Shown here: in pieces, positions 1 to 64,000 of the stretch | How positions within the stretch are numbered: position 1 is the stretch's first letter | Layout of the letters: each line of letters opens with the position of its first letter | NCBI RefSeq assembly: GCF_015644725.1 | Contig: NZ_CP064795.1 | Coordinates: forward strand, 1,672,501 to 1,736,500 | Source of the DNA: Salinimonas marina | GTDB lineage: Bacteria > Pseudomonadota > Gammaproteobacteria > Enterobacterales > Alteromonadaceae | Length of the DNA stretch: 64,000 nucleotides | Direction of reading: 5' to 3' | Translations under genes and position numbers: made by a program | Notes under the pieces: model-generated | The model's input: the letters and a program-made list of their open reading frames with translations, nothing else | What the model was told of the DNA's origin: nothing | Database searches by the model: none

Positions 1-22
1 TCGAATCCCTCCCTCTCCGCCA
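1..22 (+). tRNA. tRNA-Ser 3' end (cut by window start)
   Basis: The first 22 bases are identical to the T-loop, acceptor strand and CCA end of the complete tRNA-Ser at 115-206. They are therefore the 3' end of another copy whose body lies before the window. No terminator hairpin follows directly; the next 90 bases are an AT-rich spacer leading to the second tRNA. Confidence 0.7.
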
Positions 23-114
23 GCTATTTAAGGATAACGTTAAGACGCTATCCAGATTGTGCTCCTGAAAAGGTTTCACAATCGTTAATCGCTACAGATT
101 AGCACACAATTTAT

Positions 115-206
115 GGAGAGGTGGCAGAGCTCGGTTTAATGCACCTGACTTGAAATCAGGCGAAGGGTCAAACCTTCCGGGGGTTCGAATCCCTCCCTCT
201 CCGCCA
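115..206 (+). tRNA. tRNA-Ser (anticodon UGA)
   Basis: A class II tRNA of 92 nt. The acceptor stem GGAGAGG pairs with CCTCTCC, followed by discriminator G and an encoded CCA. The anticodon loop CTTGAAA gives UGA, which reads UCA/UCG serine codons. A long variable arm and the T-loop GTTCGAATC are present. It is the second member of a tRNA-Ser pair whose first copy is cut by the window start. Confidence 0.95.
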
Positions 207-215
207 TTTTGAAGA

Positions 216-240
216 AACCCACCATCTGGTGGGTTTTTTT
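216..240 (+). terminator. Rho-independent terminator after tRNA-Ser
   Basis: The inverted repeat AAACCCACCA / TGGTGGGTTT is followed by seven T. It lies ten bases after the tRNA-Ser CCA end. An identical copy is at 397-422. Confidence 0.85.
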
Positions 241-368
241 ATGTGCCGAGAAAAGTGACATTGTGGATTGGGAGGGTGAGAACACCCGCGGTTCGACAAA
301 ACGGCAGGAGTGCCGTTTTGCAAAGCCGTCAGGCTACACGAAGGGCGAGAGCCATGGATGGCTCGAGT

Positions 369-422
369 GAATCCCTCCCTCTCCGCCATTTTGAAGAAAC
401 CCACCATCTGGTGGGTTTTTTT
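369..422 (+). repeat. Duplicated tRNA-Ser 3' end plus terminator
   Basis: Bases 369-422 repeat 187-240 without a mismatch: 20 bases of tRNA-Ser 3' end including CCA, then the terminator hairpin. The 5' part of a tRNA is absent, so this is a remnant and not a functional tRNA. The segments after each copy (241-368 and 423-545) also resemble each other loosely, suggesting a decayed tandem duplication. Such blocks can arise by unequal recombination in tRNA arrays or by repeated use of a tRNA end as an integration target. Confidence 0.8.
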
Positions 423-890
423 GTGCCCTTAGAAAAGTCAGACTTTGAGCGGGAAGGGTGAGCCCCCTTCGTGGTGGTCACTTTAATAGCGAAAAAATGC
501 CAGTAAAGCCGTTTTGCTAAGCTGTGAGGCTTCTCGAAGTGCAAGAGCTGAATAAGATGGGCATAAATTCCTTCCTCGGGTCATATTGCCGAAATCGCTG
601 CCGGTGATGTTTACATCCACATTAAAATATTGTCATTCTTCGATACCTCTAAAATACGCTGCAGCCCTATTGTTTAAAGGACTGCAATGATCTCAACTGG
701 ATTGTATAAACGTATTAAGAGGCCTGTCTATTTCGCGCGTCGTCAAGCTGACGGTGCTGCCAAAACCATAGAATATTGTTGTTCACACCTGCTATATTGC
801 TCACTACCTGTTTATTTTCATCATCCAGCCATGGTGTCATTACCCTGAGTGAGCGCAGTGCAACCCGCGGTATATCTAAGAGGAAGTAAT
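423..890. other. Intergenic stretch, no gene recognised
   Basis: After the second terminator copy the sequence is a degenerate repeat of 241-368, then AT-rich DNA leading to ovoA. A 55-codon reading frame at 687 has no ribosome binding site and an unlikely composition, so it is not called. A promoter for ovoA is expected here but none is clear. Confidence 0.5.
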
Positions 891-2986
891 ATGGATGTCA
901 TTCATACCCCCAATCTGCACGACGGAACGATTGAGCAGAAACGTGCAGAAGTGCTGGCGTATTTTCATAACTCTTTTGATACCTATGAAAGTTTGTTTGC
1001 TAACTTAAAAAGTGATGAGGCGTTTTATCAGCGCCCGGAAAGCCTTCGTCATCCTCTCATTTTCTATTACGGGCATACGGCCACCTTCTTTATCAATAAG
1101 TTAATGCTGGCTAAGCAAATTAACGAGCGCATTAATCCTGATTTTGAGTCGCTGTTTGCCATTGGCGTCGACGAGATGAGCTGGGATGATTTGAATGATG
1201 CTCATTATGACTGGCCTGATGTGGCCGAGGTGAAAGCGTATCGTCAGGCGGTGCGGGAAAAAGTCAGCAAAATAATTTGTGAATTAGATTTCACTCTGCC
1301 CATAAACTGGCACAGTCCTATGTGGCCGGTGGTGATGGGGATTGAACATGAGCGGATTCATTTAGAAACCTCCTCGGTCCTTATTCGCCAGCTCGATCTT
1401 AAATTTATCGATCCTCAGGCGGCTTGGTTACCAAGTGAGCAGCACACAGAAGCGCCGCACAACACCGTGCTGCCGGTAGCACCTGGTGAGGTGGTAAATA
1501 ATAAAACCACAGATTCTGCCTGGTATGGCTGGGATAACGAATATGGTTTTCAGCAGGAGCAGGTGGAAGAGTTTAAAGCCAGCCGCTATCTGGTCAGTAA
1601 TGCCGAATTTTTACAGTTTGTTGATGCTCAGGGCTATCACCGCTCAGAATTTTGGGAAGCCGAAGGCTGGCAGTGGCGTGAATTTACCCAGGCCCGCCAT
1701 CCGGTGTTCTGGCGGCCCACCGATAACGGTTATGTTTATCGGGCCATGGTGAAAGAAATTCCGTTACCGCTGAGCTGGCCCGTGGATGTTAATTATCACG
1801 AAGCCAAAGCGTTTTGTAATTTCAAAATGGCGCTCACGGGCGAGGATATCCGTTTACCCACCGAAAATGAATGGCAGCGGCTGCGCGATGAAAGCGGGCT
1901 GGATCAGATGCGCTTTTATGAGAATATGAATATCAATCTGGCAAAAGCCGCCTCGTCTGAACCGGTGAGTGTGAATCAGCATGGGGAGTTTTTTGATGTG
2001 GCAGGAAATATCTGGCAATGGACTGAAACGCCTATCTATCCATTTGAAGGGTTCGCAGTTCACCCAATCTATGACGATTTCACCACGCCTACATTTGATA
2101 ACAAGCACAATCTGATAAAGGGTGGTTCCTGGATTTCCACCGGTAATGAAGCCACCCGGGATAGCCGCTATGCGTTTCGACGTCATTTTTTCCAGCATGC
2201 CGGCTTTCGGTATGTGCAATCTAACAAGAAGATAGCCGTGAACGATTTTGATTATGAAAGTGACACCCAGGTGTCGCAATACAGCGAATTTCATTATGGT
2301 GAACAATTCTTTGGGGTACCCAATTTTGCCCGGCAGTCAGCCGAACTTTGTCTGAGCTATACCGAAGGCCGTGCCCGGCGCAAAGCGCTGGATCTCGGTT
2401 GTGCGGTAGGACGCTCCTCGTTTGAACTGGCGCGCCAGTTTGATGAAGTTCATGGCATTGATTTTTCTGCCCGGTTTATCAAAACCGCTACAGACATGCA
2501 GGAACGCAAAGAACTGCGCTACACCCTGATAGACGAAGGCGAGCTTACCTCCTTCAAATCACGCAAACTGAAAGACTTTGGGCTGGAACCGTTCGCAGAT
2601 AAAGTGTCTTTTGCTCAGGGCGATGCCTGTAATTTGAAGCCCCAGTACACCGGTTACGATCTTATTTTTCTGGGCAACTTACTGGACCGGGTGTATTCGC
2701 CTCGTAAGTTACTGGCCGATATTCAGCAGCGACTGAATGTAAATGGGATTCTGGTAGTGGCATCACCGTTTACCTGGCTTGAAGAATATACCGAGCGGGA
2801 CGAATGGTTGGGGGGTACAAAGACAATACCGGCGAGACGCTTACGTCTACCGCGGCATTGGAAAGTACCCTTACGCATTGTAAGCGCATCGGTGGCCCCC
2901 AGGATATTGAATTTGTGATTCGTGAAACAAAACGTAAATTTCAGCACAGTATTTCTGAATTCAATATTTTTGAACGGGTAAAATAA
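891..2986 (+). pseudogene. ovoA: 5-histidylcysteine sulfoxide synthase OvoA with methyltransferase domain, frameshifted near 3' end
   Basis: OvoA makes ovothiol: it joins cysteine and histidine oxidatively at a non-heme iron centre, and its C-terminal domain N-methylates the 4-mercaptohistidine. The translation shows a DinB-like iron domain (GIEHERIHLE), a formylglycine-enzyme-like domain (VAGNIWQW, KGGSW, AGFRYV) and an SAM methyltransferase motif (LDLGCAVGRS). ATG 891 is chosen for its Shine-Dalgarno AGAGGAAG. The frame breaks at the G run 2810-2815: the conserved continuation YKD...VIRETKRKFQH lies in the next frame and stops at 2986, while the original frame stops at 2918. One extra G would restore it. 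The break could be a true mutation, slippage or a sequencing error; only about the last 55 residues are affected. Confidence 0.85.
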
Positions 2987-3032
2987 TCTGTTTATTCACC
3001 GACACCACACCGGCTCGCTGAAATACGACGGA

Positions 3033-4091
3033 GTGCAGCAAAAATTCGGCGTCAGTAATGACAGTGTTTTGTCGATGTGGATAGCCGATATGGATGTTGC
3101 CTTACCATCGCCTGTGAGTCAGGCGGTGGCAGAGTATGTTCACTCAGATCAGGTCGGATATCAGCACGTTGATATCGCCACGGCAGTAGAGACGTGGCTA
3201 CGCCAGCAGGGGGTTAAAGTAGCGGCCAGTTGGCTAGTGCCAGTGGCCAGCGTGGTGACCACCTTATGGCGCTGCATCAATATGTTTTCCTCGCCCGGTG
3301 AGCGGGTGGGGTTATTTACGCCCGTGTATGGCCCGTTTTTTCCGTGCATCACCGAGCAACAGCGCCAGATAGTAGAGTTAGACTGGCGGTGGAAGGAGGA
3401 TACTTACCGACCTGATCTATCGAACCTGCCCACAGATTTGGCCATGCTGCTTATCTGCCAGCCGAACAATCCCACCGGAAGTGTATGGAATTATGATGAG
3501 CTGGAGGTGTTGGCCCGTCACTGCCAACAGCACAATATTGTCCTTATCAGCGATGAAGTGCACCGGGATTTTGCATTCGACACCCCGGTCTCGAGTGTGA
3601 TGAATTTGCCGGCCGAGCTAAAAAGCACCTGCATCATGCTTGGCTCGCCTGCAAAAACCTTCAACCTTGCCGGAGTGGGCGCCGCAGCCTATGCCATCAC
3701 CACAAATCCGGATTTCAGACATAGGCTAATGCAGGATGTCGCTCGTCACCATCAGCAGCCCGGTCCGCTTGCCAGTCTGGTGACTAATACCGCATATCTC
3801 TATTGCACAGAGTGGTTCAAGGACATAAAACACGCCATTGCCGTAAATCGGCAGATCATCAGAGATGCTGCATTAAGTGCCCGGTTTTCTTTGTATCTGG
3901 GTCCGGCAACCTATTTTGCGTGGCTGGATGCCACCGCATTGGGTGATGATGCAAAAGATACGATGCTAAACCATTATCAGCTGGCGCTGGGTGATGGCGC
4001 ACAATTTGGTGCCCCCGGCTATTTTCGCTTAAACCTGGCCACGCATCCGGATATTGTTCGCGAAGTCTTAGCACGGCTGAACTCACGCTGA
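3033..4091 (+). CDS. PatB/MalY-type PLP-dependent C-S lyase (cystathionine beta-lyase family aminotransferase)
   Basis: A fold type I PLP enzyme that likely cleaves C-S bonds of cystathionine or cysteine conjugates in the cytosol. Visible motifs: WIADMD near the N-terminus, CQPNNPTG, SDEVHRDF and the PLP lysine in SPAKTFNLAGV. The GTG at 3033 is the first usual start, but conserved family sequence (HRHHTGSLKYDG) continues upstream in frame to about 2988 with no ATG; only CTG or ATT could start there. The gene follows ovoA by two bases in that extended form, so translation may be coupled. Ovothiol chemistry needs a C-S lyase to split the sulfoxide intermediate, so the pairing makes functional sense; that role is inferred. 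Confidence 0.85.
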   Translation: MQQKFGVSNDSVLSMWIADMDVALPSPVSQAVAEYVHSDQVGYQHVDIATAVETWLRQQGVKVAASWLVPVASVVTTLWRCINMFSSPGERVGLFTPVYGPFFPCITEQQRQIVELDWRWKEDTYRPDLSNLPTDLAMLLICQPNNPTGSVWNYDELEVLARHCQQHNIVLISDEVHRDFAFDTPVSSVMNLPAELKSTCIMLGSPAKTFNLAGVGAAAYAITTNPDFRHRLMQDVARHHQQPGPLASLVTNTAYLYCTEWFKDIKHAIAVNRQIIRDAALSARFSLYLGPATYFAWLDATALGDDAKDTMLNHYQLALGDGAQFGAPGYFRLNLATHPDIVREVLARLNSR

Positions 4092-4240
4092 CTTTTATGT
4101 AAGCACGTGAGCCGCCCACTACGTGATGATTGCCTGTCCTCTATATCAAAGCTTCGCGGCCTCATTGGTTAATAATCAGTTTTCTCTTTTTATACACTGC
4201 ATTTCGGCCCGTTATTGGAAAACCGCATTTTGGAATCACA

Positions 4241-5200
4241 ACATGATCAATGCCTGTCCACCATAGCAACGTTAACAATATCCGGAGAAACTATGGGCGG
4301 CTGACCGCCGCTTTCATGTTCGTTTTTTGAATTAATGTAATGCACACACATTCTTACAATTATTGCGCATACAAGAGAAGCCTCATCAGTGCCTGTCTAC
4401 CATTTCATCAACGGTTAGGAAACCGCAACGAGATCGGTGCCTGACCACCACATTAAAGTCAGCTATATCAGAAAAACCTATATGCGCTGACCGCCGCTTG
4501 CATATTCATTTTTTGAATTAATGTAATGCACACACATCCTCACGATTATTGCGCAAACAGGGGAAGCATCATCAGTGCCTCTCCACCTTTTCACTCTCCG
4601 GAGAAACTATGGGCGCTGACCGCCGCTTTCATGTTCGTTTTTTGAATTAATGTAATGCACACACATTCTTACAATTATTGCGCATACAAGAGAAGCCTCA
4701 TCAGTGCCTGTCTACCATTTCATCAACGGTTAGGAAACCGCAACGTGATCGGTGCCTGTCCACCTTTTCAACGGCCTTGCCTGTCCACCATAGCAACGGT
4801 CCACCATAGCAACGTGAACAATATCAGGAGAACCTATGGGCCCTGACCGCCGCTTCAATGTTCGTTTTATGCATTGATACACAGATATTCTTGCGATTCT
4901 CGCGAATAAAGTAGGAAACATGATTAGTGCCTGTCCACTATAGCAATGTGGAACGTGATAAGTGTCTGTCCGCTTTTTCATCCGTCCGGTGTTGGAAAAC
5001 CGCAAGGTGAAATCACAACATGATCGATGCCCATGATCGATGCCTGTCCACCATAGCAACCTGAACAATATCAGGAGAACCTATGGGCACTGACCGCCGC
5101 TTCAATGTTCGTTTTTTTGCATTAATACACTCAAGTATTTGCGATTATCGCAAACACAGGAGCAAGCTACACTTTGCATCAAGATTTTTAGTTAAGAAGA
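4241..5200. repeat. Array of five imperfect direct repeats (130-250 bp units)
   Basis: The block CTGACCGCCGCTT plus about 100 following bases recurs at 4301, 4487, 4616, 4843 and 5090. The copies at 4301 and 4616 are almost identical over more than 120 bases. Each copy ends in variants of GTGCCTGTCCACCATAGCAACGT. The same GTGCCTGTCC word occurs once more, reversed, at about 5940. Short reading frames across the array do not look like proteins. It may be a REP-like or MITE-like family; no transposase is nearby. Confidence 0.75.
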
Positions 5201-5207
5201 TTGCACT

Positions 5208-5894
5208 ATGTTTTACCTAAGGCGCGCACAACAACGTGGACAGGCACAATTTGGCTGGTTGCACAGCCAGCATACGTTTTCGTTTGGCCATTATTACGAT
5301 GAACAACATATGGGGTTTTCGGTGTTAAGAGTGATAAACGATGACGTGGTGCAGCCCGGTTATGGATTTGAACCTCATCGGCATCGCGACATGGAAATCA
5401 TCTCCTATGTTATTGACGGTGAACTGGAACACCGGGATAGCCAGGGCAATCAATCGGTGATCCCGCCGGGCGATATTCAGCGAATGAGTGCAAGTAGCGG
5501 TATTCAGCATTCGGAATTTAATGCCTCATTGACTGAAACAGTGAACTTTTTGCAAATATGGGTAGAGCCTGAAAAATTAGGGGTGATGCCATCCTACGCC
5601 CAAAAAACCGTTGAGCAGCAAGAGCCGCTAACGGCGCTGGTGACACCAGATGGTGCAAAAGACAGCATTTCAATAAATCAGAATATGAGCCTGTCTCGAC
5701 TGGTACTTGAAAAAGGGCAAAGCCTTGAGTTGCCGGTAACGCGTGAGCGCGCGTATCTGCACCTCATTAAAGGTGAACTTACAAGCCCGGCAGAAACATT
5801 GTACCCGGGTGATGGGTTGGGTATAGAGCAAAGACGGGCTTTAGCAGTGTCCGCCACCAAGCAGGTAGAAGCACTCTGGTTTGATTTGCCGTAG
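5208..5894 (+). CDS. Pirin family protein (YhhW-like bicupin)
   Basis: 228 residues, the usual length of YhhW-type pirins, some of which act as quercetin 2,3-dioxygenases. The N-terminal cupin carries the metal motif PHRHRDMEI with later E and H residues (GELEHRD, SGIQHSEFN). The second cupin is short and lacks metal ligands, as in the family. Starts at ATG 5208 directly after the repeat array and is followed by convergent chaB. The natural substrate is unknown. Confidence 0.88.
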   Translation: MFYLRRAQQRGQAQFGWLHSQHTFSFGHYYDEQHMGFSVLRVINDDVVQPGYGFEPHRHRDMEIISYVIDGELEHRDSQGNQSVIPPGDIQRMSASSGIQHSEFNASLTETVNFLQIWVEPEKLGVMPSYAQKTVEQQEPLTALVTPDGAKDSISINQNMSLSRLVLEKGQSLELPVTRERAYLHLIKGELTSPAETLYPGDGLGIEQRRALAVSATKQVEALWFDLP

Positions 5895-5968
5895 CCATGA
5901 TGGTGAATGGTTTACGGACCATGTCTGCTTCAATGAATGGGACAGGCACGGTCCGGCCGCTTATGGTG

Positions 5969-6196
5969 TTATTTTTTCACCCAGTTGCCATTATCATTTT
6001 TATGATATTTCTGTTTAACCGCTGACCATGCAACTTTGAAAGCGACTTCCTCGCGGCTGTCATTGCCATCCCTGTCCTTAGGATCTTTATATTCGTCCCA
6101 GGCACTATTGTAGGCTTCTTTAAATATCTCCTGAGCATGTGAGGGTAGGTTGTCGCTCACGGAGTCGGGTAACTCTGATTTTTTGTCGTAAGGCAT
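5969..6196 (-). CDS. chaB: ChaB family protein
   Basis: 75 residues matching ChaB over its length: MPYDKKSELPDSV, LPSHAQEIFKEAYNSAWDEY and AFKVAWSAVKQKY. ChaB is a small cytosolic protein named for its position next to the cation antiporter ChaA in E. coli; its function is unsettled. ChaA is not nearby. Convergent with the pirin gene. Confidence 0.88.
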   Translation of the reverse strand: MPYDKKSELPDSVSDNLPSHAQEIFKEAYNSAWDEYKDPKDRDGNDSREEVAFKVAWSAVKQKYHKNDNGNWVKK

Positions 6197-6388
6197 AATT
6201 TCGCTTCCTTATGATGAATCTGTTTTATCTGCTACGCCGTAATTCAAATAATCGTTTAAACTTCAGTCAAATAGATAACAGTGACCGGCGCGGAGGACTT
6301 CACACCCCACTGAACCGTGGTATGATGAGTTTGGTGCAGAACGTACCCGTATCCGCGAATACAACAACGACTATCGGTGACCAATAAC

Positions 6389-7033
6389 GTGATTAAGATT
6401 ATCCTGGCAGACGATCATGAGCTGGTTCGAACAGGAATTCGGCGTATTCTAGATGATGAACAAGACTTTAGTGTTATCGCTGAAGCCAAGAGCGGTGAAG
6501 ATGCCGTGCTGCTATGTCGGCGTAACGCGCCTGATATAGTATTGATGGATGTAAATATGCCGGGGATGGGCGGACTGGAAGCCACTAAAAAAGTGTTGCG
6601 TATGTCAGAAAATACCCGGGTGATTTGTCTGTCCATGCACAAAGAACATCCGATCCCGGCGCAGGTAATGCAAATCGGTGCGTATGGTTTTTTAACCAAA
6701 GACGCAGAGCCTGATGAAATGATTCGGGCTATTTATAAAGTCGCCGCAGGACAAAAGTATCTGCCGCCCGAAATAGCTCAGAGTATTGCCATAAGCAAGC
6801 TGTCTCCGGATGGGGACAACCCTTTCGAGGTGTTATCCGATCGTGAGCTAAGTATTGCCTTACGCCTTACCCGGGGTAAACGGGTGCCTGAAATTGCCAG
6901 CGAGTTATGTATCAACGCAAAAACAGTAAATACATATCGATACCGTATGTTTGAAAAACTTGGTGTTACCACAGATGTTGAACTGACCCATTTAGCATTA
7001 AGACATAAATTGATCGATCCAAATACATTGTAG
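6389..7033 (+). CDS. uvrY: UvrY/GacA-type response regulator
   Basis: A NarL-family regulator with an N-terminal receiver (acidic pocket ADDHE, phosphoacceptor aspartate in IVLMDVNMPG) and a C-terminal LuxR helix-turn-helix (LSDRELSIALRL, KTVNTYRYRMFEKL). It is the partner of BarA and in relatives activates the small RNAs that titrate CsrA. The adjacent uvrC confirms identity. GTG 6389 (MIKIIL) fits E. coli UvrY and has GGTGA upstream; an in-frame GTG at 6377 would add four residues. The prophage in this window carries its own csrA, which would feed into the same circuit. Confidence 0.9.
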   Translation: MIKIILADDHELVRTGIRRILDDEQDFSVIAEAKSGEDAVLLCRRNAPDIVLMDVNMPGMGGLEATKKVLRMSENTRVICLSMHKEHPIPAQVMQIGAYGFLTKDAEPDEMIRAIYKVAAGQKYLPPEIAQSIAISKLSPDGDNPFEVLSDRELSIALRLTRGKRVPEIASELCINAKTVNTYRYRMFEKLGVTTDVELTHLALRHKLIDPNTL

Positions 7034-7040
7034 TTCTGGC

Positions 7041-8858
7041 ATGTCCTCATTTGACTCTTCTGCTTTTTTGAAAAACCTGACGAATCAGCCTGGTGTTTAC
7101 CGAATGTATAACGCCCAGGAAGAAGTTATTTATGTCGGGAAGGCTAAAAACCTGAAAAAGCGGGTATCCAGCTATTTCAGAATGCAGGTAGATAACGCCA
7201 AAACCCGTTCGCTGGTGGCCCATATTGCGAATATGGATGTCACCGTGGTAAACAGCGAGATGGAAGCTTTCTTACTGGAAAATAATTTCATTAAGAAGTA
7301 CAAACCCCGCTATAACGTGGTATTGCGCGATGATAAGTCTTATCCCTTTATCTTTTTGTCTGCCCATGAGCACCCGCGTCTATCTTTTCACCGGGGGCCG
7401 CAAAAGCGCAAAGGCGAATATTTCGGGCCATACCCCAGCGCCTGGTCTGTAAGAGAAAGTCTGCGTTCCATGCAGAAGATATTTCCGGTTCGACAATGTG
7501 AAGACAGCTATTATCGCGCTCGCAGCCGACCTTGTTTGCAATATCAGATGAAACGTTGCAGCGCACCATGTGTGGAAGGTTATGTCAGCGATGAAGAATA
7601 CGCGGAACAAGTTAATCTGGCGCGTATGTTCCTAAAAGGAAAAAATCAGCAGGTAATTGGCACGCTGGTGGAGCGTATGGAACAGGCCTCAAAGGACATG
7701 AACTTTGAAGCGGCGGCTCGTTACCGCGACCAGATTACCGCGCTTCGAAAAGTGCAGGAACGCCAGTGGGTGGCAGGCACCCAGGACGAAATGGATGTGT
7801 TTGGTTATGCCCTAAAAGGCAATATGGCTTGTATTCAATCGATGTTCATTCGTGATCGTCAGCTGTTAGGCTCTAAATCGTTTTTTCCAAAAGTGCCGCC
7901 CACAGCCACCGAGCAGGAAGTCTTTGAATCTTTTTTACTGCAGTTCTATTTAGCGGGCAACAAGGTTATCCCTAAACAAATCGTTATTCCACTGGAACTG
8001 ACCGACGAAGCGACCATTGCCGACGTGCTCAGCAGCGAAGCCGGCTATCGGGTGAAATTCTTCCGTGGCGCGCGGGATGAAAAGCGACGATACCTGGAAC
8101 TGGCACAGAACAACGCCAATAATTCCTTAGAAGCACAGTTTGTAGAACAAAAATCAGTCCATGCCCGTTATCTCGATCTGGAAGAAACCCTGGAGCGAGA
8201 AGCCCCGGTCCAGCGCATGGAGTGTTTTGACATCTCGCACACCTCGGGCCAGCAAACGGTGGCCTCGTGCGTGGTGTTTAATCGGGAAGGGCCGCTAAAG
8301 ACAGATTATCGGCGCTATAACATCGAAGATATTACCCCCGGCGATGATTACGCCGCCATGGCTCAGGCCCTTAAGCGTCGTTATAAAACTCCTAACGAGG
8401 CCAGCAAGATCCCTGATATTCTGTTTATCGATGGCGGCAAAGGGCAGCTGGCTCAGGCAGAAACCTTTTTTGCCGACTGGCCAACCGAAGTAAAGCCTAT
8501 GCTTATCGGTGTTGCTAAAGGCACAACCAGAAAACCGGGGCTTGAAACACTGATTCTTGAAGATACCCATGAAACTATCCCGATGGAGAGTCATGCGCCC
8601 GCGCTACACCTTATTCAGCACATACGGGATGAGTCGCACCGGTTTGCTATAGCAGGGCATCGCAACCGGCGGCAAAAAGCTAAAAATACGTCAACACTTG
8701 AAGGTATCCCCGGTATTGGGGCAAAACGCCGTCAGGCATTATTAAAATATATGGGCGGCTTACAGGGACTGAAGCGGGCCAGTAAAGGTGAGATCGCCAG
8801 TGTTCCTGGTATCAGCACCGAGTTAGCCGAAACCATTTACGACCACCTGCATCATTAG
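7041..8858 (+). CDS. uvrC: UvrABC excinuclease subunit C
   Basis: 605 residues, full family length. UvrC makes both incisions in nucleotide excision repair. A GIY-YIG nuclease lies near the N-terminus (GVYRMYNA, VIYVGKAKNLKKRV), followed by a cysteine-containing linker, a UVR motif for UvrB contact (MNFEAAARYRDQI), an RNase H-like nuclease (MECFDISHTSGQQ, DGGKGQL) and C-terminal helix-hairpin-helix repeats (LEGIPGIGAKRR). ATG 7041 is seven bases after uvrY, indicating one operon. Confidence 0.96.
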   Translation: MSSFDSSAFLKNLTNQPGVYRMYNAQEEVIYVGKAKNLKKRVSSYFRMQVDNAKTRSLVAHIANMDVTVVNSEMEAFLLENNFIKKYKPRYNVVLRDDKSYPFIFLSAHEHPRLSFHRGPQKRKGEYFGPYPSAWSVRESLRSMQKIFPVRQCEDSYYRARSRPCLQYQMKRCSAPCVEGYVSDEEYAEQVNLARMFLKGKNQQVIGTLVERMEQASKDMNFEAAARYRDQITALRKVQERQWVAGTQDEMDVFGYALKGNMACIQSMFIRDRQLLGSKSFFPKVPPTATEQEVFESFLLQFYLAGNKVIPKQIVIPLELTDEATIADVLSSEAGYRVKFFRGARDEKRRYLELAQNNANNSLEAQFVEQKSVHARYLDLEETLEREAPVQRMECFDISHTSGQQTVASCVVFNREGPLKTDYRRYNIEDITPGDDYAAMAQALKRRYKTPNEASKIPDILFIDGGKGQLAQAETFFADWPTEVKPMLIGVAKGTTRKPGLETLILEDTHETIPMESHAPALHLIQHIRDESHRFAIAGHRNRRQKAKNTSTLEGIPGIGAKRRQALLKYMGGLQGLKRASKGEIASVPGISTELAETIYDHLHH

Positions 8859-8931
8859 TGGTACTTTAGCCCTGGTTAGGGGTTTAATCCAACGTTGGGG
8901 TTAACCCAGTGAAGCGAACAGAGAAGTTATT

Positions 8932-9498
8932 ATGTGGACAGTACCAAATTTAATTACCCTTTTCAGAGTTGTCCTTATTCCGGTTTTTGTACTGGTTTAT
9001 TTTATGGACTGGAAATGGGCTCATGAGGCAGGCGCCTTTATCTTCTGGCTGGCGGCGATCACAGACTGGTTTGATGGCTATCTTGCCCGCAAACTAGATC
9101 AAAACACCCCATTTGGCGCGTTTTTGGACCCCGTAGCAGACAAGCTAATAGTCGCCGCGGCGTTATTAATGATTACCCATAGCTATGCCACGCTGTGGAT
9201 CACGTTACCTGCTATCGTGCTATTGGTGCGTGAGATTTATATATCTGCTTTGCGGGAATGGATGGGCAGCCAGGGGCTACGTGATGAAGTAAAAGTATCA
9301 TTTATCGGTAAAGCCAAAACCACCGCTCAGATGTTGGCGCTTATCGGTCTGCTGTCGGGACTGGAAACCTTTATGGGTTTCCCAATTTATTGGGTGAGCC
9401 TGGGTTATATTTTACTTTATATTGCAGCCGTTTTATCGTTGTGGTCGATGGTGGTATACACGTCAGCTGCATGGAAACATCTTGCGGGCAAAGCCTGA
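8932..9498 (+). CDS. pgsA: CDP-diacylglycerol--glycerol-3-phosphate 3-phosphatidyltransferase
   Basis: 188 residues with several membrane helices. It makes phosphatidylglycerophosphate, the committed step to phosphatidylglycerol and cardiolipin, at the inner membrane. The CDP-alcohol phosphotransferase motif is complete: DWFDGYLAR, then GAFLDPVADK. The uvrC-pgsA-tRNA order is typical of gammaproteobacteria. Confidence 0.96.
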   Translation: MWTVPNLITLFRVVLIPVFVLVYFMDWKWAHEAGAFIFWLAAITDWFDGYLARKLDQNTPFGAFLDPVADKLIVAAALLMITHSYATLWITLPAIVLLVREIYISALREWMGSQGLRDEVKVSFIGKAKTTAQMLALIGLLSGLETFMGFPIYWVSLGYILLYIAAVLSLWSMVVYTSAAWKHLAGKA

Positions 9499-9594
9499 AA
9501 TTCACCTTACTGTTCGACTAATGCGCAATGTGAATAAAAAACTAGCAAACAAACCTGAAAATGCAAAATTCGTTGAAAATTAGCGGTTTTTGTA

Positions 9595-9622
9595 TTGACA
9601 GTGAGGGTGGGGTAGGTAGAAT
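9595..9622 (+). promoter_or_regulatory. Sigma70-like promoter of the tRNA-Gly-Cys-Leu cluster
   Basis: TTGACA (9595-9600), a 16-base spacer and TAGAAT (9617-9622), followed by a GC-rich discriminator GCATCCC that is usual for stringently controlled tRNA promoters. The first tRNA begins 85 bases further on. Confidence 0.7.
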
Positions 9623-9706
9623 GCATCCCACGTTTGGCACAGCAAGAAACGCAAACCAAACACCAGTTTGTCGTTGTTTTTAAATGACAAACTATGCAGT
9701 AAACAT

Positions 9707-9782
9707 GCGGGAATAGCTCAGTTGGTAGAGCACAACCTTGCCAAGGTTGGGGTCGCGAGTTCGAATCTCGTTTCCCGCTCCA
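9707..9782 (+). tRNA. tRNA-Gly (anticodon GCC)
   Basis: 76 nt cloverleaf: acceptor GCGGGAA/TTCCCGC, discriminator T, encoded CCA, anticodon loop TTGCCAA, T-loop GTTCGAATC. First gene of a three-tRNA transcript. Confidence 0.96.
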
Positions 9783-9862
9783 AGCTTTCTAGTTTGGTGG
9801 AATCAGGTGCACCGGTTAATAATGTATCGCGACGGTCGTGACAACGTGGTTGCCAGTTACGC

Positions 9863-9907
9863 ATCTTGTTTCTCGCTCCAGGCTTTTTAGTTTGGTGGAA
9901 TCAGGTG
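9863..9907 (+). repeat. tRNA-Gly 3'-end remnant with duplicated spacer
   Basis: The sequence after the tRNA-Gly (3' acceptor, CTCCA, then CTTTCTAGTTTGGTGGAATC) recurs 97 bases downstream with a few changes. No intact tRNA precedes the second copy. It looks like the remains of a duplicated tRNA-Gly gene whose body decayed. Confidence 0.6.
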
Positions 9908-9969
9908 TTACGGTCTATATCGTATACTGCTTCCTAGCTTCTGACTTAAATGTCAGATAGCAAAAAATT

Positions 9970-10043
9970 GGCGGAATGGCAGAATGGCTATGCAGCGGAT
10001 TGCAAATCCGTCTATCTCGGTTCGACTCCGGGTTCCGCCTCCA
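9970..10043 (+). tRNA. tRNA-Cys (anticodon GCA)
   Basis: 74 nt: acceptor GGCGGAA/TTCCGCC, discriminator T, encoded CCA, anticodon loop TTGCAAA. Middle gene of the Gly-Cys-Leu cluster. Confidence 0.95.
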
Positions 10044-10094
10044 AATTGCTTTTACCAAGGCAATTGCACCAGGTCTGACGACCGAGCCCTCTAA

Positions 10095-10180
10095 GCCCGG
10101 GTGGTGAAATTGGTAGACACAAGGGATTTAAAATCCCTCGATCGTAAGATCGTGCCGGTTCAAGTCCGGCCCGGGCACCA
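10095..10180 (+). tRNA. tRNA-Leu (anticodon UAA), prophage attachment site
   Basis: 86 nt class II tRNA: acceptor GCCCGGG/CCCGGGC, discriminator A, encoded CCA, anticodon loop TTTAAAA, long variable arm. An integrase gene ends only 26 bases past the CCA, so the 3' half of this tRNA is the likely left attachment core, with the phage supplying the same 3' sequence and keeping the tRNA whole. The matching right att copy would lie beyond the window, so the core cannot be delimited. Confidence 0.95.
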
Positions 10181-10205
10181 TTATTTTCCTAATAAAATCA
10201 ATAGT

Positions 10206-11456
10206 TTACATGATTTTGGTTTTATCTTGTGACCGTGATGTGACCATTTGGAACATTTTCGATACTGTCTCAGCCATTCCAGGCATCTCAGAATCCATCC
10301 ATCTACCGTAGTGTTTCTCGAACATCTGGATAGAGGTGTGACCCATCTCCCGCATGATCCAACGCTCAGCAACACCCTTGGTTAAAAGTTGGCTGGCGTA
10401 GGTGTGACGAGCTTGATTGGGGCCGCGGTAACGGATACCCAGTTTCTTTAGAAACGATTCAAAGAACCGCTCGCTGACTCGGGCGCTATTGATGTATGGC
10501 TCATGGGTAAATGTGTCGGTGAAGATAAAGGTGAGCTTTTCCTTTTTCTTGCGTCGTTTGTCTGCCTGAGTGACTTCGACAGTCTGGGGTCGCTGCATAA
10601 AGGTCAGGGCCTTTTGTTGCAGTAGAATGTCCCAGGCTTGATCCAATAGATGAACTGTTCTGACACTGCCTCTGGTTTTCGGTACTTTGTAATCACCGCG
10701 TACCACAGAGCGCCGAACACTCACTTCACGCTTATTGAAGTCCACGTCTTCCCAGGCCAGTGACAACCATTCAGAGATCCGTAATCCTGACCAGCAGGCA
10801 AACAGGAACCCATTACGTTCTGACTCTCGGGTTGTTTCTGTAGCACTGATTATGTCCAGTTCCGCCATCCCGAAGGGATCGGCGTTGTCCTCTGAATCCC
10901 GCTCAAGGTTTTTGACATGGGTGAGGGGGTTGAACTCAATGATGCGATCAGCCAACGCATCCTCGAAGATCCCACGAAGTGGGGTCATTATATCGTTGAT
11001 GGTTTTGTTGGATAGTTCACCCAGATCTCGTACACGCCAGGTTTTGATTTCCGACTGGAGTATTGAATCTAAGGTTCGGTGGCCAAACTTGGGGCGTAAC
11101 CGGTTATCAGCGATACCCTGATAGCCACGCCATGTTTTAGGCGCCAATGAGCTTTCCTTGGTTTTAAGCCAAACATCTAAAGCTTCATTGACGGTGGGTA
11201 CCTGTTGCACCGGCGCAAACAAATCCGCCTTCTTTGAGTCAGGAAAGTGGGAGCGATAGTTAAAGGTACCCTGGGCAATCTCATGCAGGATTACCGTGCG
11301 TTTGTTGTACGCCCATTTGATATTGGCTTTCGTGGCAGCCATATTTTTGAGCGTTTCACGACAACGTACACCTTGAAACCGAAAATCAATTGCAAGTGAG
11401 TCGCCTCGCAATTGAACCCCAGGATAACCTTTTACAAACTCAAGCAACTGACTCAT
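10206..11456 (-). CDS. int: Tyrosine recombinase / phage integrase
   Basis: About 416 residues. The order is an arm-type DNA-binding N-terminus of the DUF3596 kind (GVQLRGDSLAIDFRFQG), a core-binding SAM-like domain and a catalytic domain with R in ACWSGLRISEW, H-R in NQARHTYASQLL and Y in MFEKHYGRW. ATG 11456 (MSQLLEF) is chosen; a longer frame would overlap most of the excisionase start region. It overlaps the xis gene and its stop lies 26 bases from tRNA-Leu, the expected position for site-specific integration at that tRNA. Confidence 0.93.
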   Translation of the reverse strand: MSQLLEFVKGYPGVQLRGDSLAIDFRFQGVRCRETLKNMAATKANIKWAYNKRTVILHEIAQGTFNYRSHFPDSKKADLFAPVQQVPTVNEALDVWLKTKESSLAPKTWRGYQGIADNRLRPKFGHRTLDSILQSEIKTWRVRDLGELSNKTINDIMTPLRGIFEDALADRIIEFNPLTHVKNLERDSEDNADPFGMAELDIISATETTRESERNGFLFACWSGLRISEWLSLAWEDVDFNKREVSVRRSVVRGDYKVPKTRGSVRTVHLLDQAWDILLQQKALTFMQRPQTVEVTQADKRRKKKEKLTFIFTDTFTHEPYINSARVSERFFESFLKKLGIRYRGPNQARHTYASQLLTKGVAERWIMREMGHTSIQMFEKHYGRWMDSEMPGMAETVSKMFQMVTSRSQDKTKIM

Positions 11457-11646
11457 TGAATTCCTCGAAAAGTTGGTCGATGTTCTCATAATGATACATG
11501 ATTACACCGTGAACTTTCTTCCAATGCTGTCCTTCGATAAATTTACCGCGGTTACGGCGCTTATCCAGGGCCTGAACCGTAATACCTTTATGTTGTTCAA
11601 TGATCTCGGCGCGTACCCAGCCTAGACGAACGTAACTAATTTTCAT
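11440..11646 (-). CDS. Putative excisionase (DUF1233-like)
   Basis: 68 residues, basic, with the pattern of small phage excisionases: WVRAEIIEQHKGITVQALDKRRNRGKFIEGQHWKK reads as a winged-helix directionality factor. It lies directly before int and overlaps it, so the two are translated together. It would bias the integrase towards excision. Confidence 0.7.
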   Translation of the reverse strand: MKISYVRLGWVRAEIIEQHKGITVQALDKRRNRGKFIEGQHWKKVHGVIMYHYENIDQLFEEFNESVA

Positions 11647-11702
11647 AAAATGATTTCTCTTGTAGTAGTCGGAATGGGTCCGACGATTTTTAAGGATAAT
11701 AA
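11647..11702. promoter_or_regulatory. Divergent control region between xis and lipoprotein gene
   Basis: A 56-base gap between divergent genes with a perfect inverted repeat GTCGGA-ATGGG-TCCGAC at 11668-11684 that could be an operator. AAGGATAATAA before ATG 11703 is a good ribosome binding site for the plus-strand gene. A switch controlling integration could sit here, but no repressor gene was identified. Confidence 0.4.
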
Positions 11703-12158
11703 ATGAGATTACTCTCAGTGGTTGGTGCGGCGCTTTTGACAGTTGGGTGTACCAGTACCCCTAAATACAAAACCATGGATGCAGATACCTACACATTCTT
11801 TTCGACTCATATGTTACGAACAGAAAAGTGCTTCGTTCAGAACATGATCTCTCCAACGGAATACGCCCAGAGTAAACAAAACATCGGGTATAGTCTTAAT
11901 ACCTGGGTGTATCAACCAGATAGATTAGAGCGTGAGTACACCACTATGTATAATAGTACCTCCAGTATGACGCCATCTGCGTGTCGTGAGGTTCAAGGAC
12001 AGATCGCAGAAGCTACGCTAATTATCAACAAAGACGTAAATCGCCAACAAGCAAACGCGAATGCCCAGTCTACCCAATGGGAGCAGCTTTCAGAGATAAT
12101 GAATCAGGACAAAACCACCTGGTGCCACAAGGTGGGTTCCACAGTCATGTGTAACTAA
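11703..12158 (+). CDS. Putative lipoprotein, likely expressed in the lysogen
   Basis: 151 residues. The N-terminus MRLLSVVGAALLTVGC is a lipoprotein signal with cysteine at 16; the -3 position is T instead of the usual L. The mature part has no recognised domain but has four further cysteines that could form disulfides. It is the only plus-strand gene in the 30-kb minus-strand early block and has its own ribosome site and terminator. That is typical of a moron: superinfection exclusion or host fitness are plausible but unproven. Confidence 0.75.
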   Translation: MRLLSVVGAALLTVGCTSTPKYKTMDADTYTFFSTHMLRTEKCFVQNMISPTEYAQSKQNIGYSLNTWVYQPDRLEREYTTMYNSTSSMTPSACREVQGQIAEATLIINKDVNRQQANANAQSTQWEQLSEIMNQDKTTWCHKVGSTVMCN

Positions 12159-12160
12159 AA

Positions 12161-12190
12161 GAAGCCCCTTAATAGGGGCTTCGTTGTTTT
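12161..12190. terminator. Bidirectional terminator
   Basis: GAAGCCCC-TTAATA-GGGGCTTC between convergent genes, with short T-rich flanks. Serves the lipoprotein gene and the minus-strand early operon. Confidence 0.75.
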
Positions 12191-12398
12191 AGTCGAGTAC
12201 TGCTTTTAACAGCTCAATCTGGTCCCAAGACAGCTCCAGAGTAGTTGGCGTTAGTACTCCTGGACCGGCAATAGAAATTGCGGCACCTTCACCGTTTGGC
12301 CAGGAGGTCTGCTGAACGAGGGCTGTTTTATCCTCGGTCCAACGATGACGTACCTCGATCATTTCTTCCTCGACTTCTATTGGCTCAAATTCACTCAT
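12189..12398 (-). CDS. Hypothetical phage protein (69 aa)
   Basis: A small acidic protein (MSEFEPIEVEEEMIEV) with no recognised domain. Its ATG overlaps the stop of the ligase gene by ATGA, so it belongs to the same transcript. Last gene of the replication operon before the terminator. Confidence 0.6.
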   Translation of the reverse strand: MSEFEPIEVEEEMIEVRHRWTEDKTALVQQTSWPNGEGAAISIAGPGVLTPTTLELSWDQIELLKAVLD

Positions 12399-13558
12399 AC
12401 GTCCTCACGTATACGTAATGCCACCGGGTGGAACGGAATTCCGTCCGGGGTGTAGTTGAAAAATTTAACCGTAAGCATTTTGCCGTAGTTGCTTTCGGCT
12501 TCCTGAGCGTGGCGGTGCTTCTCGTACATATCACCTGGCGCGGTGACTGAGAACTGTATACCGTTAGGCGCACGACAGATGTAAATGCCAACGTCCAAGT
12601 CGTGGCGTTCATTGCGCTTACCTGTCTGGTGACCGGTAATTTCAAACTCAGCGTCCTGAAAATCCTTTTTCTTCATCAGCGAAGGGGAGCGTTTACCGTC
12701 CTCGTAGCTGTGAATGCCCTGCCGAACAATCGTTCCTTCATACCCCATACCAATGTACTTGGCGTGCAGGTCGTTCAGTTCCCGATCTGTCAACACCACG
12801 GTCGTTTCGGTTACGGTCACGCACGTAGTCACCATATTCGCATGAATATCAGATAGGACTTCATGGCGGCTCGGGTAGGGCATATCGCGTACTACGTCGT
12901 ACAGGCAGTAGCATAAATGTCGGGACTCAGGCTTGGGTTTCTTAACCAGGGAGCTAATGCGCTGCAGCGTTTCACCGTGGGCGTAGACTTCACCATCGAG
13001 CGTTTCACCTTCCCAGATACCACAGTCGAATGCGGTTTGCAGGTCGGCGCGGATATGCTCAACGTCCAGTACTTTACCCTGGCGCGAGTACAGCACCACT
13101 TGGCCGTCTTTCACTGTGGCCAGCATCCGGTGACCATCCATTTTTGGCTGGGCCAAAACGGGATAATTCCAGGCTTTAACCTTCTCAATGGGTTGGGCCA
13201 GCATCGGCTTGATGAAACCCAGTGCGTTCGTGGTCCTCTGCCCGGGCTCAGGCATCTCATAGGTGTACCCTTTGTCCAGTTTTTTACTGACTTTGGACTT
13301 AGCTTCACTGATAGCCTGCTCCAATGGGGTTGTCTCATTGGCCCGACCGATGTTCTTACCTTCAGCAGTGTAGCTATCCGTCACCACGGGCTTACCACCA
13401 AGCTTTTTGGTCGCAGTAGTACGGGTTAGGGGGTATGGGTTGATATTAAACACTTCAATTTTCCAGCTACCAATGTCGCCGTTACTATGCGTGGTAAATA
13501 GCTCCTGGCCATATTCGTAGGTACCTGCGTTCAATATATCTTCAACTTGCATGGTCAT
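12395..13558 (-). CDS. ATP-dependent DNA ligase
   Basis: 387 residues. An N-terminal WGR-like segment (GSWKIEVFN) precedes the adenylation domain with motif I KMDGHR (lysine AMP-linked), motif IIIa-like LCYCLYDV, motif IV GYEGTIVR and motif V SLMKKKDF, followed by an OB-fold. Seals nicks during phage DNA replication and circularisation. ATG 13558 overlaps the dUTPase stop (ATGA) and has GGGAG at proper distance. Confidence 0.93.
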   Translation of the reverse strand: MTMQVEDILNAGTYEYGQELFTTHSNGDIGSWKIEVFNINPYPLTRTTATKKLGGKPVVTDSYTAEGKNIGRANETTPLEQAISEAKSKVSKKLDKGYTYEMPEPGQRTTNALGFIKPMLAQPIEKVKAWNYPVLAQPKMDGHRMLATVKDGQVVLYSRQGKVLDVEHIRADLQTAFDCGIWEGETLDGEVYAHGETLQRISSLVKKPKPESRHLCYCLYDVVRDMPYPSRHEVLSDIHANMVTTCVTVTETTVVLTDRELNDLHAKYIGMGYEGTIVRQGIHSYEDGKRSPSLMKKKDFQDAEFEITGHQTGKRNERHDLDVGIYICRAPNGIQFSVTAPGDMYEKHRHAQEAESNYGKMLTVKFFNYTPDGIPFHPVALRIREDV

Positions 13559-14199
13559 AAGCAAAGCTCCCGGTAGCGTTCATTTAGTGCAGTAGCCAGT
13601 TTGGAATCCAGATCCGGATCATCCGCTGATAAGGTATCCAGGATTTCGGTCAGGTGTTCATTGTCCTCACGGCCATCCCATACCTTGACGTAGGTACCTT
13701 CTTTGTAGCCGTGGTCCTGGCGGAAGAAGTTCAGTACATTCTTGCCCACGTATTGACGGTACAGGTCATCAGTGGACATACCCGCCTGAGCCAACACATA
13801 CATGAACTCAGGTACGGATGGGTCACCGGCAGCAAGCGTGCTGATCAGATACTGCAGATTACCCAACAGGTCATTGCCTTTTACCCAAGAGGGTATGAAG
13901 CGAGCCGGGCTTGCCATATGAGTAACACTTGCCTCGGCCAATTCGAGATCGCCGTCAGAGGTGACAATCCACTCAGACAAGATGAAGTGCCAAATATCCA
14001 CCAACTCCATCCGTAGTTGGGGCATATTCGGGGTTTGTTTCTTCCACCACTTCCAGCCATGATGGTCTACGGCTTCTGCGGCTTCGAGTGTGGCAGCCAG
14101 CAGCCAGTTGTTATCAGCGTTGACCCAGTCAGGGTTAACCTTGCCGTTCATGGCTGATTGCATTGACAGCATGGTTCTAACTTGTTCTTTGGTAAGCAT
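13555..14199 (-). CDS. Dimeric (all-alpha) dUTPase
   Basis: 214 residues of the dUTPase_2 family: LEAAEAVDHHGWKWWKK and ELVDIWHF supply the acidic metal ligands, and NVLNFFRQDHGYKEGTYVK with WDGREDNEHL is the family's C-terminal signature. Hydrolyses dUTP to dUMP, which ThyX encoded two genes away can methylate. The prophage also encodes an unrelated trimeric dUTPase at 33.9 kb. Confidence 0.92.
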   Translation of the reverse strand: MLTKEQVRTMLSMQSAMNGKVNPDWVNADNNWLLAATLEAAEAVDHHGWKWWKKQTPNMPQLRMELVDIWHFILSEWIVTSDGDLELAEASVTHMASPARFIPSWVKGNDLLGNLQYLISTLAAGDPSVPEFMYVLAQAGMSTDDLYRQYVGKNVLNFFRQDHGYKEGTYVKVWDGREDNEHLTEILDTLSADDPDLDSKLATALNERYRELCL

Positions 14200-14218
14200 G
14201 GTATTTTTCTCCAGGTAA

Positions 14219-14247
14219 TAAAAAGGCCACCCGGAGGTGGCCTTTTT
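14219..14247. terminator. Terminator hairpin between SPFH and dUTPase genes
   Basis: GGCCACC-CGGA-GGTGGCC flanked by A and T runs on both sides, usable in either direction. It would isolate the SPFH gene from the dUTPase-ligase genes unless read through. Confidence 0.8.
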
Positions 14248-14268
14248 GAGTAAGGTATTTAGTGAATA

Positions 14269-15126
14269 TTATTTAGAGCGCATATCCATAATTGGCATGG
14301 CACTACTACCCATAATTGTTTGTGGTAGTTTACCGTTCCACGACTGCGCTTCGGTCAGCTTTATGATTAGTGGGTTATTCTTCAACGCTTTGGCTTTGGC
14401 TTCAATAGCCTCGGCTTCGGCAAAACCTTTCATTTTAATGGACTCAGCCTGCGCCTTAGCAACTTTCATAATACCCTGGGCTTTTGCATCAGAGGTGTTT
14501 ACTTCACGTAATGCTTCTAAGCGCTGACGTTCCAGCTTATGTTCCTCAGCAGCGGCCAGGTTCTTTTCTGTCTGTTTGGTTTCAATCGAGTTCAAGTACT
14601 TTTGAGGTAAATTGATGTCCTCGATCTGCACGTTGTCTACGGTTACCGGGTAGTGGGCCATTTCTTCTTTCAGTAATGACTCAATCCTGGCAATCGCTGC
14701 AGCGCGGTCCTGAATCAAATGCTCAGCACTGTATTTAGGAATGATTTCCTTAGTCGCAGACCGAAACCGTGGGTCAAGGATACGGCTTTCAAACTGGGTT
14801 AAGCCGCCGTATGAGCGGTACAGTTCCAGGGCTGAGGTACGATCCACAGTCCAGTTCACCGATACTCTGACGGTTATTGGCATTTGCTCATCAGTAGAGG
14901 AGGCCATGGATTCCACGTTTTTACGGGTCCGTACTTCCAGTTCTTCAACTGATTCAGCGAATGGGATTTTAAAGTGCAATCCAGGTGTTTCCTGGGTCTT
15001 GGCTTCACCAAATAATTTGACGATACCTACATGACCTTCTTCGATCTGGTACATCGAGGCGGCGCCAACTATAAGACCGATTACCGTACAAACGCCGGCG
15101 ATAATATAACGTACTGATACTTTCAT
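14269..15126 (-). CDS. SPFH/prohibitin-like membrane protein
   Basis: 285 residues: one N-terminal transmembrane helix (residues 8-26), an SPFH domain (EGHVGIVKLFGEAKTQETPGL) and a long alanine/glutamate/lysine-rich coiled coil. SPFH proteins form large membrane cages that modulate proteases such as FtsH. A phage copy could protect phage proteins or alter lysis timing; this is inference. It has its own terminator. Confidence 0.88.
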   Translation of the reverse strand: MKVSVRYIIAGVCTVIGLIVGAASMYQIEEGHVGIVKLFGEAKTQETPGLHFKIPFAESVEELEVRTRKNVESMASSTDEQMPITVRVSVNWTVDRTSALELYRSYGGLTQFESRILDPRFRSATKEIIPKYSAEHLIQDRAAAIARIESLLKEEMAHYPVTVDNVQIEDINLPQKYLNSIETKQTEKNLAAAEEHKLERQRLEALREVNTSDAKAQGIMKVAKAQAESIKMKGFAEAEAIEAKAKALKNNPLIIKLTEAQSWNGKLPQTIMGSSAMPIMDMRSK

Positions 15127-15162
15127 ATTTTTCTCGTTTTTAAGGGTTCAAAGGAGCAGTGG

Positions 15163-15384
15163 TTATGCTTCGTCTTCATCCATATCCAGGCGCTTTACCA
15201 TCATTTGTGCAATACGCTTTTCGCGTTCTGCTGTACTGATAGTGGCGTCCTGTTCATTGATTTTCATGGCCAGGGCGACTTTACGTTTGTTCGCTGCGGT
15301 GATTTGCTTTTCAGCCTTTAAGGTGGCTTTGTTGCAGATAGCGGTGGCGAGTTTGATCAAGGATGATACGGTGAAGATGGACAT
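15163..15384 (-). CDS. Hypothetical phage protein (73 aa)
   Basis: Begins with a short hydrophobic stretch (MSIFTVSSLIKLATAI), then a charged helix. No domain recognised. Start ATG 15384 has GGAGGGG-type purines upstream. A 7-bp inverted repeat (GTGACAC/GTGTCAC, 15422-15469) lies in its leader. Confidence 0.6.
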   Translation of the reverse strand: MSIFTVSSLIKLATAICNKATLKAEKQITAANKRKVALAMKINEQDATISTAEREKRIAQMMVKRLDMDEDEA

Positions 15385-15503
15385 AGTTTTATGCTCTTGG
15401 ATAGATATAAGGAGGGGATAGGTGACACGACCAGTTGGTCTTTTCAGATTTCTCCGATGGCGGGTGTCACTGCCTAGCTGATTAGCCCGTTAGGGTTGTT
15501 CAA

Positions 15504-16460
15504 CTATGAGGAAATTGATTTCCAGATTGCACTGTGCTCGGAGGCCAACATTATGTTGTCCCACTCTACAGCCAGGTCCTGGATTTCTTTTTGTGCGTGT
15601 GAATCAATGCGCTGTTGGTAAGCACGGTTCCACGCATTTAATGAGGCGGTCACATAGTAACTCGTCAACATAGACTGTGGCAAGAGGCTTCTGACCTGTT
15701 CAGGGGCAAAACCTTCCTGGATCGTTTCACCGTACAATTCTCTGAAGTCATTGTGAAACGTAGTGGTATAACCACACATGTCTTCGTTGTCCGGGTGAAC
15801 ACCGCCGGAACCCTGCTTAATAGAACCATCAGGTCTACTACGCCACTCGGCTATATCATAGAAATCAGGCGTGTCGTCCACATAGCGGCGTGACACTTCA
15901 TTGTAGGTGGTGCCTATCATGTGCTTGAAGCGCTGACGGGCAACAAAGATGGGCACGGTTTCACGCATGGTCACATCAATGAATGCCGGATCGGTTTCAT
16001 CGGTCACCTGCCACAGGTGATGCGGTTTGTCTCTGACTGGTGCGTAAGGCAGTAATGCCTTGGCGCACTCCGGGGCCACTTTGTAAATAAAGTGGATCAC
16101 GTCCAGACGGAACGCCTCTTTAATCAGGTCGTTCTTGATCAGGTGAGCCCAGCCGTACAGCGAGGTACGGAACTTGAAAATACCCTTATTTTTGTCAGTA
16201 CGCCATGCGGCTGACGCGACGTCCTCCGGGTTGATGTTTTCTAAGTCCACAAAGACAAAGTCACTGGCCAGGGTAAACCGGACATGACTGAACGGGGTCC
16301 AGTGTCGGTGTGTAGCCAGGTAGCTGACCAGACCTTCATCAGAACCCTTTGGTTTGTCTTTGCGGTAGGTGAACTCAGTCGATTCTTTATCCATGGACAC
16401 CCGGGCAGCGTTCACGGTCATCAAATCGGCACTGGTCTGTGGGATATACTCAGCTTTCAT
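15504..16460 (-). CDS. thyX: FAD-dependent thymidylate synthase ThyX
   Basis: 318 residues. The phage-type ThyX signature reads RFKHMIGTTYNEVSRRY in the C-terminal half. ThyX methylates dUMP to dTMP using methylene-tetrahydrofolate and FADH2. With the two dUTPases and the dNMP kinase it forms a thymidine-supply set. The start overlaps the preceding gene by ATGA. Confidence 0.92.
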   Translation of the reverse strand: MKAEYIPQTSADLMTVNAARVSMDKESTEFTYRKDKPKGSDEGLVSYLATHRHWTPFSHVRFTLASDFVFVDLENINPEDVASAAWRTDKNKGIFKFRTSLYGWAHLIKNDLIKEAFRLDVIHFIYKVAPECAKALLPYAPVRDKPHHLWQVTDETDPAFIDVTMRETVPIFVARQRFKHMIGTTYNEVSRRYVDDTPDFYDIAEWRSRPDGSIKQGSGGVHPDNEDMCGYTTTFHNDFRELYGETIQEGFAPEQVRSLLPQSMLTSYYVTASLNAWNRAYQQRIDSHAQKEIQDLAVEWDNIMLASEHSAIWKSISS

Positions 16461-16732
16461 TGGGTTCTCTCAAAAGTGGTTGCGTTGATATCTGTAAATG
16501 GGCGCCTGAGGTGCCGTACTTGCTCAACTAGCGTACCGTTTTGATCACGCTCGAAAATGGCAGTACGGTACCCCAGGCCCCAAAAGATATTGTTTAATGC
16601 TTTGTAGTCATGGCGGGTGAAATTCCCCCGCAGTCCCTTTACACACACCATTTTTCGGGTGGGGTAGGTAACCGTGAAGGTACAGTCTGGTCGTCGCCAG
16701 ATCTGCTGGACATTCTCTACCTCAAACTTCAT
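16457..16732 (-). CDS. Hypothetical phage protein (91 aa)
   Basis: ATG 16732 (MKFEVENVQ) is chosen because GGGAGC lies six bases upstream; a longer frame to 16789 would run inside the neighbouring gene. No domain recognised; basic and aromatic residues could suit nucleic-acid binding. Overlaps both neighbours, so it is part of the thyX operon. Confidence 0.6.
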   Translation of the reverse strand: MKFEVENVQQIWRRPDCTFTVTYPTRKMVCVKGLRGNFTRHDYKALNNIFWGLGYRTAIFERDQNGTLVEQVRHLRRPFTDINATTFERTQ

Positions 16733-17234
16733 CAGCCTGCTCCCTGAGCTGCTGATAAGTCCCATTTTGTAAGTCCTGGTACTGCTCAACAGGTACCATT
16801 ACCCATTTGGGTATGCGTTTGTGGGTAATTATCGTAATGGTTTCGTCGTCTTCGGGTATCAGTCCTTGTCTCAGTGAAGCCAATGACATAGTAGGGGCGT
16901 CTATCCCCATGCGCGGGAGATCGCGGATGCGATACTCTCTTAATTTTGCGTACACCACTTGGATACTTAACCCAAGTAGATGTGACATTTCTTCGGGCGT
17001 ATAGCCGTTGGTCCACATAGCGATTAAGGCATCTTTGTTTTGCCGTTCGCGTACTGCAGATCCACTTTCAAGTCGCCAGATTTGCCGGCGGCTCCATATG
17101 GTGTCTTTAGTAACACCGTAAATCATGGCAATTTCACTGTCTGATTTGCCGTCTGCGATGTACTGGATTACATCTTTTTTGTCACTCTCAAGAGGGGGTT
17201 TTCGTAAGATAGGAAGGGGGGATGATCTGTTCAT
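16722..17234 (-). CDS. Putative helix-turn-helix protein
   Basis: 170 residues from ATG 17234 (MNRSSPLP). Two helix-turn-helix-like segments are visible: SDSEIAMIYGVTKDTIWSRR and TPEEMSHLLGLSIQVVYAK, each like a terminase-small or Hin-type DNA-binding unit. It could be a transcription regulator or replication accessory. A 7-bp hairpin with a 3-nt loop (TTCCACA-AAG-TGTGGAA) lies at 17274-17290, 40 bases upstream. Confidence 0.6.
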   Translation of the reverse strand: MNRSSPLPILRKPPLESDKKDVIQYIADGKSDSEIAMIYGVTKDTIWSRRQIWRLESGSAVRERQNKDALIAMWTNGYTPEEMSHLLGLSIQVVYAKLREYRIRDLPRMGIDAPTMSLASLRQGLIPEDDETITIITHKRIPKWVMVPVEQYQDLQNGTYQQLREQADEV

Positions 17235-17293
17235 GGTAGGATTCTGGTAGGTCCGTGGAACAGAGCACCCCTGTTCCACAAAGTGTGGAAGGG

Positions 17294-17509
17294 TTATCTC
17301 ATTTTACGTGAGCGGATTAGTCGAGCATGATCGTCGCGGCAGTCTTCATCACAGAATAACTGGGCACCGGGTAAACGTTCACGACAGAAATGACAACGTC
17401 TAATAGCCACTAGTCGGTCCTCTGCAGGTTTACTTGTTATGGCTTTAATAGCACGTTGGCGTTCAGCTTCTTCTGTTTCAGAAGCACGATCAATAGGGTC
17501 GGCGTACAT
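17294..17509 (-). CDS. Small zinc-finger protein (DksA/TraR-like or related)
   Basis: 71 residues from ATG 17509 (MYADPIDRASETEEAERQRA), with GAGGT upstream. The N-terminus resembles TraR/DksA small regulators and the end has CHFC-x9-CDEDC, a four-cysteine zinc site. TraR-type proteins bind the RNA polymerase secondary channel; for this one that is only a suggestion. Confidence 0.6.
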   Translation of the reverse strand: MYADPIDRASETEEAERQRAIKAITSKPAEDRLVAIRRCHFCRERLPGAQLFCDEDCRDDHARLIRSRKMR

Positions 17510-17519
17510 AAATACCTCA

Positions 17520-18002
17520 TTACGCAATTAAGGAATAAATCTCATTTTTGTCGGTTTTCTCGAAGGCGAGTGCACCAAGACTTTCAAGCATTTTAAACGC
17601 CTGTTCTTCGCGCCATTCGTAGATATAGGGGGTAGCCAGCCAACCTACACTGAGTAGGTGATTTGGGTTAAACCCATCTACAAGTTTTTTGTGGTGTGTA
17701 TTAAGTGTTTCCACCATATCCCGCTGGAATTGGGGATGAGTGACTTGGATTTCTTCTGACTTTGAATAGTGCTTCCCAAAGACATTGATACCAAACACGG
17801 CAATATACACAGTCCACTGGTGACGTAATTGTGAGATCAACTGAAAAGTGGCCGGGTGCATGACCAGTGGTTTTTGAGTCCGTAGATCCAATAACTGGCA
17901 TGGGCCTTGTGCTGCAACACAACCGATGGCGGTGTGCTTGAGCTTTTGACGAGCTAAACGCTCAGCCGTTTTAATACTATTGTGGGCTTTGCGCTTACGC
18001 AT
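17520..18002 (-). CDS. Hypothetical phage protein (160 aa)
   Basis: A basic N-terminus (MRKRKAHNSIKTAERLARQK) is followed by mixed alpha/beta sequence with no recognised domain. It directly follows the DNA polymerase, so a replication role is possible. A GC-closed hairpin at the polymerase stop may drive it. Confidence 0.6.
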   Translation of the reverse strand: MRKRKAHNSIKTAERLARQKLKHTAIGCVAAQGPCQLLDLRTQKPLVMHPATFQLISQLRHQWTVYIAVFGINVFGKHYSKSEEIQVTHPQFQRDMVETLNTHHKKLVDGFNPNHLLSVGWLATPYIYEWREEQAFKMLESLGALAFEKTDKNEIYSLIA

Positions 18003-18045
18003 GTAACAGTACCTATATATTTACAAAAAGCAAGTTAAAGCCCGG

Positions 18046-18060
18046 CGCCGCTATGCGGCG
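18046..18060 (-). promoter_or_regulatory. N4-type hairpin promoter candidate (CGCCGC-TAT-GCGGCG)
   Basis: A 6-bp stem with a 3-nt loop at the stop codon of the DNA polymerase gene, 51 bases before the next start. It shares the GC-nnn-GC closing step with the other early-region hairpins. It could also be part of a polymerase-gene terminator, but no T run follows. Confidence 0.3.
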
Positions 18061-20630
18061 TCCTGGGCTCTTTTCTTCATGGCAGTACGGATAACCTCAG
18101 TTATCTCCTCACCCGTTGCCCCATTAGGCAACTCAATCTCATCCTTCCAGGTAGTGTGGAACAGTGACAACTCCCCACCTAATCCTACAGAGGGATGCTG
18201 TATTTCAGGTAGCTCCTGCCATTCCATACATTCGACCAGGTTCTTGTTTAGCCACTCCACTACCGGCACATCATCACGTACCATAAAGTACTGGGCATCG
18301 TGAATGTGGGCGATAGGTAGAATGTCGTAACGGAACTTTGAGTCGAAGACGCGTTCCTGTAGCTCAATACCTGCACGGTTGTTTAACAAACCATAGGACT
18401 GCCCTAAGGCATTACCTGCGGTCCGTGACTCTGCCTGTGCTTCGTAAGGAGTACGTTTATTCCCCATCAGGCATTGTTTAATGACCGGGGTTCTGACACG
18501 TAATCCAAAGGCCACACTGACATAACCATCCTGTGCAGCAGTATCCACCTTGGCTTTAACCCAGTTGTCCGAGTGTTCGTACAGTCTGTGGTAGTTGGCT
18601 TCAATGGACTTGGCTTCTGCTTCTGACAGGCCCAGGCCCATAAGACCGTGGTACGTCCCACCATAAGTCAGCAGAAACGTAGGTGCCTTAGATTTTTGGC
18701 GCAGATCAGGATAGAGTTTTTTGATGCTATTAATGGACTCAACATCATCAGCGTCAATATCTGGCATCTGGTTACCGAAATACCCATAGGCCCGTAGGCA
18801 GTGGCCATCAAATCCATCGGTGTATACCTTTAGTTTTTCTGGGTCGCGTGTGGTCAGTGCCGAAATTCGGTCTTCCAGTGACGCGAAATCCGCCCCCATG
18901 AACACCCAACCCGGAGGTGCTTTAAAGCACGACTTCACCAACTTAGAGTAGGTTGAGCCAGTGGATGGAATGTTTTGTAGGTTAGGACCAGAGGAACTAA
19001 GGCGCCCTGATACGGTACCACCCAGGTTGAAATTCCCATGCAGGTAGTGATGCCCATCTTCCTTAAGTACTGCTTTTTCAAAGGCAGCAATAAAGGTATT
19101 CAGAATTTTACCTGCATCAGAGTAATCAACGATGGTTTGGATCAACTCCTTGGTATCGTCCTTATGCGTCATACCATACATTTTCATCAGGGTGTCGCCG
19201 CCTACGGCCGGCGCACCAGAGTCCGTTTTATCAATGACCGGGTAACCCAGATAATCGTAAAAGAACTGTTGCATCTGCGGGTTACTGTTGGGGTTAAACA
19301 CCACATGGTGGAAGTCACTTAAGGGCTTGACCTTCTTTTTCAGTTTGGCGTTGGCCTTATCCATTTCCTGCTCACGCAGTAGATAGGTAAACTGCTGTAC
19401 ATCAGAGTGATTTTGGATGATGTCCTGGCACTGCTTAATCTTGGCTTCAAGCTCCTGTCTGGCGGCGTTTACCTGAGCCATATCCATAGGCATACCGGTC
19501 AATTCCATCTGCAGGATAACCCGTACAGACGGCTTAAAGATGCCTTCGTAGATTTCCATCTGACCGTCACGGCACATATTTTCGAAGTGTTTATTGAACA
19601 CGTACCAGGTGGCCAGGCAGTCTTTGAGTTGGTAGATCTCGAGATCTTCCTTGGACAGTTTGGTAATGTCCGTCACATCTTCGGCAAAGTTGCCGGCAAA
19701 TTCGTGTGACTGTTCTTTCAGGCTCAGTTTATTACCGGCACAGGAATTGGTGGCCAGATAGGTAATGAGCTTGGTGTCATGGAAGTCACGGGTCAGTACT
19801 TCGATACCGGCCTGCTTACCTTCTTCATCCAGTAAGTGCTGCATGAACAGGGTGTTCACCAGGATCTTCATATCGAAGTTGGCATTGTGATAAATCAGCG
19901 TACCGCGGTAGGTGTAGAAGAAATCTTTGAGCAACTGACGTACCTTACTGTTTGGCTCAGCGTAATCGTCACACCAGATCACCACACCGTTATGCTGGTC
20001 CCAGGCAAAGCCAATGGTAACCACACCGGTTTCCCAGAATTTCAGGCTCAGGGTTTCGGTGTCCACGGTCAGTGCGTCGTACTGTTTCAGCATCTCCAGG
20101 ATTTCGTATACCCAGTTCGCATCACGAATGTACTGGGCACTGTGAATGATATTGGTACCGATTTCCTGGTACTTACCCTTTAAGGCAGTGGCCAGGGTGT
20201 TCAGGCCCATATCCAGTTTGTCCTGTAGATCCGGATTGTAGAACAGCGCGGCATGGTTGACGCCCAGTACCACCTTCATATCGGTGAACCCATCAATGGC
20301 ACAGGGTAATACATAGCCGTGGTGCGGCTCGGCCTTACGTTCCTTGGTCAGGGTTTTAAAGTAGTTGGCATCGGCCACATACAGATACTCCACGCCCTGT
20401 TCCTTGAGGATGGGCAGCAGATCTTGTAAGTAGGCTTTCTGTAAGGATACTGGACATTTCCCCTTCGGTGCGTAAACCAAGTCAAAGGCAATAATGTCTT
20501 TAGACTTTAGTCCCTGCTCCTTTAGCGGCATGACATAGTGATTAGCCAGGTTGGTTTTATTTAGTGCCTGGCTTTTAATTAGAATAGCGACCCGGTAGGC
20601 CGTATTGTCCTGAAAGATAATGTGCTGCAT
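18051..20630 (-). CDS. Family A DNA polymerase with 3'-5' exonuclease (N4 gp39-like)
   Basis: 859 residues, close to N4 gp39. The exonuclease acidic pair is in LTVDTETLSLKFW (about residue 190). Polymerase motif A is MGADFASLED (about 580), motif B KSKAPTFLLTYGG (about 650) and motif C IAHIHDAQYF (about 775). The N-terminal 180 residues are specific to this phage group. It follows the gp38-like gene by two bases, the N4 order. Confidence 0.95.
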   Translation of the reverse strand: MQHIIFQDNTAYRVAILIKSQALNKTNLANHYVMPLKEQGLKSKDIIAFDLVYAPKGKCPVSLQKAYLQDLLPILKEQGVEYLYVADANYFKTLTKERKAEPHHGYVLPCAIDGFTDMKVVLGVNHAALFYNPDLQDKLDMGLNTLATALKGKYQEIGTNIIHSAQYIRDANWVYEILEMLKQYDALTVDTETLSLKFWETGVVTIGFAWDQHNGVVIWCDDYAEPNSKVRQLLKDFFYTYRGTLIYHNANFDMKILVNTLFMQHLLDEEGKQAGIEVLTRDFHDTKLITYLATNSCAGNKLSLKEQSHEFAGNFAEDVTDITKLSKEDLEIYQLKDCLATWYVFNKHFENMCRDGQMEIYEGIFKPSVRVILQMELTGMPMDMAQVNAARQELEAKIKQCQDIIQNHSDVQQFTYLLREQEMDKANAKLKKKVKPLSDFHHVVFNPNSNPQMQQFFYDYLGYPVIDKTDSGAPAVGGDTLMKMYGMTHKDDTKELIQTIVDYSDAGKILNTFIAAFEKAVLKEDGHHYLHGNFNLGGTVSGRLSSSGPNLQNIPSTGSTYSKLVKSCFKAPPGWVFMGADFASLEDRISALTTRDPEKLKVYTDGFDGHCLRAYGYFGNQMPDIDADDVESINSIKKLYPDLRQKSKAPTFLLTYGGTYHGLMGLGLSEAEAKSIEANYHRLYEHSDNWVKAKVDTAAQDGYVSVAFGLRVRTPVIKQCLMGNKRTPYEAQAESRTAGNALGQSYGLLNNRAGIELQERVFDSKFRYDILPIAHIHDAQYFMVRDDVPVVEWLNKNLVECMEWQELPEIQHPSVGLGGELSLFHTTWKDEIELPNGATGEEITEVIRTAMKKRAQDAA

Positions 20631-20632
20631 GG

Positions 20633-21142
20633 CTATGCCTTCATGGTATTAAGGACAAGCTGCAACTTAATCAGTTTGAGTTCTTCCTCATGTTGGTGTT
20701 TGAACTCATCAATGGCTTCCTGGGACAAGGTAGAGTAGTCCTCACCTTTATCCGGTAATGCGCTGTGAACGCAGTCGGGTAACAGGTGATACAAGTCAGC
20801 CACAGTTTTCATCTTATTAAGTGCAGCGATAATAACGCTCTCGGCGCTAAGCTGTCTGGCTTCGTGGCGTTGCCACTCATCCAAGTGGTCCGTGAACTCA
20901 TTGACCAGGGAGGGGTGCAAGGGTTTAAACTTAAACCCTGGCGCCTTCACATTTTGGTGACTGTACGCTTCACGTTTATAGCGAAAGCCTGCCAGTGTAC
21001 CGGTAAGTTCCCGGTGCTTTAGGGCAACCCGGTCAATGATGTTTTGTTTGGATTCATTGAAGGCGTTTAGGATTAAATCCGCCACGCCGTTCTTAATGTT
21101 TATTGCAAAATAACGTGAGTAGTTAGGCTGAGACTCGTACAT
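20633..21142 (-). CDS. N4 gp38-like replication-region protein
   Basis: 169 residues from ATG 21142 (MYESQPNYSRYF), which has GGGAGA eight bases upstream; the longer frame to 21238 lies inside the helicase gene. No catalytic motif recognised. Its position between helicase and DNA polymerase matches N4 gp38. Confidence 0.65.
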   Translation of the reverse strand: MYESQPNYSRYFAINIKNGVADLILNAFNESKQNIIDRVALKHRELTGTLAGFRYKREAYSHQNVKAPGFKFKPLHPSLVNEFTDHLDEWQRHEARQLSAESVIIAALNKMKTVADLYHLLPDCVHSALPDKGEDYSTLSQEAIDEFKHQHEEELKLIKLQLVLNTMKA

Positions 21143-22412
21143 CTGTTTCTCCCATATAGTGTGATGGCAATTCCCCACACATAATGACCTCCTTAGAGGC
21201 ACGGGAAACCGCGACGTAAAGTAATCTGGCAGTAGCATCAGCGTCCCGGCACGTACCGATATCAGTCAGGTCAATGAAGACCTTTCCATAGGTAGAGCCT
21301 TGTGACTTGTGTACTGTAGAGGAATAAGCCGGGCGTAAATCGCCCCAGTGATCCTTGATGTAAAAGTAATCCTGCCATTCTTTCTTACTGGCCAGATTTT
21401 TAAGCAGCATTTTCACCTTCCAGTGTTCTCTGGGAACGAATAGCTGAGTACCGAGTTGTAAGGTGACAAGATGACCATCAATACCTTTCTCTACACACGG
21501 CTCCGCTTTCAGAACCTTTACCACCCGGTCAGTGGAGTAGACTATTTCAGCGGATTTGGGGCGTATAATGGGCTTATTGGTAATCACATGTTCACCAGGA
21601 CTAAGAGGATCGTTTATGCCTCGAAGGTCACTGATGATTTCGTTGTAAGTAGCTACCCGGTTATTAGTCCATGCCAATACCTTGGCTGACTCATCGGCCC
21701 GGTAGTTCTGGTGGGTAAATGCCTGTTGGATTTCCTGCCCAAAGTCCTCTGGAGATACCCGCCGTACCTGTTGACCATCGACAGTTGGTGGTAAGAACTT
21801 ACCCGTGAATACTGAGTTACGGTACTGCGCGGCAAGGTCAGAGATAGGTCCGTCATGGCGCATGATTTCCGTAAGCTGGGTGGTACGTAATCCCTGACCA
21901 AAAATAGGTGACACACTCGACTTCACATTAATCAACTGCGCCGGGTCACCCATGTAAACAATCTTACAGTTACGGGTCTGGTTTTTGATGTGTGCTTTCA
22001 TTTCATTATCAATGAAACTGGCTTCATCAATGAAAATCAGCTCGTTTTCTCGAACCTGAGCGTGAGACGCTAAACTAAGGTAAGTCCCGCCGGTACTATA
22101 ACAATTCCGTAAAACCAATTGTAAGTGCGAGTGAATTGTCAGTGGATCGGTTCCCATAGACTGGGCCAGCACCGTTGCGGCCTTTCGGGTCGTGGCAGTA
22201 ACTGCAATCTGGGAGAATTCTGGAAGTTTAGCCCCCAGCATAGAGGCAGAGACAGAGTACTTATCATAATTGTCGATAAGGTGTTTTACTAATGTGGTTT
22301 TACCGGTACCGGCAAAACCTTCGATTACAAATTCCACTGCCTCTGGGTCTACCAGAAAGCGTAGAAAAGCGGTGACCGCCTGTTTCTGGCAGTCATTTAA
22401 GTTAATGGACAT
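21123..22412 (-). CDS. Dda-like superfamily 1 DNA helicase (N4 gp37-like)
   Basis: 429 residues from ATG 22412 (MSINLNDCQKQAV). Motif I GFAGTGKTTLVKH, motif II LIFIDEASFID, motif III MGDPAQL, and the C-terminal SF1 motifs STVHKSQGSTYGKVF and LLYVAVSRASKEV are all present. Unwinds DNA at the phage fork. Position before gp38- and DNA polymerase-like genes equals N4. Confidence 0.93.
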   Translation of the reverse strand: MSINLNDCQKQAVTAFLRFLVDPEAVEFVIEGFAGTGKTTLVKHLIDNYDKYSVSASMLGAKLPEFSQIAVTATTRKAATVLAQSMGTDPLTIHSHLQLVLRNCYSTGGTYLSLASHAQVRENELIFIDEASFIDNEMKAHIKNQTRNCKIVYMGDPAQLINVKSSVSPIFGQGLRTTQLTEIMRHDGPISDLAAQYRNSVFTGKFLPPTVDGQQVRRVSPEDFGQEIQQAFTHQNYRADESAKVLAWTNNRVATYNEIISDLRGINDPLSPGEHVITNKPIIRPKSAEIVYSTDRVVKVLKAEPCVEKGIDGHLVTLQLGTQLFVPREHWKVKMLLKNLASKKEWQDYFYIKDHWGDLRPAYSSTVHKSQGSTYGKVFIDLTDIGTCRDADATARLLYVAVSRASKEVIMCGELPSHYMGETDVRVSA

Positions 22413-22425
22413 GAGTATTCTCGAA

Positions 22426-22484
22426 TAAAAAAGCTGTAGAGGGCAAATGTGTGAGAATGAGGGATATCTCATCCCCCCTACAGC
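22426..22484 (-). terminator. Long-stem terminator upstream of helicase
   Basis: GCTGTAG ... CTACAGC with an inner GATGAG/CTCATT-type helix, then six T on the minus strand. It ends the transcript of the preceding small membrane protein gene. Confidence 0.6.
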
Positions 22485-22490
22485 GAAAAC

Positions 22491-22787
22491 TTAGGCGAAG
22501 GTAAGGTAGAAGGTAATACCTATTAGAGCGCCGACGATGCCGGCAATAACGCCATGAAGATTGTCTTTCTTGTGAAGGGCATCAAGCATCGCACTACGAT
22601 ACGTAACACGAAGGTCATCCAGGTGCCAGCCTTGTAGTGTTGATTCCAAATGGCGAAACGCCACCTGATAACTGATCCCTGCTTTTTGGGATAACTTTTT
22701 AGCCTGTTGAGCGCTGATGACTTTAATCATGGTGTCACGGTCCACAGATAGCGAACGCCGGTAAATCGCTTTTTGGTACTTATTCAA
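22491..22787 (-). CDS. Small membrane-anchored phage protein (98 aa)
   Basis: A basic helical N-terminal part (LSQKAGISYQVAFRHLE) and a C-terminal transmembrane helix (residues 78-97). Overlaps the VWA gene stop, so it is translationally coupled. Function unknown. Confidence 0.65.
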   Translation of the reverse strand: MNKYQKAIYRRSLSVDRDTMIKVISAQQAKKLSQKAGISYQVAFRHLESTLQGWHLDDLRVTYRSAMLDALHKKDNLHGVIAGIVGALIGITFYLTFA

Positions 22788-23892
22788 AGGGAATCACCTT
22801 TCCTTTCCGTGGTTTAAATGGGTAATTGCCCTCAATGATCCAGAACACAGGGATACCGCCAGGTATCCGGTGTTGCGGTAAGTCAAAGCACCCATCGGTG
22901 AAGACCACTAAGGTCTTTGGTTTATTTTGCTCTACCCAGTCGAACACAGGTTCAATACAGGTACCACCTCCACCAGTAAACTTAAGGCCAAGAATGTCCT
23001 TGGCTTCGGTGATGGTGTATTCATTTGCCACTCTCGTATCAAAGGAAATGACACGGGTACGTTTGGGTTGAAGGCGTTTATGAATCTGATGTATCTCAGA
23101 AATGAACTGATCAAACTGAGGCTGAGTAATTGACCCTGAAATATCCACCGCCACTGCGATTTCACCCAGTGAGTCTGCGTACATGGACGGTAAGTGATAC
23201 TCGGGGAAGAAGCGCCTGGATGGACGCCTGAATGAATAATCAGTCTGTGCCATCTCACTGAACACATTGTTTAGTATCCGATGCCAGGGCAGTTTAGGTT
23301 TCACCATGCTATCGAGAAATATTTCTACTTCGCCTGGCACCGTACCCCATTGGTCTTCGGTTTTGGCTCGCATGGCTGCCTTAATGACGGTAGCAGCCAC
23401 TTCGTCAGCCACACCTTGGACTGTCTCAGCATCCCCCTCAACTTGCTCCATATCATCAGGACAATCCGGTAAATCTTCTTCCCGTTCATTTTCAAGTAAG
23501 GCGTACACTTCATCGGAAGTCATACCGCGGTAGGCTTCATCGTGCAAACCCCCTTTAGGCATAGTCATGCCTGTCTGAATCAGGGTGTCATTGATTACAT
23601 AGTCGGTGGCGATATTCCATAAACGGAAGTTACGATCACCGACTCGGGTCATGTGCTGAAACGCCACATGGTAGGCTTCGTGGGCCAACAGGAAAATACG
23701 TTCCTCTTTGGATAATCCCATGAAGAACTGTGGACTCACCCGAAGGTGTACCCCGTTCGTACATGCCGTAGGGATGGTGTCATCCCATGAGAACCGCAAA
23801 CTGAACAGAATGGTTGTGATAAACACACTGTCAGGGCGTGAAATCAATTGGATTTTAGCGGCGTCCATCGCCGTATCGTGTTCAGTCTGCAT
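22780..23892 (-). CDS. VWA-domain protein with metallopeptidase-like motif (N4 gp25-like)
   Basis: 370 residues of the DUF2201 kind. The N-terminal domain carries the HExxH motif LLAHEAYHVAFQHM (about residue 70), and the C-terminal von Willebrand A domain has the MIDAS motif VAVDISGSI plus a later VVFTDGC. MoxR ATPases usually work with such VWA partners as chaperone or metal-insertion pairs. Phage N4 has the same pair (gp24/gp25) with an unclear role. Lies nine bases after the ATPase gene. Confidence 0.88.
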   Translation of the reverse strand: MQTEHDTAMDAAKIQLISRPDSVFITTILFSLRFSWDDTIPTACTNGVHLRVSPQFFMGLSKEERIFLLAHEAYHVAFQHMTRVGDRNFRLWNIATDYVINDTLIQTGMTMPKGGLHDEAYRGMTSDEVYALLENEREEDLPDCPDDMEQVEGDAETVQGVADEVAATVIKAAMRAKTEDQWGTVPGEVEIFLDSMVKPKLPWHRILNNVFSEMAQTDYSFRRPSRRFFPEYHLPSMYADSLGEIAVAVDISGSITQPQFDQFISEIHQIHKRLQPKRTRVISFDTRVANEYTITEAKDILGLKFTGGGGTCIEPVFDWVEQNKPKTLVVFTDGCFDLPQHRIPGGIPVFWIIEGNYPFKPRKGKVIPFE

Positions 23893-23900
23893 ATTTGTTC

Positions 23901-24914
23901 CTACAGCAGTTGTGCCAACTCGGTGGCTTTTTCCATGAATGCGTCATGCCCCATGATTTTTGGGAAACGGCGTGACATATCTTTAATCGTGATGACCTGG
24001 AACTCTTTGGGTAACCGGTCTGTGTACTTCAATAGAGCGGATACATTCGCCTCACAGACGTTTTCTGCCAATACCCCGGCCATTGCATACAATGTCCCTG
24101 GATCATCAGGTAATGCCGCTGAGGTGGGCGAGGATTCGATCTTATTAATGTCCGGCAGGCGGTCGAAGATCTTAGTGAATTGGTAGAACTCATTTGCTGG
24201 ACCTTCACCGATAACACCTGCCAATAAATTGACGCGGTTATACGGGATGGAGTCCCAGTTACGGATTAACCGACTGGCGAATGCCCAGGTACGAGGACAG
24301 GCAAACGTCTTATCGCTGTGGTCCGGGTCAAACAGGTGAAGGTTCTTTGGACGAAAACCAATGTACGAGGTTATACGATAATCAATATCGTTATTCTGTG
24401 CCCATTCAATCCAGTCTTTACTGTCTGGTTGCAGTTCCATATGAACCAAGCGAGATTGAGTTGCGGTACTCAGGCGGTTCACAATCGCACCGTCAGTTTC
24501 CAGATTACCTGCACAGATAATGGCTACGTTAGGGTGCAACTTCTTATTGCCTACGGCTTTATCCAGCGTAATTTTATACGCTGCCGCTTGTACCGAAGTC
24601 GGGGCACTGTTCATCTCATCAAGGAACAATAACCAGCCGTCTTTACCTTCGGGTAATTCATCCCCTTCCAGTGGAAATGTATCCATTGGCTTATACCCGG
24701 CGCGTTCACCGGTAATAGTAGGAAAACCATTCAAATCAGTTGGGTCACACTGACTTAATCGCAGGTCGATGACCTGCAGGTTAAACTGGCGGGCCACTTG
24801 TAAAACAATATCTGATTTACCGATACCAGGTGAGCCGTGGATCATAGGAACCAGACGGGCTTTTAAGGCATCTACAAGGTATTCGGTGGCTACACTGGGT
24901 TTAACAGCGTCCAT
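23901..24914 (-). CDS. MoxR-type AAA+ ATPase (N4 gp24-like)
   Basis: 337 residues. Walker A GSPGIGKSDIV near residue 27, Walker B WLLFLDEMNSAP, sensor-1 CAGNLETDGA. Pairs with the VWA protein encoded next. The leader holds a perfect 7-bp hairpin with loop GGA, the same loop as in N4 early promoter P2. Confidence 0.9.
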   Translation of the reverse strand: MDAVKPSVATEYLVDALKARLVPMIHGSPGIGKSDIVLQVARQFNLQVIDLRLSQCDPTDLNGFPTITGERAGYKPMDTFPLEGDELPEGKDGWLLFLDEMNSAPTSVQAAAYKITLDKAVGNKKLHPNVAIICAGNLETDGAIVNRLSTATQSRLVHMELQPDSKDWIEWAQNNDIDYRITSYIGFRPKNLHLFDPDHSDKTFACPRTWAFASRLIRNWDSIPYNRVNLLAGVIGEGPANEFYQFTKIFDRLPDINKIESSPTSAALPDDPGTLYAMAGVLAENVCEANVSALLKYTDRLPKEFQVITIKDMSRRFPKIMGHDAFMEKATELAQLL

Positions 24915-24946
24915 AAATAACGTCCTTATTTTTAAAAGAGGGCAAG

Positions 24947-24963
24947 AACTGGCGGAGCCAGTT
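24947..24963 (-). promoter_or_regulatory. N4-type hairpin promoter candidate (AACTGGC-GGA-GCCAGTT)
   Basis: A 7-bp stem, 3-nt loop, centred 41 bases before the MoxR start. The plus strand would be the template and its loop GGA has the central purine seen at N4 virion-polymerase promoters. With +1 about 11 bases from the loop centre, the leader would be about 30 nt. Confidence 0.45.
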
Positions 24964-25135
24964 ATATTGAAATACGGGTAAATTCACACTTGGCGGATAG
25001 CGCCATTACCAAGTGGTGTTCCATCGACAGGTAGGTATCAAACTGGTCAATGGCCTGGGTCAGCGTTACGGCGCCCAGGGTTTCAAATTCAATTTGCTGG
25101 CCGTCTATCACGGCTTTGCACAGATACTCGGTCAT
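24962..25135 (-). CDS. Hypothetical phage protein (57 aa)
   Basis: ATG 25135 (MTEYLCKAVIDGQQ) follows AGAGG at six bases. Reads as a short beta-rich protein; no family recognised. Overlaps the end of the dNMP kinase gene by 47 bases. Confidence 0.6.
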   Translation of the reverse strand: MTEYLCKAVIDGQQIEFETLGAVTLTQAIDQFDTYLSMEHHLVMALSAKCEFTRISI

Positions 25136-25724
25136 GGTTGGCCTCTGCAGTAGGGCGGTCATACTTGGCCAGAATGTCCCGGAACACGGTGTTCAGGTGG
25201 ATTTCGTATGTCGCATCGAAGTTGTTGGGGATCAGGTAATCAAAGCCATAGGTGCTGATACCAGCTTCTGAGGCATGATCATCCCGGGTCATGTGCTTAA
25301 TGGTCGGGTGAATACAGGCAATGTGGCCACGTTCGTTCTGGCGAACCAGGGCAGCTTCATTGTCAAAGCGCACATCAGTGACCAGTACAATGTCCACGGC
25401 AGTGGTGTCAATTTGCTCCTGTGCCCGGATAAGCCAGAGATTCTGGTTGATCATATCCCGGCCCCAGTCGGTGCCCAGGGTCTGCATCAAGCGCCGGGGT
25501 GTCACCCCGTAGCGCGGGTCCACAGTGTTCTTGGCTTCTTCAGTTTCAAACTGACTTGGCTGCATACCCAAACCCACAATCAGCATTTGCTTGATGGGAT
25601 CGGCAAAGGCCACTTCGCAGGTGAACAGGTGCATCTTGTTCGCCAGTCGTCGAATGACATCGGCGCCGTAGTTCTTCCCGGACTGTTTGGCCCCGGAGAT
25701 ACCGATTACGATGGGCTTGCTCAT
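25089..25724 (-). CDS. Deoxynucleoside monophosphate kinase (T4 gp1/T5 dnk type)
   Basis: 211 residues. P-loop variant GISGAKQSGKNYGADV, LMQTLGTDWGRDMI and VLVTDVRFDNEA match phage dNMP kinases, which phosphorylate dTMP, dGMP and similar to diphosphates. Supports phage DNA synthesis with ThyX and the dUTPases. The start lies inside the 3' part of the preceding frame. Confidence 0.88.
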   Translation of the reverse strand: MSKPIVIGISGAKQSGKNYGADVIRRLANKMHLFTCEVAFADPIKQMLIVGLGMQPSQFETEEAKNTVDPRYGVTPRRLMQTLGTDWGRDMINQNLWLIRAQEQIDTTAVDIVLVTDVRFDNEAALVRQNERGHIACIHPTIKHMTRDDHASEAGISTYGFDYLIPNNFDATYEIHLNTVFRDILAKYDRPTAEANHDRVSVQSRDRRPAN

Positions 25725-25992
25725 TCCACCGCCCGAAGTTCAGGCTGACAACGCGCATAACGTCTTCAGGCTCATGCTCTGTCTCATCTATGTTATCAAT
25801 GACCTTGTAACCACTTTCGCTGTATGAGGACTCAACGAGGGAGGCAATGTCCACCTCGTCAACCATGATGGCTTGCTGGGTTCCGACGCGGTCACCAAAA
25901 CTGACATTTGAGACAACCAACATATCATCCTCAAATAAATCCAGTTTTTCTTTAAGCTCGCCTACTGTTAGGCAGTCAGTGTTAATTTGCAT
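25546..25992 (-). CDS. Hypothetical phage protein, probably frameshifted at its end
   Basis: The first 90 codons (MQINTDCLTVGELKEKL...DVMRVVSLNF) look like a normal acidic phage protein. The frame then runs 179 bases into the dNMP kinase gene, giving an arginine-rich tail of unlikely composition. One extra base in the GGGCGG stretch near 25733 would end it at a TGA overlapping the kinase ATG. Either a rare long overlap or a frameshift/sequencing error. Confidence 0.6.
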   Translation of the reverse strand: MQINTDCLTVGELKEKLDLFEDDMLVVSNVSFGDRVGTQQAIMVDEVDIASLVESSYSESGYKVIDNIDETEHEPEDVMRVVSLNFGRWNEQAHRNRYLRGQTVREELRRRCHSTTGEQDAPVHLRSGLCRSHQANADCGFGYAAKSV

Positions 25993-26003
25993 GTATACTC
26001 CAA

Positions 26004-26035
26004 ATAAAAAAGCCAGCTATTAAGCCGGCTTTTTC
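26004..26035 (-). terminator. Terminator
   Basis: AAAGCCGGCTTAATAGCTGGCTTTTTT on the minus strand: paired GCCGGCT/AGCTGGC with a T run. Placed after the frameshifted small gene 26020-26258, whose stop it overlaps. Confidence 0.8.
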
Positions 26036-26258
26036 GGTTGTTTGTGTAAAGCGTCTGCGTGGGGCATGATCTTCTCAATGAAGTCGATGGCCTCATCCAA
26101 GCTCGGATTTTCTTTGGTTAGGTGTGGATGGTGGGCACGGTCGTAGCTTCGAGGCCCGAGCCGTAGAACGTGTCCATCTCTAGCCGTTGTTCTGCAGCTT
26201 TGGCAATACGCAGCGCGTCAACGATTAATTGCAACAGGGTTTTTGGTTCATTGCTCAT
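26020..26258 (-). pseudogene. Small phage gene broken by a frameshift
   Basis: ATG 26258 opens a 46-codon frame ([20 protein letters not shown]) stopping at 26118. In another frame a convincing protein tail follows: RDGHVLRLGPRSYDRAHHPH, then SLDEAIDFIEKIMPHADAL, stopping at 26020, with no start codon of its own. The two parts probably formed one protein of about 75 residues. A related tail (LVDAIDFITKLQPHAERV) occurs in a second broken gene at 30214-30379. Confidence 0.5.
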
Positions 26259-26700
26259 TGGCTTGCTCCTTCTCGTTTAACCATTCACGCACCGCTTTCA
26301 TAAACTCCAGGGCATCGGCAGACGATGGGTTATGTCTTGCTACGTGACTCATATTGCACAACCGCTCGGGCATGCCCGCTGCTCGTGCGGCCCTCCGGCG
26401 AGATAAATAACAAGACCCAGCTATGGCGAGACTGACCCTCTCGAACGTTTCCGTAGCTAACCCCGCCCAAAGCTCCCAAGGACGGGCTTTTTTAGACCCA
26501 CTTACCGCAAGTACCTCATCGTCTACCGACGCATAGCCCAGAATGCAGGCTGCTGTGCCACAGTTGTGGACGGTCCAGTCTGACGGGAAGGCATCTACGG
26601 GTGGGTTGCTCCAGTAGTGGCGCATACGTAACCGAAGGTTGTTTTCTACGACCTTCCCCATCGTGCCGATGATTGCTTCTAAAAGAGGGAACTTAGCCAT
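26248..26700 (-). CDS. Hypothetical phage protein (150 aa)
   Basis: Starts [15 protein letters not shown] with AAGGA upstream. The centre has [15 protein letters not shown], similar in feel to small phage proteins of unknown role, and the C-terminus is an amphipathic helix rich in E and K. Overlaps csrA by 22 bases. Confidence 0.65.
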
Positions 26701-26876
26701 TGGTTTTTTCCTTTTTCATCCTGAATGCGCTTATGAATTTCTTCTCGGTGTACCGTTACTTCTTTCGGTGCAGTAACACCTACACGAACTTGGTTACCTT
26801 TGACACCGCAGATGGTGACTTCGATATCGCCATTGATTACTAATTTTTCACCGATACGGCGGGTGAGAATCAACAT
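26679..26876 (-). CDS. csrA: Carbon storage regulator CsrA (phage-encoded)
   Basis: 65 residues and almost the E. coli sequence pattern: [42 protein letters not shown]. The RNA-contact residues near L4 and R44 (VHREEI) are kept. CsrA binds GGA motifs in mRNA leaders and blocks or changes translation. Preceded by its own terminator-isolated start region. It could reprogram host carbon and motility genes, or act on phage leaders. Confidence 0.95.
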
Positions 26877-26912
26877 GTTATTTCCTTATTTTTTGGTTGT
26901 GTCGAATCAAAT

Positions 26913-26939
26913 AAAAAGCCAGCTTAATAGCTGGCTTTT
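26913..26939 (-). terminator. Terminator after the adhesin cassette
   Basis: AAAAGCCAGCTATTAAGCTGGCTTTTTATT on the minus strand: stem GCCAGCT/AGCTGGC and T run, between the 113-aa gene and csrA. Confidence 0.8.
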
Positions 26940-26954
26940 GGTTGAATGGGTTAA

Positions 26955-27296
26955 TTATTCAGTGGGTGGCGCGTCGGTTGAGTAACGTGACTCTTTCAAG
27001 TAGCGGCCTTGCTGCACGGACACAATCACTTCTCGGGTGGTATCTACCGGCCGGGTCGAGTCGTACAGGGCATCAAAATCCTTGTAGGTTTGTTGGCCTT
27101 CTTGCGGGTCGGACTCAACCAGCACACTAGCAGATAAATCTACACATGTCGGATGCGCCTCGCCGGTCAACTGCTCATGTGACATAGGAAACAAATAGTG
27201 TTCCCCATATTGCGCGGCACTTGGGTATGCGGCTAGCATCGTGTCACGCTGTGGTGAAGGGATCGTTTTAGAATAGACTGCGTAAACCTTGGTCAT
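26955..27296 (-). CDS. Hypothetical protein of adhesin cassette (113 aa)
   Basis: Coupled to the large lectin-like gene by ATGA overlap. No domain recognised. Small proteins placed behind a fibre gene are often fibre-assembly factors, so that role is possible. Confidence 0.6.
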   Translation of the reverse strand: MTKVYAVYSKTIPSPQRDTMLAAYPSAAQYGEHYLFPMSHEQLTGEAHPTCVDLSASVLVESDPQEGQQTYKDFDALYDSTRPVDTTREVIVSVQQGRYLKESRYSTDAPPTE

Positions 27297-29647
27297 ACTG
27301 CCACCTTTAAAATACGTTTATAGGAAAGTTTTTTGAATGTTATGGACGCGCTGGGGTAAAGCCGCACACCGGCCGACTGGCTTTCGTGTGCAGTAACGTC
27401 AAACCGATCCTTTCTAACCTGTAAGTTCCAACTCAGTCCCTTGTAACCCCACCCTGCAATGGTTTTTACATCACCGGTTATGGCTGTAGGGTGAATATCC
27501 ACGCGATAAGACTTACCTTCTTCCAACACCGGCTTGTAAACGTCATACGTAGTGGTAGGGTTAGTGTTCGTGGCGGTCAGTTCACCATCTGCGTAGGACA
27601 CTGAGGTAGATGCGCTTGTCAACCAGCCACTGGTATCACTCAATGACGGGAACACTTCTGGTCCTGTCCAGTCGATGTTGTTAAGTGTTTCAAACAATTC
27701 GGCGTCGTCGGCGGTGAAGTTCATCAGCTCACCGAAAAGCGCACCATTATTTATCGGCGTGATTTTTAGATTTTCTAAGATCATCGTTTCGTAGGCATCG
27801 GGGCAACGGAAGTACAGGGCTGAAACTGCCTGGTTCACGTATATCACGTGTCTGCCTTGCTTATATCGAGGGTCGTTGAACTGAGTAATAAGTGAATTGT
27901 CGGCGTCATAGATGTTTATTTCAAAACCGGCCGTTTCGGTGTGTACCACATCAAACTCTATTTTCCAGCAGTTGTACTGTGCTGGTAAATTGCTAATCTT
28001 ATAACCTTTGTACGCCCCCGCCGTGGTCTTAAATTGTAGATGAGATTTGACCGCTTGACCTACACTGTCCACAAACACACCAGATGTTAAATCAACCGAG
28101 TCACCGGCTGTCGGCATCACCGTGTTGTTAGTAAACGCCACCCCAGCAGGCATTGGCCCGTTATCCAGCGGCATATCCAGTATCAACTGGTTCTGATGTA
28201 TCACTTTCAGGTTGGCAAAAATACCTTTTAAAAACGGTACACCGGTAGACCCGCCATACTGTGCACCAATCGCGTTAAACGTAGGTGTGACATATACGGT
28301 GGTGGTGGCAACCACATTACCATCAACGGTCAGTGTCGTCAGGTTGCCGACGCGCTTCAAAACAAAGTGGTGCATATCGTTACTGGTTGTTAACCCCGTA
28401 GCCTCGCCATTGAAACCAAAGCCGTACAGCAGTCGATCTGTTGCGGTATTCAATAACAGCCGGTCATAGCCCAAAGCACTGGCGGTGTCGGCCAGTAAAT
28501 AGCCGCCGCCATCAAGAATCTGACTGTCAAACGAGATTTCATAGTCACCGGTCAGCGTGATAGGTTGGCTCAACTGAATATACGTTTGTGCCACATTATC
28601 GAAGTACAAAAAGTGGCGTTTTACCGGCGTGTCGATATTTTCATAGACACTGACATCTACATCGCCTTCATAACCTGCCGAGTTGGTATACAGATTAAAG
28701 TACGTCATGTCCATTTTTGACTTTAGGATGCTAGTATTACCGTGCTGTAAATACGATCTGGTGTGAATATCAAACGGGGCGTTCAGCACATACCACTCAT
28801 TGCTGAGGCTGTATTTAGCGGGTATTGGTTGTTTGGCTTCAGTTAGCCGATAATCGCCGGTATTGAACGGCGGTGGACTAAACGAATAAAACAGTGTACC
28901 CGGTGTAGGCTCACTGAGATTTTTCGTATGGTACGAATCCAACAGATGCGTCCACGCTAGATACTCGTCGCGATAGGTGAACAGTCGCGAGTCCGTAGGC
29001 GTGAAGTTTTGTGCAGTACCCTGGTTGGCGCCAACGCGGTTACTTACCGAATCGCCAGCGTTGTATTGCTTATCAATCGGCATATCCAGTACCAGATTGC
29101 CGGTGCGCTGAGTACCGCCTGTCCAGACTTTCACATCACGCAGGTAGCCGCGTACCCAGCCTGCCCCTAACGGACCACCTTTGATTTGGTGACCGCCGCG
29201 CCCGATATAACGAATATTGGTTTGTGTGAAATCCCGGTCAGTCGGGTCGTGTTTTGCGATGGTGTCATTAATGATCATTGTAGTGCCTGTGGCACTGTGG
29301 ATCACGTTGACTTTTACCCACTGATGCAGAGGGATAGGGTCATCACTACGTAAGTCAAAAGTGTTGTCTACCTTTGCGTTGTATAAGTAAAAGCTAATAC
29401 GGCCATCCGCACCCTGCAGGCGTAGACTGAAATCATCACCGCCTAAAAACGATGACCACACCCGGCTTTCGGTCTGCATGGTGTAAAATTCAATCTCAAA
29501 TTCGCTGGTTATGGGGATAGGTTGATCCAGCGTGATATGGGTATTACTCACATCGTCAAACTTTGTGAAGTATCGCCTGAGGATGCCAGTAATGCTGTTG
29601 AGCGCTGTCCTCAGCGCCGGCTGCAAGATTGGCGTTAATACGCTCAT
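27293..29647 (-). CDS. Large protein with repeated LamG/concanavalin-like domains, putative adhesin
   Basis: 784 residues. Two similar jelly-roll-like modules are visible: FDDVSNTHITLDQPIPIT...LDMPIDKQYNAG (about 30-200) and FDNVAQTYIQLSQPITLT...LDMPLDNGPMP (about 345-520). A third carbohydrate-binding-like module may follow. Such domains bind sugars, so this is likely a receptor-binding or head-decorating protein. It is odd that a virion-type gene lies on the minus strand inside the early block, away from the late genes. Confidence 0.75.
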   Translation of the reverse strand: MSVLTPILQPALRTALNSITGILRRYFTKFDDVSNTHITLDQPIPITSEFEIEFYTMQTESRVWSSFLGGDDFSLRLQGADGRISFYLYNAKVDNTFDLRSDDPIPLHQWVKVNVIHSATGTTMIINDTIAKHDPTDRDFTQTNIRYIGRGGHQIKGGPLGAGWVRGYLRDVKVWTGGTQRTGNLVLDMPIDKQYNAGDSVSNRVGANQGTAQNFTPTDSRLFTYRDEYLAWTHLLDSYHTKNLSEPTPGTLFYSFSPPPFNTGDYRLTEAKQPIPAKYSLSNEWYVLNAPFDIHTRSYLQHGNTSILKSKMDMTYFNLYTNSAGYEGDVDVSVYENIDTPVKRHFLYFDNVAQTYIQLSQPITLTGDYEISFDSQILDGGGYLLADTASALGYDRLLLNTATDRLLYGFGFNGEATGLTTSNDMHHFVLKRVGNLTTLTVDGNVVATTTVYVTPTFNAIGAQYGGSTGVPFLKGIFANLKVIHQNQLILDMPLDNGPMPAGVAFTNNTVMPTAGDSVDLTSGVFVDSVGQAVKSHLQFKTTAGAYKGYKISNLPAQYNCWKIEFDVVHTETAGFEINIYDADNSLITQFNDPRYKQGRHVIYVNQAVSALYFRCPDAYETMILENLKITPINNGALFGELMNFTADDAELFETLNNIDWTGPEVFPSLSDTSGWLTSASTSVSYADGELTATNTNPTTTYDVYKPVLEEGKSYRVDIHPTAITGDVKTIAGWGYKGLSWNLQVRKDRFDVTAHESQSAGVRLYPSASITFKKLSYKRILKVAV

Positions 29648-29877
29648 GCTGAAATTTCCACGGTTGCTGAGCCTGTCTTGGTGATTCGAATTTTGGCACC
29701 GGCAGGGATATACACGGTTTGTATTACTTCGGTTAACTCACCCAGCGGAGCCCAGTTTTGTGATTTGCGGTGCTGCATTTCCAGACTGGCGGTGCCGCCA
29801 TTTAAGAAGGTTGAAATGACATAGTGACCTCCAAAAAGTGCCGCGGATTGTTGGTCTGTGTTTAAAGTATAGGTCAC
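29644..29877 (-). CDS. Small beta-rich protein of adhesin cassette (77 aa)
   Basis: Starts at GTG 29877 with GAGGA eight bases upstream and overlaps the adhesin start by ATGA. The beta-rich sequence (GGTASLEMQHRKSQNWAPL) resembles small virion fibre or stabilising proteins encoded before head fibres. First gene of a three-gene cassette with its own terminator. Confidence 0.6.
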   Translation of the reverse strand: MTYTLNTDQQSAALFGGHYVISTFLNGGTASLEMQHRKSQNWAPLGELTEVIQTVYIPAGAKIRITKTGSATVEISA

Positions 29878-30092
29878 GGTAATAATCCTCGTAAGTGATT
29901 AGATAGGATCTAAGGGATATAGGAAGGACTGCGTGGCCCGGAGGCCAAAGCAGTTCCTAAAGATTCTACCAGGTGACTTAATCAACTAGTACAGCAAACA
30001 GACCAGTGAATGTTTACGATAGTGTATTGGTGCTAATTACTCATTAACGCCTATAGAACTCCCGGTGGTTACGGAAAGGCAGTTAAACTATT
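29878..30092. other. Intergenic, long hairpin at 29921-29961
   Basis: About 215 bases without a gene. It contains a stem with inner part TGGCC-CGGA-GGCCA (29934-29947) and outer CTGC/GCAG pairing, 60 bases before the adhesin cassette start. It may be a promoter hairpin or an RNA element. Confidence 0.35.
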
Positions 30093-30206
30093 TCACGCTT
30101 TCTCCCGCAAGAACATATAGTCCTTGTTTTCTTCAACCAGGCCATGAATGTATTCCTGCACGTTCTCAGGACAGGAATGAATATCGGCATCACTTGGTTC
30201 AACCAT
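30093..30206 (-). CDS. Small phage ORF (37 aa)
   Basis: MVEPSDADIHSCPENVQEYI, then GLVEENKDYMFLREKA. Acidic, helical and of natural composition. Lies directly after the broken gene 30214-30379. Function unknown; too short for certainty. Confidence 0.4.
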   Translation of the reverse strand: MVEPSDADIHSCPENVQEYIHGLVEENKDYMFLREKA

Positions 30207-30213
30207 TACTAGC

Positions 30214-30379
30214 CTACATAATTTCTAGTCGCACCCGCTCTGCGTGGGGCTGTAGTTTGGTGATAAAATCAATGGCATCGACCAGGTTCGGACGGCAACG
30301 CGTCTAGCTCCGCTTGTAGGGCTTTCAGCTTGGCTTGCTGGTCATTAATCTGCGCTTGCAGTTGAGCACGTTTATTCAC
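30214..30379 (-). pseudogene. Small coiled-coil gene broken by a frameshift
   Basis: GTG 30379 overlaps the stop of the upstream gene and opens VNKRAQLQAQINDQQAKLKA, a coiled-coil start, which stops at 30269. A tail in the +1 frame (PNLVDAIDFITKLQPHAERV) ends at 30214 and resembles the tail of the broken gene at 26020. Probably one original gene. Confidence 0.45.
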
Positions 30380-30795
30380 TTCTCAAGCTCCTTGCGTAGT
30401 TGTTCGATTTCTTCCCAAAGGATATCTCGGGACTCTTGCTGCCGAAGCACTGGACCACTGACAGGACATGTTCGGTTAAGTACATTGTAAAGCCCTTTAA
30501 TCTGCTGCTCGATGTTGTGCTTTCTTACAACTTCGTAGCTTGGCTTCATATTTAACAGCGGTGCTATATCTCTAAAACCAGCCAGCTCAGGCCAACTTTC
30601 AAACGCCTCTCTTACTCGACGTTTAAGACCGTCGAGTAAAATGTATGCGCCTTTTAGTTCATCCCGCTCAGCCTCCACTCGCTCGATTTCGAGCATGAGA
30701 TTGAGCGCGGTGCTTCTACATAACTTGTTGCGCTGCTCCAGTTCCTGGCGCGCAAGGTGAATCAACAGATCAGAGTTATCCTGAGCCATAAACAA
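30376..30795 (-). CDS. Hypothetical coiled-coil phage protein (139 aa)
   Basis: Almost wholly helical: N-terminal LLIHLARQELEQRNKL, a middle coiled coil and C-terminal EEIEQLRKELEK. No enzyme motif. Overlaps the next small gene by GTGA. Confidence 0.6.
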   Translation of the reverse strand: MFMAQDNSDLLIHLARQELEQRNKLCRSTALNLMLEIERVEAERDELKGAYILLDGLKRRVREAFESWPELAGFRDIAPLLNMKPSYEVVRKHNIEQQIKGLYNVLNRTCPVSGPVLRQQESRDILWEEIEQLRKELEK

Positions 30796-30989
30796 AGCCT
30801 TATAAAATAGGGTGACGATAGGTGAGATATCAGCTCACTCCCGACTACGGGCGATCCAAAAGGAGGTGCTTATCGAGACTAGCTACATTCGGCCTTTCTA
30901 TCGTCGTTGAAAAAAGGTGAGAACCAGCGCCCGGCGATACAGGAGCGGAGACAACTGTATCTATGGCTTAATGCTGGATCTCAAAATTG

Positions 30990-31175
30990 GCACCCTGGGG
31001 TAGAGTCGAACTACCAGTCTATTACTATCAACACAGTTCACCGAGGACACGCATCACTCGTTACCTGTGGTCGTCATAACATACCTACTCCCATCCCTTG
31101 TAAGTTCGTTGGGCGTTACCACCGCTTGATGCGTGTGGGTCAAGCAGCAACTTACAAATAGGTGAGTACCGGGGT
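30990..31175 (-). ncRNA. Candidate structured RNA with tRNA-like 3' end (about 186 nt)
   Basis: On the minus strand the 3' end has a T-arm GGTAG-TTCGACT-CTACC, an acceptor strand CCAGGGT, G and CCA. The 5' end ACCCCGG pairs with that acceptor at 6 of 7 positions. Inside, TTGTAAGTT (31149-31157) pairs with AACTTACAA (31098-31106), enclosing GCTTGA/TCAAGC and a GGTG-GTAA-CGCC hairpin. The loop region TGATGCGTGT (31128-31137, plus strand) is complementary over 10 bases to ACACGCATCA (31047-31056), a possible pseudoknot. No D-arm and no tmRNA tag frame were found. Confidence 0.4.
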
Positions 31176-31188
31176 ATTAAAAAGGGTG

Positions 31189-31265
31189 GGCTGCACTGGG
31201 AATTGAACCCATGATGCTCCTACTGGTATTCCTCTATCTATGAGAGGGCAGTCATCGGTGCAACC
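31189..31265 (-). ncRNA. tRNA-like element lacking a D-arm (77 nt)
   Basis: Acceptor GGTTGCA pairs with TGCAGCC (one G-U) and a T-arm TGGG-TTCAATT-CCCA is clear. Between them nested pairings GATG/CATC, ACTG/CAGT and CCTCT/AGAGG form one long arm with a 7-nt loop CATAGAT; there is no D-arm and U33 is missing. The 3' end reads CACC, not CCA. It could be a decayed phage tRNA or a tRNA mimic. Confidence 0.4.
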
Positions 31266-31282
31266 GTTAAAAGCGGTGTGAA

Positions 31283-31576
31283 TTAGTAACCAAAGTCAGG
31301 ATATAGCTGGTCAAACCGCTTACGGGTCATCATTTTAGGTTTCTCGATGGGGCCGAGATCCTGGTCCTGCTCATTTGAATAGCTCATGTGAGGTACATCA
31401 GCGATGCATCGTCCGTTTTTTCGTTGGAAAGACCAACACCCATTGAGGACGAAAAACTCACCTCGCCAAATACATAGGAGCTCTGATTTTTCAAACCAAT
31501 ATACAATGTCGTCTTCACTTTGTTCGATGACTTCGTTAAGTTCTGGGTCATCCCAGTCAGAAAGTATTACGGTCAT
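31283..31576 (-). CDS. Hypothetical phage protein (97 aa)
   Basis: Acidic N-terminus (MTVILSDWDDPELNEVIEQS) and a tryptophan-rich centre (WFEKSELLCIWRGEFF). No family recognised. Overlaps the previous gene's stop by ATGA; part of a three-gene early operon. Confidence 0.6.
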   Translation of the reverse strand: MTVILSDWDDPELNEVIEQSEDDIVYWFEKSELLCIWRGEFFVLNGCWSFQRKNGRCIADVPHMSYSNEQDQDLGPIEKPKMMTRKRFDQLYPDFGY

Positions 31577-31773
31577 AGCGGCGCAGCCTTAATACACTCG
31601 ATGGCGTCTTGCACCAGGGAGCGTGCTGAATCCAGTTCAGGAGCAGCATCCTCGGGATAAACGATTGTACCGGCAATGTCCACCAGGCTTTCGCAGTGTT
31701 CCTGTTGAACCTGGACTTCATGGGCCAGTAGTTCTTCGGCCAGTGTCAGGAGCTTGATAATGGTATCGTTCAT
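31573..31773 (-). CDS. Hypothetical phage protein (66 aa)
   Basis: A short acidic helical protein (MNDTIIKLLTLAEELLAHEV). Good ribosome site GAGGAAATACC before ATG 31773. Function unknown. Confidence 0.6.
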   Translation of the reverse strand: MNDTIIKLLTLAEELLAHEVQVQQEHCESLVDIAGTIVYPEDAAPELDSARSLVQDAIECIKAAPL

Positions 31774-31782
31774 GGTATTTCC

Positions 31783-32130
31783 TCAACGATAAAGATTTGA
31801 GTATTTCTGCAAATCTGATCGCAGTAAGTTAAGCGCACCATCCAACTTATCGGGCTTAAACTCATTGTCTTCTTCATGTGTAAATCCCCAAGTAGGAAAG
31901 TAAGTAAGAATTCGTCTTTCCAAGGGTGTGGCATCACTTCGGAAACCCCAGAAACGTAGTTCCAGCGTACTGAGCCTATGGACTATGAATATTCGTCCAC
32001 TCTTATCTTGGTACACATGGCAACCAGTGTAAGCAACTTCCCATACACCTGCTCTAATGGATTGACGAATAACAGTAGGGTTGCCTAATACCTCTTTTAC
32101 GGTATCTATAAATAACTTATGGTGGTCCAT
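31783..32130 (-). CDS. Hypothetical phage protein (115 aa)
   Basis: Starts MDHHKLFIDTVKEVLG after AAGGAAACACC. Mixed alpha/beta, several aromatic residues, no recognised domain. First gene of the operon 32130-31283. Confidence 0.6.
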   Translation of the reverse strand: MDHHKLFIDTVKEVLGNPTVIRQSIRAGVWEVAYTGCHVYQDKSGRIFIVHRLSTLELRFWGFRSDATPLERRILTYFPTWGFTHEEDNEFKPDKLDGALNLLRSDLQKYSNLYR

Positions 32131-32319
32131 GGTGTTTCCTTAATGAGTAAAGCGTTGTACCGGCTTCGCTGTCATTGCTCGTATCAGCAACCCTTGTGTA
32201 GTTTCCAGCCATTCGCGGATCATGGCACACCTACATTTCCCCTTTTCCATCCGGCAGCCCGTACACATCATTCCGCTGGTGTACTCGTCGGGTAAGGCTT
32301 ACAACGCTTTGGTGAAGGT

Positions 32320-32405
32320 GGCTGGCGGTGGGACTCGAACCCACAGTTCTACCTCTTATCCTGGCGCCTGCCAGCCGATCATGCCGGGACGGACTCGAAC
32401 CGCCT
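32320..32405 (-). ncRNA. Two tRNA-like remnants
   Basis: First (32320-32376): acceptor GGCTGGC/GCCAGCC with T-arm GTGGG-TTCGAGT-CCCAC but only 25 bases where D- and anticodon arms should be. Second (T-arm at 32388-32404): GGCGG-TTCGAGT-CCGTC preceded by GGTTGGTACACGG, which is D-arm-like, and again no anticodon arm. They look like tRNA genes with internal deletions, or short tRNA mimics. Confidence 0.35.
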
Positions 32406-32600
32406 TAGTACACCGTGTACCAACCACCTTCCCAAAACTCCCTCCTTTGGTAAACATGGCGAGGGCAACCACGGTCTTTTCGATAACAGGGGAGACACAC
32501 CCCCTGGGTATAGTAAGCAGTTAAGCTATTTGTGCCAGGTACACATCATCGTTTGCGATTATGTTTAGAATAAACAGCCACATTCGACGACGAAAACTAC

Positions 32601-32705
32601 CTGTTTAGTGCTGAGGCACTTTGGTGTATGTGTCCGGTTGCTGTCGGACAAACAGTACAGAAAATTAATGGATAGTGATTTTCAGACACATACCCAAAGT
32701 ACCCA
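32601..32705. other. Strongly self-complementary segment
   Basis: ACTTTGGTGTATGTGTC (32618-32634) pairs with GACACATACCCAAAGT (32685-32700) over 16 bases with one bulge. Inside or overlapping are TGTCCG-GTTGCTGT-CGGACA (32631-32650) and GTGC-TGAG-GCAC (32609-32620). This could be a structured RNA, a recombination or a replication element. Confidence 0.45.
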
Positions 32706-32996
32706 AGATAAAAACATCGGCAGACCGTACACCCTCTTTCGATATACAGCCCCCAATGACTCATTAGTAGCATTCCTCAGTGTCCTGGTTCACTGGCTGA
32801 GGTTTTGCCAGATTAATACCCGATACCGCTTCACCTGCTACAGCCACTACCTTTTGTGGCCTCGCAATCAGACGGTACTTCATTCACTTATCCAGGCTAC
32901 GCATTGGATTACGGTGCAATAGGTTTTCACCTGCATCGCTACGCTTGCCGTCGTAAGTGGGGCATATGCTACGCTCCGCGACTCAGTAAAATACCG

Positions 32997-33797
32997 TTAC
33001 CCTAGTTCAAGCGCTGTGTTGAATAACGGTTTTTCTTGTTTGGGTTGGTTGGTACCACCGCAGATAAAGTAGCGGTGAAGCAGGGTACTGATAGCACGGA
33101 AACCAAGAGTGTTATTGGCATAAGCCTCGGTCATTTGTTCAGTGACCTTGGCTTCAACATCTTGACGTTTTACTTTAGGAAAAAGCGCCAAGTACATTCT
33201 CATCAGTTCGGACTTACGCATTGCTTTTAGTAGAGATTCCAAAGGCACCTTGTCGGTATTGAATACCAAGCCAACGCGACCAAGAAACTCCGTTTTCATT
33301 CCTAGTTCACGTAGTCTGTCCAGGTCAATACCTTCCTCGCCATTGAAGGCACCGGCAAAGATAAATAATACGTGGTTAATAGGAATATTTACGTATTTTG
33401 CGTAAGGCCCGTACACAGCAGCGGTTTCGCTCTCAAGTACCTTTAAAAACTCATTCTGTACGCCGTTGGTAGTTTCATGCGCTAGATCTGAGTTTTGGTT
33501 TCCTGAAATAAACAGTTTGTCAAACTCATCAACAAAGCACACTGTTGGTTTATCTGCCGGCATGTCACCCAACGGTGCCAATGCCTTAGATAGACTGTTA
33601 CCAGAAGTACCTTCTTTAGTAAGCTGAGCGGCGTTAATTTCTAGATGATTCAGTTGCAAGTCTTCACATAGCTTAGCCACGGTGTACGTTTTGCCTGAGC
33701 CTGATGGCCCGGTTAAGATGAAATGGGGCCGAATGTTACCCTCACTTCCTTTAAATACTTCAAATACCTTTTTCAGCTCTTTTTCGTGCTTGAACAT
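32997..33797 (-). CDS. AAA+ ATPase (ClpX/FtsH-like ATPase core)
   Basis: 266 residues. Walker A TGPSGSGKTYTV near residue 30, Walker B TVCFVDEFDKLF, then an arginine-finger region (DRLRELGMKTEFLGRVGLVF). It resembles the ClpX ATPase core but lacks the zinc domain and the IGF loop. It may remodel phage or host complexes. A GGGCT-ATA-GGCCC hairpin (33828-33840) lies 37 bases before ATG 33797. Confidence 0.8.
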   Translation of the reverse strand: MFKHEKELKKVFEVFKGSEGNIRPHFILTGPSGSGKTYTVAKLCEDLQLNHLEINAAQLTKEGTSGNSLSKALAPLGDMPADKPTVCFVDEFDKLFISGNQNSDLAHETTNGVQNEFLKVLESETAAVYGPYAKYVNIPINHVLFIFAGAFNGEEGIDLDRLRELGMKTEFLGRVGLVFNTDKVPLESLLKAMRKSELMRMYLALFPKVKRQDVEAKVTEQMTEAYANNTLGFRAISTLLHRYFICGGTNQPKQEKPLFNTALELG

Positions 33798-33850
33798 AGC
33801 ATTTCCTTATCATTATCTTCTTAAACAGGGCTATAGGCCCCGCGACTCAG

Positions 33851-34288
33851 TTACAGGCGCAATTCGGAATCTAGTATTCCTGATGCACCACGACTGGTTT
33901 CGTCCAGTCGTTCTACTTCAACCAGTGGTAAGTGGCTAAAGGTCTGTTTGATAATTAGCTGGGCGATCTTATCGCCTTTACGAAACTCAACTGCATCCTG
34001 TCCGTGATTGATAATCACCACATGGACTTCACCGGTATGCGTACTGTCTACAACCCGGGCCATTACATCAATGCCGTATTTATCCGCCAATTTTGCACGG
34101 GGTTCCATCTGGCCATAGAAGCCATCGGGAATACCAAAGGCTAAGCCAGTGGGTAAGCTGGCACGTTGACCCGGATTTAGTGTCACAGACACCATGGTTT
34201 GCACATCCAAGCCTGCATCGCCGGCATGGGCCAGGGTAGGTAAGGGTGCAAAGGGGTTAATCGTCTTCACTTTGATCGAGGGATACAT
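33851..34288 (-). CDS. Trimeric dUTPase family protein with altered motifs
   Basis: 145 residues from ATG 34288 (MYPSIKVKTINPF). Motif 1 AGDAGLDV, motif 2 EPRAKLA (usually PRSG), motif 3 RVVDSTHTGEVHV (usually a D-x-Y/R-G-E type with tyrosine), motif 4 KGDKIAQLI, motif 5 DETSRGASGI (usually RGxxGFGSTG). The fold is clear but the uracil-pocket tyrosine and the phenylalanine of motif 5 look replaced, so activity or specificity may differ. A second, unrelated dUTPase is encoded at 13.6 kb. Confidence 0.82.
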   Translation of the reverse strand: MYPSIKVKTINPFAPLPTLAHAGDAGLDVQTMVSVTLNPGQRASLPTGLAFGIPDGFYGQMEPRAKLADKYGIDVMARVVDSTHTGEVHVVIINHGQDAVEFRKGDKIAQLIIKQTFSHLPLVEVERLDETSRGASGILDSELRL

Positions 34289-34472
34289 CACAATTCTCTT
34301 GAGACTCATTACAAGTGGGGTTTATACAAAATAGGGTATGCCCATCACCTTCAAGCTCCTCTCCACAATCGCCACATAGAGGAATAGTAGGCTTGTAGAA
34401 TGGACTGTCTGGGTGACAGGCATATTGGTCGATATCGTCCGGGAAGTTCACAGCAATTCCACCCAATGCCAT
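34257..34472 (-). CDS. Small zinc-ribbon protein (71 aa)
   Basis: CGDCGEELEGDGHTLFCINPTC forms a CxxC-CxxxxC zinc ribbon; the ends are acidic. Overlaps the start of the dUTPase-like gene. Zinc ribbons of this size often bind nucleic acid or polymerases. Confidence 0.6.
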   Translation of the reverse strand: MALGGIAVNFPDDIDQYACHPDSPFYKPTIPLCGDCGEELEGDGHTLFCINPTCNESQENCDVSLDQSEDD

Positions 34473-34531
34473 GCGGCAAATAAAGTGATAATGGGTACAA
34501 CCCGAACAACTAAATATTTGATTTCACGCAT
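34448..34531 (-). CDS. Very small membrane protein (27 aa)
   Basis: MREIKYLVVRVVPIITLFAA followed by WHWVELL: one transmembrane helix. GGAG lies seven bases before ATG 34531, and a hairpin promoter candidate lies 44 bases upstream. Its stop overlaps the zinc-ribbon start. Confidence 0.4.
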   Translation of the reverse strand: MREIKYLVVRVVPIITLFAAWHWVELL

Positions 34532-34567
34532 AGTGACTCCTGCTAACAGATTTGTCAGACCGCAGGA

Positions 34568-34582
34568 GCAGGCAGAGCCTGC
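34568..34582 (-). promoter_or_regulatory. N4-type hairpin promoter candidate (GCAGGC-AGA-GCCTGC)
   Basis: A 6-bp stem with a 3-nt purine loop on the plus (template) strand, centred 44 bases before the 27-aa gene and the zinc-ribbon/dUTPase transcript. Confidence 0.45.
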
Positions 34583-34587
34583 CTTTC

Positions 34588-34791
34588 TCACTCGTTCGCG
34601 TGTTGCTTTACTGTCTCAATGAGTGTGTTGTGGTAGCGATCAAGTGCGGCATCCACATGGTGTTTAGGACTGTCTGGTAACGCGGTATACGCATCTTCAC
34701 GGGCTTCATCCAGTGAGTCTGCTGAGGCAAATATCTTAATTCTGAGTTTTTCAAGCCACTCTTTGGTTGTAAATAGGTGCGTCTTTTTCAT
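34588..34791 (-). CDS. Hypothetical phage protein (67 aa)
   Basis: A helical protein, MKKTHLFTTKEWLEKLRIKI then DSLDEAREDAYTAL. No domain recognised. Lies alone between the RNA polymerase terminator and the next hairpin. Confidence 0.6.
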   Translation of the reverse strand: MKKTHLFTTKEWLEKLRIKIFASADSLDEAREDAYTALPDSPKHHVDAALDRYHNTLIETVKQHANE

Positions 34792-34853
34792 ATCGTCTTC
34801 ACATAGTCGTTTCTCCGATATTTGGGAAGTTTAGTATATCGGTATGGGCAGGA

Positions 34854-34869
34854 CTGTGCGGATGCACAG
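34854..34869 (-). promoter_or_regulatory. Hairpin promoter candidate (CTGTGC-GGAT-GCACAG)
   Basis: A 6-bp stem with a 4-nt loop containing GGA, 70 bases before ATG 34791 and right after the RNA polymerase terminator. It resembles the 3-nt-loop set but is one base larger. Confidence 0.3.
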
Positions 34870-34887
34870 CTCTTTAGTAAATCCAGT

Positions 34888-34920
34888 AAAAAAATAACCC
34901 CAAGGCGTGAGCCAAGGGGA
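34888..34920 (-). terminator. Terminator after RNA polymerase subunit 2
   Basis: On the minus strand CCCC-TT-GGC-TCAC-GCC-TT-GGGG followed by TTATTTTTTT. It lies immediately after the RNAP2 stop. Confidence 0.85.
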
Positions 34921-34925
34921 TGATT

Positions 34926-36134
34926 TTACGATAGGAAGTAGTTCGAGTTACCAATTGCGTGTGACACACTACCCATAGGCGTGATGCGATAGTTGGTACC
35001 GTGAATCTGGCCTAGAATATCCTCCAGTAAGTTGGAGTCAGCCAGTTGTTGGAACATGGTCATATAGTGCTGACGAAGATGGTTCATGTTATTAGCATGG
35101 CACTTGAATTCATCATGCACACACACCACTGGGAATGCCTTGTGCGCTAAGGTGAGTTCAATCAGCCTAACCAATTCAGGTAATTCATCCTCAAAGTCAC
35201 AATAAGCATGTTCCCCGGTTACCAGTAGTTCGGCCCAACGCAGTGAGACAAACTCACGGCTGTTGCTGCTTGCCGGCATGGGATAACCTTGTTCCTCGAA
35301 ATAAGCGTCAATCCCTGTCAAACAGGCTTCAAGGACGTACTCATCGTAGTTACAACGTCGGCTCATCTCACGTACCAGTAAGGCATCAATGCTGTGAATC
35401 ACATTGGCTGCAATGGACAGACCGGTTTCAGTACCTTGGTTCAGATCCACACGATGCGTGAAAGATGTACCATCCAGTTCATCAACACGGATACGGATAT
35501 CCTCGGCTTCCAATACCGGACAGACCGCGTGAAAGCCATCAGGCAGTACCCATTCGTGTTTCAGGGCATAGGGTTGCCAAGCATCCATTAAATGCTGCAT
35601 AGCAACTACTGCGCCCGGTGCCACAACTTTCAATGACTCATAGAAGGTAGCCAGCTCTTGGGTATCTTCACCAAAGATCTCTTTTGGTTTCATCTTTGAG
35701 CCGTAGAAGTGAGTCATCAGTGCCTCTTTCACACCTTTGCGAGCAGCGGTGAAGTGCATACCTAACTTCGCTAGCTTGGTATTCATTACATCGGTGACAT
35801 CGGTATAGATGTCAGCCCGACGATTAGGGTCAATCAACCCAGTGGACTCACATGTAACCTTACAATTCATCAACGCACCCATGATCTGGACACCGGATGA
35901 ACAGGCATCCAGTCCTACCATGAAGCCGGATGGTCTGCCTGCGTAGGCATCTTCTAAGGCAAACAGTGCAGCTTTATAAATAGCTGGTTCATCGGCATCA
36001 TCTACCAGTCCATGCAGTGCCTGCATGTCCTTGGAATCTACCCATTTGATACGGTCTTCAAACAGTTCTTTATCCAGACCAAAAGCATTGGCCACGGCAA
36101 TCTTGATGTACTCTACACCTTTGAATTCTTTCAT
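34926..36134 (-). CDS. T7-like RNA polymerase, C-terminal subunit (N4 RNAPII gp16-like)
   Basis: 402 residues, near the 404 of N4 gp16. Carries the catalytic motifs of single-subunit polymerases: motif A GLDACSSGVQ (D76), motif B TAARKGVKEALMTHFYGS (about 130-146), HSID-type motif (about 247) and motif C CVHDEF (D341). Lacks the DxxGR region, which is in the other subunit. Together with that subunit it would transcribe middle genes, as in N4. ATG 36134 follows GAGGAG. Confidence 0.93.
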   Translation of the reverse strand: MKEFKGVEYIKIAVANAFGLDKELFEDRIKWVDSKDMQALHGLVDDADEPAIYKAALFALEDAYAGRPSGFMVGLDACSSGVQIMGALMNCKVTCESTGLIDPNRRADIYTDVTDVMNTKLAKLGMHFTAARKGVKEALMTHFYGSKMKPKEIFGEDTQELATFYESLKVVAPGAVVAMQHLMDAWQPYALKHEWVLPDGFHAVCPVLEAEDIRIRVDELDGTSFTHRVDLNQGTETGLSIAANVIHSIDALLVREMSRRCNYDEYVLEACLTGIDAYFEEQGYPMPASSNSREFVSLRWAELLVTGEHAYCDFEDELPELVRLIELTLAHKAFPVVCVHDEFKCHANNMNHLRQHYMTMFQQLADSNLLEDILGQIHGTNYRITPMGSVSHAIGNSNYFLS

Positions 36135-36190
36135 AACTACTCCTCAATAGTTAGGCAGCAGCCGTAGCGTTAGCGACAGGCTGCGTGGGT

Positions 36191-36352
36191 TTAATTGGTT
36201 AGTTTGATAACTTCGGCGCCATTCCATCGACTGGCGACAGACTGGGCTTGTTGCGGTGAGGTATACTGCGTGGCAGTGGTCGGGTCATAGGTGGAGAACC
36301 CACGCCCGGCTACCCAGTACCTTCCTTCTGGAATGTAGACCACAAACGTCAT
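36191..36352 (-). CDS. Small protein inserted between the RNA polymerase subunit genes (53 aa)
   Basis: MTFVVYIPEGRYWVAGRGFS continuing to WNGAEVIKLTN*. Beta-rich with natural composition, no family recognised. It separates the two polymerase genes, which in N4 are adjacent. The ribosome site is weak. Confidence 0.55.
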   Translation of the reverse strand: MTFVVYIPEGRYWVAGRGFSTYDPTTATQYTSPQQAQSVASRWNGAEVIKLTN

Positions 36353-36356
36353 AATT

Positions 36357-36369
36357 CACGCTCTGCGTG
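36357..36369. promoter_or_regulatory. Hairpin CACGC-TCT-GCGTG between RNA polymerase genes
   Basis: A 5-bp stem with a 3-nt loop and the same GC-nnn-GC closing step as the early hairpin set. It is only 5 bases before the 53-aa gene start, so as a promoter for that gene it would give a leaderless RNA; it may instead be an RNA processing or attenuation site. Confidence 0.3.
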
Positions 36370-36374
36370 GCTTT

Positions 36375-37277
36375 TCATAACTCAATTACCTCTTTATCAG
36401 CGAATTCACATATCGCTTTTCTAAATTGATTACCCTGCGTTGATACATGGTATCCCTGAGCGTAGGTACGCCCCCGCATATCGACCTTGTGCGTCAGATG
36501 GAACCGATTACCTGTTTGAATCAGGTCACGGTACACCCGGTAAGACGCGGTGACGAAGGTATGCCATTGCTTGGCTACATCAACGTCCATATCCGGATCC
36601 TTAGGTACCTCTGATAAGCTGGTTAACACCCGCTTATTCAGACATAAGGGAATCCGGTTAAAGGTGTTGATAGTATCTAAACAGATATCACCATCATGGT
36701 ACGTACCCTTACCTAATATCATTGCTGATTTCTCGGTCAACAGGGCATTGTCGTAGTTGTGCTCCACTGTATTTGGGGGCACCACCATTGGTGGTAAGAA
36801 CTTAGTTTCATGGATAAACGTATGCGTCTGTTCATCCAGTTCAATGTTGTTACGGACCATTAGAATGCCGTACTCATCCTCTTTATACAGGTCGAAGAAA
36901 TCGAACTCTGTAATCAGGCCCATTAGTTCCGCGGCAGTAGTAATACCGTGAATCTTATTGTCCATTTTCAATGAACCGACTATCTGACCTACCACTGAGG
37001 AAATTTCAGTATCCCTCGTCAGGGTAGCGGTGACGCACAGTATGTCTTGGAGGACTTCCAGCATATCCCGCTTGGATAACTCCTCAAGACGTTGATTTTT
37101 AGTAGCGTAGTAGTCACCACGCAACCACTCACGTAAGCTATCTGCACAGCGTTCCATCAGGTCAATCATGGATTGATCATTAGTCAAATCATGCAGTATC
37201 CGTGCTTTAATGTTTCTCTTACTGAACGTCTTTTCGACATAGCGTTGGTAGGAATCTAAATCTATCATTGGCTTCAT
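36375..37277 (-). CDS. T7-like RNA polymerase, N-terminal subunit (N4 RNAPII gp15-like)
   Basis: 300 residues (N4 gp15: 269). The end carries the DxxGR motif of T7-type polymerases, KVDMRGRTYAQGYHVSTQGN (about 265-285), and stops 35 residues later, before motif A. In T7 RNAP the DxxGR to motif A distance is about 110 residues; here 35 plus 75 residues add up to that, so the split removes nothing. Its start lies 33 bases after a perfect GGA-loop hairpin. Confidence 0.9.
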   Translation of the reverse strand: MKPMIDLDSYQRYVEKTFSKRNIKARILHDLTNDQSMIDLMERCADSLREWLRGDYYATKNQRLEELSKRDMLEVLQDILCVTATLTRDTEISSVVGQIVGSLKMDNKIHGITTAAELMGLITEFDFFDLYKEDEYGILMVRNNIELDEQTHTFIHETKFLPPMVVPPNTVEHNYDNALLTEKSAMILGKGTYHDGDICLDTINTFNRIPLCLNKRVLTSLSEVPKDPDMDVDVAKQWHTFVTASYRVYRDLIQTGNRFHLTHKVDMRGRTYAQGYHVSTQGNQFRKAICEFADKEVIEL

Positions 37278-37302
37278 CCCGTTAGTCCCGACAGGGACAG
37301 GA

Positions 37303-37317
37303 GTGCGCGGAGCGCAC
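37303..37317 (-). promoter_or_regulatory. N4-type hairpin promoter candidate (GTGCGC-GGA-GCGCAC)
   Basis: A 6-bp perfect stem with loop GGA on the plus (template) strand, centred 33 bases before the RNA polymerase gene. Stem and loop geometry equal N4 early promoters read by the virion polymerase. A second small hairpin GTCCC-GACA-GGGAC follows at 37285-37298. Confidence 0.5.
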
Positions 37318-37334
37318 CTATCCCGTTAATTCTT

Positions 37335-37520
37335 TTAAGCTTGTTGTGCCCACGATGGCTGGCCATCTTCCGGCTTGACATAGAACACACTGGCCCACAT
37401 TTGACGACAGTGCTTACAGGTCACTGTGGCCTCATACGCAGAGATATCAACTTTATCTGAGGCGTAATAACCACACATGGTCTGTCGCATCGAATTACCC
37501 ACAAAGTGCTTGATTTGCAT
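37335..37520 (-). CDS. Small cysteine-containing early protein (61 aa)
   Basis: MCGYY and CKHCRQMW could form a zinc site. AAGGAAACATT precedes ATG 37520. No known family; its position next to the RNA polymerase suggests a takeover role. Confidence 0.6.
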   Translation of the reverse strand: MQIKHFVGNSMRQTMCGYYASDKVDISAYEATVTCKHCRQMWASVFYVKPEDGQPSWAQQA

Positions 37521-37539
37521 AATGTTTCCTTAAACAAAA

Positions 37540-37560
37540 AAGGGAGCCTTAGCCCCCTTA
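37540..37560 (-). terminator. Terminator
   Basis: AAGGG-GGCTAAGGC-TCCCTT on the minus strand followed by a T run, after the 40-aa gene. Confidence 0.7.
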
Positions 37561-37563
37561 CAA

Positions 37564-37686
37564 TCAATTAAATTGCAGTGGCATATTTGCCGGCAATTCT
37601 TCCATACACACAGGCTCATCAAAGCTGTCGGTATCCAGACTCTCAAGATGCTGTTCAACCCAGCTATCTAAATCCATTTCAAACAT
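37564..37686 (-). CDS. Small acidic early protein (40 aa)
   Basis: MFEMDLDSWVEQHLESLDTD then SFDEPVCMEELPANMPLQFN. Very acidic. GAGGATAGTTGAA precedes the ATG, the same leader as before the 37920-38300 gene. Acidic small phage proteins often mimic DNA or inhibit host enzymes. Confidence 0.5.
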   Translation of the reverse strand: MFEMDLDSWVEQHLESLDTDSFDEPVCMEELPANMPLQFN

Positions 37687-37713
37687 TTCAACTATCCTCA
37701 CAGTTGCAAATCA

Positions 37714-37738
37714 AAAGAAAGGGACACATGCCCCTTTA
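37714..37738 (-). terminator. Terminator
   Basis: AAAGGG-GCATGTGT-CCCTTT then CTTTT on the minus strand, after the 42-aa membrane protein gene. Confidence 0.65.
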
Positions 37739-37741
37739 ACG

Positions 37742-37754
37742 CCAGCTATGCTGG
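37742..37754 (-). promoter_or_regulatory. N4-type hairpin promoter candidate (CCAGC-TAT-GCTGG)
   Basis: A 5-bp stem with a 3-nt loop; the identical 13 bases recur at 39160. Lies 62 bases before the 40-aa gene and overlaps the stop of the 42-aa gene. Confidence 0.4.
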
Positions 37755-37874
37755 TAACAAAACACGAATAGTCAGCACAGCGCCAACAACCAACAGCCCG
37801 GCAATGATGTTCAAGTGCCAGTCTCTTAGTACAAATTTCTTACGAGGTTTACGATTCACATAATCATGTGGCAT
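37746..37874 (-). CDS. Small membrane protein (42 aa)
   Basis: A basic N-terminus MPHDYVNRKPRKKFVLRDW followed by one transmembrane helix NIIAGLLVVGAVLTIRVLL. AAGGAAAC lies before the ATG. The form is positive inside, helix, short tail; possibly an inner-membrane host-takeover factor. Confidence 0.5.
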   Translation of the reverse strand: MPHDYVNRKPRKKFVLRDWHLNIIAGLLVVGAVLTIRVLLPA

Positions 37875-37889
37875 GACTGTTTCCTTACA

Positions 37890-37914
37890 GAAGAAAGGGT
37901 ACCGAAGTACCCTT
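37890..37914 (-). terminator. Terminator with UUCG loop
   Basis: AAGGGTAC-TTCG-GTACCCTT on the minus strand followed by a T-rich tail, after the 126-aa gene. Confidence 0.85.
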
Positions 37915-37919
37915 AATGT

Positions 37920-38300
37920 TTATGCTTTAGCGAAGTGCTCACGAAGCTTATTGGTTGTTTCATCAGAAGAGGGTTTAGCAGGTTTAGAGGCACCTGAAAG
38001 GAACGAAGAAAAGTCCATTTCATTCGGGTCAGCGCGTTCTTCAAGATTGACTATTGAGTCAACACGAATTACTAAACCTTTTGCTTCTTCCGGGTTATCC
38101 AGTATCCAGTTATGCAATGCTTGCATTGCTGAACTCGGCTCATCAGAGCGGTATAACTGAGTACCGGTACGCGAAAGTGACACGCGCTGACCTTCTGAAT
38201 TCTCTACCACCAAGTTGGCGAAACCGTCTGCACGACGTGCATTTCCACGGTTACCAGTTGAAGAATTACGTACTGCGTTGTTGTTAGCTAATTTAGCCAT
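37920..38300 (-). CDS. Hypothetical early protein (126 aa)
   Basis: ATG 38300 (MAKLANNNAVRNSSTGNRGN) has GAGGATAGTGAA upstream; a longer frame to 38501 crosses a promoter-like hairpin and is rejected. Disordered N-terminus, then a mixed domain (VIRVDSIVNLEERADPNEMD). No family recognised. Confidence 0.6.
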   Translation of the reverse strand: MAKLANNNAVRNSSTGNRGNARRADGFANLVVENSEGQRVSLSRTGTQLYRSDEPSSAMQALHNWILDNPEEAKGLVIRVDSIVNLEERADPNEMDFSSFLSGASKPAKPSSDETTNKLREHFAKA

Positions 38301-38375
38301 TTCACTATCCTCATAGTCATTTATAGTTTGGGCAACAGACCGTTCTGCTATCCCGTAAATCGCGCTTTGCGCGAA

Positions 38376-38388
38376 CGTGCGAAGCACG
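38376..38388 (-). promoter_or_regulatory. N4-type hairpin promoter candidate (CGTGC-GAA-GCACG)
   Basis: A 5-bp stem with purine loop GAA on the plus (template) strand, 82 bases before ATG 38300. Stem length, loop length and central purine all match N4 early promoters. Confidence 0.45.
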
Positions 38389-38561
38389 TGTTTCGATAAA
38401 TGAGATGAGTGACCTTGACGATGGTAGATGACAACTGTAGGCTGAGCGCCGCGAAGCCCCGTGTAGTGTTTTGTTGTGTAGTGTAAATTCAATGAACTCA
38501 CTACTAGGTAGGATATATATACTTATATAACTATATAAATATAAAGAAAAACATGGAGCGA

Positions 38562-38574
38562 GTGGCGTAGCCAC
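38562..38574 (-). promoter_or_regulatory. Hairpin GTGGC-GTA-GCCAC
   Basis: A 5-bp stem with a 3-nt loop, enclosed in an outer GGAGC/GCTCC pairing (38555-38582). It sits in the AT-rich segment after the 67-aa gene, so it may be a terminator or a promoter hairpin. Confidence 0.3.
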
Positions 38575-38602
38575 AGAGCTCCATATAGATATATATAAGT
38601 AC

Positions 38603-38806
38603 TTATATACTACTTACTACATTACTTAATGACTGAAATACTACACTCACTTCTTCTAAGGTGAGTTCAATTGCAGTACCTATATCAGGTGCAATGTTCA
38701 GTGCCACCTTTGAGTAAATAGTGAGAAGTACTGAGGCCATAAATGCCACTACTACCAGTACCACTAAGACTGATAAATCAGTGAATATCTCATCTAACTT
38801 GTTCAT
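38603..38806 (-). CDS. Small membrane early protein (67 aa)
   Basis: MNKLDEIFTDLSVLVVLVVV starts a protein with one long transmembrane helix (residues 12-35) and a short C-terminal domain. Function unknown. Confidence 0.6.
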   Translation of the reverse strand: MNKLDEIFTDLSVLVVLVVVAFMASVLLTIYSKVALNIAPDIGTAIELTLEEVSVVFQSLSNVVSSI

Positions 38807-38828
38807 ACTAAATCCCATAAGTGAAATA

Positions 38829-38853
38829 GGGCTTACGCCTGACGGCTCAGCCC
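38829..38853 (-). promoter_or_regulatory. Stem-loop upstream of 67-aa gene
   Basis: Outer GGGCT/AGCCC with inner GCC-TGAC-GGC, centred 35 bases before the start, the spacing seen for the other hairpins, but the loop is larger. Confidence 0.25.
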
Positions 38854-38862
38854 ATTGATGTA

Positions 38863-39123
38863 TTAACCTACGTAGTTCTCATGTAGCGTGAACTTATCAG
38901 CTGAGTGAACTCCATCTTCAATAGCGTCATCAGTAACAAAGTTCCACTTAGCTGGGATAATCTCCTCATCACCAATGATGATGGTCAACTGACCACACGA
39001 TATATCTGGTAATGAGTAACGGAATGTACCCTCAGTCAATGTCATAACATGAGCATTCTCATGATGAGCACACTCGATGTAGGCAACACGTTCAGGTAAA
39101 TTCACTTGTTCTGCTAAAGTCAT
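38863..39123 (-). CDS. Hypothetical early protein (86 aa)
   Basis: ATG 39123 is chosen because GAGGA lies six bases upstream; ATG 39129 is too close. Contains a histidine/cysteine patch (IECAHHENAHVM). No family recognised. Confidence 0.6.
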   Translation of the reverse strand: MTLAEQVNLPERVAYIECAHHENAHVMTLTEGTFRYSLPDISCGQLTIIIGDEEIIPAKWNFVTDDAIEDGVHSADKFTLHENYVG

Positions 39124-39159
39124 GTTCATTCCTCAATAGTTTGATTAGCATTCATCACT

Positions 39160-39172
39160 CCAGCTATGCTGG
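39160..39172 (-). promoter_or_regulatory. N4-type hairpin promoter candidate (CCAGC-TAT-GCTGG)
   Basis: Identical to the hairpin at 37742; centred about 43 bases before ATG 39123. The next 250 bases upstream hold no gene. Confidence 0.45.
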
Positions 39173-39395
39173 TATATAGGGTGAGTATCGGAATGAGGTA
39201 GATAGATGGTAAGATGTAGGTGATAAGGAATTAGTCTGTAAGCTATCCCTGAGTCTCCCTGCTTAACTATCTACTATGAAGCTAAGGCTATGTACCAGAT
39301 ACATACTGATGCTGTCACAGTGGCATACAGGAGCGTATAAGAAGTAACATAAGAACTGTCTTCGTTGTTGTGTATTGTTGTGTTGTGTAGCTTTA

Positions 39396-39424
39396 AAGAA
39401 TAAAGGGGACCGAAGTCCCCTTTA
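39396..39424 (-). terminator. Terminator with UUCG loop
   Basis: AAAGGGGAC-TTCG-GTCCCCTTT then ATTCTTT on the minus strand, right after the 69-aa gene. Confidence 0.85.
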
Positions 39425-39425
39425 C

Positions 39426-39635
39426 TTACGATGCTTGGTCTACGACTTGTAGTTGGGCTAGAGCTTGGTCACGTTTGGCCTTCTCTTGGGCCATCTTGTT
39501 TTTCTCTTGGTCTTCCCAGTCATCGGCGTATGCGCGAAGTACACGGGTACCAGATGCAAGTGATTCTGCTGCGTCCTCTGCTGCTGTGAATAGAACAGAG
39601 ATAACGTTAAGACCTTGACGGATTTGCTTGATCAT
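39426..39635 (-). CDS. Hypothetical early protein (69 aa)
   Basis: ATG 39635 (MIKQIRQGLNVISVLF) follows GAGGAAATTCAC. A helical, alanine-rich middle and a charged C-terminal helix. Single-gene unit between a hairpin and a terminator. Confidence 0.6.
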   Translation of the reverse strand: MIKQIRQGLNVISVLFTAAEDAAESLASGTRVLRAYADDWEDQEKNKMAQEKAKRDQALAQLQVVDQAS

Positions 39636-39678
39636 GTGAATTTCCTCGATAGTTGATGTTGACGGTAGTGCCATTAAT

Positions 39679-39691
39679 CCAGCTTTGCTGG
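39679..39691 (-). promoter_or_regulatory. N4-type hairpin promoter candidate (CCAGC-TTT-GCTGG)
   Basis: The same stem as the hairpins at 37742 and 39160, with loop TTT. Centred 50 bases before ATG 39635. Confidence 0.4.
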
Positions 39692-39797
39692 GTATGTGTA
39701 GGTAGGGGGGTAGGTTTGCTCACAGAGCAAATTCACGGTAGTAATGAACTCGTACCTAATTATTAAATTCTCAGAAAAGTTGGCGTATATTATTTGC

Positions 39798-39824
39798 ACA
39801 AAAAAGCCCTCACATCGGAGGGCT
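39798..39824 (-). terminator. Terminator
   Basis: AGCCCTC-CGATGT-GAGGGCT followed by TTTTTT on the minus strand, after the 106-aa gene. Confidence 0.85.
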
Positions 39825-39843
39825 CGTATAATTCAGACTGTCT

Positions 39844-40164
39844 TTAACTATGCTTGAGTTTGTAGCCTTCAAGTTTCCATAGCGCATCTTCTGCGCTTTT
39901 GGTAGCATTAACTAAAGCAACTTTACGTCCTATTTCTTCATCGAAGTTTTCAGGACTAACACACGCAGAGTATTCCAACGCGAGTGTGAACCCGGTAGTG
40001 TCAATCGCTGTGCATACCGTGGTAGTTGTGTTGGGGACTATCCAATATTCAAAACGCAATGTTTTGAGTTTAGCTTGAATATCCTCGTATCTGATTCTCT
40101 TGGCTTCTAGGCCTTTCTCTTGAATTTCCTGTTCGATGTTTTGATCAAAGTTACTTTCAGACAT
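39844..40164 (-). CDS. Hypothetical early protein (106 aa)
   Basis: First leftward gene of the early block. MSESNFDQNIEQEIQEKGLE, a coiled-coil start, then a beta-rich domain. The 112-base gap to the rightward terminase gene holds GGTGC-TAGAAAC-GCACC (40195-40211) and AGTGTTT-CTAA-AAACACT, which may act in divergent transcription. Confidence 0.6.
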   Translation of the reverse strand: MSESNFDQNIEQEIQEKGLEAKRIRYEDIQAKLKTLRFEYWIVPNTTTTVCTAIDTTGFTLALEYSACVSPENFDEEIGRKVALVNATKSAEDALWKLEGYKLKHS

Positions 40165-40276
40165 GGTTTCTCTCTCGGGGATTTAAGAATAGGTGGTGCT
40201 AGAAACGCACCGGAAGGAGTCGTCATACTATACCAGTGTTTCTAAAAACACTAGTCCCACCTAAAAGTATCCCTTC

Positions 40277-40975
40277 ATGACTCAACTTACCGTAGATGAA
40301 ATAAAGTCTGCGCTGCCAGACAACTTTAAAAAGAGTATTAATCAGCAATTGATTGATGGTATTAATGCCACGATCAGTGACCCTGAGATGTACGAGCAGT
40401 ATCGTGACAACCTTGTGAGCTATACCCATGTGTTAAAGACGGGGAAGTTCAAGATAACCAATTACCTGGATGCAGTACGGTATGTCAGTTATAAGCTGAT
40501 GAACCAAACCAATATTCAGGCTTACTCCAATACCTTCCCTGACAAAATAGCCCGGTTTAACGCCCAGGGTGTTTCCTCAAAAGACGTAGCCAGTTATGTC
40601 ACGGCCTATAACAAATCCAAGTTAGTTAACCTGATACTTGAGCAGACCTTGGTTCCGACCTGGGTACTAAACCAGGACTTATATCAACGTGCATTGAATG
40701 TGCAGGCTGACCTGATGCTCAATGCCCGAAGTGAGAAGGTGCGCTCTGATGCTGCGAACAGCATCCTCACGCAACTCAAACAACCTGAGAAACAGAAGAT
40801 TGAACTGGATATTGGTGTCAAAGAAGACAGCGTTATCGAGCAATTGAAGTTACGCACCGCTGAGCTTGCAGCCCAGCAGCGTATGTTGATACAGGCCGGC
40901 GCCACAAATGCACAGGAAGTCGCTCATTCAAAGATTATCGACAACGTGGAATACACGGAGGTTGATGATGAGTAA
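40277..40975 (+). CDS. Terminase small subunit (N4 gp69-like)
   Basis: 232 residues, mostly helical, ending in an acidic tail (KIIDNVEYTEVDDE). It precedes and overlaps the large terminase gene, the position of N4 gp69. It would recognise phage DNA ends for packaging. First gene of the rightward late block. Confidence 0.78.
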   Translation: MTQLTVDEIKSALPDNFKKSINQQLIDGINATISDPEMYEQYRDNLVSYTHVLKTGKFKITNYLDAVRYVSYKLMNQTNIQAYSNTFPDKIARFNAQGVSSKDVASYVTAYNKSKLVNLILEQTLVPTWVLNQDLYQRALNVQADLMLNARSEKVRSDAANSILTQLKQPEKQKIELDIGVKEDSVIEQLKLRTAELAAQQRMLIQAGATNAQEVAHSKIIDNVEYTEVDDE

Positions 40976-42581
40976 TGGCGTTGCTCAAGCATTAGAAGAT
41001 ACCCGACTTAAGGTTGAGGATTACCTGAACAACGTGGATTACTCCATGAAGCCCGGGTATGTGCCCTCCGACTTTGCCCTGGAGTTTGTAAGCTTTATTA
41101 AGCTGGTGAATGGGGCAGAAGGGGAGGAAAACTTAACCCCGCTGGTTCACTACTACATGCTGGATACCATTACTCAGGGAGGGACCCGGATTGCCAATCT
41201 GTGTCACCGGGGTATTGCGAAAACCACTGTAATGGGTGAGTACCTGTTTTTATACATCGCGGTGTATGGGACGTTGCCGGGATTCGGCAAGGTTGACCTG
41301 GCGCTGTATGTATCTGACTCCATTGATAATGGTGTGAAGAACATGCGGAAGAACCTGGAGTACCGCCGGGAAAACTCTGACTTTCTGAAAGAGATGATTC
41401 CGACTACCCGGTTTACCGATATCCGCTGGGAATTTGTGAACGCGTCAGGCGAGAAATTCATTATCAAAGGTTATGGTGCTAAGACCGGAGTACGGGGCGC
41501 CAAAGAGATGGGTAAGCGGCCTCAACTGGCGGTACTGGATGACTTGTTTTCCGATGAAGATGCCAAGTCACCGACCATTATTGAGAACGTCGAAGCCACG
41601 ATATACAAAGCGGTAACCTACGCCCTGCACCCTAAACACAACATGATCATCTGGTCAGGTACACCGTTCAACGCCAAAGATCCGCTTTACAAGGCCGTTG
41701 AGTCAGGTGCCTGGAAGGTGAATGTGTTTCCAGTGTGTGAGCAGTTCCCCTGTAGCCGGGAGGAGTTCCGCGGGTCCTGGCCGGACCGCTTCACCTATGA
41801 CTATGTGAAAGAGCAATACGATATTGCGGTGAAACTGGGTAAAGCCGACACGTTTAACCAGGAACTGATGCTTCGGATTATGTCGGATGAAGACCGGCTA
41901 ATCGCAGATAACGATATTCGCTGGTACCGGCTACAGAGTGTCCTGGCTAACCGAGCCCGGTTTAACTTCTATATCACGACGGACTTTGCAACGTCTGAAC
42001 GGACCAGTGCCGATTACTCAGTAATCAGTGTGTGGGCGCTCAACAGCCAGGGTGACTGGTTCTGGGTAGATGGGGTGGTTAGGCGCCAGCTCATGGACAA
42101 AAACATTAATGATTTGTTCCGTTTGGCTCAGGTGTACCGGCCCCAGGAAGTCGGTGTGGAGGTAAGTGGCCAGCAGGGTGGTTTTGTTCAGTGGATACAA
42201 GATCAGATGCTAACCCGCAATATCTTCTTCCCCTTGGCTTCTGAGAACAATAACGGGAACCCCGGCATACGACCGAATACCCAAAAGATGGTGCGCTTTA
42301 ATACCATCCTGCCTATGTTCAAAATGGGCAAGATCTTTTTCCCCCAAGAGCGAAAGGACAGCACTGAATTGCGTGAAGCAATGGATGAGTTGACCCTAGC
42401 CTCAAAAGGCGGCTTTAAGTCGAAACACGACGACTTTATAGATACCGTGTCGATGCTCAGTGTCCTGAATACCTGGCGACCTTCTGAGGACATTACACTG
42501 TCTCAGCAGGATGGTTCAGATATATGGGGCCACGAGGCAGAAGACGAAGACACCTCCCGCCTTGATTCCTACATCGTGTAA
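40968..42581 (+). CDS. Terminase large subunit (N4 gp68-like)
   Basis: 537 residues. ATPase: Walker A-like CHRGIAKTTVMGEY, Walker B QLAVLDDLFSDED. Nuclease: FYITTDFATSERTSADYSVISVW and KHDDFIDTVSML supply acidic ligands. ATG 40968 lies six bases after GGAGG; one codon upstream is another ATG. Powers genome packaging into procapsids. Confidence 0.93.
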   Translation: MSNGVAQALEDTRLKVEDYLNNVDYSMKPGYVPSDFALEFVSFIKLVNGAEGEENLTPLVHYYMLDTITQGGTRIANLCHRGIAKTTVMGEYLFLYIAVYGTLPGFGKVDLALYVSDSIDNGVKNMRKNLEYRRENSDFLKEMIPTTRFTDIRWEFVNASGEKFIIKGYGAKTGVRGAKEMGKRPQLAVLDDLFSDEDAKSPTIIENVEATIYKAVTYALHPKHNMIIWSGTPFNAKDPLYKAVESGAWKVNVFPVCEQFPCSREEFRGSWPDRFTYDYVKEQYDIAVKLGKADTFNQELMLRIMSDEDRLIADNDIRWYRLQSVLANRARFNFYITTDFATSERTSADYSVISVWALNSQGDWFWVDGVVRRQLMDKNINDLFRLAQVYRPQEVGVEVSGQQGGFVQWIQDQMLTRNIFFPLASENNNGNPGIRPNTQKMVRFNTILPMFKMGKIFFPQERKDSTELREAMDELTLASKGGFKSKHDDFIDTVSMLSVLNTWRPSEDITLSQQDGSDIWGHEAEDEDTSRLDSYIV

Positions 42582-42598
42582 CCTACCGAGAACCCTCC

Positions 42599-43306
42599 AT
42601 GTTACTTTCAGACTTTTTTGACCACCTATCTTATGGTGAATTATCCCAACTGGCCATCGGCACCAACGATGTTGGCGCCATAGCCGAGAAAGACTATCCG
42701 CGTGTGACCACATTTGTAAACGGCGGAATGACGCTGTTACACACTATGCTTCGACTTAAAGTAGACCAGGTACTGCTACAAACCAACGCATTACAAAGTC
42801 GCTATGTATTAAGTAAGCAATTTGCGGTTTCCCAATCAGAAGGTGTTGATGCGGGGATCAACCAGTATATACTGGACGAGGTAATGCCCTTTCAAGACAA
42901 CGTGTTAGCTATTGAAACCGTAGTCAACAGTGAAGGCGAACCGTTTAGTATTAACGATACTAACGACCCCGCGTCAGTATTTACGCCTAACCACCGTGAG
43001 ATTCAATTCTATGAACCTAAAGATGCGGTAGTGGCGGTAACCTACCAAGCTAATCACCCCAAGATTAAACCCTACCGTGGTATGAACCCCGATGAGATTG
43101 AGTTAAACATTCCTGACTACTGTATTGATATCCTGGCGAACTATTGCGTAACACGCATGTTGGGAGGCGGTAACAGTGAAAGCCGTCAACTGGCGCAGAT
43201 GTATCAGGGACTTATTTCAACTCAGATTGCTCAGATTGAGCAGCAGGGGCTTATCCAACCCGACATTCCCTCCAACCAACGCATCTGGAAAGACAAATGG
43301 GTATAA
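42599..43306 (+). CDS. Structural/neck protein (N4 gp67-like position)
   Basis: 235 residues, acidic, no enzymatic motif. Its place just after the large terminase matches N4 gp67, a virion protein of the head-tail interface. Assignment rests on synteny. Confidence 0.65.
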   Translation: MLLSDFFDHLSYGELSQLAIGTNDVGAIAEKDYPRVTTFVNGGMTLLHTMLRLKVDQVLLQTNALQSRYVLSKQFAVSQSEGVDAGINQYILDEVMPFQDNVLAIETVVNSEGEPFSINDTNDPASVFTPNHREIQFYEPKDAVVAVTYQANHPKIKPYRGMNPDEIELNIPDYCIDILANYCVTRMLGGGNSESRQLAQMYQGLISTQIAQIEQQGLIQPDIPSNQRIWKDKWV

Positions 43307-43467
43307 AAGCTGATTTTTCCCCGGCGAACGACGGAGCCGTTCATCCGGCACACACCCCAAACATTCACTTTCAAAATACAAGGACAAAGTGGATTATCGA
43401 GACAATATACTCGACACTGGTTGGTTAATTTGTAACGGGAAAAAGACCGTAAGCGTTTTATAAAAGA

Positions 43468-43501
43468 AAAGCGTTAGCCTTGATAAGCTAACGCTTTATT
43501 A
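43468..43501 (+). terminator. Terminator after terminase block
   Basis: AAAGCGTTAGC-CTTGATAA-GCTAACGCTTT followed by ATTATT, an 11-bp stem. Ends the terminase transcript before the holin. Confidence 0.85.
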
Positions 43502-43566
43502 TTGAGAATTCTGTATAGTGCAGGGTGTTTTACTTACCTGATTCCCCCGCTAAAAAGAAGTCCCTA

Positions 43567-43854
43567 ATGTTTGATCATTTGAAAGAAACCCCACCAACGG
43601 TGATCAGTGCAGCCCTTGCAGTCGTCATCTCTATCTTGCGTGTAATCTACGACAAAGAAGAAACGTCCTTCGTTCGTATTCTCCTGGAATCCGCCCTTTG
43701 CGGTGCGCTTGCCGTTGTCGCCGGCAGTGGCGTGACCGCACTAGGACTTGACCAGGATTGGACGATATTTATTGGAGGCTCTATTGGATTTATTGGCTCA
43801 CAAAGTATTCGTGCATACGCTGATTTGTTTTTAAAAAAGAAAGCTAATGAGTAG
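43567..43854 (+). CDS. Holin-like protein (LydA / phage_holin_3 type)
   Basis: 95 residues from ATG 43567 (MFDHLKETPPTVISAALAVV), with AGAAG upstream. Three hydrophobic helices (about 11-27, 44-62, 65-85) and a basic C-terminus, the LydA-family pattern. Would permeabilise the inner membrane at lysis. The only plus-strand gene of the lysis region. Confidence 0.75.
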   Translation: MFDHLKETPPTVISAALAVVISILRVIYDKEETSFVRILLESALCGALAVVAGSGVTALGLDQDWTIFIGGSIGFIGSQSIRAYADLFLKKKANE

Positions 43855-44062
43855 CCGCAGGTTGTAAATTAATCCATCCTTGTACCGCGTCTTCTCCTAC
43901 TAATCCTTCCTTCAACATTTCATTGATGCTTTTACATGTTGAGTCGATAATCCATTCTTCATTCACCCAGCACGCTACCTTACGTTCATCCTTGATTTGA
44001 ATAAGAGCATAGCGTCTTGGAAACGATTTAAATTTCATTTTTTCCATTGGATTTGGGAACAT
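43844..44062 (-). CDS. Hypothetical protein (72 aa), convergent with holin
   Basis: The frame opens at GTG 44137, but a terminator hairpin covers that start, so an internal ATG (44062, or 44047/44038) is more likely. The sequence MFPNPMEKMKFKSFPRRYAL is basic and WVNEEWIIDSTCKSINEML follows. No family recognised; overlaps the holin end by 11 bases. Confidence 0.5.
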   Translation of the reverse strand: MFPNPMEKMKFKSFPRRYALIQIKDERKVACWVNEEWIIDSTCKSINEMLKEGLVGEDAVQGWINLQPAATH

Positions 44063-44128
44063 TCCATTCAACCTGAATAAGTCTCGATTAACAGCATAAG
44101 AATACTTGTAATTGTGCAATTGTAAATA

Positions 44129-44154
44129 AAAACCCACGAAAACGTGGGTTTTTT
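44129..44154. terminator. Bidirectional terminator
   Basis: AACCCACG-AAAA-CGTGGGTT with T run on the plus strand and A run before it, between the 3TM holin gene and the 72-aa gene. Confidence 0.8.
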
Positions 44155-44161
44155 CTATTAC

Positions 44162-44665
44162 TTATTTGGTAGTAATTCTCGAAAGGAGTCCATTTTTGAA
44201 GAGACTTCCCCGAGTCGTACCTACCCAATACGCCACACTTCCTGCCCAAAGAGTAATGAGTTGCCCTCCGAAGAAGCTCACTAACTCTTTGTTATCTACG
44301 GGGATCGTGACAAAAAAGAGCAATCCGCCATACAAAGTAGCCAATAAAGTGAGAATCAAAACAATCACTTTAGGCATTTCAGACTCATCATGGTTCTTTC
44401 GGGCATCCTGACGGTCGGCCGTTTCACTTTGAAAGCCTTTCAAAAGCAGATCTCCAAAATGCTTTTGATTTTCAAATTCCAACTCTCTCAATTTTACTCT
44501 TGAGTCCGGAGAAAGAAGCGCAGTGGATACTGCATCTGGTGTCTCTTTTACTCCCAGGGTACTTGCTATCAGGGTGCCCACGGCTGCGCCGTGTGGCCCC
44601 GCTAACAGGGTTCCGGCCATAGGTGCGTACTCAGCAACTGTTTCCTTTATCTCTTTCCAATTCAT
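44162..44665 (-). CDS. 3TM holin family protein
   Basis: 167 residues from ATG 44665 (MNWKEIKETVAEYAPM). The hydrophobic N-terminal segment LLAGPHGAAVGTLIASTLG, a charged middle, and C-terminal helices VIVLILTLLATLYGGLLFFV and LITLWAGSVAYWVGTTRGS match the 3TM holin (GTA holin) family. The start overlaps the DUF5675 stop as TAATG. Confidence 0.8.
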   Translation of the reverse strand: MNWKEIKETVAEYAPMAGTLLAGPHGAAVGTLIASTLGVKETPDAVSTALLSPDSRVKLRELEFENQKHFGDLLLKGFQSETADRQDARKNHDESEMPKVIVLILTLLATLYGGLLFFVTIPVDNKELVSFFGGQLITLWAGSVAYWVGTTRGSLFKNGLLSRITTK

Positions 44666-45033
44666 TATGATGTAATCCTTAAAACCCAAGAAGCATCCCC
44701 AAACCACTTCAATAATTCATCACACGTATCCTTACTTCTGAATAGTTGCCCGTCCATGTGTGCTTTTCCAAAGGCAATACACCCTTCAAGTTGGGTTACT
44801 CTATTGGCAGGGTGGATTTCGATATGACTACGGTTTGGGACATCTTTTAGGGAATAATACTGGTGGGCGCCCGTGGTGTTCCGGTCCACAATGTAGTCAC
44901 CCTCCGGGACACAAGATAGAAAAGGGAGGTTATCTTTGTCAGGGAGTTCGAGGGAGTATCTAAGAGAACCGTCAGGAAGATAAAGAGTACCGGAAGTATG
45001 TGTTTCCCAGTACGTGCGTTTAAGAATCAGCAT
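44665..45033 (-). CDS. DUF5675 family protein
   Basis: 122 residues: TSGTLYLPDGSLRYSLELPD, CVPEGDYIV, SHIEIHPANR and LEGCIAFGK are the family's conserved blocks. DUF5675 proteins occur in phages, often near holins, and may act on peptidoglycan; this is not established. Coupled to glutaredoxin and holin genes. No other endolysin was found in this window. Confidence 0.8.
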   Translation of the reverse strand: MLILKRTYWETHTSGTLYLPDGSLRYSLELPDKDNLPFLSCVPEGDYIVDRNTTGAHQYYSLKDVPNRSHIEIHPANRVTQLEGCIAFGKAHMDGQLFRSKDTCDELLKWFGDASWVLRITS

Positions 45034-45253
45034 GGTTTAAATACCTCACTAATTCCTGGTACCCGCCAATATGTGTATCGCCCTGGTAGACCTGAGGAAT
45101 AGTACGCAGCCCCTGGTTTTTTATGAAATCCAGTTTGTCTTTTTGTTCTGGGACTTTAATGTCATAATAATCGAAAGGTAATTCTTTTTCGGTAAGTAGC
45201 TCAACTGCTTTCACGCAAAAAGTGCAGCCCTTGGAGCCGTATATAGTCAGCAT
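45020..45253 (-). CDS. Glutaredoxin
   Basis: 77 residues from ATG 45253 (MLTIYGSKGCTFC). Redox motif CTFC, the cis-proline LRTIPQVY and GGYQELVRYL are typical. Could supply electrons to host ribonucleotide reductase during phage DNA synthesis. First gene of the minus-strand island 45253-44162. Confidence 0.88.
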   Translation of the reverse strand: MLTIYGSKGCTFCVKAVELLTEKELPFDYYDIKVPEQKDKLDFIKNQGLRTIPQVYQGDTHIGGYQELVRYLNHADS

Positions 45254-45386
45254 AGGATTTGCCTGTGTGGATGGTTCTGGGGAGTAGGGCATGTGCAATA
45301 CATTGCCCGGATAGGGCCGGTCTTCCCGGCCCACAGAAAGTACCTTTTACCCCGCCAAAAGTAAACCCTTCCCTTATAGGTTATCT

Positions 45387-45728
45387 ATGAAACCACTTCC
45401 TAAGCTATACACCAATAGTCACTATCCTTTGACATTGATTTACAAGGATAAAGACGGTGTACCTATCGACATAACCGGCTACACCGCAAAACTGGTGATT
45501 CGCCGTTCTCTCTATACCACCCCGGAGATTGAAAAAACCGCCACTATCGGAGGACTTGACGGAGAAATTACCTTTACGGTTGAGCCTGCAGATACCGTAG
45601 ATATTTTGGAGGCCGATGTGGACGCAGCCAAGTATCTGATGGGTGCAGTAATGACCGATACTGCGGGTAAGACACTCACCATCCTCCAGTCTCAGATTGA
45701 AGTTCGCCGGAACATCGTCCAATCCTAA
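45387..45728 (+). CDS. Small virion-type protein (BppU N-terminal-like fold)
   Basis: 113 residues: DKDGVPIDITGYTAKLVIRR and ITFTVEPADT resemble the N-terminal domain of baseplate/fibre adaptor proteins. It is placed directly before the long fibre gene, so it may attach the fibre. Confidence 0.6.
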   Translation: MKPLPKLYTNSHYPLTLIYKDKDGVPIDITGYTAKLVIRRSLYTTPEIEKTATIGGLDGEITFTVEPADTVDILEADVDAAKYLMGAVMTDTAGKTLTILQSQIEVRRNIVQS

Positions 45729-45740
45729 ATAGGGTCCCCT

Positions 45741-48700
45741 ATGAACAACGATAACTTTCATGTAGTACATGAGGTATCGCCGGACGAGGTAGTCGTGGAT
45801 GAGAATCATCACGAAATCGTAGTTAACACGGCGAACCCGACACAAGAAATCGGTGACACAACCCACATCATCACCATTCAGGCAGACGATCCCGTCAGTC
45901 TGTACCAACCAAACCGTGGTGGGGACGGGTATTTCACCAATACCGACCCAGACACCACGGTATTTAGCGGAGGCGTAGCCGAACGCGGCTTTACCCAGGT
46001 CAGATTGTCCTGGATTGAGTTAAATGTTCCTCCTCATCACTCTCATACAGAAATACTTCGGGCTACCGTGAACGATCCGGCCGCAGCCATTCCGGTCGGT
46101 ACCTCGTTAGAACAGGCTTACGTGGATACAGTGGAACCTGGCCAGAGTTACTTCTATTGGCTCCAGGGTTTTACCCATTTTGGGGAGTCCACGCCGGTCA
46201 GTGACAGTATCCCGGCAGCCAGTAGCACCGACCAGGCAGCTATCCTTCAATTCCTTGGTTTAGACGAGGTGGTAAACGAGCTTGTACGCCTTGAGGCAGA
46301 CATTGATGCCTACGGTAGTACATCACGACTATATTTGGACGAACTCGCTGCACAGAACCTCTCGGAAGCGCTCAAGTTAATTAATGATACTATCCTGACG
46401 GTGAATGCCAACCTCGTTCAGATAGAGGAAACCCTGGGATTAGCCAGTTCCACCGCGATTGCCACGCTGAACGAGCAGATCAGCATACTATTGACAGATA
46501 GCGAAGCGCGGGTTGCTCAGATAAATGCGCTGACCGCCCAGATGAATTCGGAAACCACTACCCGTACATCTGAGATAAGCCGTATTGATTCGGTCTTGGT
46601 TACAACCGATGCCGCTATCAGTACGGCAACGGAGGAGCTTACTGCCCTGATACAAGGTGAGGGGGTGACCCGGGCAGCAGCGCTGCTTTCGGAACGTAAG
46701 GCCGCGGTTACACGAGAAGGCGTCATAGCTTCTGCGGTAGACAGTTTATCTGCGTCCGTACAGGAGGGGCTGGACCAAGTGGATGCAGACATTTCGTTGG
46801 AACGCAGTACGCGAGCCACTGAACATGCCTCCCTTGCACAGCAGATCTTTGATATATCTACTGGCTTTGACACGGCACACACCTCCCTGGATGCCCGTAT
46901 TACGAACGAGTCCACCGCTCGGTCCAATGCAGATACTGCATTGGCCAGTGACATTACCGCTTTGACTGCCACGGTAAACGATGGCCTGAACCAGGTGAAC
47001 GCAGACGTAGACAACCGTTTCACGGTAATGACCTCGGCGTATGATGCGTATGCTGACAGTATTTTAACGCTGGAAGCCAATTACCAGGGGATAACCGATT
47101 CTGTCACTACCACTAATGCGGCATTAAATCAGGAGTCAATTACCCGTGCAGATGCAGATAGCGCATTAACAACCAGTCTCAATACACTGGAAAGTTCCTA
47201 CAATACGTTTGTCAGTTCCACTAATGCGGCCATTTATGAGGAGCAAACAACCAGGGCTGACGCAGACCAAGTCAATGCCCAGGCGGTCACCGATTTATCA
47301 GCCAAGATGGATTCAGACATTGGTACTGCACTGGCTTCTGCCAAAGACCACACCAATGCCTCGGTCGGTTACTGTACGATTGCCGGCGAGCTGACGACTG
47401 ATACCGACAAAACCACCTGTGAAGCTAATGGTGGTACCTGGGTTAAGTTACCATTGGCTCAGGCATTGGATCAGGTCAGTATCTCGTTTACGGATAGCTA
47501 TTCTCAACCGGTTACCGGTACAGTTGGTAGCTTGTTTGAGGTCATGGCCAATGAATTGAACGAGTTAGATGCCCGGGCGTTCTTTGGCCTGGATATTAAC
47601 AATCGTATCACTGGATTGGTGGTCACCGACGGCACCGGTAACCAAAGTGTCAGCAAGGTGGATTTGATTGGTAGTCAGGTCAACATTTTGCACGATGACA
47701 CCATGGAGCCGTTTGTCAGCTTTGATACGGTGAATCGCCGTGGAGTTATCCGGGGCCAGTTAATCTTGACTGACGGCACAACCATCACTGACCAGGCTGA
47801 TATCCAGGGTGCGGATGGTTCACCTGGTGCCGGCTTTTACACCATAGTTAACTCAAATGGGGTATTCCCGGCCAACAGTACCGCCACCAATGATTACACT
47901 GTACTGACGGGTCACGCGCCCATTAACCACACACACTTGACTTACACCAATGAAGCACGTACCGCCAGTCAAACAAGGCGGTTTGATGGTATTAGTTGGG
48001 TAGAACCTACACTAGTGGTCAACGGAGATGCGCTTGTCCTCGGTACCATTACTTCACAACATATTGTGACAGGTGCTGTCCAGACAGATCACCTGGCGTC
48101 CAAGGCAATCACAGCAGAGAAGGTAGATGTAACTAACCTATTCGCCCAGAACATTGATATATCTGGGAGATTAAAATCTGTTAATGGTGTGGATGAAGTA
48201 GTAATAAGCGGTGGTGGCGGGCGCCTTATTGATGCCACCGTGGGTGGGGAAACTGTTTTTCGTGTTGGCAGTGGGACGGGATTACTAAACGGTACCTGGA
48301 TACTCCCTGCAAGCATATACAAAGACAGCTTAAGTCAAGAGGTTATCGACTTTATCCTCAGTCAGGTAGGAACCTCTACAGGTGGGGTTCGGTCCTCTAA
48401 AATCAAACCTATTCTCCAACAGGCTTATCCTCTCGAAGCACTTGATCACGGTACGTCCCCGATAACTGTCACGTTACAGGCTACGGCTACGGACAGCTCA
48501 AGTACAATGAAGGCCCAGGCCCAACTAACTGCCAAGATATATCGGGACGATACCCTTATCCGCACCGTCACCGGACAAGCCGATATGGAAACGTACAATG
48601 AAAGTGAGCCCGGCTCTACAACCTATGTACGCGGCTTCAATATGTACGAAAGCTTTGAAGACTTTACTGCACCGGATAACGGAACCTTTGTATATAAAGT

Positions 48701-50426
48701 TGTGTTTAGTGACATGTCAGCGGATTTCCCGAGCAATAATTCTGCGACATTTAGTGTCTCTGAGGACGGGGCTGGCGGTGGTTCCGGTGGTGGTTCTGGT
48801 GGTGATGCGACTACGTTGGATGGTTTGGACTCTACCCAGTTCCTACGTTCTGATATATCTACAATCTATCAAGACAACGGTGGTGGCTTACGTTTCGTGG
48901 GTTCTGCTAACCGTGGTTATGTGCAGGGGCTTGACGCAAACGGCAACAACGGTGAGTTGTGGTTGACGGGCCTTGGCGGAAGTCCCGCACGTGGAATCAC
49001 ACTTAAAGGTGATCTGATATATGTAGACGGGTTAACTGAGACAGTCAAAGGTTTGATGTACAAATCACCTGTCAATTCTAGCGCAGCGGTTAGTACATAC
49101 ATCAATACTAACAACTGGCTTCAATACCGGTTTGGGGGAACATCAGATGTAGTGGGGATGCTCTTAACAAACTATGACACGGAGACATTACGGCTGCTGC
49201 GTAACGGTGACATTGAGATGGTCGGTGACAATCCTGAGATTCGATTCCAGCCACGCGGTGCAAATGATTATGCAGGCATCCGTGTCGCAGCGGGTTCGGG
49301 TAATGATGGTTATTTCGAGTTTTGGACTTCTGATGATTACAACGAGCCGTTCGTCTGGCGTTCTTATGATGTAGGGAATTTGGGCACGGGTTCGTATCGG
49401 GAATGGATGAAACTCGACCAGTATGGGCTGACCTTGGATGGCGGGACTAACACAACACTGACAGTTCTGTCAGATGATAGTGGCGAGTCTGTCCTGAACT
49501 TGATTGGTAGCAGCCAAGGAACAGGCCGCGTGTATGTGGGGCAGTCGCTAGCGTATGGAGGCGGTTTTGAGTACAACGGGGACGGTGCGCCTAGTAGTTC
49601 ATCCCCGCTGAATGACAGGGTTAGTTTCTTTCGCCGTAGCAATGGCGTGAACACAGAAGTCATGAGCTACTACTACAATGGGGGGCCGGTTACATTTACT
49701 GAACACCCTGCGGTTGGTGACGACATATTAATGACCCAAAAGAACAAGAACGGTTACTACGGTCTAATGTCGGGATCAACTGACGGTAATTGGGTGCGTA
49801 CCACTGCTAATGGCCTTATCCCGTATCAGTCCGGCGGGACTAGTGCGCTGGGTACATCTGGCTGGCCGTTCCATGACCTGCACACGAAGAACGGTCACAT
49901 AGACGAACTCAATACTGAGCATATTGAACTACGTAGCGGGGGTGCTGAGTCCAACATAGACATTGTAGGCAGTAGCGGCCAGTACGGTCGGGTTTGGTAT
50001 CGGGACAGCGACAATCGTTTCGGTTTCTACCTGCATGACGGTAGCGGTATCAGTACCCGCCTTTACTGGCGCGGTGACCTTGACCGATGGACATATACTG
50101 GTGAGGCGTGGGGGCCGGACTTCATTGCGACCTCTGACCGGCGCATTAAGTCTGACATCAGGTTGATCGGTAACGCACTCGCTAAAGTCGATCAGCTTAA
50201 CGGCTACACATATCATCAAGACCAACTAGGCCAATACAAAGCTGGACTAATCGCACAGGAGCTTGAAGCTGTTCTACCCGAATCAGTTACTACCAGTGAT
50301 GAAGGCGAGAAGCTAAAGAGTATCAGCTTGTCAGGCCCTGTGGCGTTACTGGTTGAAGCTGTGAAGGAAATTAAAGCTAAAGTGGATGCACAACAGCGTG
50401 CGATTGACCAGTGGGGTAACGCCTAA
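45741..50426 (+). CDS. Long tail fibre / appendage protein with S74 chaperone
   Basis: 1561 residues. N-terminal fibronectin-like part, then long heptad-rich repeats (TRADADSALTTSL and similar, about 250-540), a glycine-rich linker (GGGSGGGSGG, about 1010), beta-structured receptor domains and a C-terminal intramolecular chaperone: TSDRRIKSDIRLI with catalytic S-D, then AGLIAQELEAVLPE. The S74 domain trimerises and cleaves itself off. Probable receptor-binding fibre. Confidence 0.9.
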   Translation: MNNDNFHVVHEVSPDEVVVDENHHEIVVNTANPTQEIGDTTHIITIQADDPVSLYQPNRGGDGYFTNTDPDTTVFSGGVAERGFTQVRLSWIELNVPPHHSHTEILRATVNDPAAAIPVGTSLEQAYVDTVEPGQSYFYWLQGFTHFGESTPVSDSIPAASSTDQAAILQFLGLDEVVNELVRLEADIDAYGSTSRLYLDELAAQNLSEALKLINDTILTVNANLVQIEETLGLASSTAIATLNEQISILLTDSEARVAQINALTAQMNSETTTRTSEISRIDSVLVTTDAAISTATEELTALIQGEGVTRAAALLSERKAAVTREGVIASAVDSLSASVQEGLDQVDADISLERSTRATEHASLAQQIFDISTGFDTAHTSLDARITNESTARSNADTALASDITALTATVNDGLNQVNADVDNRFTVMTSAYDAYADSILTLEANYQGITDSVTTTNAALNQESITRADADSALTTSLNTLESSYNTFVSSTNAAIYEEQTTRADADQVNAQAVTDLSAKMDSDIGTALASAKDHTNASVGYCTIAGELTTDTDKTTCEANGGTWVKLPLAQALDQVSISFTDSYSQPVTGTVGSLFEVMANELNELDARAFFGLDINNRITGLVVTDGTGNQSVSKVDLIGSQVNILHDDTMEPFVSFDTVNRRGVIRGQLILTDGTTITDQADIQGADGSPGAGFYTIVNSNGVFPANSTATNDYTVLTGHAPINHTHLTYTNEARTASQTRRFDGISWVEPTLVVNGDALVLGTITSQHIVTGAVQTDHLASKAITAEKVDVTNLFAQNIDISGRLKSVNGVDEVVISGGGGRLIDATVGGETVFRVGSGTGLLNGTWILPASIYKDSLSQEVIDFILSQVGTSTGGVRSSKIKPILQQAYPLEALDHGTSPITVTLQATATDSSSTMKAQAQLTAKIYRDDTLIRTVTGQADMETYNESEPGSTTYVRGFNMYESFEDFTAPDNGTFVYKVVFSDMSADFPSNNSATFSVSEDGAGGGSGGGSGGDATTLDGLDSTQFLRSDISTIYQDNGGGLRFVGSANRGYVQGLDANGNNGELWLTGLGGSPARGITLKGDLIYVDGLTETVKGLMYKSPVNSSAAVSTYINTNNWLQYRFGGTSDVVGMLLTNYDTETLRLLRNGDIEMVGDNPEIRFQPRGANDYAGIRVAAGSGNDGYFEFWTSDDYNEPFVWRSYDVGNLGTGSYREWMKLDQYGLTLDGGTNTTLTVLSDDSGESVLNLIGSSQGTGRVYVGQSLAYGGGFEYNGDGAPSSSSPLNDRVSFFRRSNGVNTEVMSYYYNGGPVTFTEHPAVGDDILMTQKNKNGYYGLMSGSTDGNWVRTTANGLIPYQSGGTSALGTSGWPFHDLHTKNGHIDELNTEHIELRSGGAESNIDIVGSSGQYGRVWYRDSDNRFGFYLHDGSGISTRLYWRGDLDRWTYTGEAWGPDFIATSDRRIKSDIRLIGNALAKVDQLNGYTYHQDQLGQYKAGLIAQELEAVLPESVTTSDEGEKLKSISLSGPVALLVEAVKEIKAKVDAQQRAIDQWGNA

Positions 50427-51583
50427 TGGCTAACTATAACGTCCGAGTGGAGTATGACTTTGAAACAGATAAGATATACGTCACCCCAGGTGAGGTGGAC
50501 TGGCTAAAAGGAGGCGATAAACTCACTTTCGTAGACGGTGGGTACGCGTCCGACTTGCAGGTTGACTGGTTTGAAACTGACTACTGGAACCACGGAACAG
50601 GGACGATAGGTGCCGGGGGTTACACGCTACGCAGACACGTAGGAGAAACTGACACCTTACGTATCCGCTGTAGGGGCAAGACGGTCTACATAGTCACTCG
50701 CCGTAGGAACAAAGACACCTACCCCGACTCGTTCAACTTCCCAAGCCAGTCGGGTCTTGACCCCAAGGTCATGTACAGCGCCACGGCTAATATCACTGGC
50801 ACAAACTATCCGGCGCAGGTGACGATCAAGCACACTAAGGCTGACGGTAGCGTGACCACAACCAACAAGGGGGTACATTCAAGTGGGACATTCACCTTCT
50901 GGTTCACCGCGCCTTACGACTATGACCTGACAGACACGTTCGAGGTGGACTTTGGAGGACGTAAGGACACGTTCACAGTATCCACTAAGAAGTGGCCTAC
51001 CGTGGACCAAAAAGTCAACTTCCCTCACACCAGTCCCCCTTTCGGGCTACGGGATATAGGTGAGTTTTTCGGGTGGAACGGGACTCATCCAAAACTTACA
51101 GAATTCTATCGTGGTGGTGGACTCGTCCCCAGTATCGAACAGAATCAGGGCATTCCCCGGAGCGGTAGGATTAAGATAACGGATTTTGTAGGCTGTGCCT
51201 CTGCACTGTACTTCATTTACCGTCCGGGTTATAAAAGGGTAGAAGAAAATACCCTAAACGCAGCGTATACCCGTTCCCTCACCTGGAACGTTTTGACGGA
51301 TTACACAGTGGGTTATGGGGCAACTGCCAATGATCTTGAATATAGGTACACAATAAACCGGGAGGATAACTGGGGTAACAATGACTTTACCTTTACGTCC
51401 CGTACTGGCTCTCCAGGTACATGGAGTCCCACCAATACTTGGGTCAAGGTAGAAGGGCACGGTCCTATGAATACCGAGCGGATTTACTCAGGTACAATCA
51501 CGTTTTATGTACGAAACCGGCAAAATAATAGCTGGAGTATTTCCGTGAATGTACCGTTTGATATTATATTTAGCGGCCCGTAA
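50426..51583 (+). CDS. Virion-associated protein after fibre (385 aa)
   Basis: Overlaps the fibre stop by one base (TAATG). Beta-rich with aromatic and glycine residues (WFETDYWNHGTGTIGAGGYT); possible Ig-like domains. Likely a minor tail or appendage protein; no family recognised. Confidence 0.6.
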   Translation: MANYNVRVEYDFETDKIYVTPGEVDWLKGGDKLTFVDGGYASDLQVDWFETDYWNHGTGTIGAGGYTLRRHVGETDTLRIRCRGKTVYIVTRRRNKDTYPDSFNFPSQSGLDPKVMYSATANITGTNYPAQVTIKHTKADGSVTTTNKGVHSSGTFTFWFTAPYDYDLTDTFEVDFGGRKDTFTVSTKKWPTVDQKVNFPHTSPPFGLRDIGEFFGWNGTHPKLTEFYRGGGLVPSIEQNQGIPRSGRIKITDFVGCASALYFIYRPGYKRVEENTLNAAYTRSLTWNVLTDYTVGYGATANDLEYRYTINREDNWGNNDFTFTSRTGSPGTWSPTNTWVKVEGHGPMNTERIYSGTITFYVRNRQNNSWSISVNVPFDIIFSGP

Positions 51584-51674
51584 ACCCTCTTTACTCCTTG
51601 TACAGTTAATAGCATAATTTACTTCCCTTCTGTGCAGCATTGCGCTGCACACACCCACTACAGAGAAAACCATC

Positions 51675-52082
51675 ATGTTAACTTCACTTACGTTTACCGA
51701 TCCCCAGGGTCAATCCTACACGGATGCCGTTGTTGCTGTTCAACAGGCAACCTATGACCACAGTTGGCGCGGCAATGAACACGAAAAATTCACGAACCCC
51801 TTTGATAAAGCTGGCTCAACTGGTAATGTGACGTCTTCGGATGATGCCAGTGAAAACATTACCCTTCGTATTTCATTTGTGTATTGGCCAACCCAGGCCG
51901 CTTACGATGCGAATAATCTCCCCTATCCCCTGGCTAATACCACCCCTGCAGCAAACTCTGAATACGAATTCCGTATCTTTGCTGATGAGTTAAGTAAGCC
52001 CAAATATACATCACTCACACTTGAGCAAAAATGTGAGCAGTACTTTACTGATGAAGTACTTCCTACCTTACAACCCTCTTAA
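51675..52082 (+). CDS. Hypothetical late protein (135 aa)
   Basis: MLTSLTFTDPQGQSYTDAVV, beta-rich, ending LEQKCEQYFTDEVLP. Resembles small virion proteins found near fibre genes. Separated from the previous gene by 91 bases. Confidence 0.6.
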   Translation: MLTSLTFTDPQGQSYTDAVVAVQQATYDHSWRGNEHEKFTNPFDKAGSTGNVTSSDDASENITLRISFVYWPTQAAYDANNLPYPLANTTPAANSEYEFRIFADELSKPKYTSLTLEQKCEQYFTDEVLPTLQPS

Positions 52083-52291
52083 TGGACCTCCCCATGACTA
52101 ATGAACAAAAAGCCGTGGCATTTGATGCCTATACTGCACTACAAGCCCAACTGAACAACGCTAACAATCAAATCCAGCAAACCATGCCTGTAATCCAGGC
52201 CGTGGCGCAAATGGTAGGCGCCACCGAAGGTACTAAACTGGAAGACTTGCCCAACATGCTAAAACAAAAGTTGGCGGAAAAACCGGCATAA
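52082..52291 (+). CDS. Hypothetical late protein (69 aa)
   Basis: Helical, Q/N-rich (LQAQLNNANNQIQQTMPVIQ). Starts at ATG 52082, overlapping the previous stop by one base; ATG 52094 is an alternative. The 220 bases after it hold a GCCGG-TGAAG-CCGGC hairpin and no gene. Confidence 0.55.
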   Translation: MDLPMTNEQKAVAFDAYTALQAQLNNANNQIQQTMPVIQAVAQMVGATEGTKLEDLPNMLKQKLAEKPA

Positions 52292-52513
52292 ATCCCCGTA
52301 TACCGCGCCGGTGAAGCCGGCAGCGGTAGTTTAAGCCCTGAAAAACATCAATCTTACTTATCATACTAATTTATTAGTTTTCTACCCTATCTAGTTGATT
52401 CCTCGGAAATAAGCACCTCCTTTGCTTGCCACGCGATCCCCGACATAGTTTAATCATCGTGTTCTTGGTTACCCGCAAGAATCAACTTACCTGCCAATAA
52501 GTTGCCCCCTCAG

Positions 52514-54619
52514 ATGAATACCGCAGAACTACCTCCGCACGAACGTCCACAAAAGCTCACCGACTGGGAAAACGAGCCATCGTTGACCCAGTTAAAACAA
52601 GACTACACTGACGCCAAGATAGAAGCCGATCACCAGATAGAGAAAATCGACCGCTGGGTAGACGCGCTACATATCAAAGGCTCAGCAAAGTTAGCTAAGC
52701 AAAAGGGCAGATCCAGTATCCAGCCCAAACTCATTCGTAAGCAGGCAGAATGGCGCTATTCATCCCTGTCTGAACCCTTCCTTTCTACCCCTGATGTGTT
52801 TAACGCCAGTCCGGTGACATATGAAGATAAGAAAGCAGCCGAGCAGAATGAACTTGTCCTTAACTATCAGTTCAACCACCACATCGACAAAATCAGTTTC
52901 ATTGATTCCTATGTCCGAGCCGGTGTTGATGAAGGTACGGTCATTGTTCGTGTTGGCTGGGATTATGAAGAAGCCGAGGTGGAGAAAGAAGTTCCCGTTT
53001 TCTCCGAACGCCTATCCAGAGATCCCGCTTTCATGGCGCAGTTGCAACAACTGAGTCAACTCCAGCAAACCCACCCCCAGGAGTTTGCACAGCTACCTGA
53101 GGACATTCAACGTTCTGTTGTTCGTTCACTGGAAACTCAACAACCTGTTCAGGTTTTCCAGTCTGGTAGTGAACTTGTCACTGAAACTGTGGTTAAGCGT
53201 AATCATCCCACCGCCGAAGTCTGTGACTACAATGACGTAGTCATGGACCCCTCCGCCAAGGGTGATTTTAAGAAAGCGAAGTTTATCGGGTACACCTTTA
53301 CTACTTCACTGGAAGAACTTAAATCCAGTGGCCTGTATACCAATTTAGACCAGATACAGTTAACGAAGAACAGCCCACTGGCTGATCCCGATTCGCATAC
53401 CCCGGATAACACCAACTTCAATTTCAAAGATGAGCCTCGCAAGAAGTTTACTGCATTTGAATATTGGGGATTCTGGGACATTGATAGCTCAGGAAAAGTG
53501 AAGCCTATTGTGGCTACCTGGGCAGGGGAAACCCTGATTCGTTTAGAAGAAAATCCCTTCCCGGATGGTGAATTACCATTCGTGGTTGTGCCTTATCTTC
53601 CTGTTAAGAATTCACTATACGGAGAGCCAGACGGTGAATTAGTGAAAGACAACCAAGATGTTGTCGGTGCAGTCACCCGTGGCATGATTGACATACTTGG
53701 CTCAATGGCCAACGGTCAACGTGGTACACGCAAAGATGCACTTGATGCTATTAACCGCCGCCGGTTTGAACAAGGCCAAGATTACCAGTTCAATGGTAAT
53801 GTCGATCCTCGCCAAGCCTTCCATGTTCAAACCTTCCCGGAGATTCCAAATTCTGCTCAGTTCATGTTTCAACAACAGAACATGGAAGCAGAGTCACTTA
53901 CTGGTGTTAAAGCCTTTTCAGGCGGCCTTTCAGGTCAGGCACTGGGTGACACCGCTACCGGGATTCGAGGTGCATTAGACGCCGCTTCCAAGCGGGAACT
54001 TGGCATCTTACGCCGTCTGGCAGACGGTATAGTGAAGATAGGTCGTAAGTTCATTTCAATGAACGCAGAATTTTTGTCAGAAGAAGAAGTTATCCGTGTG
54101 ACCAACGAGAAATTCGTAGCGGTAAAGCGGGATGACTTGGCTGGCAAGATAGATTTAAAACTCACCATTTCTACCGCCGAAGAAGACAATGCCAAAGCTC
54201 AGGAGCTGGCTTTCATGCTCCAGACCACAGGCCCATCTTCGGACCCGGCAGAGGTCAGAATGATTCGTGCTGAGATTGCCCGATTACGCAAGATGCCAGA
54301 TTTAGCCAAGCGAATTGCGGAATACCAGCCACAACCTGATCCACTGGAACAACAGAAACAGCAACTTGAAATCCAAAAGCTGCAAATCGAACTGGCCGAG
54401 CTACAAAGCAAAGTAGGGGTAAACCAATCCACTGCTGAGCTGAATATGGCTAGGGCCGATGAGGTTTCCAGTAAAGCTGACCTGAACAACCTGGACTTCG
54501 TTGAACAAGAGTCCGGTGTCAAGCAGGAACGCGATATTCAAAAGCACGGTGAACAGGCCCGTTCTAATGCTCAACTTGAAGTGATTAAGAACGCACTGTC
54601 ACCAAAAAAACCTAACTAA
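52514..54619 (+). CDS. Portal protein (N4 gp59-like)
   Basis: 701 residues from ATG 52514 (a TTG at 52502 could add four). N4 portal-type sequence: YRSSLSEPFLSTPDVFNASP near the start, a middle domain with AVTRGMIDILGSMANGQRGT and GVKAFSGGLSGQALGDTATG, and a C-terminal helical Q-rich part. Forms the dodecameric DNA gate of the head. Confidence 0.88.
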   Translation: MNTAELPPHERPQKLTDWENEPSLTQLKQDYTDAKIEADHQIEKIDRWVDALHIKGSAKLAKQKGRSSIQPKLIRKQAEWRYSSLSEPFLSTPDVFNASPVTYEDKKAAEQNELVLNYQFNHHIDKISFIDSYVRAGVDEGTVIVRVGWDYEEAEVEKEVPVFSERLSRDPAFMAQLQQLSQLQQTHPQEFAQLPEDIQRSVVRSLETQQPVQVFQSGSELVTETVVKRNHPTAEVCDYNDVVMDPSAKGDFKKAKFIGYTFTTSLEELKSSGLYTNLDQIQLTKNSPLADPDSHTPDNTNFNFKDEPRKKFTAFEYWGFWDIDSSGKVKPIVATWAGETLIRLEENPFPDGELPFVVVPYLPVKNSLYGEPDGELVKDNQDVVGAVTRGMIDILGSMANGQRGTRKDALDAINRRRFEQGQDYQFNGNVDPRQAFHVQTFPEIPNSAQFMFQQQNMEAESLTGVKAFSGGLSGQALGDTATGIRGALDAASKRELGILRRLADGIVKIGRKFISMNAEFLSEEEVIRVTNEKFVAVKRDDLAGKIDLKLTISTAEEDNAKAQELAFMLQTTGPSSDPAEVRMIRAEIARLRKMPDLAKRIAEYQPQPDPLEQQKQQLEIQKLQIELAELQSKVGVNQSTAELNMARADEVSSKADLNNLDFVEQESGVKQERDIQKHGEQARSNAQLEVIKNALSPKKPN

Positions 54620-54702
54620 ATTCCATTCGGTGCCTGGTTCCCGGGCACCTCCATAACCTCCCAATCTGTGCCATAGCGCCAGGACAATAAGGAAACACCC
54701 AA

Positions 54703-55053
54703 ATGTCTAATGAAGTTGATAACGAGATCCGTGAAATCGAACTGAATCAAAAAGAAGCCAAGTCAATGGTTGATGATCGCAAAGCAGTACAGCGCCTGCT
54801 GTCAAACCGCGACTTCAAACGTGTTGTGACCTCTGGTTACTTTGAAAAAGAAGCAGTGCGATTGGTTCACCTGAAATCCGATGCCAATTGGCAGTCAGAT
54901 GAAGCACAGAAAGTTATCGAAAACCAGATGACCGGTATCGGCACATTTCAACAGTATCTTGATGCTGTCGTCGCGCTGGGTGGCCATGCTGCCCAAGCTG
55001 TAGAAGATGCAGACGCTGCATTGGAAGACCTTCGTTCAAGTGACGAGGCGTAA
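54703..55053 (+). CDS. Small late protein (116 aa)
   Basis: Helical and acidic, MSNEVDNEIREIELNQKEAK. Lies between portal and scaffold-like genes, as N4 gp58. No domain recognised; possibly virion or assembly related. Confidence 0.6.
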   Translation: MSNEVDNEIREIELNQKEAKSMVDDRKAVQRLLSNRDFKRVVTSGYFEKEAVRLVHLKSDANWQSDEAQKVIENQMTGIGTFQQYLDAVVALGGHAAQAVEDADAALEDLRSSDEA

Positions 55054-55056
55054 TCC

Positions 55057-56136
55057 ATGGAAGATGTATTGAATATGTCCGATGAGCAGTTCGCTGAACT
55101 GCCTATGGAAATGCCAGAAGAACCTGGCACCGAAGAAGCTGAGTATGAGCAATCTGATCCTGAGCCTGGTAGCGACAGCGACCCAGGCGTAGAAGAAGAT
55201 CATACCGGTGAGGAAGATACCGATCCTGTCTATGAAGAAGAAGCACCTCAGGAAGACGACACAGCCGAAGAAGACGACGAGCAGGGTGATGAGTCGAGTG
55301 ACGACGAAGAAGCCTCTGACGTTGATTATAAGGCCGCGTATGAACGCCTTACTGCACCGTTTAAAGCCAACGGTAAGGATATGCAGGTTGAATCTGTGGA
55401 TGATGCGATTGCATTGATGCAGATGGGTGCGAACTACAACAAAAAGATGGCAGCCTTAAAACCCAACCTCAAACTTATGAAGATGTTGGACAACAATGGT
55501 GTGCTTTCAGAAGATAAGTTATCTTTCTTCATAGATCTGGAGCAGAAGAACCCAGACGCCATTAAAAAACTCATCCGGGAAAGTGGAGTTGATCTTTACG
55601 ACGTGGATGAGAACCAGGCTGACTATAAGCCAAACACTTACACTGTTGACGACAGCGAGCTAGAACTAGATTCAGTCCTTGAGGAGATCAGGGGAACAGA
55701 TACCTACGAATCGACACTCGATGTAGTAAGCAATAAGTGGGACACGGCCAGCCGCAGAACTATCGCAGACAACCCTCATATTCTGAAACTAATCAATGAG
55801 CAAATGGGCAATGGCCTGTTTGAGCAAATTACGACAGAGATTGAGCGTGACAAAATGCTTGGGCGGTTATCAGGCGTATCTGATATCGAAGCATACCGTC
55901 AAGTAGGTGACCGACTTTATAACGCCGGCAAGTTCAACCAGAACACCGCGACATCTCCAACACAAAGCAACGGGTCTACGCCAGCAACAAGCAAGAAGAC
56001 TGTAGCAAATGCAAAGCGCAAACGTGCAGCCGCAACTCCCCGCTCATCTTCCGCTTCATCTAACCCCTCCTCATTTAGTCCCCTAAACTTGTCCGACGAA
56101 CAGTTTGAAAAAGAGTTCTCGGAGAAGTTCCTATAA
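55057..56136 (+). CDS. Scaffold-like protein (N4 gp57 position)
   Basis: 359 residues: a strongly acidic N-terminal third, then a helical domain (AAYERLTAPFKANGKDMQVE, MQMGANYNKKMAALKPNL) and a basic, serine-rich C-terminus. This layout and the place directly before the capsid gene suggest a capsid scaffold. Confidence 0.75.
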   Translation: MEDVLNMSDEQFAELPMEMPEEPGTEEAEYEQSDPEPGSDSDPGVEEDHTGEEDTDPVYEEEAPQEDDTAEEDDEQGDESSDDEEASDVDYKAAYERLTAPFKANGKDMQVESVDDAIALMQMGANYNKKMAALKPNLKLMKMLDNNGVLSEDKLSFFIDLEQKNPDAIKKLIRESGVDLYDVDENQADYKPNTYTVDDSELELDSVLEEIRGTDTYESTLDVVSNKWDTASRRTIADNPHILKLINEQMGNGLFEQITTEIERDKMLGRLSGVSDIEAYRQVGDRLYNAGKFNQNTATSPTQSNGSTPATSKKTVANAKRKRAAATPRSSSASSNPSSFSPLNLSDEQFEKEFSEKFL

Positions 56137-56152
56137 CCCATAGGCCCCTCTA

Positions 56153-57316
56153 ATGTCTCAAATGTATAAAGATCCTGCTGGCGGAACAAATTCCACTATC
56201 GGTCCCCAGTTACGCACTGACTTCTACCAAAAGAAAGCTCTAATTGAAGCAGTAAAAGAAGAATATTTTGGTCAGTTAGCTTCTTCTAAGCACATGCCTA
56301 AGAACATGGGTAAAACCATGAAGCTGTTCCATTACCTGCCGTTGCTTGATGACCGCAACATTAACGACCAGGGTATTGATGCCGGCGGTGCAACTATTGC
56401 TGACGGTAATCTGTATGGGTCTTCTAAGGACGTTGGTACCATCAACTCTAAGATCCCACTGTTGTCAGAAACCGGTGGCCGAGTAAACCGCGTTGGTTTC
56501 AAGCGTCTGACTATCGAAGGTAAAATCGAGAAACTTGGTTTCTTTGATGAGTACACTCAAGAGTCACTGGACTTCGATACTGACGCTGAACTGATGACTC
56601 ACGTTAACCGTGAAATGGTTGTTGGTGCAGACCAGCTTACCGAAGCCATGTTACAGACTGACATTATCGAATCAGCCGGTACCATTAAGTATGCTGGCGC
56701 CGCCACCTCTAACGGTACTGTTGCCCCTGCTGACCAAGTAACGTATGACGACTTGATCAAGTTAGGCATCGACCTGGATAACAACCGTACACCTAAGCAA
56801 ACCAAAATCATCACTGGTACTCGTATCGTCGATACACATGTAATCAGCGGTGGTCGCGTAATGTACGTAGCCTCTGAGCTTGTACCTACACTTATGGCCC
56901 TTAAGGACTACCACAACGAAAAAGCGTTTGTTGAAGTTAAGCACTACGCGGCTTCTGGTAAGACTTTACGTGGTGAAGTTGGTGCAATCGCTGGCTTCCG
57001 AGTTGTAGTTCCTCTGGAGATGCAACGCTGGGAAGGTGCCGGTGCAGTGGCTGACGCTTCTGTATATGGTACTGGCGGTAATGTTGATGTATTCCCAATG
57101 TTGGTTGTTGGTGACGAATCATTCGCTACCATTGGTTTCCAGACTGACGGTAAGACCGTGAAGTTTAAGATCATCCACAAGAAGCCAGGCGAAGAAACAG
57201 CCGACCGTACTGACCCGTATGGTGAGACTGGCTTCATGGCCATCAAGTGGTACTACGGTTACCTGCCACTGCGTCCAGAGCGTATTGCGGTACTGAAAAC
57301 TGCTGCTAAAGCCTAA
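56153..57316 (+). CDS. Major capsid protein (N4 gp56 family)
   Basis: 387 residues (N4 gp56: about 400). The family signature is nearly exact: RTDFYQKKALIEAVKEEYF, MPKNMGKTMKLFHYLPLLDD, RNINDQGIDAGGATI. HK97-fold capsid shell. Followed by a terminator, giving a separate end to the highly expressed capsid message. Confidence 0.95.
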   Translation: MSQMYKDPAGGTNSTIGPQLRTDFYQKKALIEAVKEEYFGQLASSKHMPKNMGKTMKLFHYLPLLDDRNINDQGIDAGGATIADGNLYGSSKDVGTINSKIPLLSETGGRVNRVGFKRLTIEGKIEKLGFFDEYTQESLDFDTDAELMTHVNREMVVGADQLTEAMLQTDIIESAGTIKYAGAATSNGTVAPADQVTYDDLIKLGIDLDNNRTPKQTKIITGTRIVDTHVISGGRVMYVASELVPTLMALKDYHNEKAFVEVKHYAASGKTLRGEVGAIAGFRVVVPLEMQRWEGAGAVADASVYGTGGNVDVFPMLVVGDESFATIGFQTDGKTVKFKIIHKKPGEETADRTDPYGETGFMAIKWYYGYLPLRPERIAVLKTAAKA

Positions 57317-57325
57317 CCCCCTCCT

Positions 57326-57355
57326 AGCCCCTTATCTCTAAGGGGCTTTCCCTTT
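57326..57355 (+). terminator. Terminator after capsid gene
   Basis: AGCCCCTTA-TCTC-TAAGGGGCT followed by TTCCCTTT. Confidence 0.8.
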
Positions 57356-57378
57356 CCTCCTTATTTTGAGCTACAACT

Positions 57379-57900
57379 ATGTCCAATACAGAATTAGATA
57401 ATTTGAAGCGTGAAGCTGAATCAATGGGTGTTGAGTTTCATCCTTCGATTGGTCTTGAGAAACTTCAAGCAAAGATTAACGACCACCTGAAAGCCACCGC
57501 CAGTGGAACCAAACCGGATGCTTCACCAAAGGCAGAGGCCAAAGGCCCAACCCGTGAAGAACAAATCAAAGCTGCATCACGCCTGGTACGGGTAAACATC
57601 TCGTGCATGAACCCTACAAAGGGTGAGTGGGATGGTGAGATCATCACTGCCGGGAACGCGGTAGTCGGTACGTTCCGTAAGTTTGTGAAATTTAACACCG
57701 ATGAGGGTTACCACATTCCTCACATCATATTTGAGCAACTGAAAGACCGTAAATTCCAGACGTTCTACAACGAACGTACTAAAAACGGTGTCACTAAGCG
57801 TGCCTCTCGCCGTGTACCTGAGTTTAATATTCAGGAGTTACCTGCATTAACTCAAGCCGAGTTAGATGAGTTGGCCAAAAGCCAAGCGGCACGGGGTTAA
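57379..57900 (+). CDS. Late virion protein (N4 gp55 position)
   Basis: 173 residues. The N-terminus resembles a short HeH/LEM-like segment (LDNLKREAESMGVEFHPSIG), then a beta-rich domain (LVRVNISCMNPTKGEWDGEI). Placed as N4 gp55 after the capsid; possible capsid-binding protein. Confidence 0.65.
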   Translation: MSNTELDNLKREAESMGVEFHPSIGLEKLQAKINDHLKATASGTKPDASPKAEAKGPTREEQIKAASRLVRVNISCMNPTKGEWDGEIITAGNAVVGTFRKFVKFNTDEGYHIPHIIFEQLKDRKFQTFYNERTKNGVTKRASRRVPEFNIQELPALTQAELDELAKSQAARG

Positions 57901-57904
57901 GTAG

Positions 57905-59074
57905 ATGAGCCTTGAAGTAGATTCGTTAACAGAAGGACAAGTAGACGGTTCAGGTGTCTTTGATGTTTTGATGCAAAGCGTCAAAGGCCATTTGGCCCAA
58001 GAATACAAACTCAATCGCCTTAATGGGGAAGACTACGCCCGGGTGTACTCCAACCTAACTGCTACGGTTCTACAGCAAGCTGTTCAGTTCATGTTGTCTG
58101 AGCCTCAATCCAAGGCCCAGGTAGCACTGTTGGAAGCACAACGTGATCAGGTACAAACTCAATCGGAGTTGATTGCGGTACAACGTGCTAATGCCGTCAT
58201 TGAAGGACAGAACCTTAGTAAACAAGGTATCCTACTTGACAAACAGGCACTAACCTCTGATGGAGAACTGGCGCGACTTACCGCCCAGACTGCACAGATT
58301 ACCCAGCAGACTGCAAACCTGAAACTGGAAGCGGGTAACATTCCACTTCAAGGCTCTATCCTTACTGCTCAAAAATCACAGACCGATGCTCAAACCGTGG
58401 TGATTGGCAAGAACGCCACAATGGTTGACCAACAGATCGTCAACTTAGGTTCTGAGAACAATAACTTACTTACCCAAAATGCGGTACTTACCAAACAGGT
58501 AACCAAGTTAGAAGCCGATGCTTCTTTGATTGGTGCCCAGATTACCTCTGCGACGAAGAAAGATGCACTGACTGGACAGCAAACTGCCAACCTTGCTGCC
58601 GAGGCATTACTGATTCCTAAGCAAGGGGTTAACCTGGATAAGCAAGCATTGTTACTGGATGAGCAAGTATTGAATGCAGCGAAACAACGCGCTCAGGTCG
58701 ATGCACAGATATCTCTATCTACCCAACAGGAACTGAAAGTCACCAGTGACATTGCAGTGAATGATGCCGGGATTGCGAAGACGACCAAAGAAACAGAGGT
58801 GTTGGAGCAACGCAAGTTAACCGAAGAAGCACAAATCAGCGATACGATTGGTGCCCTACCGGTAACCGGTATCCTGGGCAAACAGCGTGAGTTATATGGC
58901 GCACAGATAGAAGGGTATAAGCGAGATGCTGAACAGAAAGTACTGAAAACAGTATCTGACGTTTGGGCAGTAATGCGAACCACTGATAACGGGGAAGACC
59001 CGGTAAAAGCCGGCTTTACCGAAGCGACTATGACCGCGGTTGTTAATAAAGCGAAATCCGGCATCGGGGCGTAG
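57905..59074 (+). CDS. Coiled-coil virion protein (N4 gp54 position)
   Basis: 389 residues with a long Q/T-rich repetitive helical core: repeated units of the type LTAQTAQITQQTANLKLEAG and LLDEQVLNAAKQRAQVDAQI. The ends are mixed. A structural tail or tube-like role fits; N4 gp54 is a virion protein at this place. Confidence 0.72.
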   Translation: MSLEVDSLTEGQVDGSGVFDVLMQSVKGHLAQEYKLNRLNGEDYARVYSNLTATVLQQAVQFMLSEPQSKAQVALLEAQRDQVQTQSELIAVQRANAVIEGQNLSKQGILLDKQALTSDGELARLTAQTAQITQQTANLKLEAGNIPLQGSILTAQKSQTDAQTVVIGKNATMVDQQIVNLGSENNNLLTQNAVLTKQVTKLEADASLIGAQITSATKKDALTGQQTANLAAEALLIPKQGVNLDKQALLLDEQVLNAAKQRAQVDAQISLSTQQELKVTSDIAVNDAGIAKTTKETEVLEQRKLTEEAQISDTIGALPVTGILGKQRELYGAQIEGYKRDAEQKVLKTVSDVWAVMRTTDNGEDPVKAGFTEATMTAVVNKAKSGIGA

Positions 59075-59104
59075 CCCCAGCGCCGGTCATTATTAAGGAG
59101 TAAG

Positions 59105-59128
59105 GGAGGGCATTGGCCCTCCTTTTTT
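59105..59128 (+). terminator. Terminator before the 801-aa gene
   Basis: GGAGGGC-ATTG-GCCCTCC followed by six T, only a few bases before ATG 59132. It would attenuate transcription into the internal virion genes. Confidence 0.8.
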
Positions 59129-59131
59129 ATT

Positions 59132-61537
59132 ATGGCTTACGATGTATCTGCAAGTAGTAGTGTCGTGCATTTGTACGAAGATATCCCTGATCCAGTCAGC
59201 GAATCAATTATACGTTCCGTATTAAAGGGTAATCGCCCAATATCAGGGCTTCGGGACAAGGCAATCAATGGCGTTAACTGGAGAATGGCTGCGTTTTACC
59301 AATATGGCCGTGACCACTATACGCTGGGTTTGGCGGATGAGTTAGCGACTATATACCTCACCAGGTCAGAGACAGTGGAGGGAGTCCTGGCCACACTTGA
59401 AACAGACCCTGTCACCATCGAACGGATCTCCTTAAAAGGGGCCGAACCATACCTGTTTGTCGAAGGTCACTTGGTTAAAACCCATGGCTATAACCGCTGG
59501 ACAAATACGGTGACTTCCTTACCCGGCGCCACTAAAACACAGTGGGTCACCAATCTGAGCCAATTCACCAGTGCGTGTGAAGCCAGTTTGGATACCGCTA
59601 CTGAGGCACTGAGAACAGGGATTCCCACGGATAGGACAGAAAGTAGTAGTGTAACCTACAAAGAAAAACCAGCCACAAAGGTAACCGAATATACCATCAG
59701 GGTTACGAAGACTACGCGCTTCACCCCATATGAAAAGACCTTTAACTACTTTGTGGATTACGCCCGTAACCCTGAAAAGGTAAACATTCACGAATTCATT
59801 ATCACGCTCGAAGGTCGCCAGGAACTGACCGGACGGGGCACAGGTATAATCCAATACCAAGCAACTGCACATACACACTATGTATTAGAAGATGGAAGCA
59901 AGACCCCAACCACGGTTGAGATTCTACCTGCCGTAACCAAAACTACCGGTGTCCTGCGTTACAGTGAGGTGAACATTCACACCTACACAGATGTTTTCCT
60001 GCCTGTGTTTAACCCTAGCTCTGTATATACGGTGGCTACGTATTACACGACCGACGATAAAGGTAAGAAGTCCCCTAAATACTTTATCGGAGTGACCCGA
60101 TCACCTGCGGCGTTACCTGAGGACCACTACGACATTGATCTAATACAAGAGCAGGTAACGGTCGGGGCAAGTGTAGATAATAAGTATTATCCAATGGTAC
60201 CGTTAATTAAAGACGGTAAGAACATGTTCTCACCAGACAATGTTGGCTCAGGATTGTACGAAACCAGTATAGAGCTGATGCGTAAACTGGATCTGGATGC
60301 CCTGACTATCAGTGATGCTATCCAGTCAAGCCCTGATATTGATAGTGTAGATGAAGCCTACTTCATGTTGGCAATACCCATCCGTGAAAAATCCCCCGCT
60401 GCATCCAGGTACTTCCATACCTATTTAAGGGAGTTGTACGAGGAGATGGATCACCTACACCAGGTTCCTGTATCCCCTGTAACAAACGACTTTATTTATG
60501 AGGACAGAAGATACAACTTACAGGCTATCGGTCCCAGTGAAGATAAACTGACCATGAGGATATGGGCAGATGGGTTAGGGCGACGGTTAGTAACAGGTAG
60601 GATAGGGAAACCAGGTACTGCAATATCGCAGATAGACGTTACAGGCGATATTGATAAGTTCTTCACACGAATGCAAATAAGCGAAGATACTTACGAAGAA
60701 TGTATGCTACAGAATCCCTACCATGAAAGTTACATCTATGCGGATGGCCGAATAAAGACCACGCTGCGTGATGTGATCGAAGACTTAGATAATTCTAATT
60801 TTGTGGTTCCGGTACGTCACGATCTGGTGTCTGCTATGCCTGCCTTCCTCCGGCAAGAATTGCACTATATGGCACCCATGATTATCTGCCACGCTTATGA
60901 GAAGCGTAAGTTGAAATGGTATGAGTCAACCATTTTCAAATCACTGTTGATCATTGTCTCTATTGTAGTGGCTGTATACACAGGTATGGATATATACAGT
61001 ACTTTCATTGTCGCCCTTACAGCAACCGGCAGTGTACTTTTAGCTACCGTCATTGTGATGGCGTTGGTTATTGAGCAATATCTAATAGCACTGGCCATCG
61101 GTTATTTGGTAGATTTGGTGGGCGTGGAGGCTGCATTTGTTGCCGCTGTTGCTATGGTTGTGGCCAGTTTTTACGGCGGTACGGGAATGCTGGAGAATTA
61201 CAGTCCCGCCGATATGTTGCGTATGTCTACAACCACCACGAATGCGATAAGTACTAACATTCAAAAAGACATGCTAGAATTCCAGGCAGAGGTTACCGCC
61301 TTCCAAGAGGAAGCGGAAAGCCTTATGGATGAGTTAGAACAAAAGCAGAAGTTACTGCAAAATGATGATCTAATTGATCCGTTTACCTTCGTTGATAACA
61401 CCCCCTTCAACGATTTCAAAGAATCCCCCTCCGACTATTATCGACGACAATTGAATACGAACATTGCGCCCTTAGCTTATGCAAGTATCGAGTATTTCGT
61501 TGATGCCAGTCTCATCCTCCCCAAATCTTCTATTTAG
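59132..61537 (+). CDS. Large internal virion protein with membrane segments (N4 gp53/52 position)
   Basis: 801 residues. Mostly alpha/beta with no enzyme motif, then hydrophobic helices at about 595-690 (SLLIIVSIVVAVYTGMDIYS, LLATVIVMALVIEQYLIALA, FVAAVAMVVASFYGG) and a C-terminal coiled coil. Membrane helices in a late virion protein suggest ejection into the host envelope to make a DNA channel. No clear ribosome site; the terminator lies in the leader. Confidence 0.72.
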   Translation: MAYDVSASSSVVHLYEDIPDPVSESIIRSVLKGNRPISGLRDKAINGVNWRMAAFYQYGRDHYTLGLADELATIYLTRSETVEGVLATLETDPVTIERISLKGAEPYLFVEGHLVKTHGYNRWTNTVTSLPGATKTQWVTNLSQFTSACEASLDTATEALRTGIPTDRTESSSVTYKEKPATKVTEYTIRVTKTTRFTPYEKTFNYFVDYARNPEKVNIHEFIITLEGRQELTGRGTGIIQYQATAHTHYVLEDGSKTPTTVEILPAVTKTTGVLRYSEVNIHTYTDVFLPVFNPSSVYTVATYYTTDDKGKKSPKYFIGVTRSPAALPEDHYDIDLIQEQVTVGASVDNKYYPMVPLIKDGKNMFSPDNVGSGLYETSIELMRKLDLDALTISDAIQSSPDIDSVDEAYFMLAIPIREKSPAASRYFHTYLRELYEEMDHLHQVPVSPVTNDFIYEDRRYNLQAIGPSEDKLTMRIWADGLGRRLVTGRIGKPGTAISQIDVTGDIDKFFTRMQISEDTYEECMLQNPYHESYIYADGRIKTTLRDVIEDLDNSNFVVPVRHDLVSAMPAFLRQELHYMAPMIICHAYEKRKLKWYESTIFKSLLIIVSIVVAVYTGMDIYSTFIVALTATGSVLLATVIVMALVIEQYLIALAIGYLVDLVGVEAAFVAAVAMVVASFYGGTGMLENYSPADMLRMSTTTTNAISTNIQKDMLEFQAEVTAFQEEAESLMDELEQKQKLLQNDDLIDPFTFVDNTPFNDFKESPSDYYRRQLNTNIAPLAYASIEYFVDASLILPKSSI

Positions 61538-61545
61538 AGGTTTCT

Positions 61546-62028
61546 ATGTCAATTCCTAGTACTAACCCGTTTCAACCTATTAACTGGGGCCAGTCCATTC
61601 AGAATGGCCTAAGCCAAGGTGTAGGGTTCCAATCACCTCAAGTAGCATTCCCAGGAATGCCTGACACTGACTACGGTAATCTGAGTTTAGGTACCACCGC
61701 TGGCTCACCTACGGGTCAGTTCCAACCTACCACGATGAATAAGTTACTTGGCTATACTGACCCCACCAATGACGTTCAATACGGTGGCATGGCTATGCCG
61801 GCCATCAGCGCAGCGTCAGGACTGGCCCAATCCTGGTTAGGTTTCCAACAACTTGGTTTGGCCAAAGACCAATTTGGCTTCCAGAAGCAGGCGTTTAACG
61901 ACCAATACAATCAACAAACCCAGCAGTACAACACGATGATTGCTGACCGGGCCAATGCACGTTTGGGGTATTCTGATGAAGATGCCGCCAACTACGTGGC
62001 CAATAACAGCTTAAAAGGGCGTGGCTAA
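61546..62028 (+). CDS. Small virion protein (160 aa)
   Basis: Proline/glutamine/glycine-rich N-terminus (MSIPSTNPFQPINWGQ) and a helical QF-rich C-terminal part. Overlaps the next start (TAATG). Probably a minor internal protein. Confidence 0.62.
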   Translation: MSIPSTNPFQPINWGQSIQNGLSQGVGFQSPQVAFPGMPDTDYGNLSLGTTAGSPTGQFQPTTMNKLLGYTDPTNDVQYGGMAMPAISAASGLAQSWLGFQQLGLAKDQFGFQKQAFNDQYNQQTQQYNTMIADRANARLGYSDEDAANYVANNSLKGRG

Positions 62029-63320
62029 TGGCAAACCCAATCACATGGAAAAACGTAGGTATGCCCAGTTTCTCCGGGGCAAATTACCTGGCGGCGAACG
62101 CCGGACAGACTATCACAGGCGGTATGGATCGACTGGCACAAGTGGCAGGCTCTATTGAAGCCCAGCGTGCTAAAGAGTTCCAGGCTACTAAAGATGCCGC
62201 CACCAATCAGTTCCTGACACAAATCCAGGATTTCAACCAACCTGGGCAACTTGCCGGATTTGAACAACAGCTCCGTACCCAATTAGGTGGTATGGGTGCT
62301 GGTGAAGTGGATGCAGCTAAGGTTAATGCAGCACTACAAGGTCGATTGGGACAACGAGCCAACAACCTGATCACCTCCGGCCAATTTGATGAAGCTGAGC
62401 AATTCATTGGACAGGTGGGTATCAACGATAAGTCCGGACTGAATACTAACTTAGCTTCTGGGCGCCAGGCCCAGGCCGACGCCCAGGCTGCTGCCAAATT
62501 GAAGCAGGATAAAGAAAGGGCAATTGGCCTGTATAACGCAGCACTGAATGGCTCAAAGAATCGTTATGAAGTGCAAGGTAAAGTCACCCGTGCGCTTGAA
62601 AAAGCGAATATCAGTGCTCCGGTGGCGAAAGAGTATATCGGTCGGTCCGTGGATGATTTTGACAAACTCAATACGTTATCTACAGAAGATGAGGCAGGAT
62701 ACAGCCGTGTTGCAGACAACTTAAAGACGGTGGCAACACGGGAAATTGAAACCCTGCAGAGTGACCCTGCTGCCATTAAAGCCCGAACCGCTCAAGAAGA
62801 ATGGGATGGGTATGCGCTTGATGATAGCGGTACTCAGTATGGGTCGTTTGAAACCTATGCTCAGATGGACCAGGCAAAGGGTGACTCTTGGGGTCGATTC
62901 TTCACTGACGAAGTAAGTGAAGGTTCCGTGATGATTCAGGAGACACTGAATGAACTGGCTCAAGGTCGAGGGCCAGGAAAAGATGGTAGCAGTAAGGCAC
63001 TTTGGAAAAAGATCGGAACGGCGATTGCCGATGGTAGTATTCCAGAGTCCTACATTGAAAGTGCGAAAATCAAGGCGTACAACAAGTCCCGGGAATCAGA
63101 TCCAGGTGACGTTGATATGAACCGCTTTAAGTTAAACTTCCAGGATCAACTGCGTGAGCTGGGCTTAAAGTGGCAGCAGTACAATGCAGGTAACACTGTA
63201 AGAAAAAATAACGAAGCTAAGATCCGCGAAAGGGAAGCAAGGCTCTTTGAGGACTTAGAATACGCCCGTAAAGCCACACGCGACAACGCATCCGCCCACC
63301 GTTTAGCATCATTCCGATAA
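62028..63320 (+). CDS. Internal virion protein (N4 gp51 position)
   Basis: 430 residues, helical and charged, with a conserved-looking start (MANPITWKNVGMPSFSGANY). Precedes the virion RNA polymerase gene as N4 gp51 does. Probably packaged with the polymerase. Confidence 0.68.
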   Translation: MANPITWKNVGMPSFSGANYLAANAGQTITGGMDRLAQVAGSIEAQRAKEFQATKDAATNQFLTQIQDFNQPGQLAGFEQQLRTQLGGMGAGEVDAAKVNAALQGRLGQRANNLITSGQFDEAEQFIGQVGINDKSGLNTNLASGRQAQADAQAAAKLKQDKERAIGLYNAALNGSKNRYEVQGKVTRALEKANISAPVAKEYIGRSVDDFDKLNTLSTEDEAGYSRVADNLKTVATREIETLQSDPAAIKARTAQEEWDGYALDDSGTQYGSFETYAQMDQAKGDSWGRFFTDEVSEGSVMIQETLNELAQGRGPGKDGSSKALWKKIGTAIADGSIPESYIESAKIKAYNKSRESDPGDVDMNRFKLNFQDQLRELGLKWQQYNAGNTVRKNNEAKIREREARLFEDLEYARKATRDNASAHRLASFR

Positions 63321-63357
63321 AGCACTAAACGTGTGATCACTTTTATGGTTTAATACA

Positions 63358-63382
63358 AGAGGTACGCAACGTACCTCTTTTT
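63358..63382 (+). terminator. Terminator before the last gene
   Basis: AGAGGTACG-CAA-CGTACCTCT followed by TTTT. Gives the last gene its own transcript or attenuates into it. Confidence 0.8.
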
Positions 63383-63432
63383 ATCCCACGAAAAACACCT
63401 CCCCCTTCCTTTTTCCTTCCGAGAAAAATTGT

Positions 63433-64000
63433 ATGTCCAATCCAATGGGTCAGGACCTGACCACGAAAAAAACTCGACGTATCGAGGATAAACTTAGAAG
63501 AATGACCGGACAGAATGCAGCATTAGAGCGTTTTGCTCCGATACCTGAACCTGCGCCTGTCAGCCAACCCGCACCTACCAGTGCCTTTGAAGCGTATCAA
63601 CGCATTAAAGCCGCACGTACAACCCCACCGCCTGTACCACAAAGCAGCCGATTACCGGAACAAGCTCAGATGAGTATGGCCGGTGAGAACATGGCACCTG
63701 CCGTCAATGAAGTAGACCATTTCAAATCCCTATTGGCAGATTCTCGTCGGGCACAGGCCGAACGGCAGGACGGTAACTGGGTATCTGATCACGAACTGAA
63801 TACCACTAAAGGCCGGGCCATCCAGCTTGCTAACCGTGGTTTGAACTCGTTCCCGGCTCTGGCCGCAAAAGTCGCCACTATTCCGACAGACTCTGAGGCT
63901 TCACGCCTGTTAAGTGCCATGACGGATGAGCAACGTACTGTAATGAACAAAGTGCTGCAAGGTGATGAGCTGACTGACAAAGAACAGCAGATTGCCAGCG
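63433..64000 (+). CDS. N-terminus of probable virion RNA polymerase (N4 gp50 position), cut by window end
   Basis: The frame from ATG 63433 stays open for 189 codons to the window edge: MSNPMGQDLTTKKTRRIEDK, a basic start, then proline-rich and helical sequence. The order portal, scaffold-like, capsid, gp55, gp54, gp53/52, gp51 predicts N4 gp50 here, a polymerase of about 3,500 residues packaged in the virion. The visible part has no catalytic motif, so identity rests on synteny alone. Confidence 0.65.
   Translation, partial: MSNPMGQDLTTKKTRRIEDKLRRMTGQNAALERFAPIPEPAPVSQPAPTSAFEAYQRIKAARTTPPPVPQSSRLPEQAQMSMAGENMAPAVNEVDHFKSLLADSRRAQAERQDGNWVSDHELNTTKGRAIQLANRGLNSFPALAAKVATIPTDSEASRLLSAMTDEQRTVMNKVLQGDELTDKEQQIAS

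Follow-up and report, generated by a model that had tools for sequence, protein, structure and literature searches.

A probable temperate N4-like provirus at a tRNA-Leu gene of Salinimonas marina

Relatives of phage N4 are usually regarded as lytic. An N4-like element in a bacterial chromosome raises the question of how such a phage, which depends on an injected polymerase for its first transcription, is kept silent there and then restarted. The locus considered here is a window of 64,000 nucleotides from Salinimonas marina (NZ_CP064795.1, positions 1,672,501 to 1,736,500), extended rightward with its retrieved continuation (L005). The initial annotation had placed a tyrosine integrase and an excisionase against the 3' end of a tRNA-Leu gene, and Pfam and PHROG matches to both enzymes do lie beside tRNA-Leu(taa) (Table 1). 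Judged from its sequence, the element is very probably the integrated form of a temperate N4-like phage of the family Schitoviridae. This reading draws on the repeated 3' end of tRNA-Leu(UAA), the integrase and excisionase genes, the absence of the element from the same place in relatives, a permuted N4 map, and an attP site in a free relative.

Both edges of the provirus are copies of the tRNA-Leu(UAA) 3' end, 29 nt on the left and 30 nt on the right, with 72.0 kb between the att copies (window position 10183 to extended position 82201). The right-hand copy, which the initial annotation had proposed looking for downstream, lies outside the 64-kb window (G000:C1:1754672-1754701). In four of the five same-genus genomes fetched, the provirus is absent and the host DNA from its two sides is co-linear within a span of 14-15 kb; in the fifth (L158), a single stretch within a gene that may be mobile was all that matched the right flank. 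A search around both att sites for direct repeats that could serve as integrase arm sites found none. When the first 24 kb were searched for phage relatives at the DNA level, the 20 records listed of 23 matching ones matched at the tRNA-Leu only.

The corresponding attP can be seen in G453, a metagenomic relative of 73.5 kb from IMG/VR that is not integrated, where it lies between the integrase and exonuclease genes. It consists of an integrase-side flank of 20 nt, TTGATTTTATTAGGAAAATA, that is shared with the attL side, followed by a 25-nt tRNA-Leu core shared with attR. A second free genome, G437, has a 91-nt repeat at its ends and, between exonuclease and integrase, a 19-nt match to the 3' end of the Marinobacterium tRNA-Leu(taa).

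The gene order of the provirus is that of the virion map of Escherichia phage N4 (NC_008720) with its ends joined and reopened between gp39 (DNA polymerase) and gp42. A map opened between DNA polymerase and exonuclease is what would be expected if circular DNA had integrated at an internal attP. N4 itself lacks a PF00589 integrase, whereas the provirus holds its integrase and excisionase genes at the gp40-gp41 place of N4. Matches by tblastn were obtained for 22 of 37 N4 proteins, a query set hand-picked from the 72 annotated. The N4-type capsid, portal, terminase, DNA polymerase, primase, and SSB are present in N4 order, and the heterodimeric RNAPII (gp15, gp16) is encoded by two genes (phrog_2166 and phrog_2051). 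Past the virion RNA polymerase (vRNAP), beyond the window, the order is SSB, Sak4, primase, exonuclease, a winged-helix-like protein, and attR. PHROG matches to the RNAPII subunits, MoxR-type ATPase, helicase, DNA polymerase, gp56 capsid, and portal thus bear out most of the N4-like content and order first described, but not the label 'gp38': N4 gp38 was unmatched by tblastn, and the gene so named belongs to phrog_4881, of unknown function.

Table 1. Features of the provirus and its attachment sites (positions in the window; 'ext.' denotes extended positions).
Feature	Position	Strand	Evidence or remark
tRNA-Leu(taa), chromosomal integration target	10094..10179	+	ARAGORN, fold; 3' end is attL
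attL core, 29 nt	10154..10182	+	Exact repeats of 19 and 13 nt shared with attR
Tyrosine integrase, 416 aa	10206..11456	-	phrog_1 2e-52; Pfam Arm-DNA-bind_2, Phage_integrase
Excisionase, 68 aa, overlaps integrase	11440..11646	-	DUF1233 2e-6; phrog_539 2.8e-7
ATP-dependent DNA ligase	12395..13558	-	phrog_114 2.3e-74
NTP pyrophosphohydrolase	13555..14199	-	phrog_173 2.9e-21
Lipoprotein, N4 gp20-like	14269..15054	-	phrog_200; 21% to N4 gp20
Thymidylate synthase	15504..16460	-	phrog_23580 5.5e-70
Two HTH domains, weakly Phd/YefM-like tail (family A4); candidate lysogeny regulator	16722..17279	-	Weak Pfam, model
DNA polymerase (N4 gp39)	18051..20630	-	phrog_17 1.5e-154; 47% to N4
Helicase (N4 gp37)	21123..22412	-	phrog_325 8.4e-110; 35% to N4
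N4 gp25-like protein	22780..23892	-	phrog_1314; 31% to N4 gp25
MoxR-type ATPase (N4 gp24)	23901..24914	-	phrog_1297 1.4e-119; 43% to N4
Hairpin, TCC loop, stem 7; candidate vRNAP promoter	24947..24963	-	Just upstream of gp24-like gene
AAA ATPase	32997..33797	-	phrog_5534
dUTPase	33851..34288	-	Pfam
N4 RNAPII, gp16 part	34926..36134	-	phrog_2051 3e-129; 33% to N4
N4 RNAPII, gp15 part	36375..37277	-	phrog_2166 3.4e-86; 40% to N4
Hairpin, TCC loop, stem 6; candidate vRNAP early promoter	37303..37317	-	Just upstream of gp15
Hairpin, TTC loop, stem 6; candidate early promoter	38375..38389	-	
Divergent intergenic gap, near junction of N4 virion ends (gp72 side, gp1 side)	40165..40276		N4 map and gene order
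N4 gp69-like protein	40277..40975	+	phrog_2109 3.6e-98; 48% to N4
Large terminase (N4 gp68)	40965..42581	+	phrog_38 2e-99; 55% to N4
Holin	43567..43854	+	Phage_holin_3_1 1.3e-23
Tail fibre protein	45795..50426	+	phrog matches
Portal (N4 gp59)	52514..54619	+	phrog_1216 4.2e-246
N4 gp57-like protein	55057..56136	+	phrog_2120 1.2e-112
Major capsid protein (N4 gp56)	56153..57316	+	phrog_1357 7.6e-131; 57% to N4
N4 gp53-like protein	59132..61537	+	phrog_2220 1.2e-95
vRNAP N-terminal ORF, 916 aa	63502..64000, to ext. 66252	+	phrog_2206
vRNAP second ORF, 2746 aa, other frame	ext. 66279-74519		Matches N4 vRNAP structures, 8.5e-60
Winged-helix-like protein	ext. 80910-81365		Near attR, after exonuclease
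attR, 30 nt	ext. 82172-82201 (L005 18672-18701)		Outside window; partner of attL core

Placement of the core genes with the N4 group, as initially proposed, is upheld by a tree of capsid and portal (51 rows, without an outgroup of another family), in which the provirus falls among Schitoviridae isolates. It pairs with a provirus of Alteromonas sp. BMJM2 (100) inside a starred set of nine rows. The same set includes the Fuhrmanvirinae and Pontosvirinae isolates VBP47, pYD6-A, and pVa5, which have a capsid identity of about 63% but lack an integrase. For terminase, DNA polymerase, and RNAPII, affinity to the N4 group is indicated by family-model and tblastn matches. A length of 72.0 kb is also within the 70-79 kb spanned by the 19 isolate records.

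In the BMJM2 provirus, which measures 72.7 kb, tRNA-Leu(gag) is the site of a 30-bp repeat, and the gene order is the same. Besides the Salinimonas provirus, five chromosomal relatives adjoin tRNA-Leu or tRNA-Cys genes, four of them with an att repeat; in all, 23 genome loci were considered, with the integrase searched in ten and long stretches read in five. Integrase Pfam matches occur in none of the 19 isolates vs 7 of 17 large IMG/VR contigs, these being the contigs over 60 kb among at least 80 loci, some of which may be incomplete, so that integrase absence there carries little weight. On the capsid and portal tree, the distribution of integrases requires 8 changes, whereas 60 shuffles of the labels gave 9-13 (the count covers 46 rows, of which 13 have an integrase; five genome rows without an integrase search were left out).

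The gene for the giant vRNAP, a protein of about 3500 aa in the Schitoviridae and expected downstream under the N4-like reading, is indeed there, but as two ORFs in different frames, whereas BMJM2 and G453 each have a single ORF (3587 and 3551 aa). The tRNA at attL lacks one base, with a run of three Cs between T-arm and acceptor where attR, the G453 attP, and the empty sites of five relatives have four. The split gene and the shortened tRNA reflect either decay or assembly error, and this copy of the provirus may be defective. There is a considerable chance, if somewhat less than an even one, that a once temperate N4-like prophage is now decaying, both changes being real mutations and no infectious particles being formed, which would qualify the temperate reading and not exclude it. 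A deleted relative of 42.9 kb in Xenophilus is consistent with such decay. Yet apart from vRNAP, no main gene looked split in an unsystematic comparison with BMJM2, and a host gene at 2.80-2.98 kb is also frame-shifted relative to two relatives, which suggests assembly indels. Furthermore, cysteine is absent from all 3662 residues of the two vRNAP ORFs, as it is from the vRNAP of N4, BMJM2, and G453, implying that both pieces were under constraint until recently.

The integrase has an identity of 63% to that of the BMJM2 provirus and 72% to that of G453. The best 30 phage integrases listed come from other phage kinds at 31-38% identity, and the nearest annotated ones include that of Pseudomonas phage phiCTX (37.6%), a phage of another kind than the N4-like phages. 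No match at E 1e-3 was obtained with integrases from four further N4-like proviruses. Such distances would suit an integrase brought by a different element (an island or a satellite) inserted next to an N4-like phage, but homologous integrase and excisionase genes occupy the same place in the N4 gene order of G453 and BMJM2, making this origin highly improbable. Even though 5 of 10 genome assemblies examined contain N4-like contigs of about 73-76 kb that lack an integrase, lytic N4-like DNA brought in as a contaminant or through a chimeric assembly join is scarcely credible and was rejected on the junctions and host flanks, given that the element is embedded in a single 3.77-Mb contig, its flanks adjoin each other in relatives, and it has att repeats and a permuted map.

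A survey published in mSystems in 2023 (PMC10654107) reported 40 integrated N4-like proviruses, mainly in Moraxella, and 54 N4-like genomes with lysogeny marker genes. Those proviruses, like this one, are N4-like genomes inside bacterial contigs with integrase-type marker genes. The present element is therefore a variant and not the first N4-like provirus; of the distinct lifestyle that the initial annotation suggested a temperate member would bring to the group, temperate integration is supported by the sequence evidence, while the novelty is reduced. The main text of the survey makes no mention of attL, an attachment site, an integration site, or a repressor, and its sole mention of tRNA concerns host prediction. 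What is added here, to the base, are the att sites, attP, and the permutation, together with candidate hairpin promoters that the provirus retains and two proteins of DNA-binding type found chiefly in integrase carriers. With att sites defined to the base, an attP in free form, and proviruses from several genera, a claim that was based on gene markers becomes a testable site-specific integration system. The N4-like Alteromonas phages A5 and R22Y are reported to be lytic and to lack an integrase.

Hairpins kept in the provirus are candidate early promoters. They were found with a rule derived from loops first noticed in N4 and compared only afterwards with published requirements. The provirus has 6 such hairpins (resampling mean 1.05, maximum 4 of 20), BMJM2 has 9 (mean 1.1, maximum 4), and N4 has 4 (mean 0.5, maximum 2); no clear excess is seen in the relatives from Dyella (2 hairpins; mean 1.75, maximum 4) and Burkholderiaceae (3 hairpins; maximum 3). 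A TCC-loop hairpin just upstream of gp15 is common to N4, this provirus, BMJM2, and G453, and was not found by the same rule in Dyella, Burkholderiaceae, Marinobacterium, Xenophilus, or G437. Hairpins with a TTC loop can also act as terminators.

These elements suggest how the cycle might proceed. On infection, injected vRNAP would transcribe from the DNA hairpin promoters, and the linear phage DNA would circularise via its ends. The integrase, encoded at the distal end of the array of early and middle genes that points leftward, could then recombine attP with the tRNA-Leu 3' end. In a lysogen without vRNAP, the hairpin-dependent early genes and the later N4 cascade should remain silent. The switch is probably set by one or both of the helix-turn-helix-type proteins beside attP and the integrase gene, and excision would use the same integrase plus the excisionase. 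It is conceivable, though rather doubtful, that vRNAP gates lysogeny in place of a lambda-type repressor: the hairpin promoters would need the particle-borne enzyme, so that integrated DNA would be silent by default, and the attP-side proteins would act on the integrase decision or on vRNAP restart, not as a classical master repressor.

The two DNA-binding-type proteins are encoded beside attP and the integrase gene, and occur mainly in integrase carriers. No Pfam match to a CI- or S24-type repressor was found among the 31 small proteins scanned. Fold searches with models of both proteins gave no match at E<=0.001. The best match of the double-HTH model had an E of 0.18, while those of the winged-helix-like model were a RepL-like protein (E 0.0065) and a MarR-family protein (E 0.015). 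The RepL-like match makes a replication initiator equally possible for the winged-helix-like protein, which has no Pfam matches above chance. As a separate candidate, SOS control is unsupported, as LexA-like sites number 5 in the window, where shuffles average 2.47 and 12 of 100 reach as many; a promoter scan of the attR side gave 1 site vs 3.6 expected. The winged-helix-like protein is missing from five of the seven integrase-bearing IMG/VR contigs and from Marinobacterium, and the double-HTH protein from six of the seven. Nor is the double-HTH family strictly tied to the integrase: a member is encoded on a 47-kb contig (L263), where the portion read holds other structural genes and no integrase was seen, and the isolate Ab2712 shows a weak double-HTH match (3.8e-4).

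The N4-like provirus of Salinimonas marina is a unit of 72.0 kb, bounded on each side by a tRNA-Leu(taa) 3′ end. The window, C1:1672501-1736500, sits within a single-contig genome of 3.77 Mb, and its fetched rightward continuation (L005, where position x corresponds to extended window position 63500+x) carries the second copy, at C1:1754672-1754701. The att repeat that the initial annotation suggested seeking to the right of the window is thus present. The two sites, attL beside the integrase and attR on the right, coincide exactly over two blocks, of 19 and 13 nt, and a single C distinguishes them. The tRNA-Leu 3′ end has four C in all five same-genus genomes that were fetched for comparison (L154-L158), as in attR. 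No second complete Leu(taa) gene was found in the genome, the two other tRNA matches being cag and caa, so real loss of function of this tRNA would be costly.

The same relatives inform on the empty site. In L154-L157, the left flank and several right-flank stretches are co-linear inside one 14-15-kb locus, while in L158 the right flank matches over a single stretch only, which lies in a possibly mobile gene. More broadly, all 59 same-genus genomes (the window's own included) have some match to a 601-base query from the tRNA region. In its tRNA-Cys/Leu part, most of the best stretches among the matches listed end at or near window position 10182, a stop that is weak evidence alone because the query reached just 18 bases further. 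A host stretch to the right of attR, perhaps a mobile gene, matches L158 and none of the other four fetched relatives. The host sequence just outside attR contains a short sequence in two near-identical copies (GGACAGTCACTTTT..AAAACGACTA).

Coordinates of features in and around the provirus (window positions unless stated; extended, beyond 64000)
Feature	Position	Strand
Host gene with frame change	2804-2980	
attL	10154-10182	
Double-HTH candidate regulator	16722-17279	
CsrA homologue	26679-26876	-
Short ORF	45020-45214	-
151-aa candidate regulator, far side of attP	extended 80910-81365	
attR	extended 82172-82201	
Host stretch right of attR	extended 82736-83775	
Short host sequence in two copies	L005 ~18841-18900	

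A non-integrated metagenomic IMG/VR record, G453 (73,480 bases), carries the corresponding attP. Its gene order is xis, int, TTGATTTTATTAGGAAAATA-G-TGGTGCCCGGGGCCGGACTTGAACC, exonuclease; the first 20 nt of the site equal the Salinimonas attL side and a 25-nt core equals attR, and ARAGORN detected no tRNA gene on the record. The ends of G453 lack an exact repeat of at least 15. The record starts near the early genes and stops just past gp69, resembling an N4 virion map minus the last N4 genes. A second IMG/VR record, G437 (71,350 bases, with an end repeat of 91 nt), has a 19-nt match to the Marinobacterium tRNA-Leu(taa) 3′ end in its exonuclease-integrase interval.

PHROG and Pfam scans identified integrase, excisionase, ligase, thymidylate synthase, DNA polymerase, helicase, ATPases, RNAPII subunits, terminase, portal, and capsid in the window part, and the virion RNA polymerase (vRNAP), SSB, Sak4, primase, and exonuclease past it. 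The virion polymerase gene anticipated beyond the window therefore exists, as two ORFs in different frames. N4-like gene content and order also held up. From 37 query proteins chosen among the 72 annotated features of N4, 22 were matched in the Salinimonas provirus, 22 in that of Alteromonas sp. BMJM2, and 23 in G453, and the N4 order is retained in circularly permuted form. The N4 map runs rightward for gp1-gp49, leftward from gp50 (vRNAP) to gp69, and rightward again for gp70-gp72. In the provirus, the left arm reads attL, int, xis, DNA polymerase, helicase, gp25, gp24, RNAPII, and the right arm gp69, terminase, portal, capsid, vRNAP, SSB, Sak4, primase, exonuclease, attR. The ends of the N4 map are thereby joined at ~38-40 kb within the provirus, and the map is opened between gp39 and gp42. 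This cut recurs in BMJM2 and a Burkholderiaceae MAG; Marinobacterium agrees on the gp39 side, and its contig stops before the other. In contrast, the break falls between gp16 and gp24 in the Dyella provirus and between gp25 and gp24 in that of Xenophilus, which also has a deletion. The G+C content of the Salinimonas provirus (0.476) is close to that of its flanks (0.478 and 0.482). The provirus also includes a CsrA homologue (Pfam CsrA 2.6e-23) without a tblastn match in BMJM2, and a short ORF with a 64% match there, which, judging from its sequence, we take to be glutaredoxin-like.

Integration sites and hairpin counts of N4-like proviruses, and hairpin counts of N4 and two free-form IMG/VR records (20 first-order resamplings per genome; G453 and G437 counted without these controls)
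Genome	Repeat	Target	Length	Hairpins	Resampled mean	Resampled maximum
Salinimonas marina		tRNA-Leu(taa)	72.0 kb	6	1.05	4
Alteromonas sp. BMJM2	30 nt	tRNA-Leu(gag)	72.7 kb	9	1.1	4
Burkholderiaceae MAG	50 nt	tRNA-Cys	76.3 kb	3	0.65	3
Xenophilus	46 nt	tRNA-Cys	42.9 kb	7	0.7	3
Dyella	16 nt	tRNA-Leu(gag)	70.1 kb	2	1.75	4
Marinobacterium	second site not found before contig end	integrase directly after tRNA-Leu(taa)		3	0.6	2
N4				4	0.5	2
G453				8		
G437				4		

Integration targets are tRNA-Leu in four of these six proviruses and tRNA-Cys in two. The Salinimonas integrase has no tblastn match at E 1e-3 in the four proviruses outside Alteromonas, and the integrases are therefore not one close family. 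The integrase domain PF00589 is absent from all 19 isolates, N4 included, and occurs in 7/17 IMG/VR contigs >60 kb among the matches listed, a set to which N4 formed an 18th record, and on the capsid-bearing contig in 5/10 genomes. In a capsid and portal tree (51 rows, quick IQ-TREE), Salinimonas and BMJM2 pair with support of 100. The starred set of nine comprises these two, Marinobacterium, three IMG/VR rows, VBP47, pYD6-A, and pVa5; with 14 inner branches open, the fine branching order is uncertain. Integrase state requires at least eight changes across 46 tested rows, while 60 shuffles gave 9-13, all higher. Integrase-bearing members thus cluster, yet do not form one clade, so the history is one of repeated gain or loss.

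N4-type RNAPII (phrog_2051) exceeds 150 bits in 2/394 genomes of the order and 1/369 of the class. Both counts include the window's own genome, and they rise to 6 and 3 with weaker matches added. The capsid model matches 7/395 genomes of the family, scoring 439 bits in the window's own genome and at most 228 elsewhere. Bacterial assemblies also contain N4-like contigs of ~73-76 kb without integrase (L017, L018, L020, L021, L023), which may be free phage DNA, a carrier state or contamination.

PMC10654107 already reports N4-like proviruses and integrases. Titles and abstract openings of the literature searched yielded no description of the att sites of a Schitoviridae provirus, so such a description may be new. 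In the passages concerned, CRP-3, for which PMC6918029 supplies att primers, belongs to the phages that this paper classes as non-N4-like, and PMC8224337 mentions N4-like phages as background only.

The vRNAP gene split in Salinimonas is one ORF in BMJM2 and G453. Its pieces contain no cysteine in 3662 aa, compared with 5.6 per 1000 in the called provirus proteins; a cysteine-free vRNAP is a trait described for LUZ7 and LIT1/PEV2. A host gene in the left flank shows a frame change relative to two same-genus relatives, possibly an assembly indel. The split vRNAP gene of this copy, and its attL tRNA-Leu that is one C short, may reflect such indels or real decay.

In published accounts of N4, vRNAP accompanies the DNA into the cell and transcribes from hairpin promoters whose 3-nt loop has a purine at its centre. 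Transcription by vRNAP leads to RNAPII, and that by RNAPII to SSB, which redirects the host polymerase to late genes. Hairpins were counted as C-TTC-G or C-TCC-G, expected on the non-template strand, with a stem of at least 5. A TCC hairpin lies directly before gp15 in four of nine genomes (N4, Salinimonas, BMJM2, and G453), and Salinimonas and G453 have one before gp24. Judged by sequence, these hairpins are candidate promoters. That lysogeny is gated by vRNAP rather than by a lambda-type repressor is doubtful, its odds being slightly lowered by the missing gp15 hairpin in five of nine genomes.

No CI/S24-type Pfam match occurs among 31 small proteins. A 151-aa candidate regulator is found in 4/37 records (BMJM2, G453, G437, and G446), every one with an integrase, and in 0/19 isolates; its model is winged helix-like (mean pLDDT 72.7), with no fold match passing 0.001. 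A second candidate has two HTH domains modelled at pLDDT near 90, with strong matches in 6/47 records (BMJM2, Marinobacterium, G453, G437, L261, and L263) and weak ones in two more. In the stretch of L263 that was read, integrase is absent. This record (IMG/VR 3300032087_002399, 47 kb) is a mosaic, in which an N4-like DNA polymerase and helicase module adjoins structural genes unmatched in the Salinimonas provirus.
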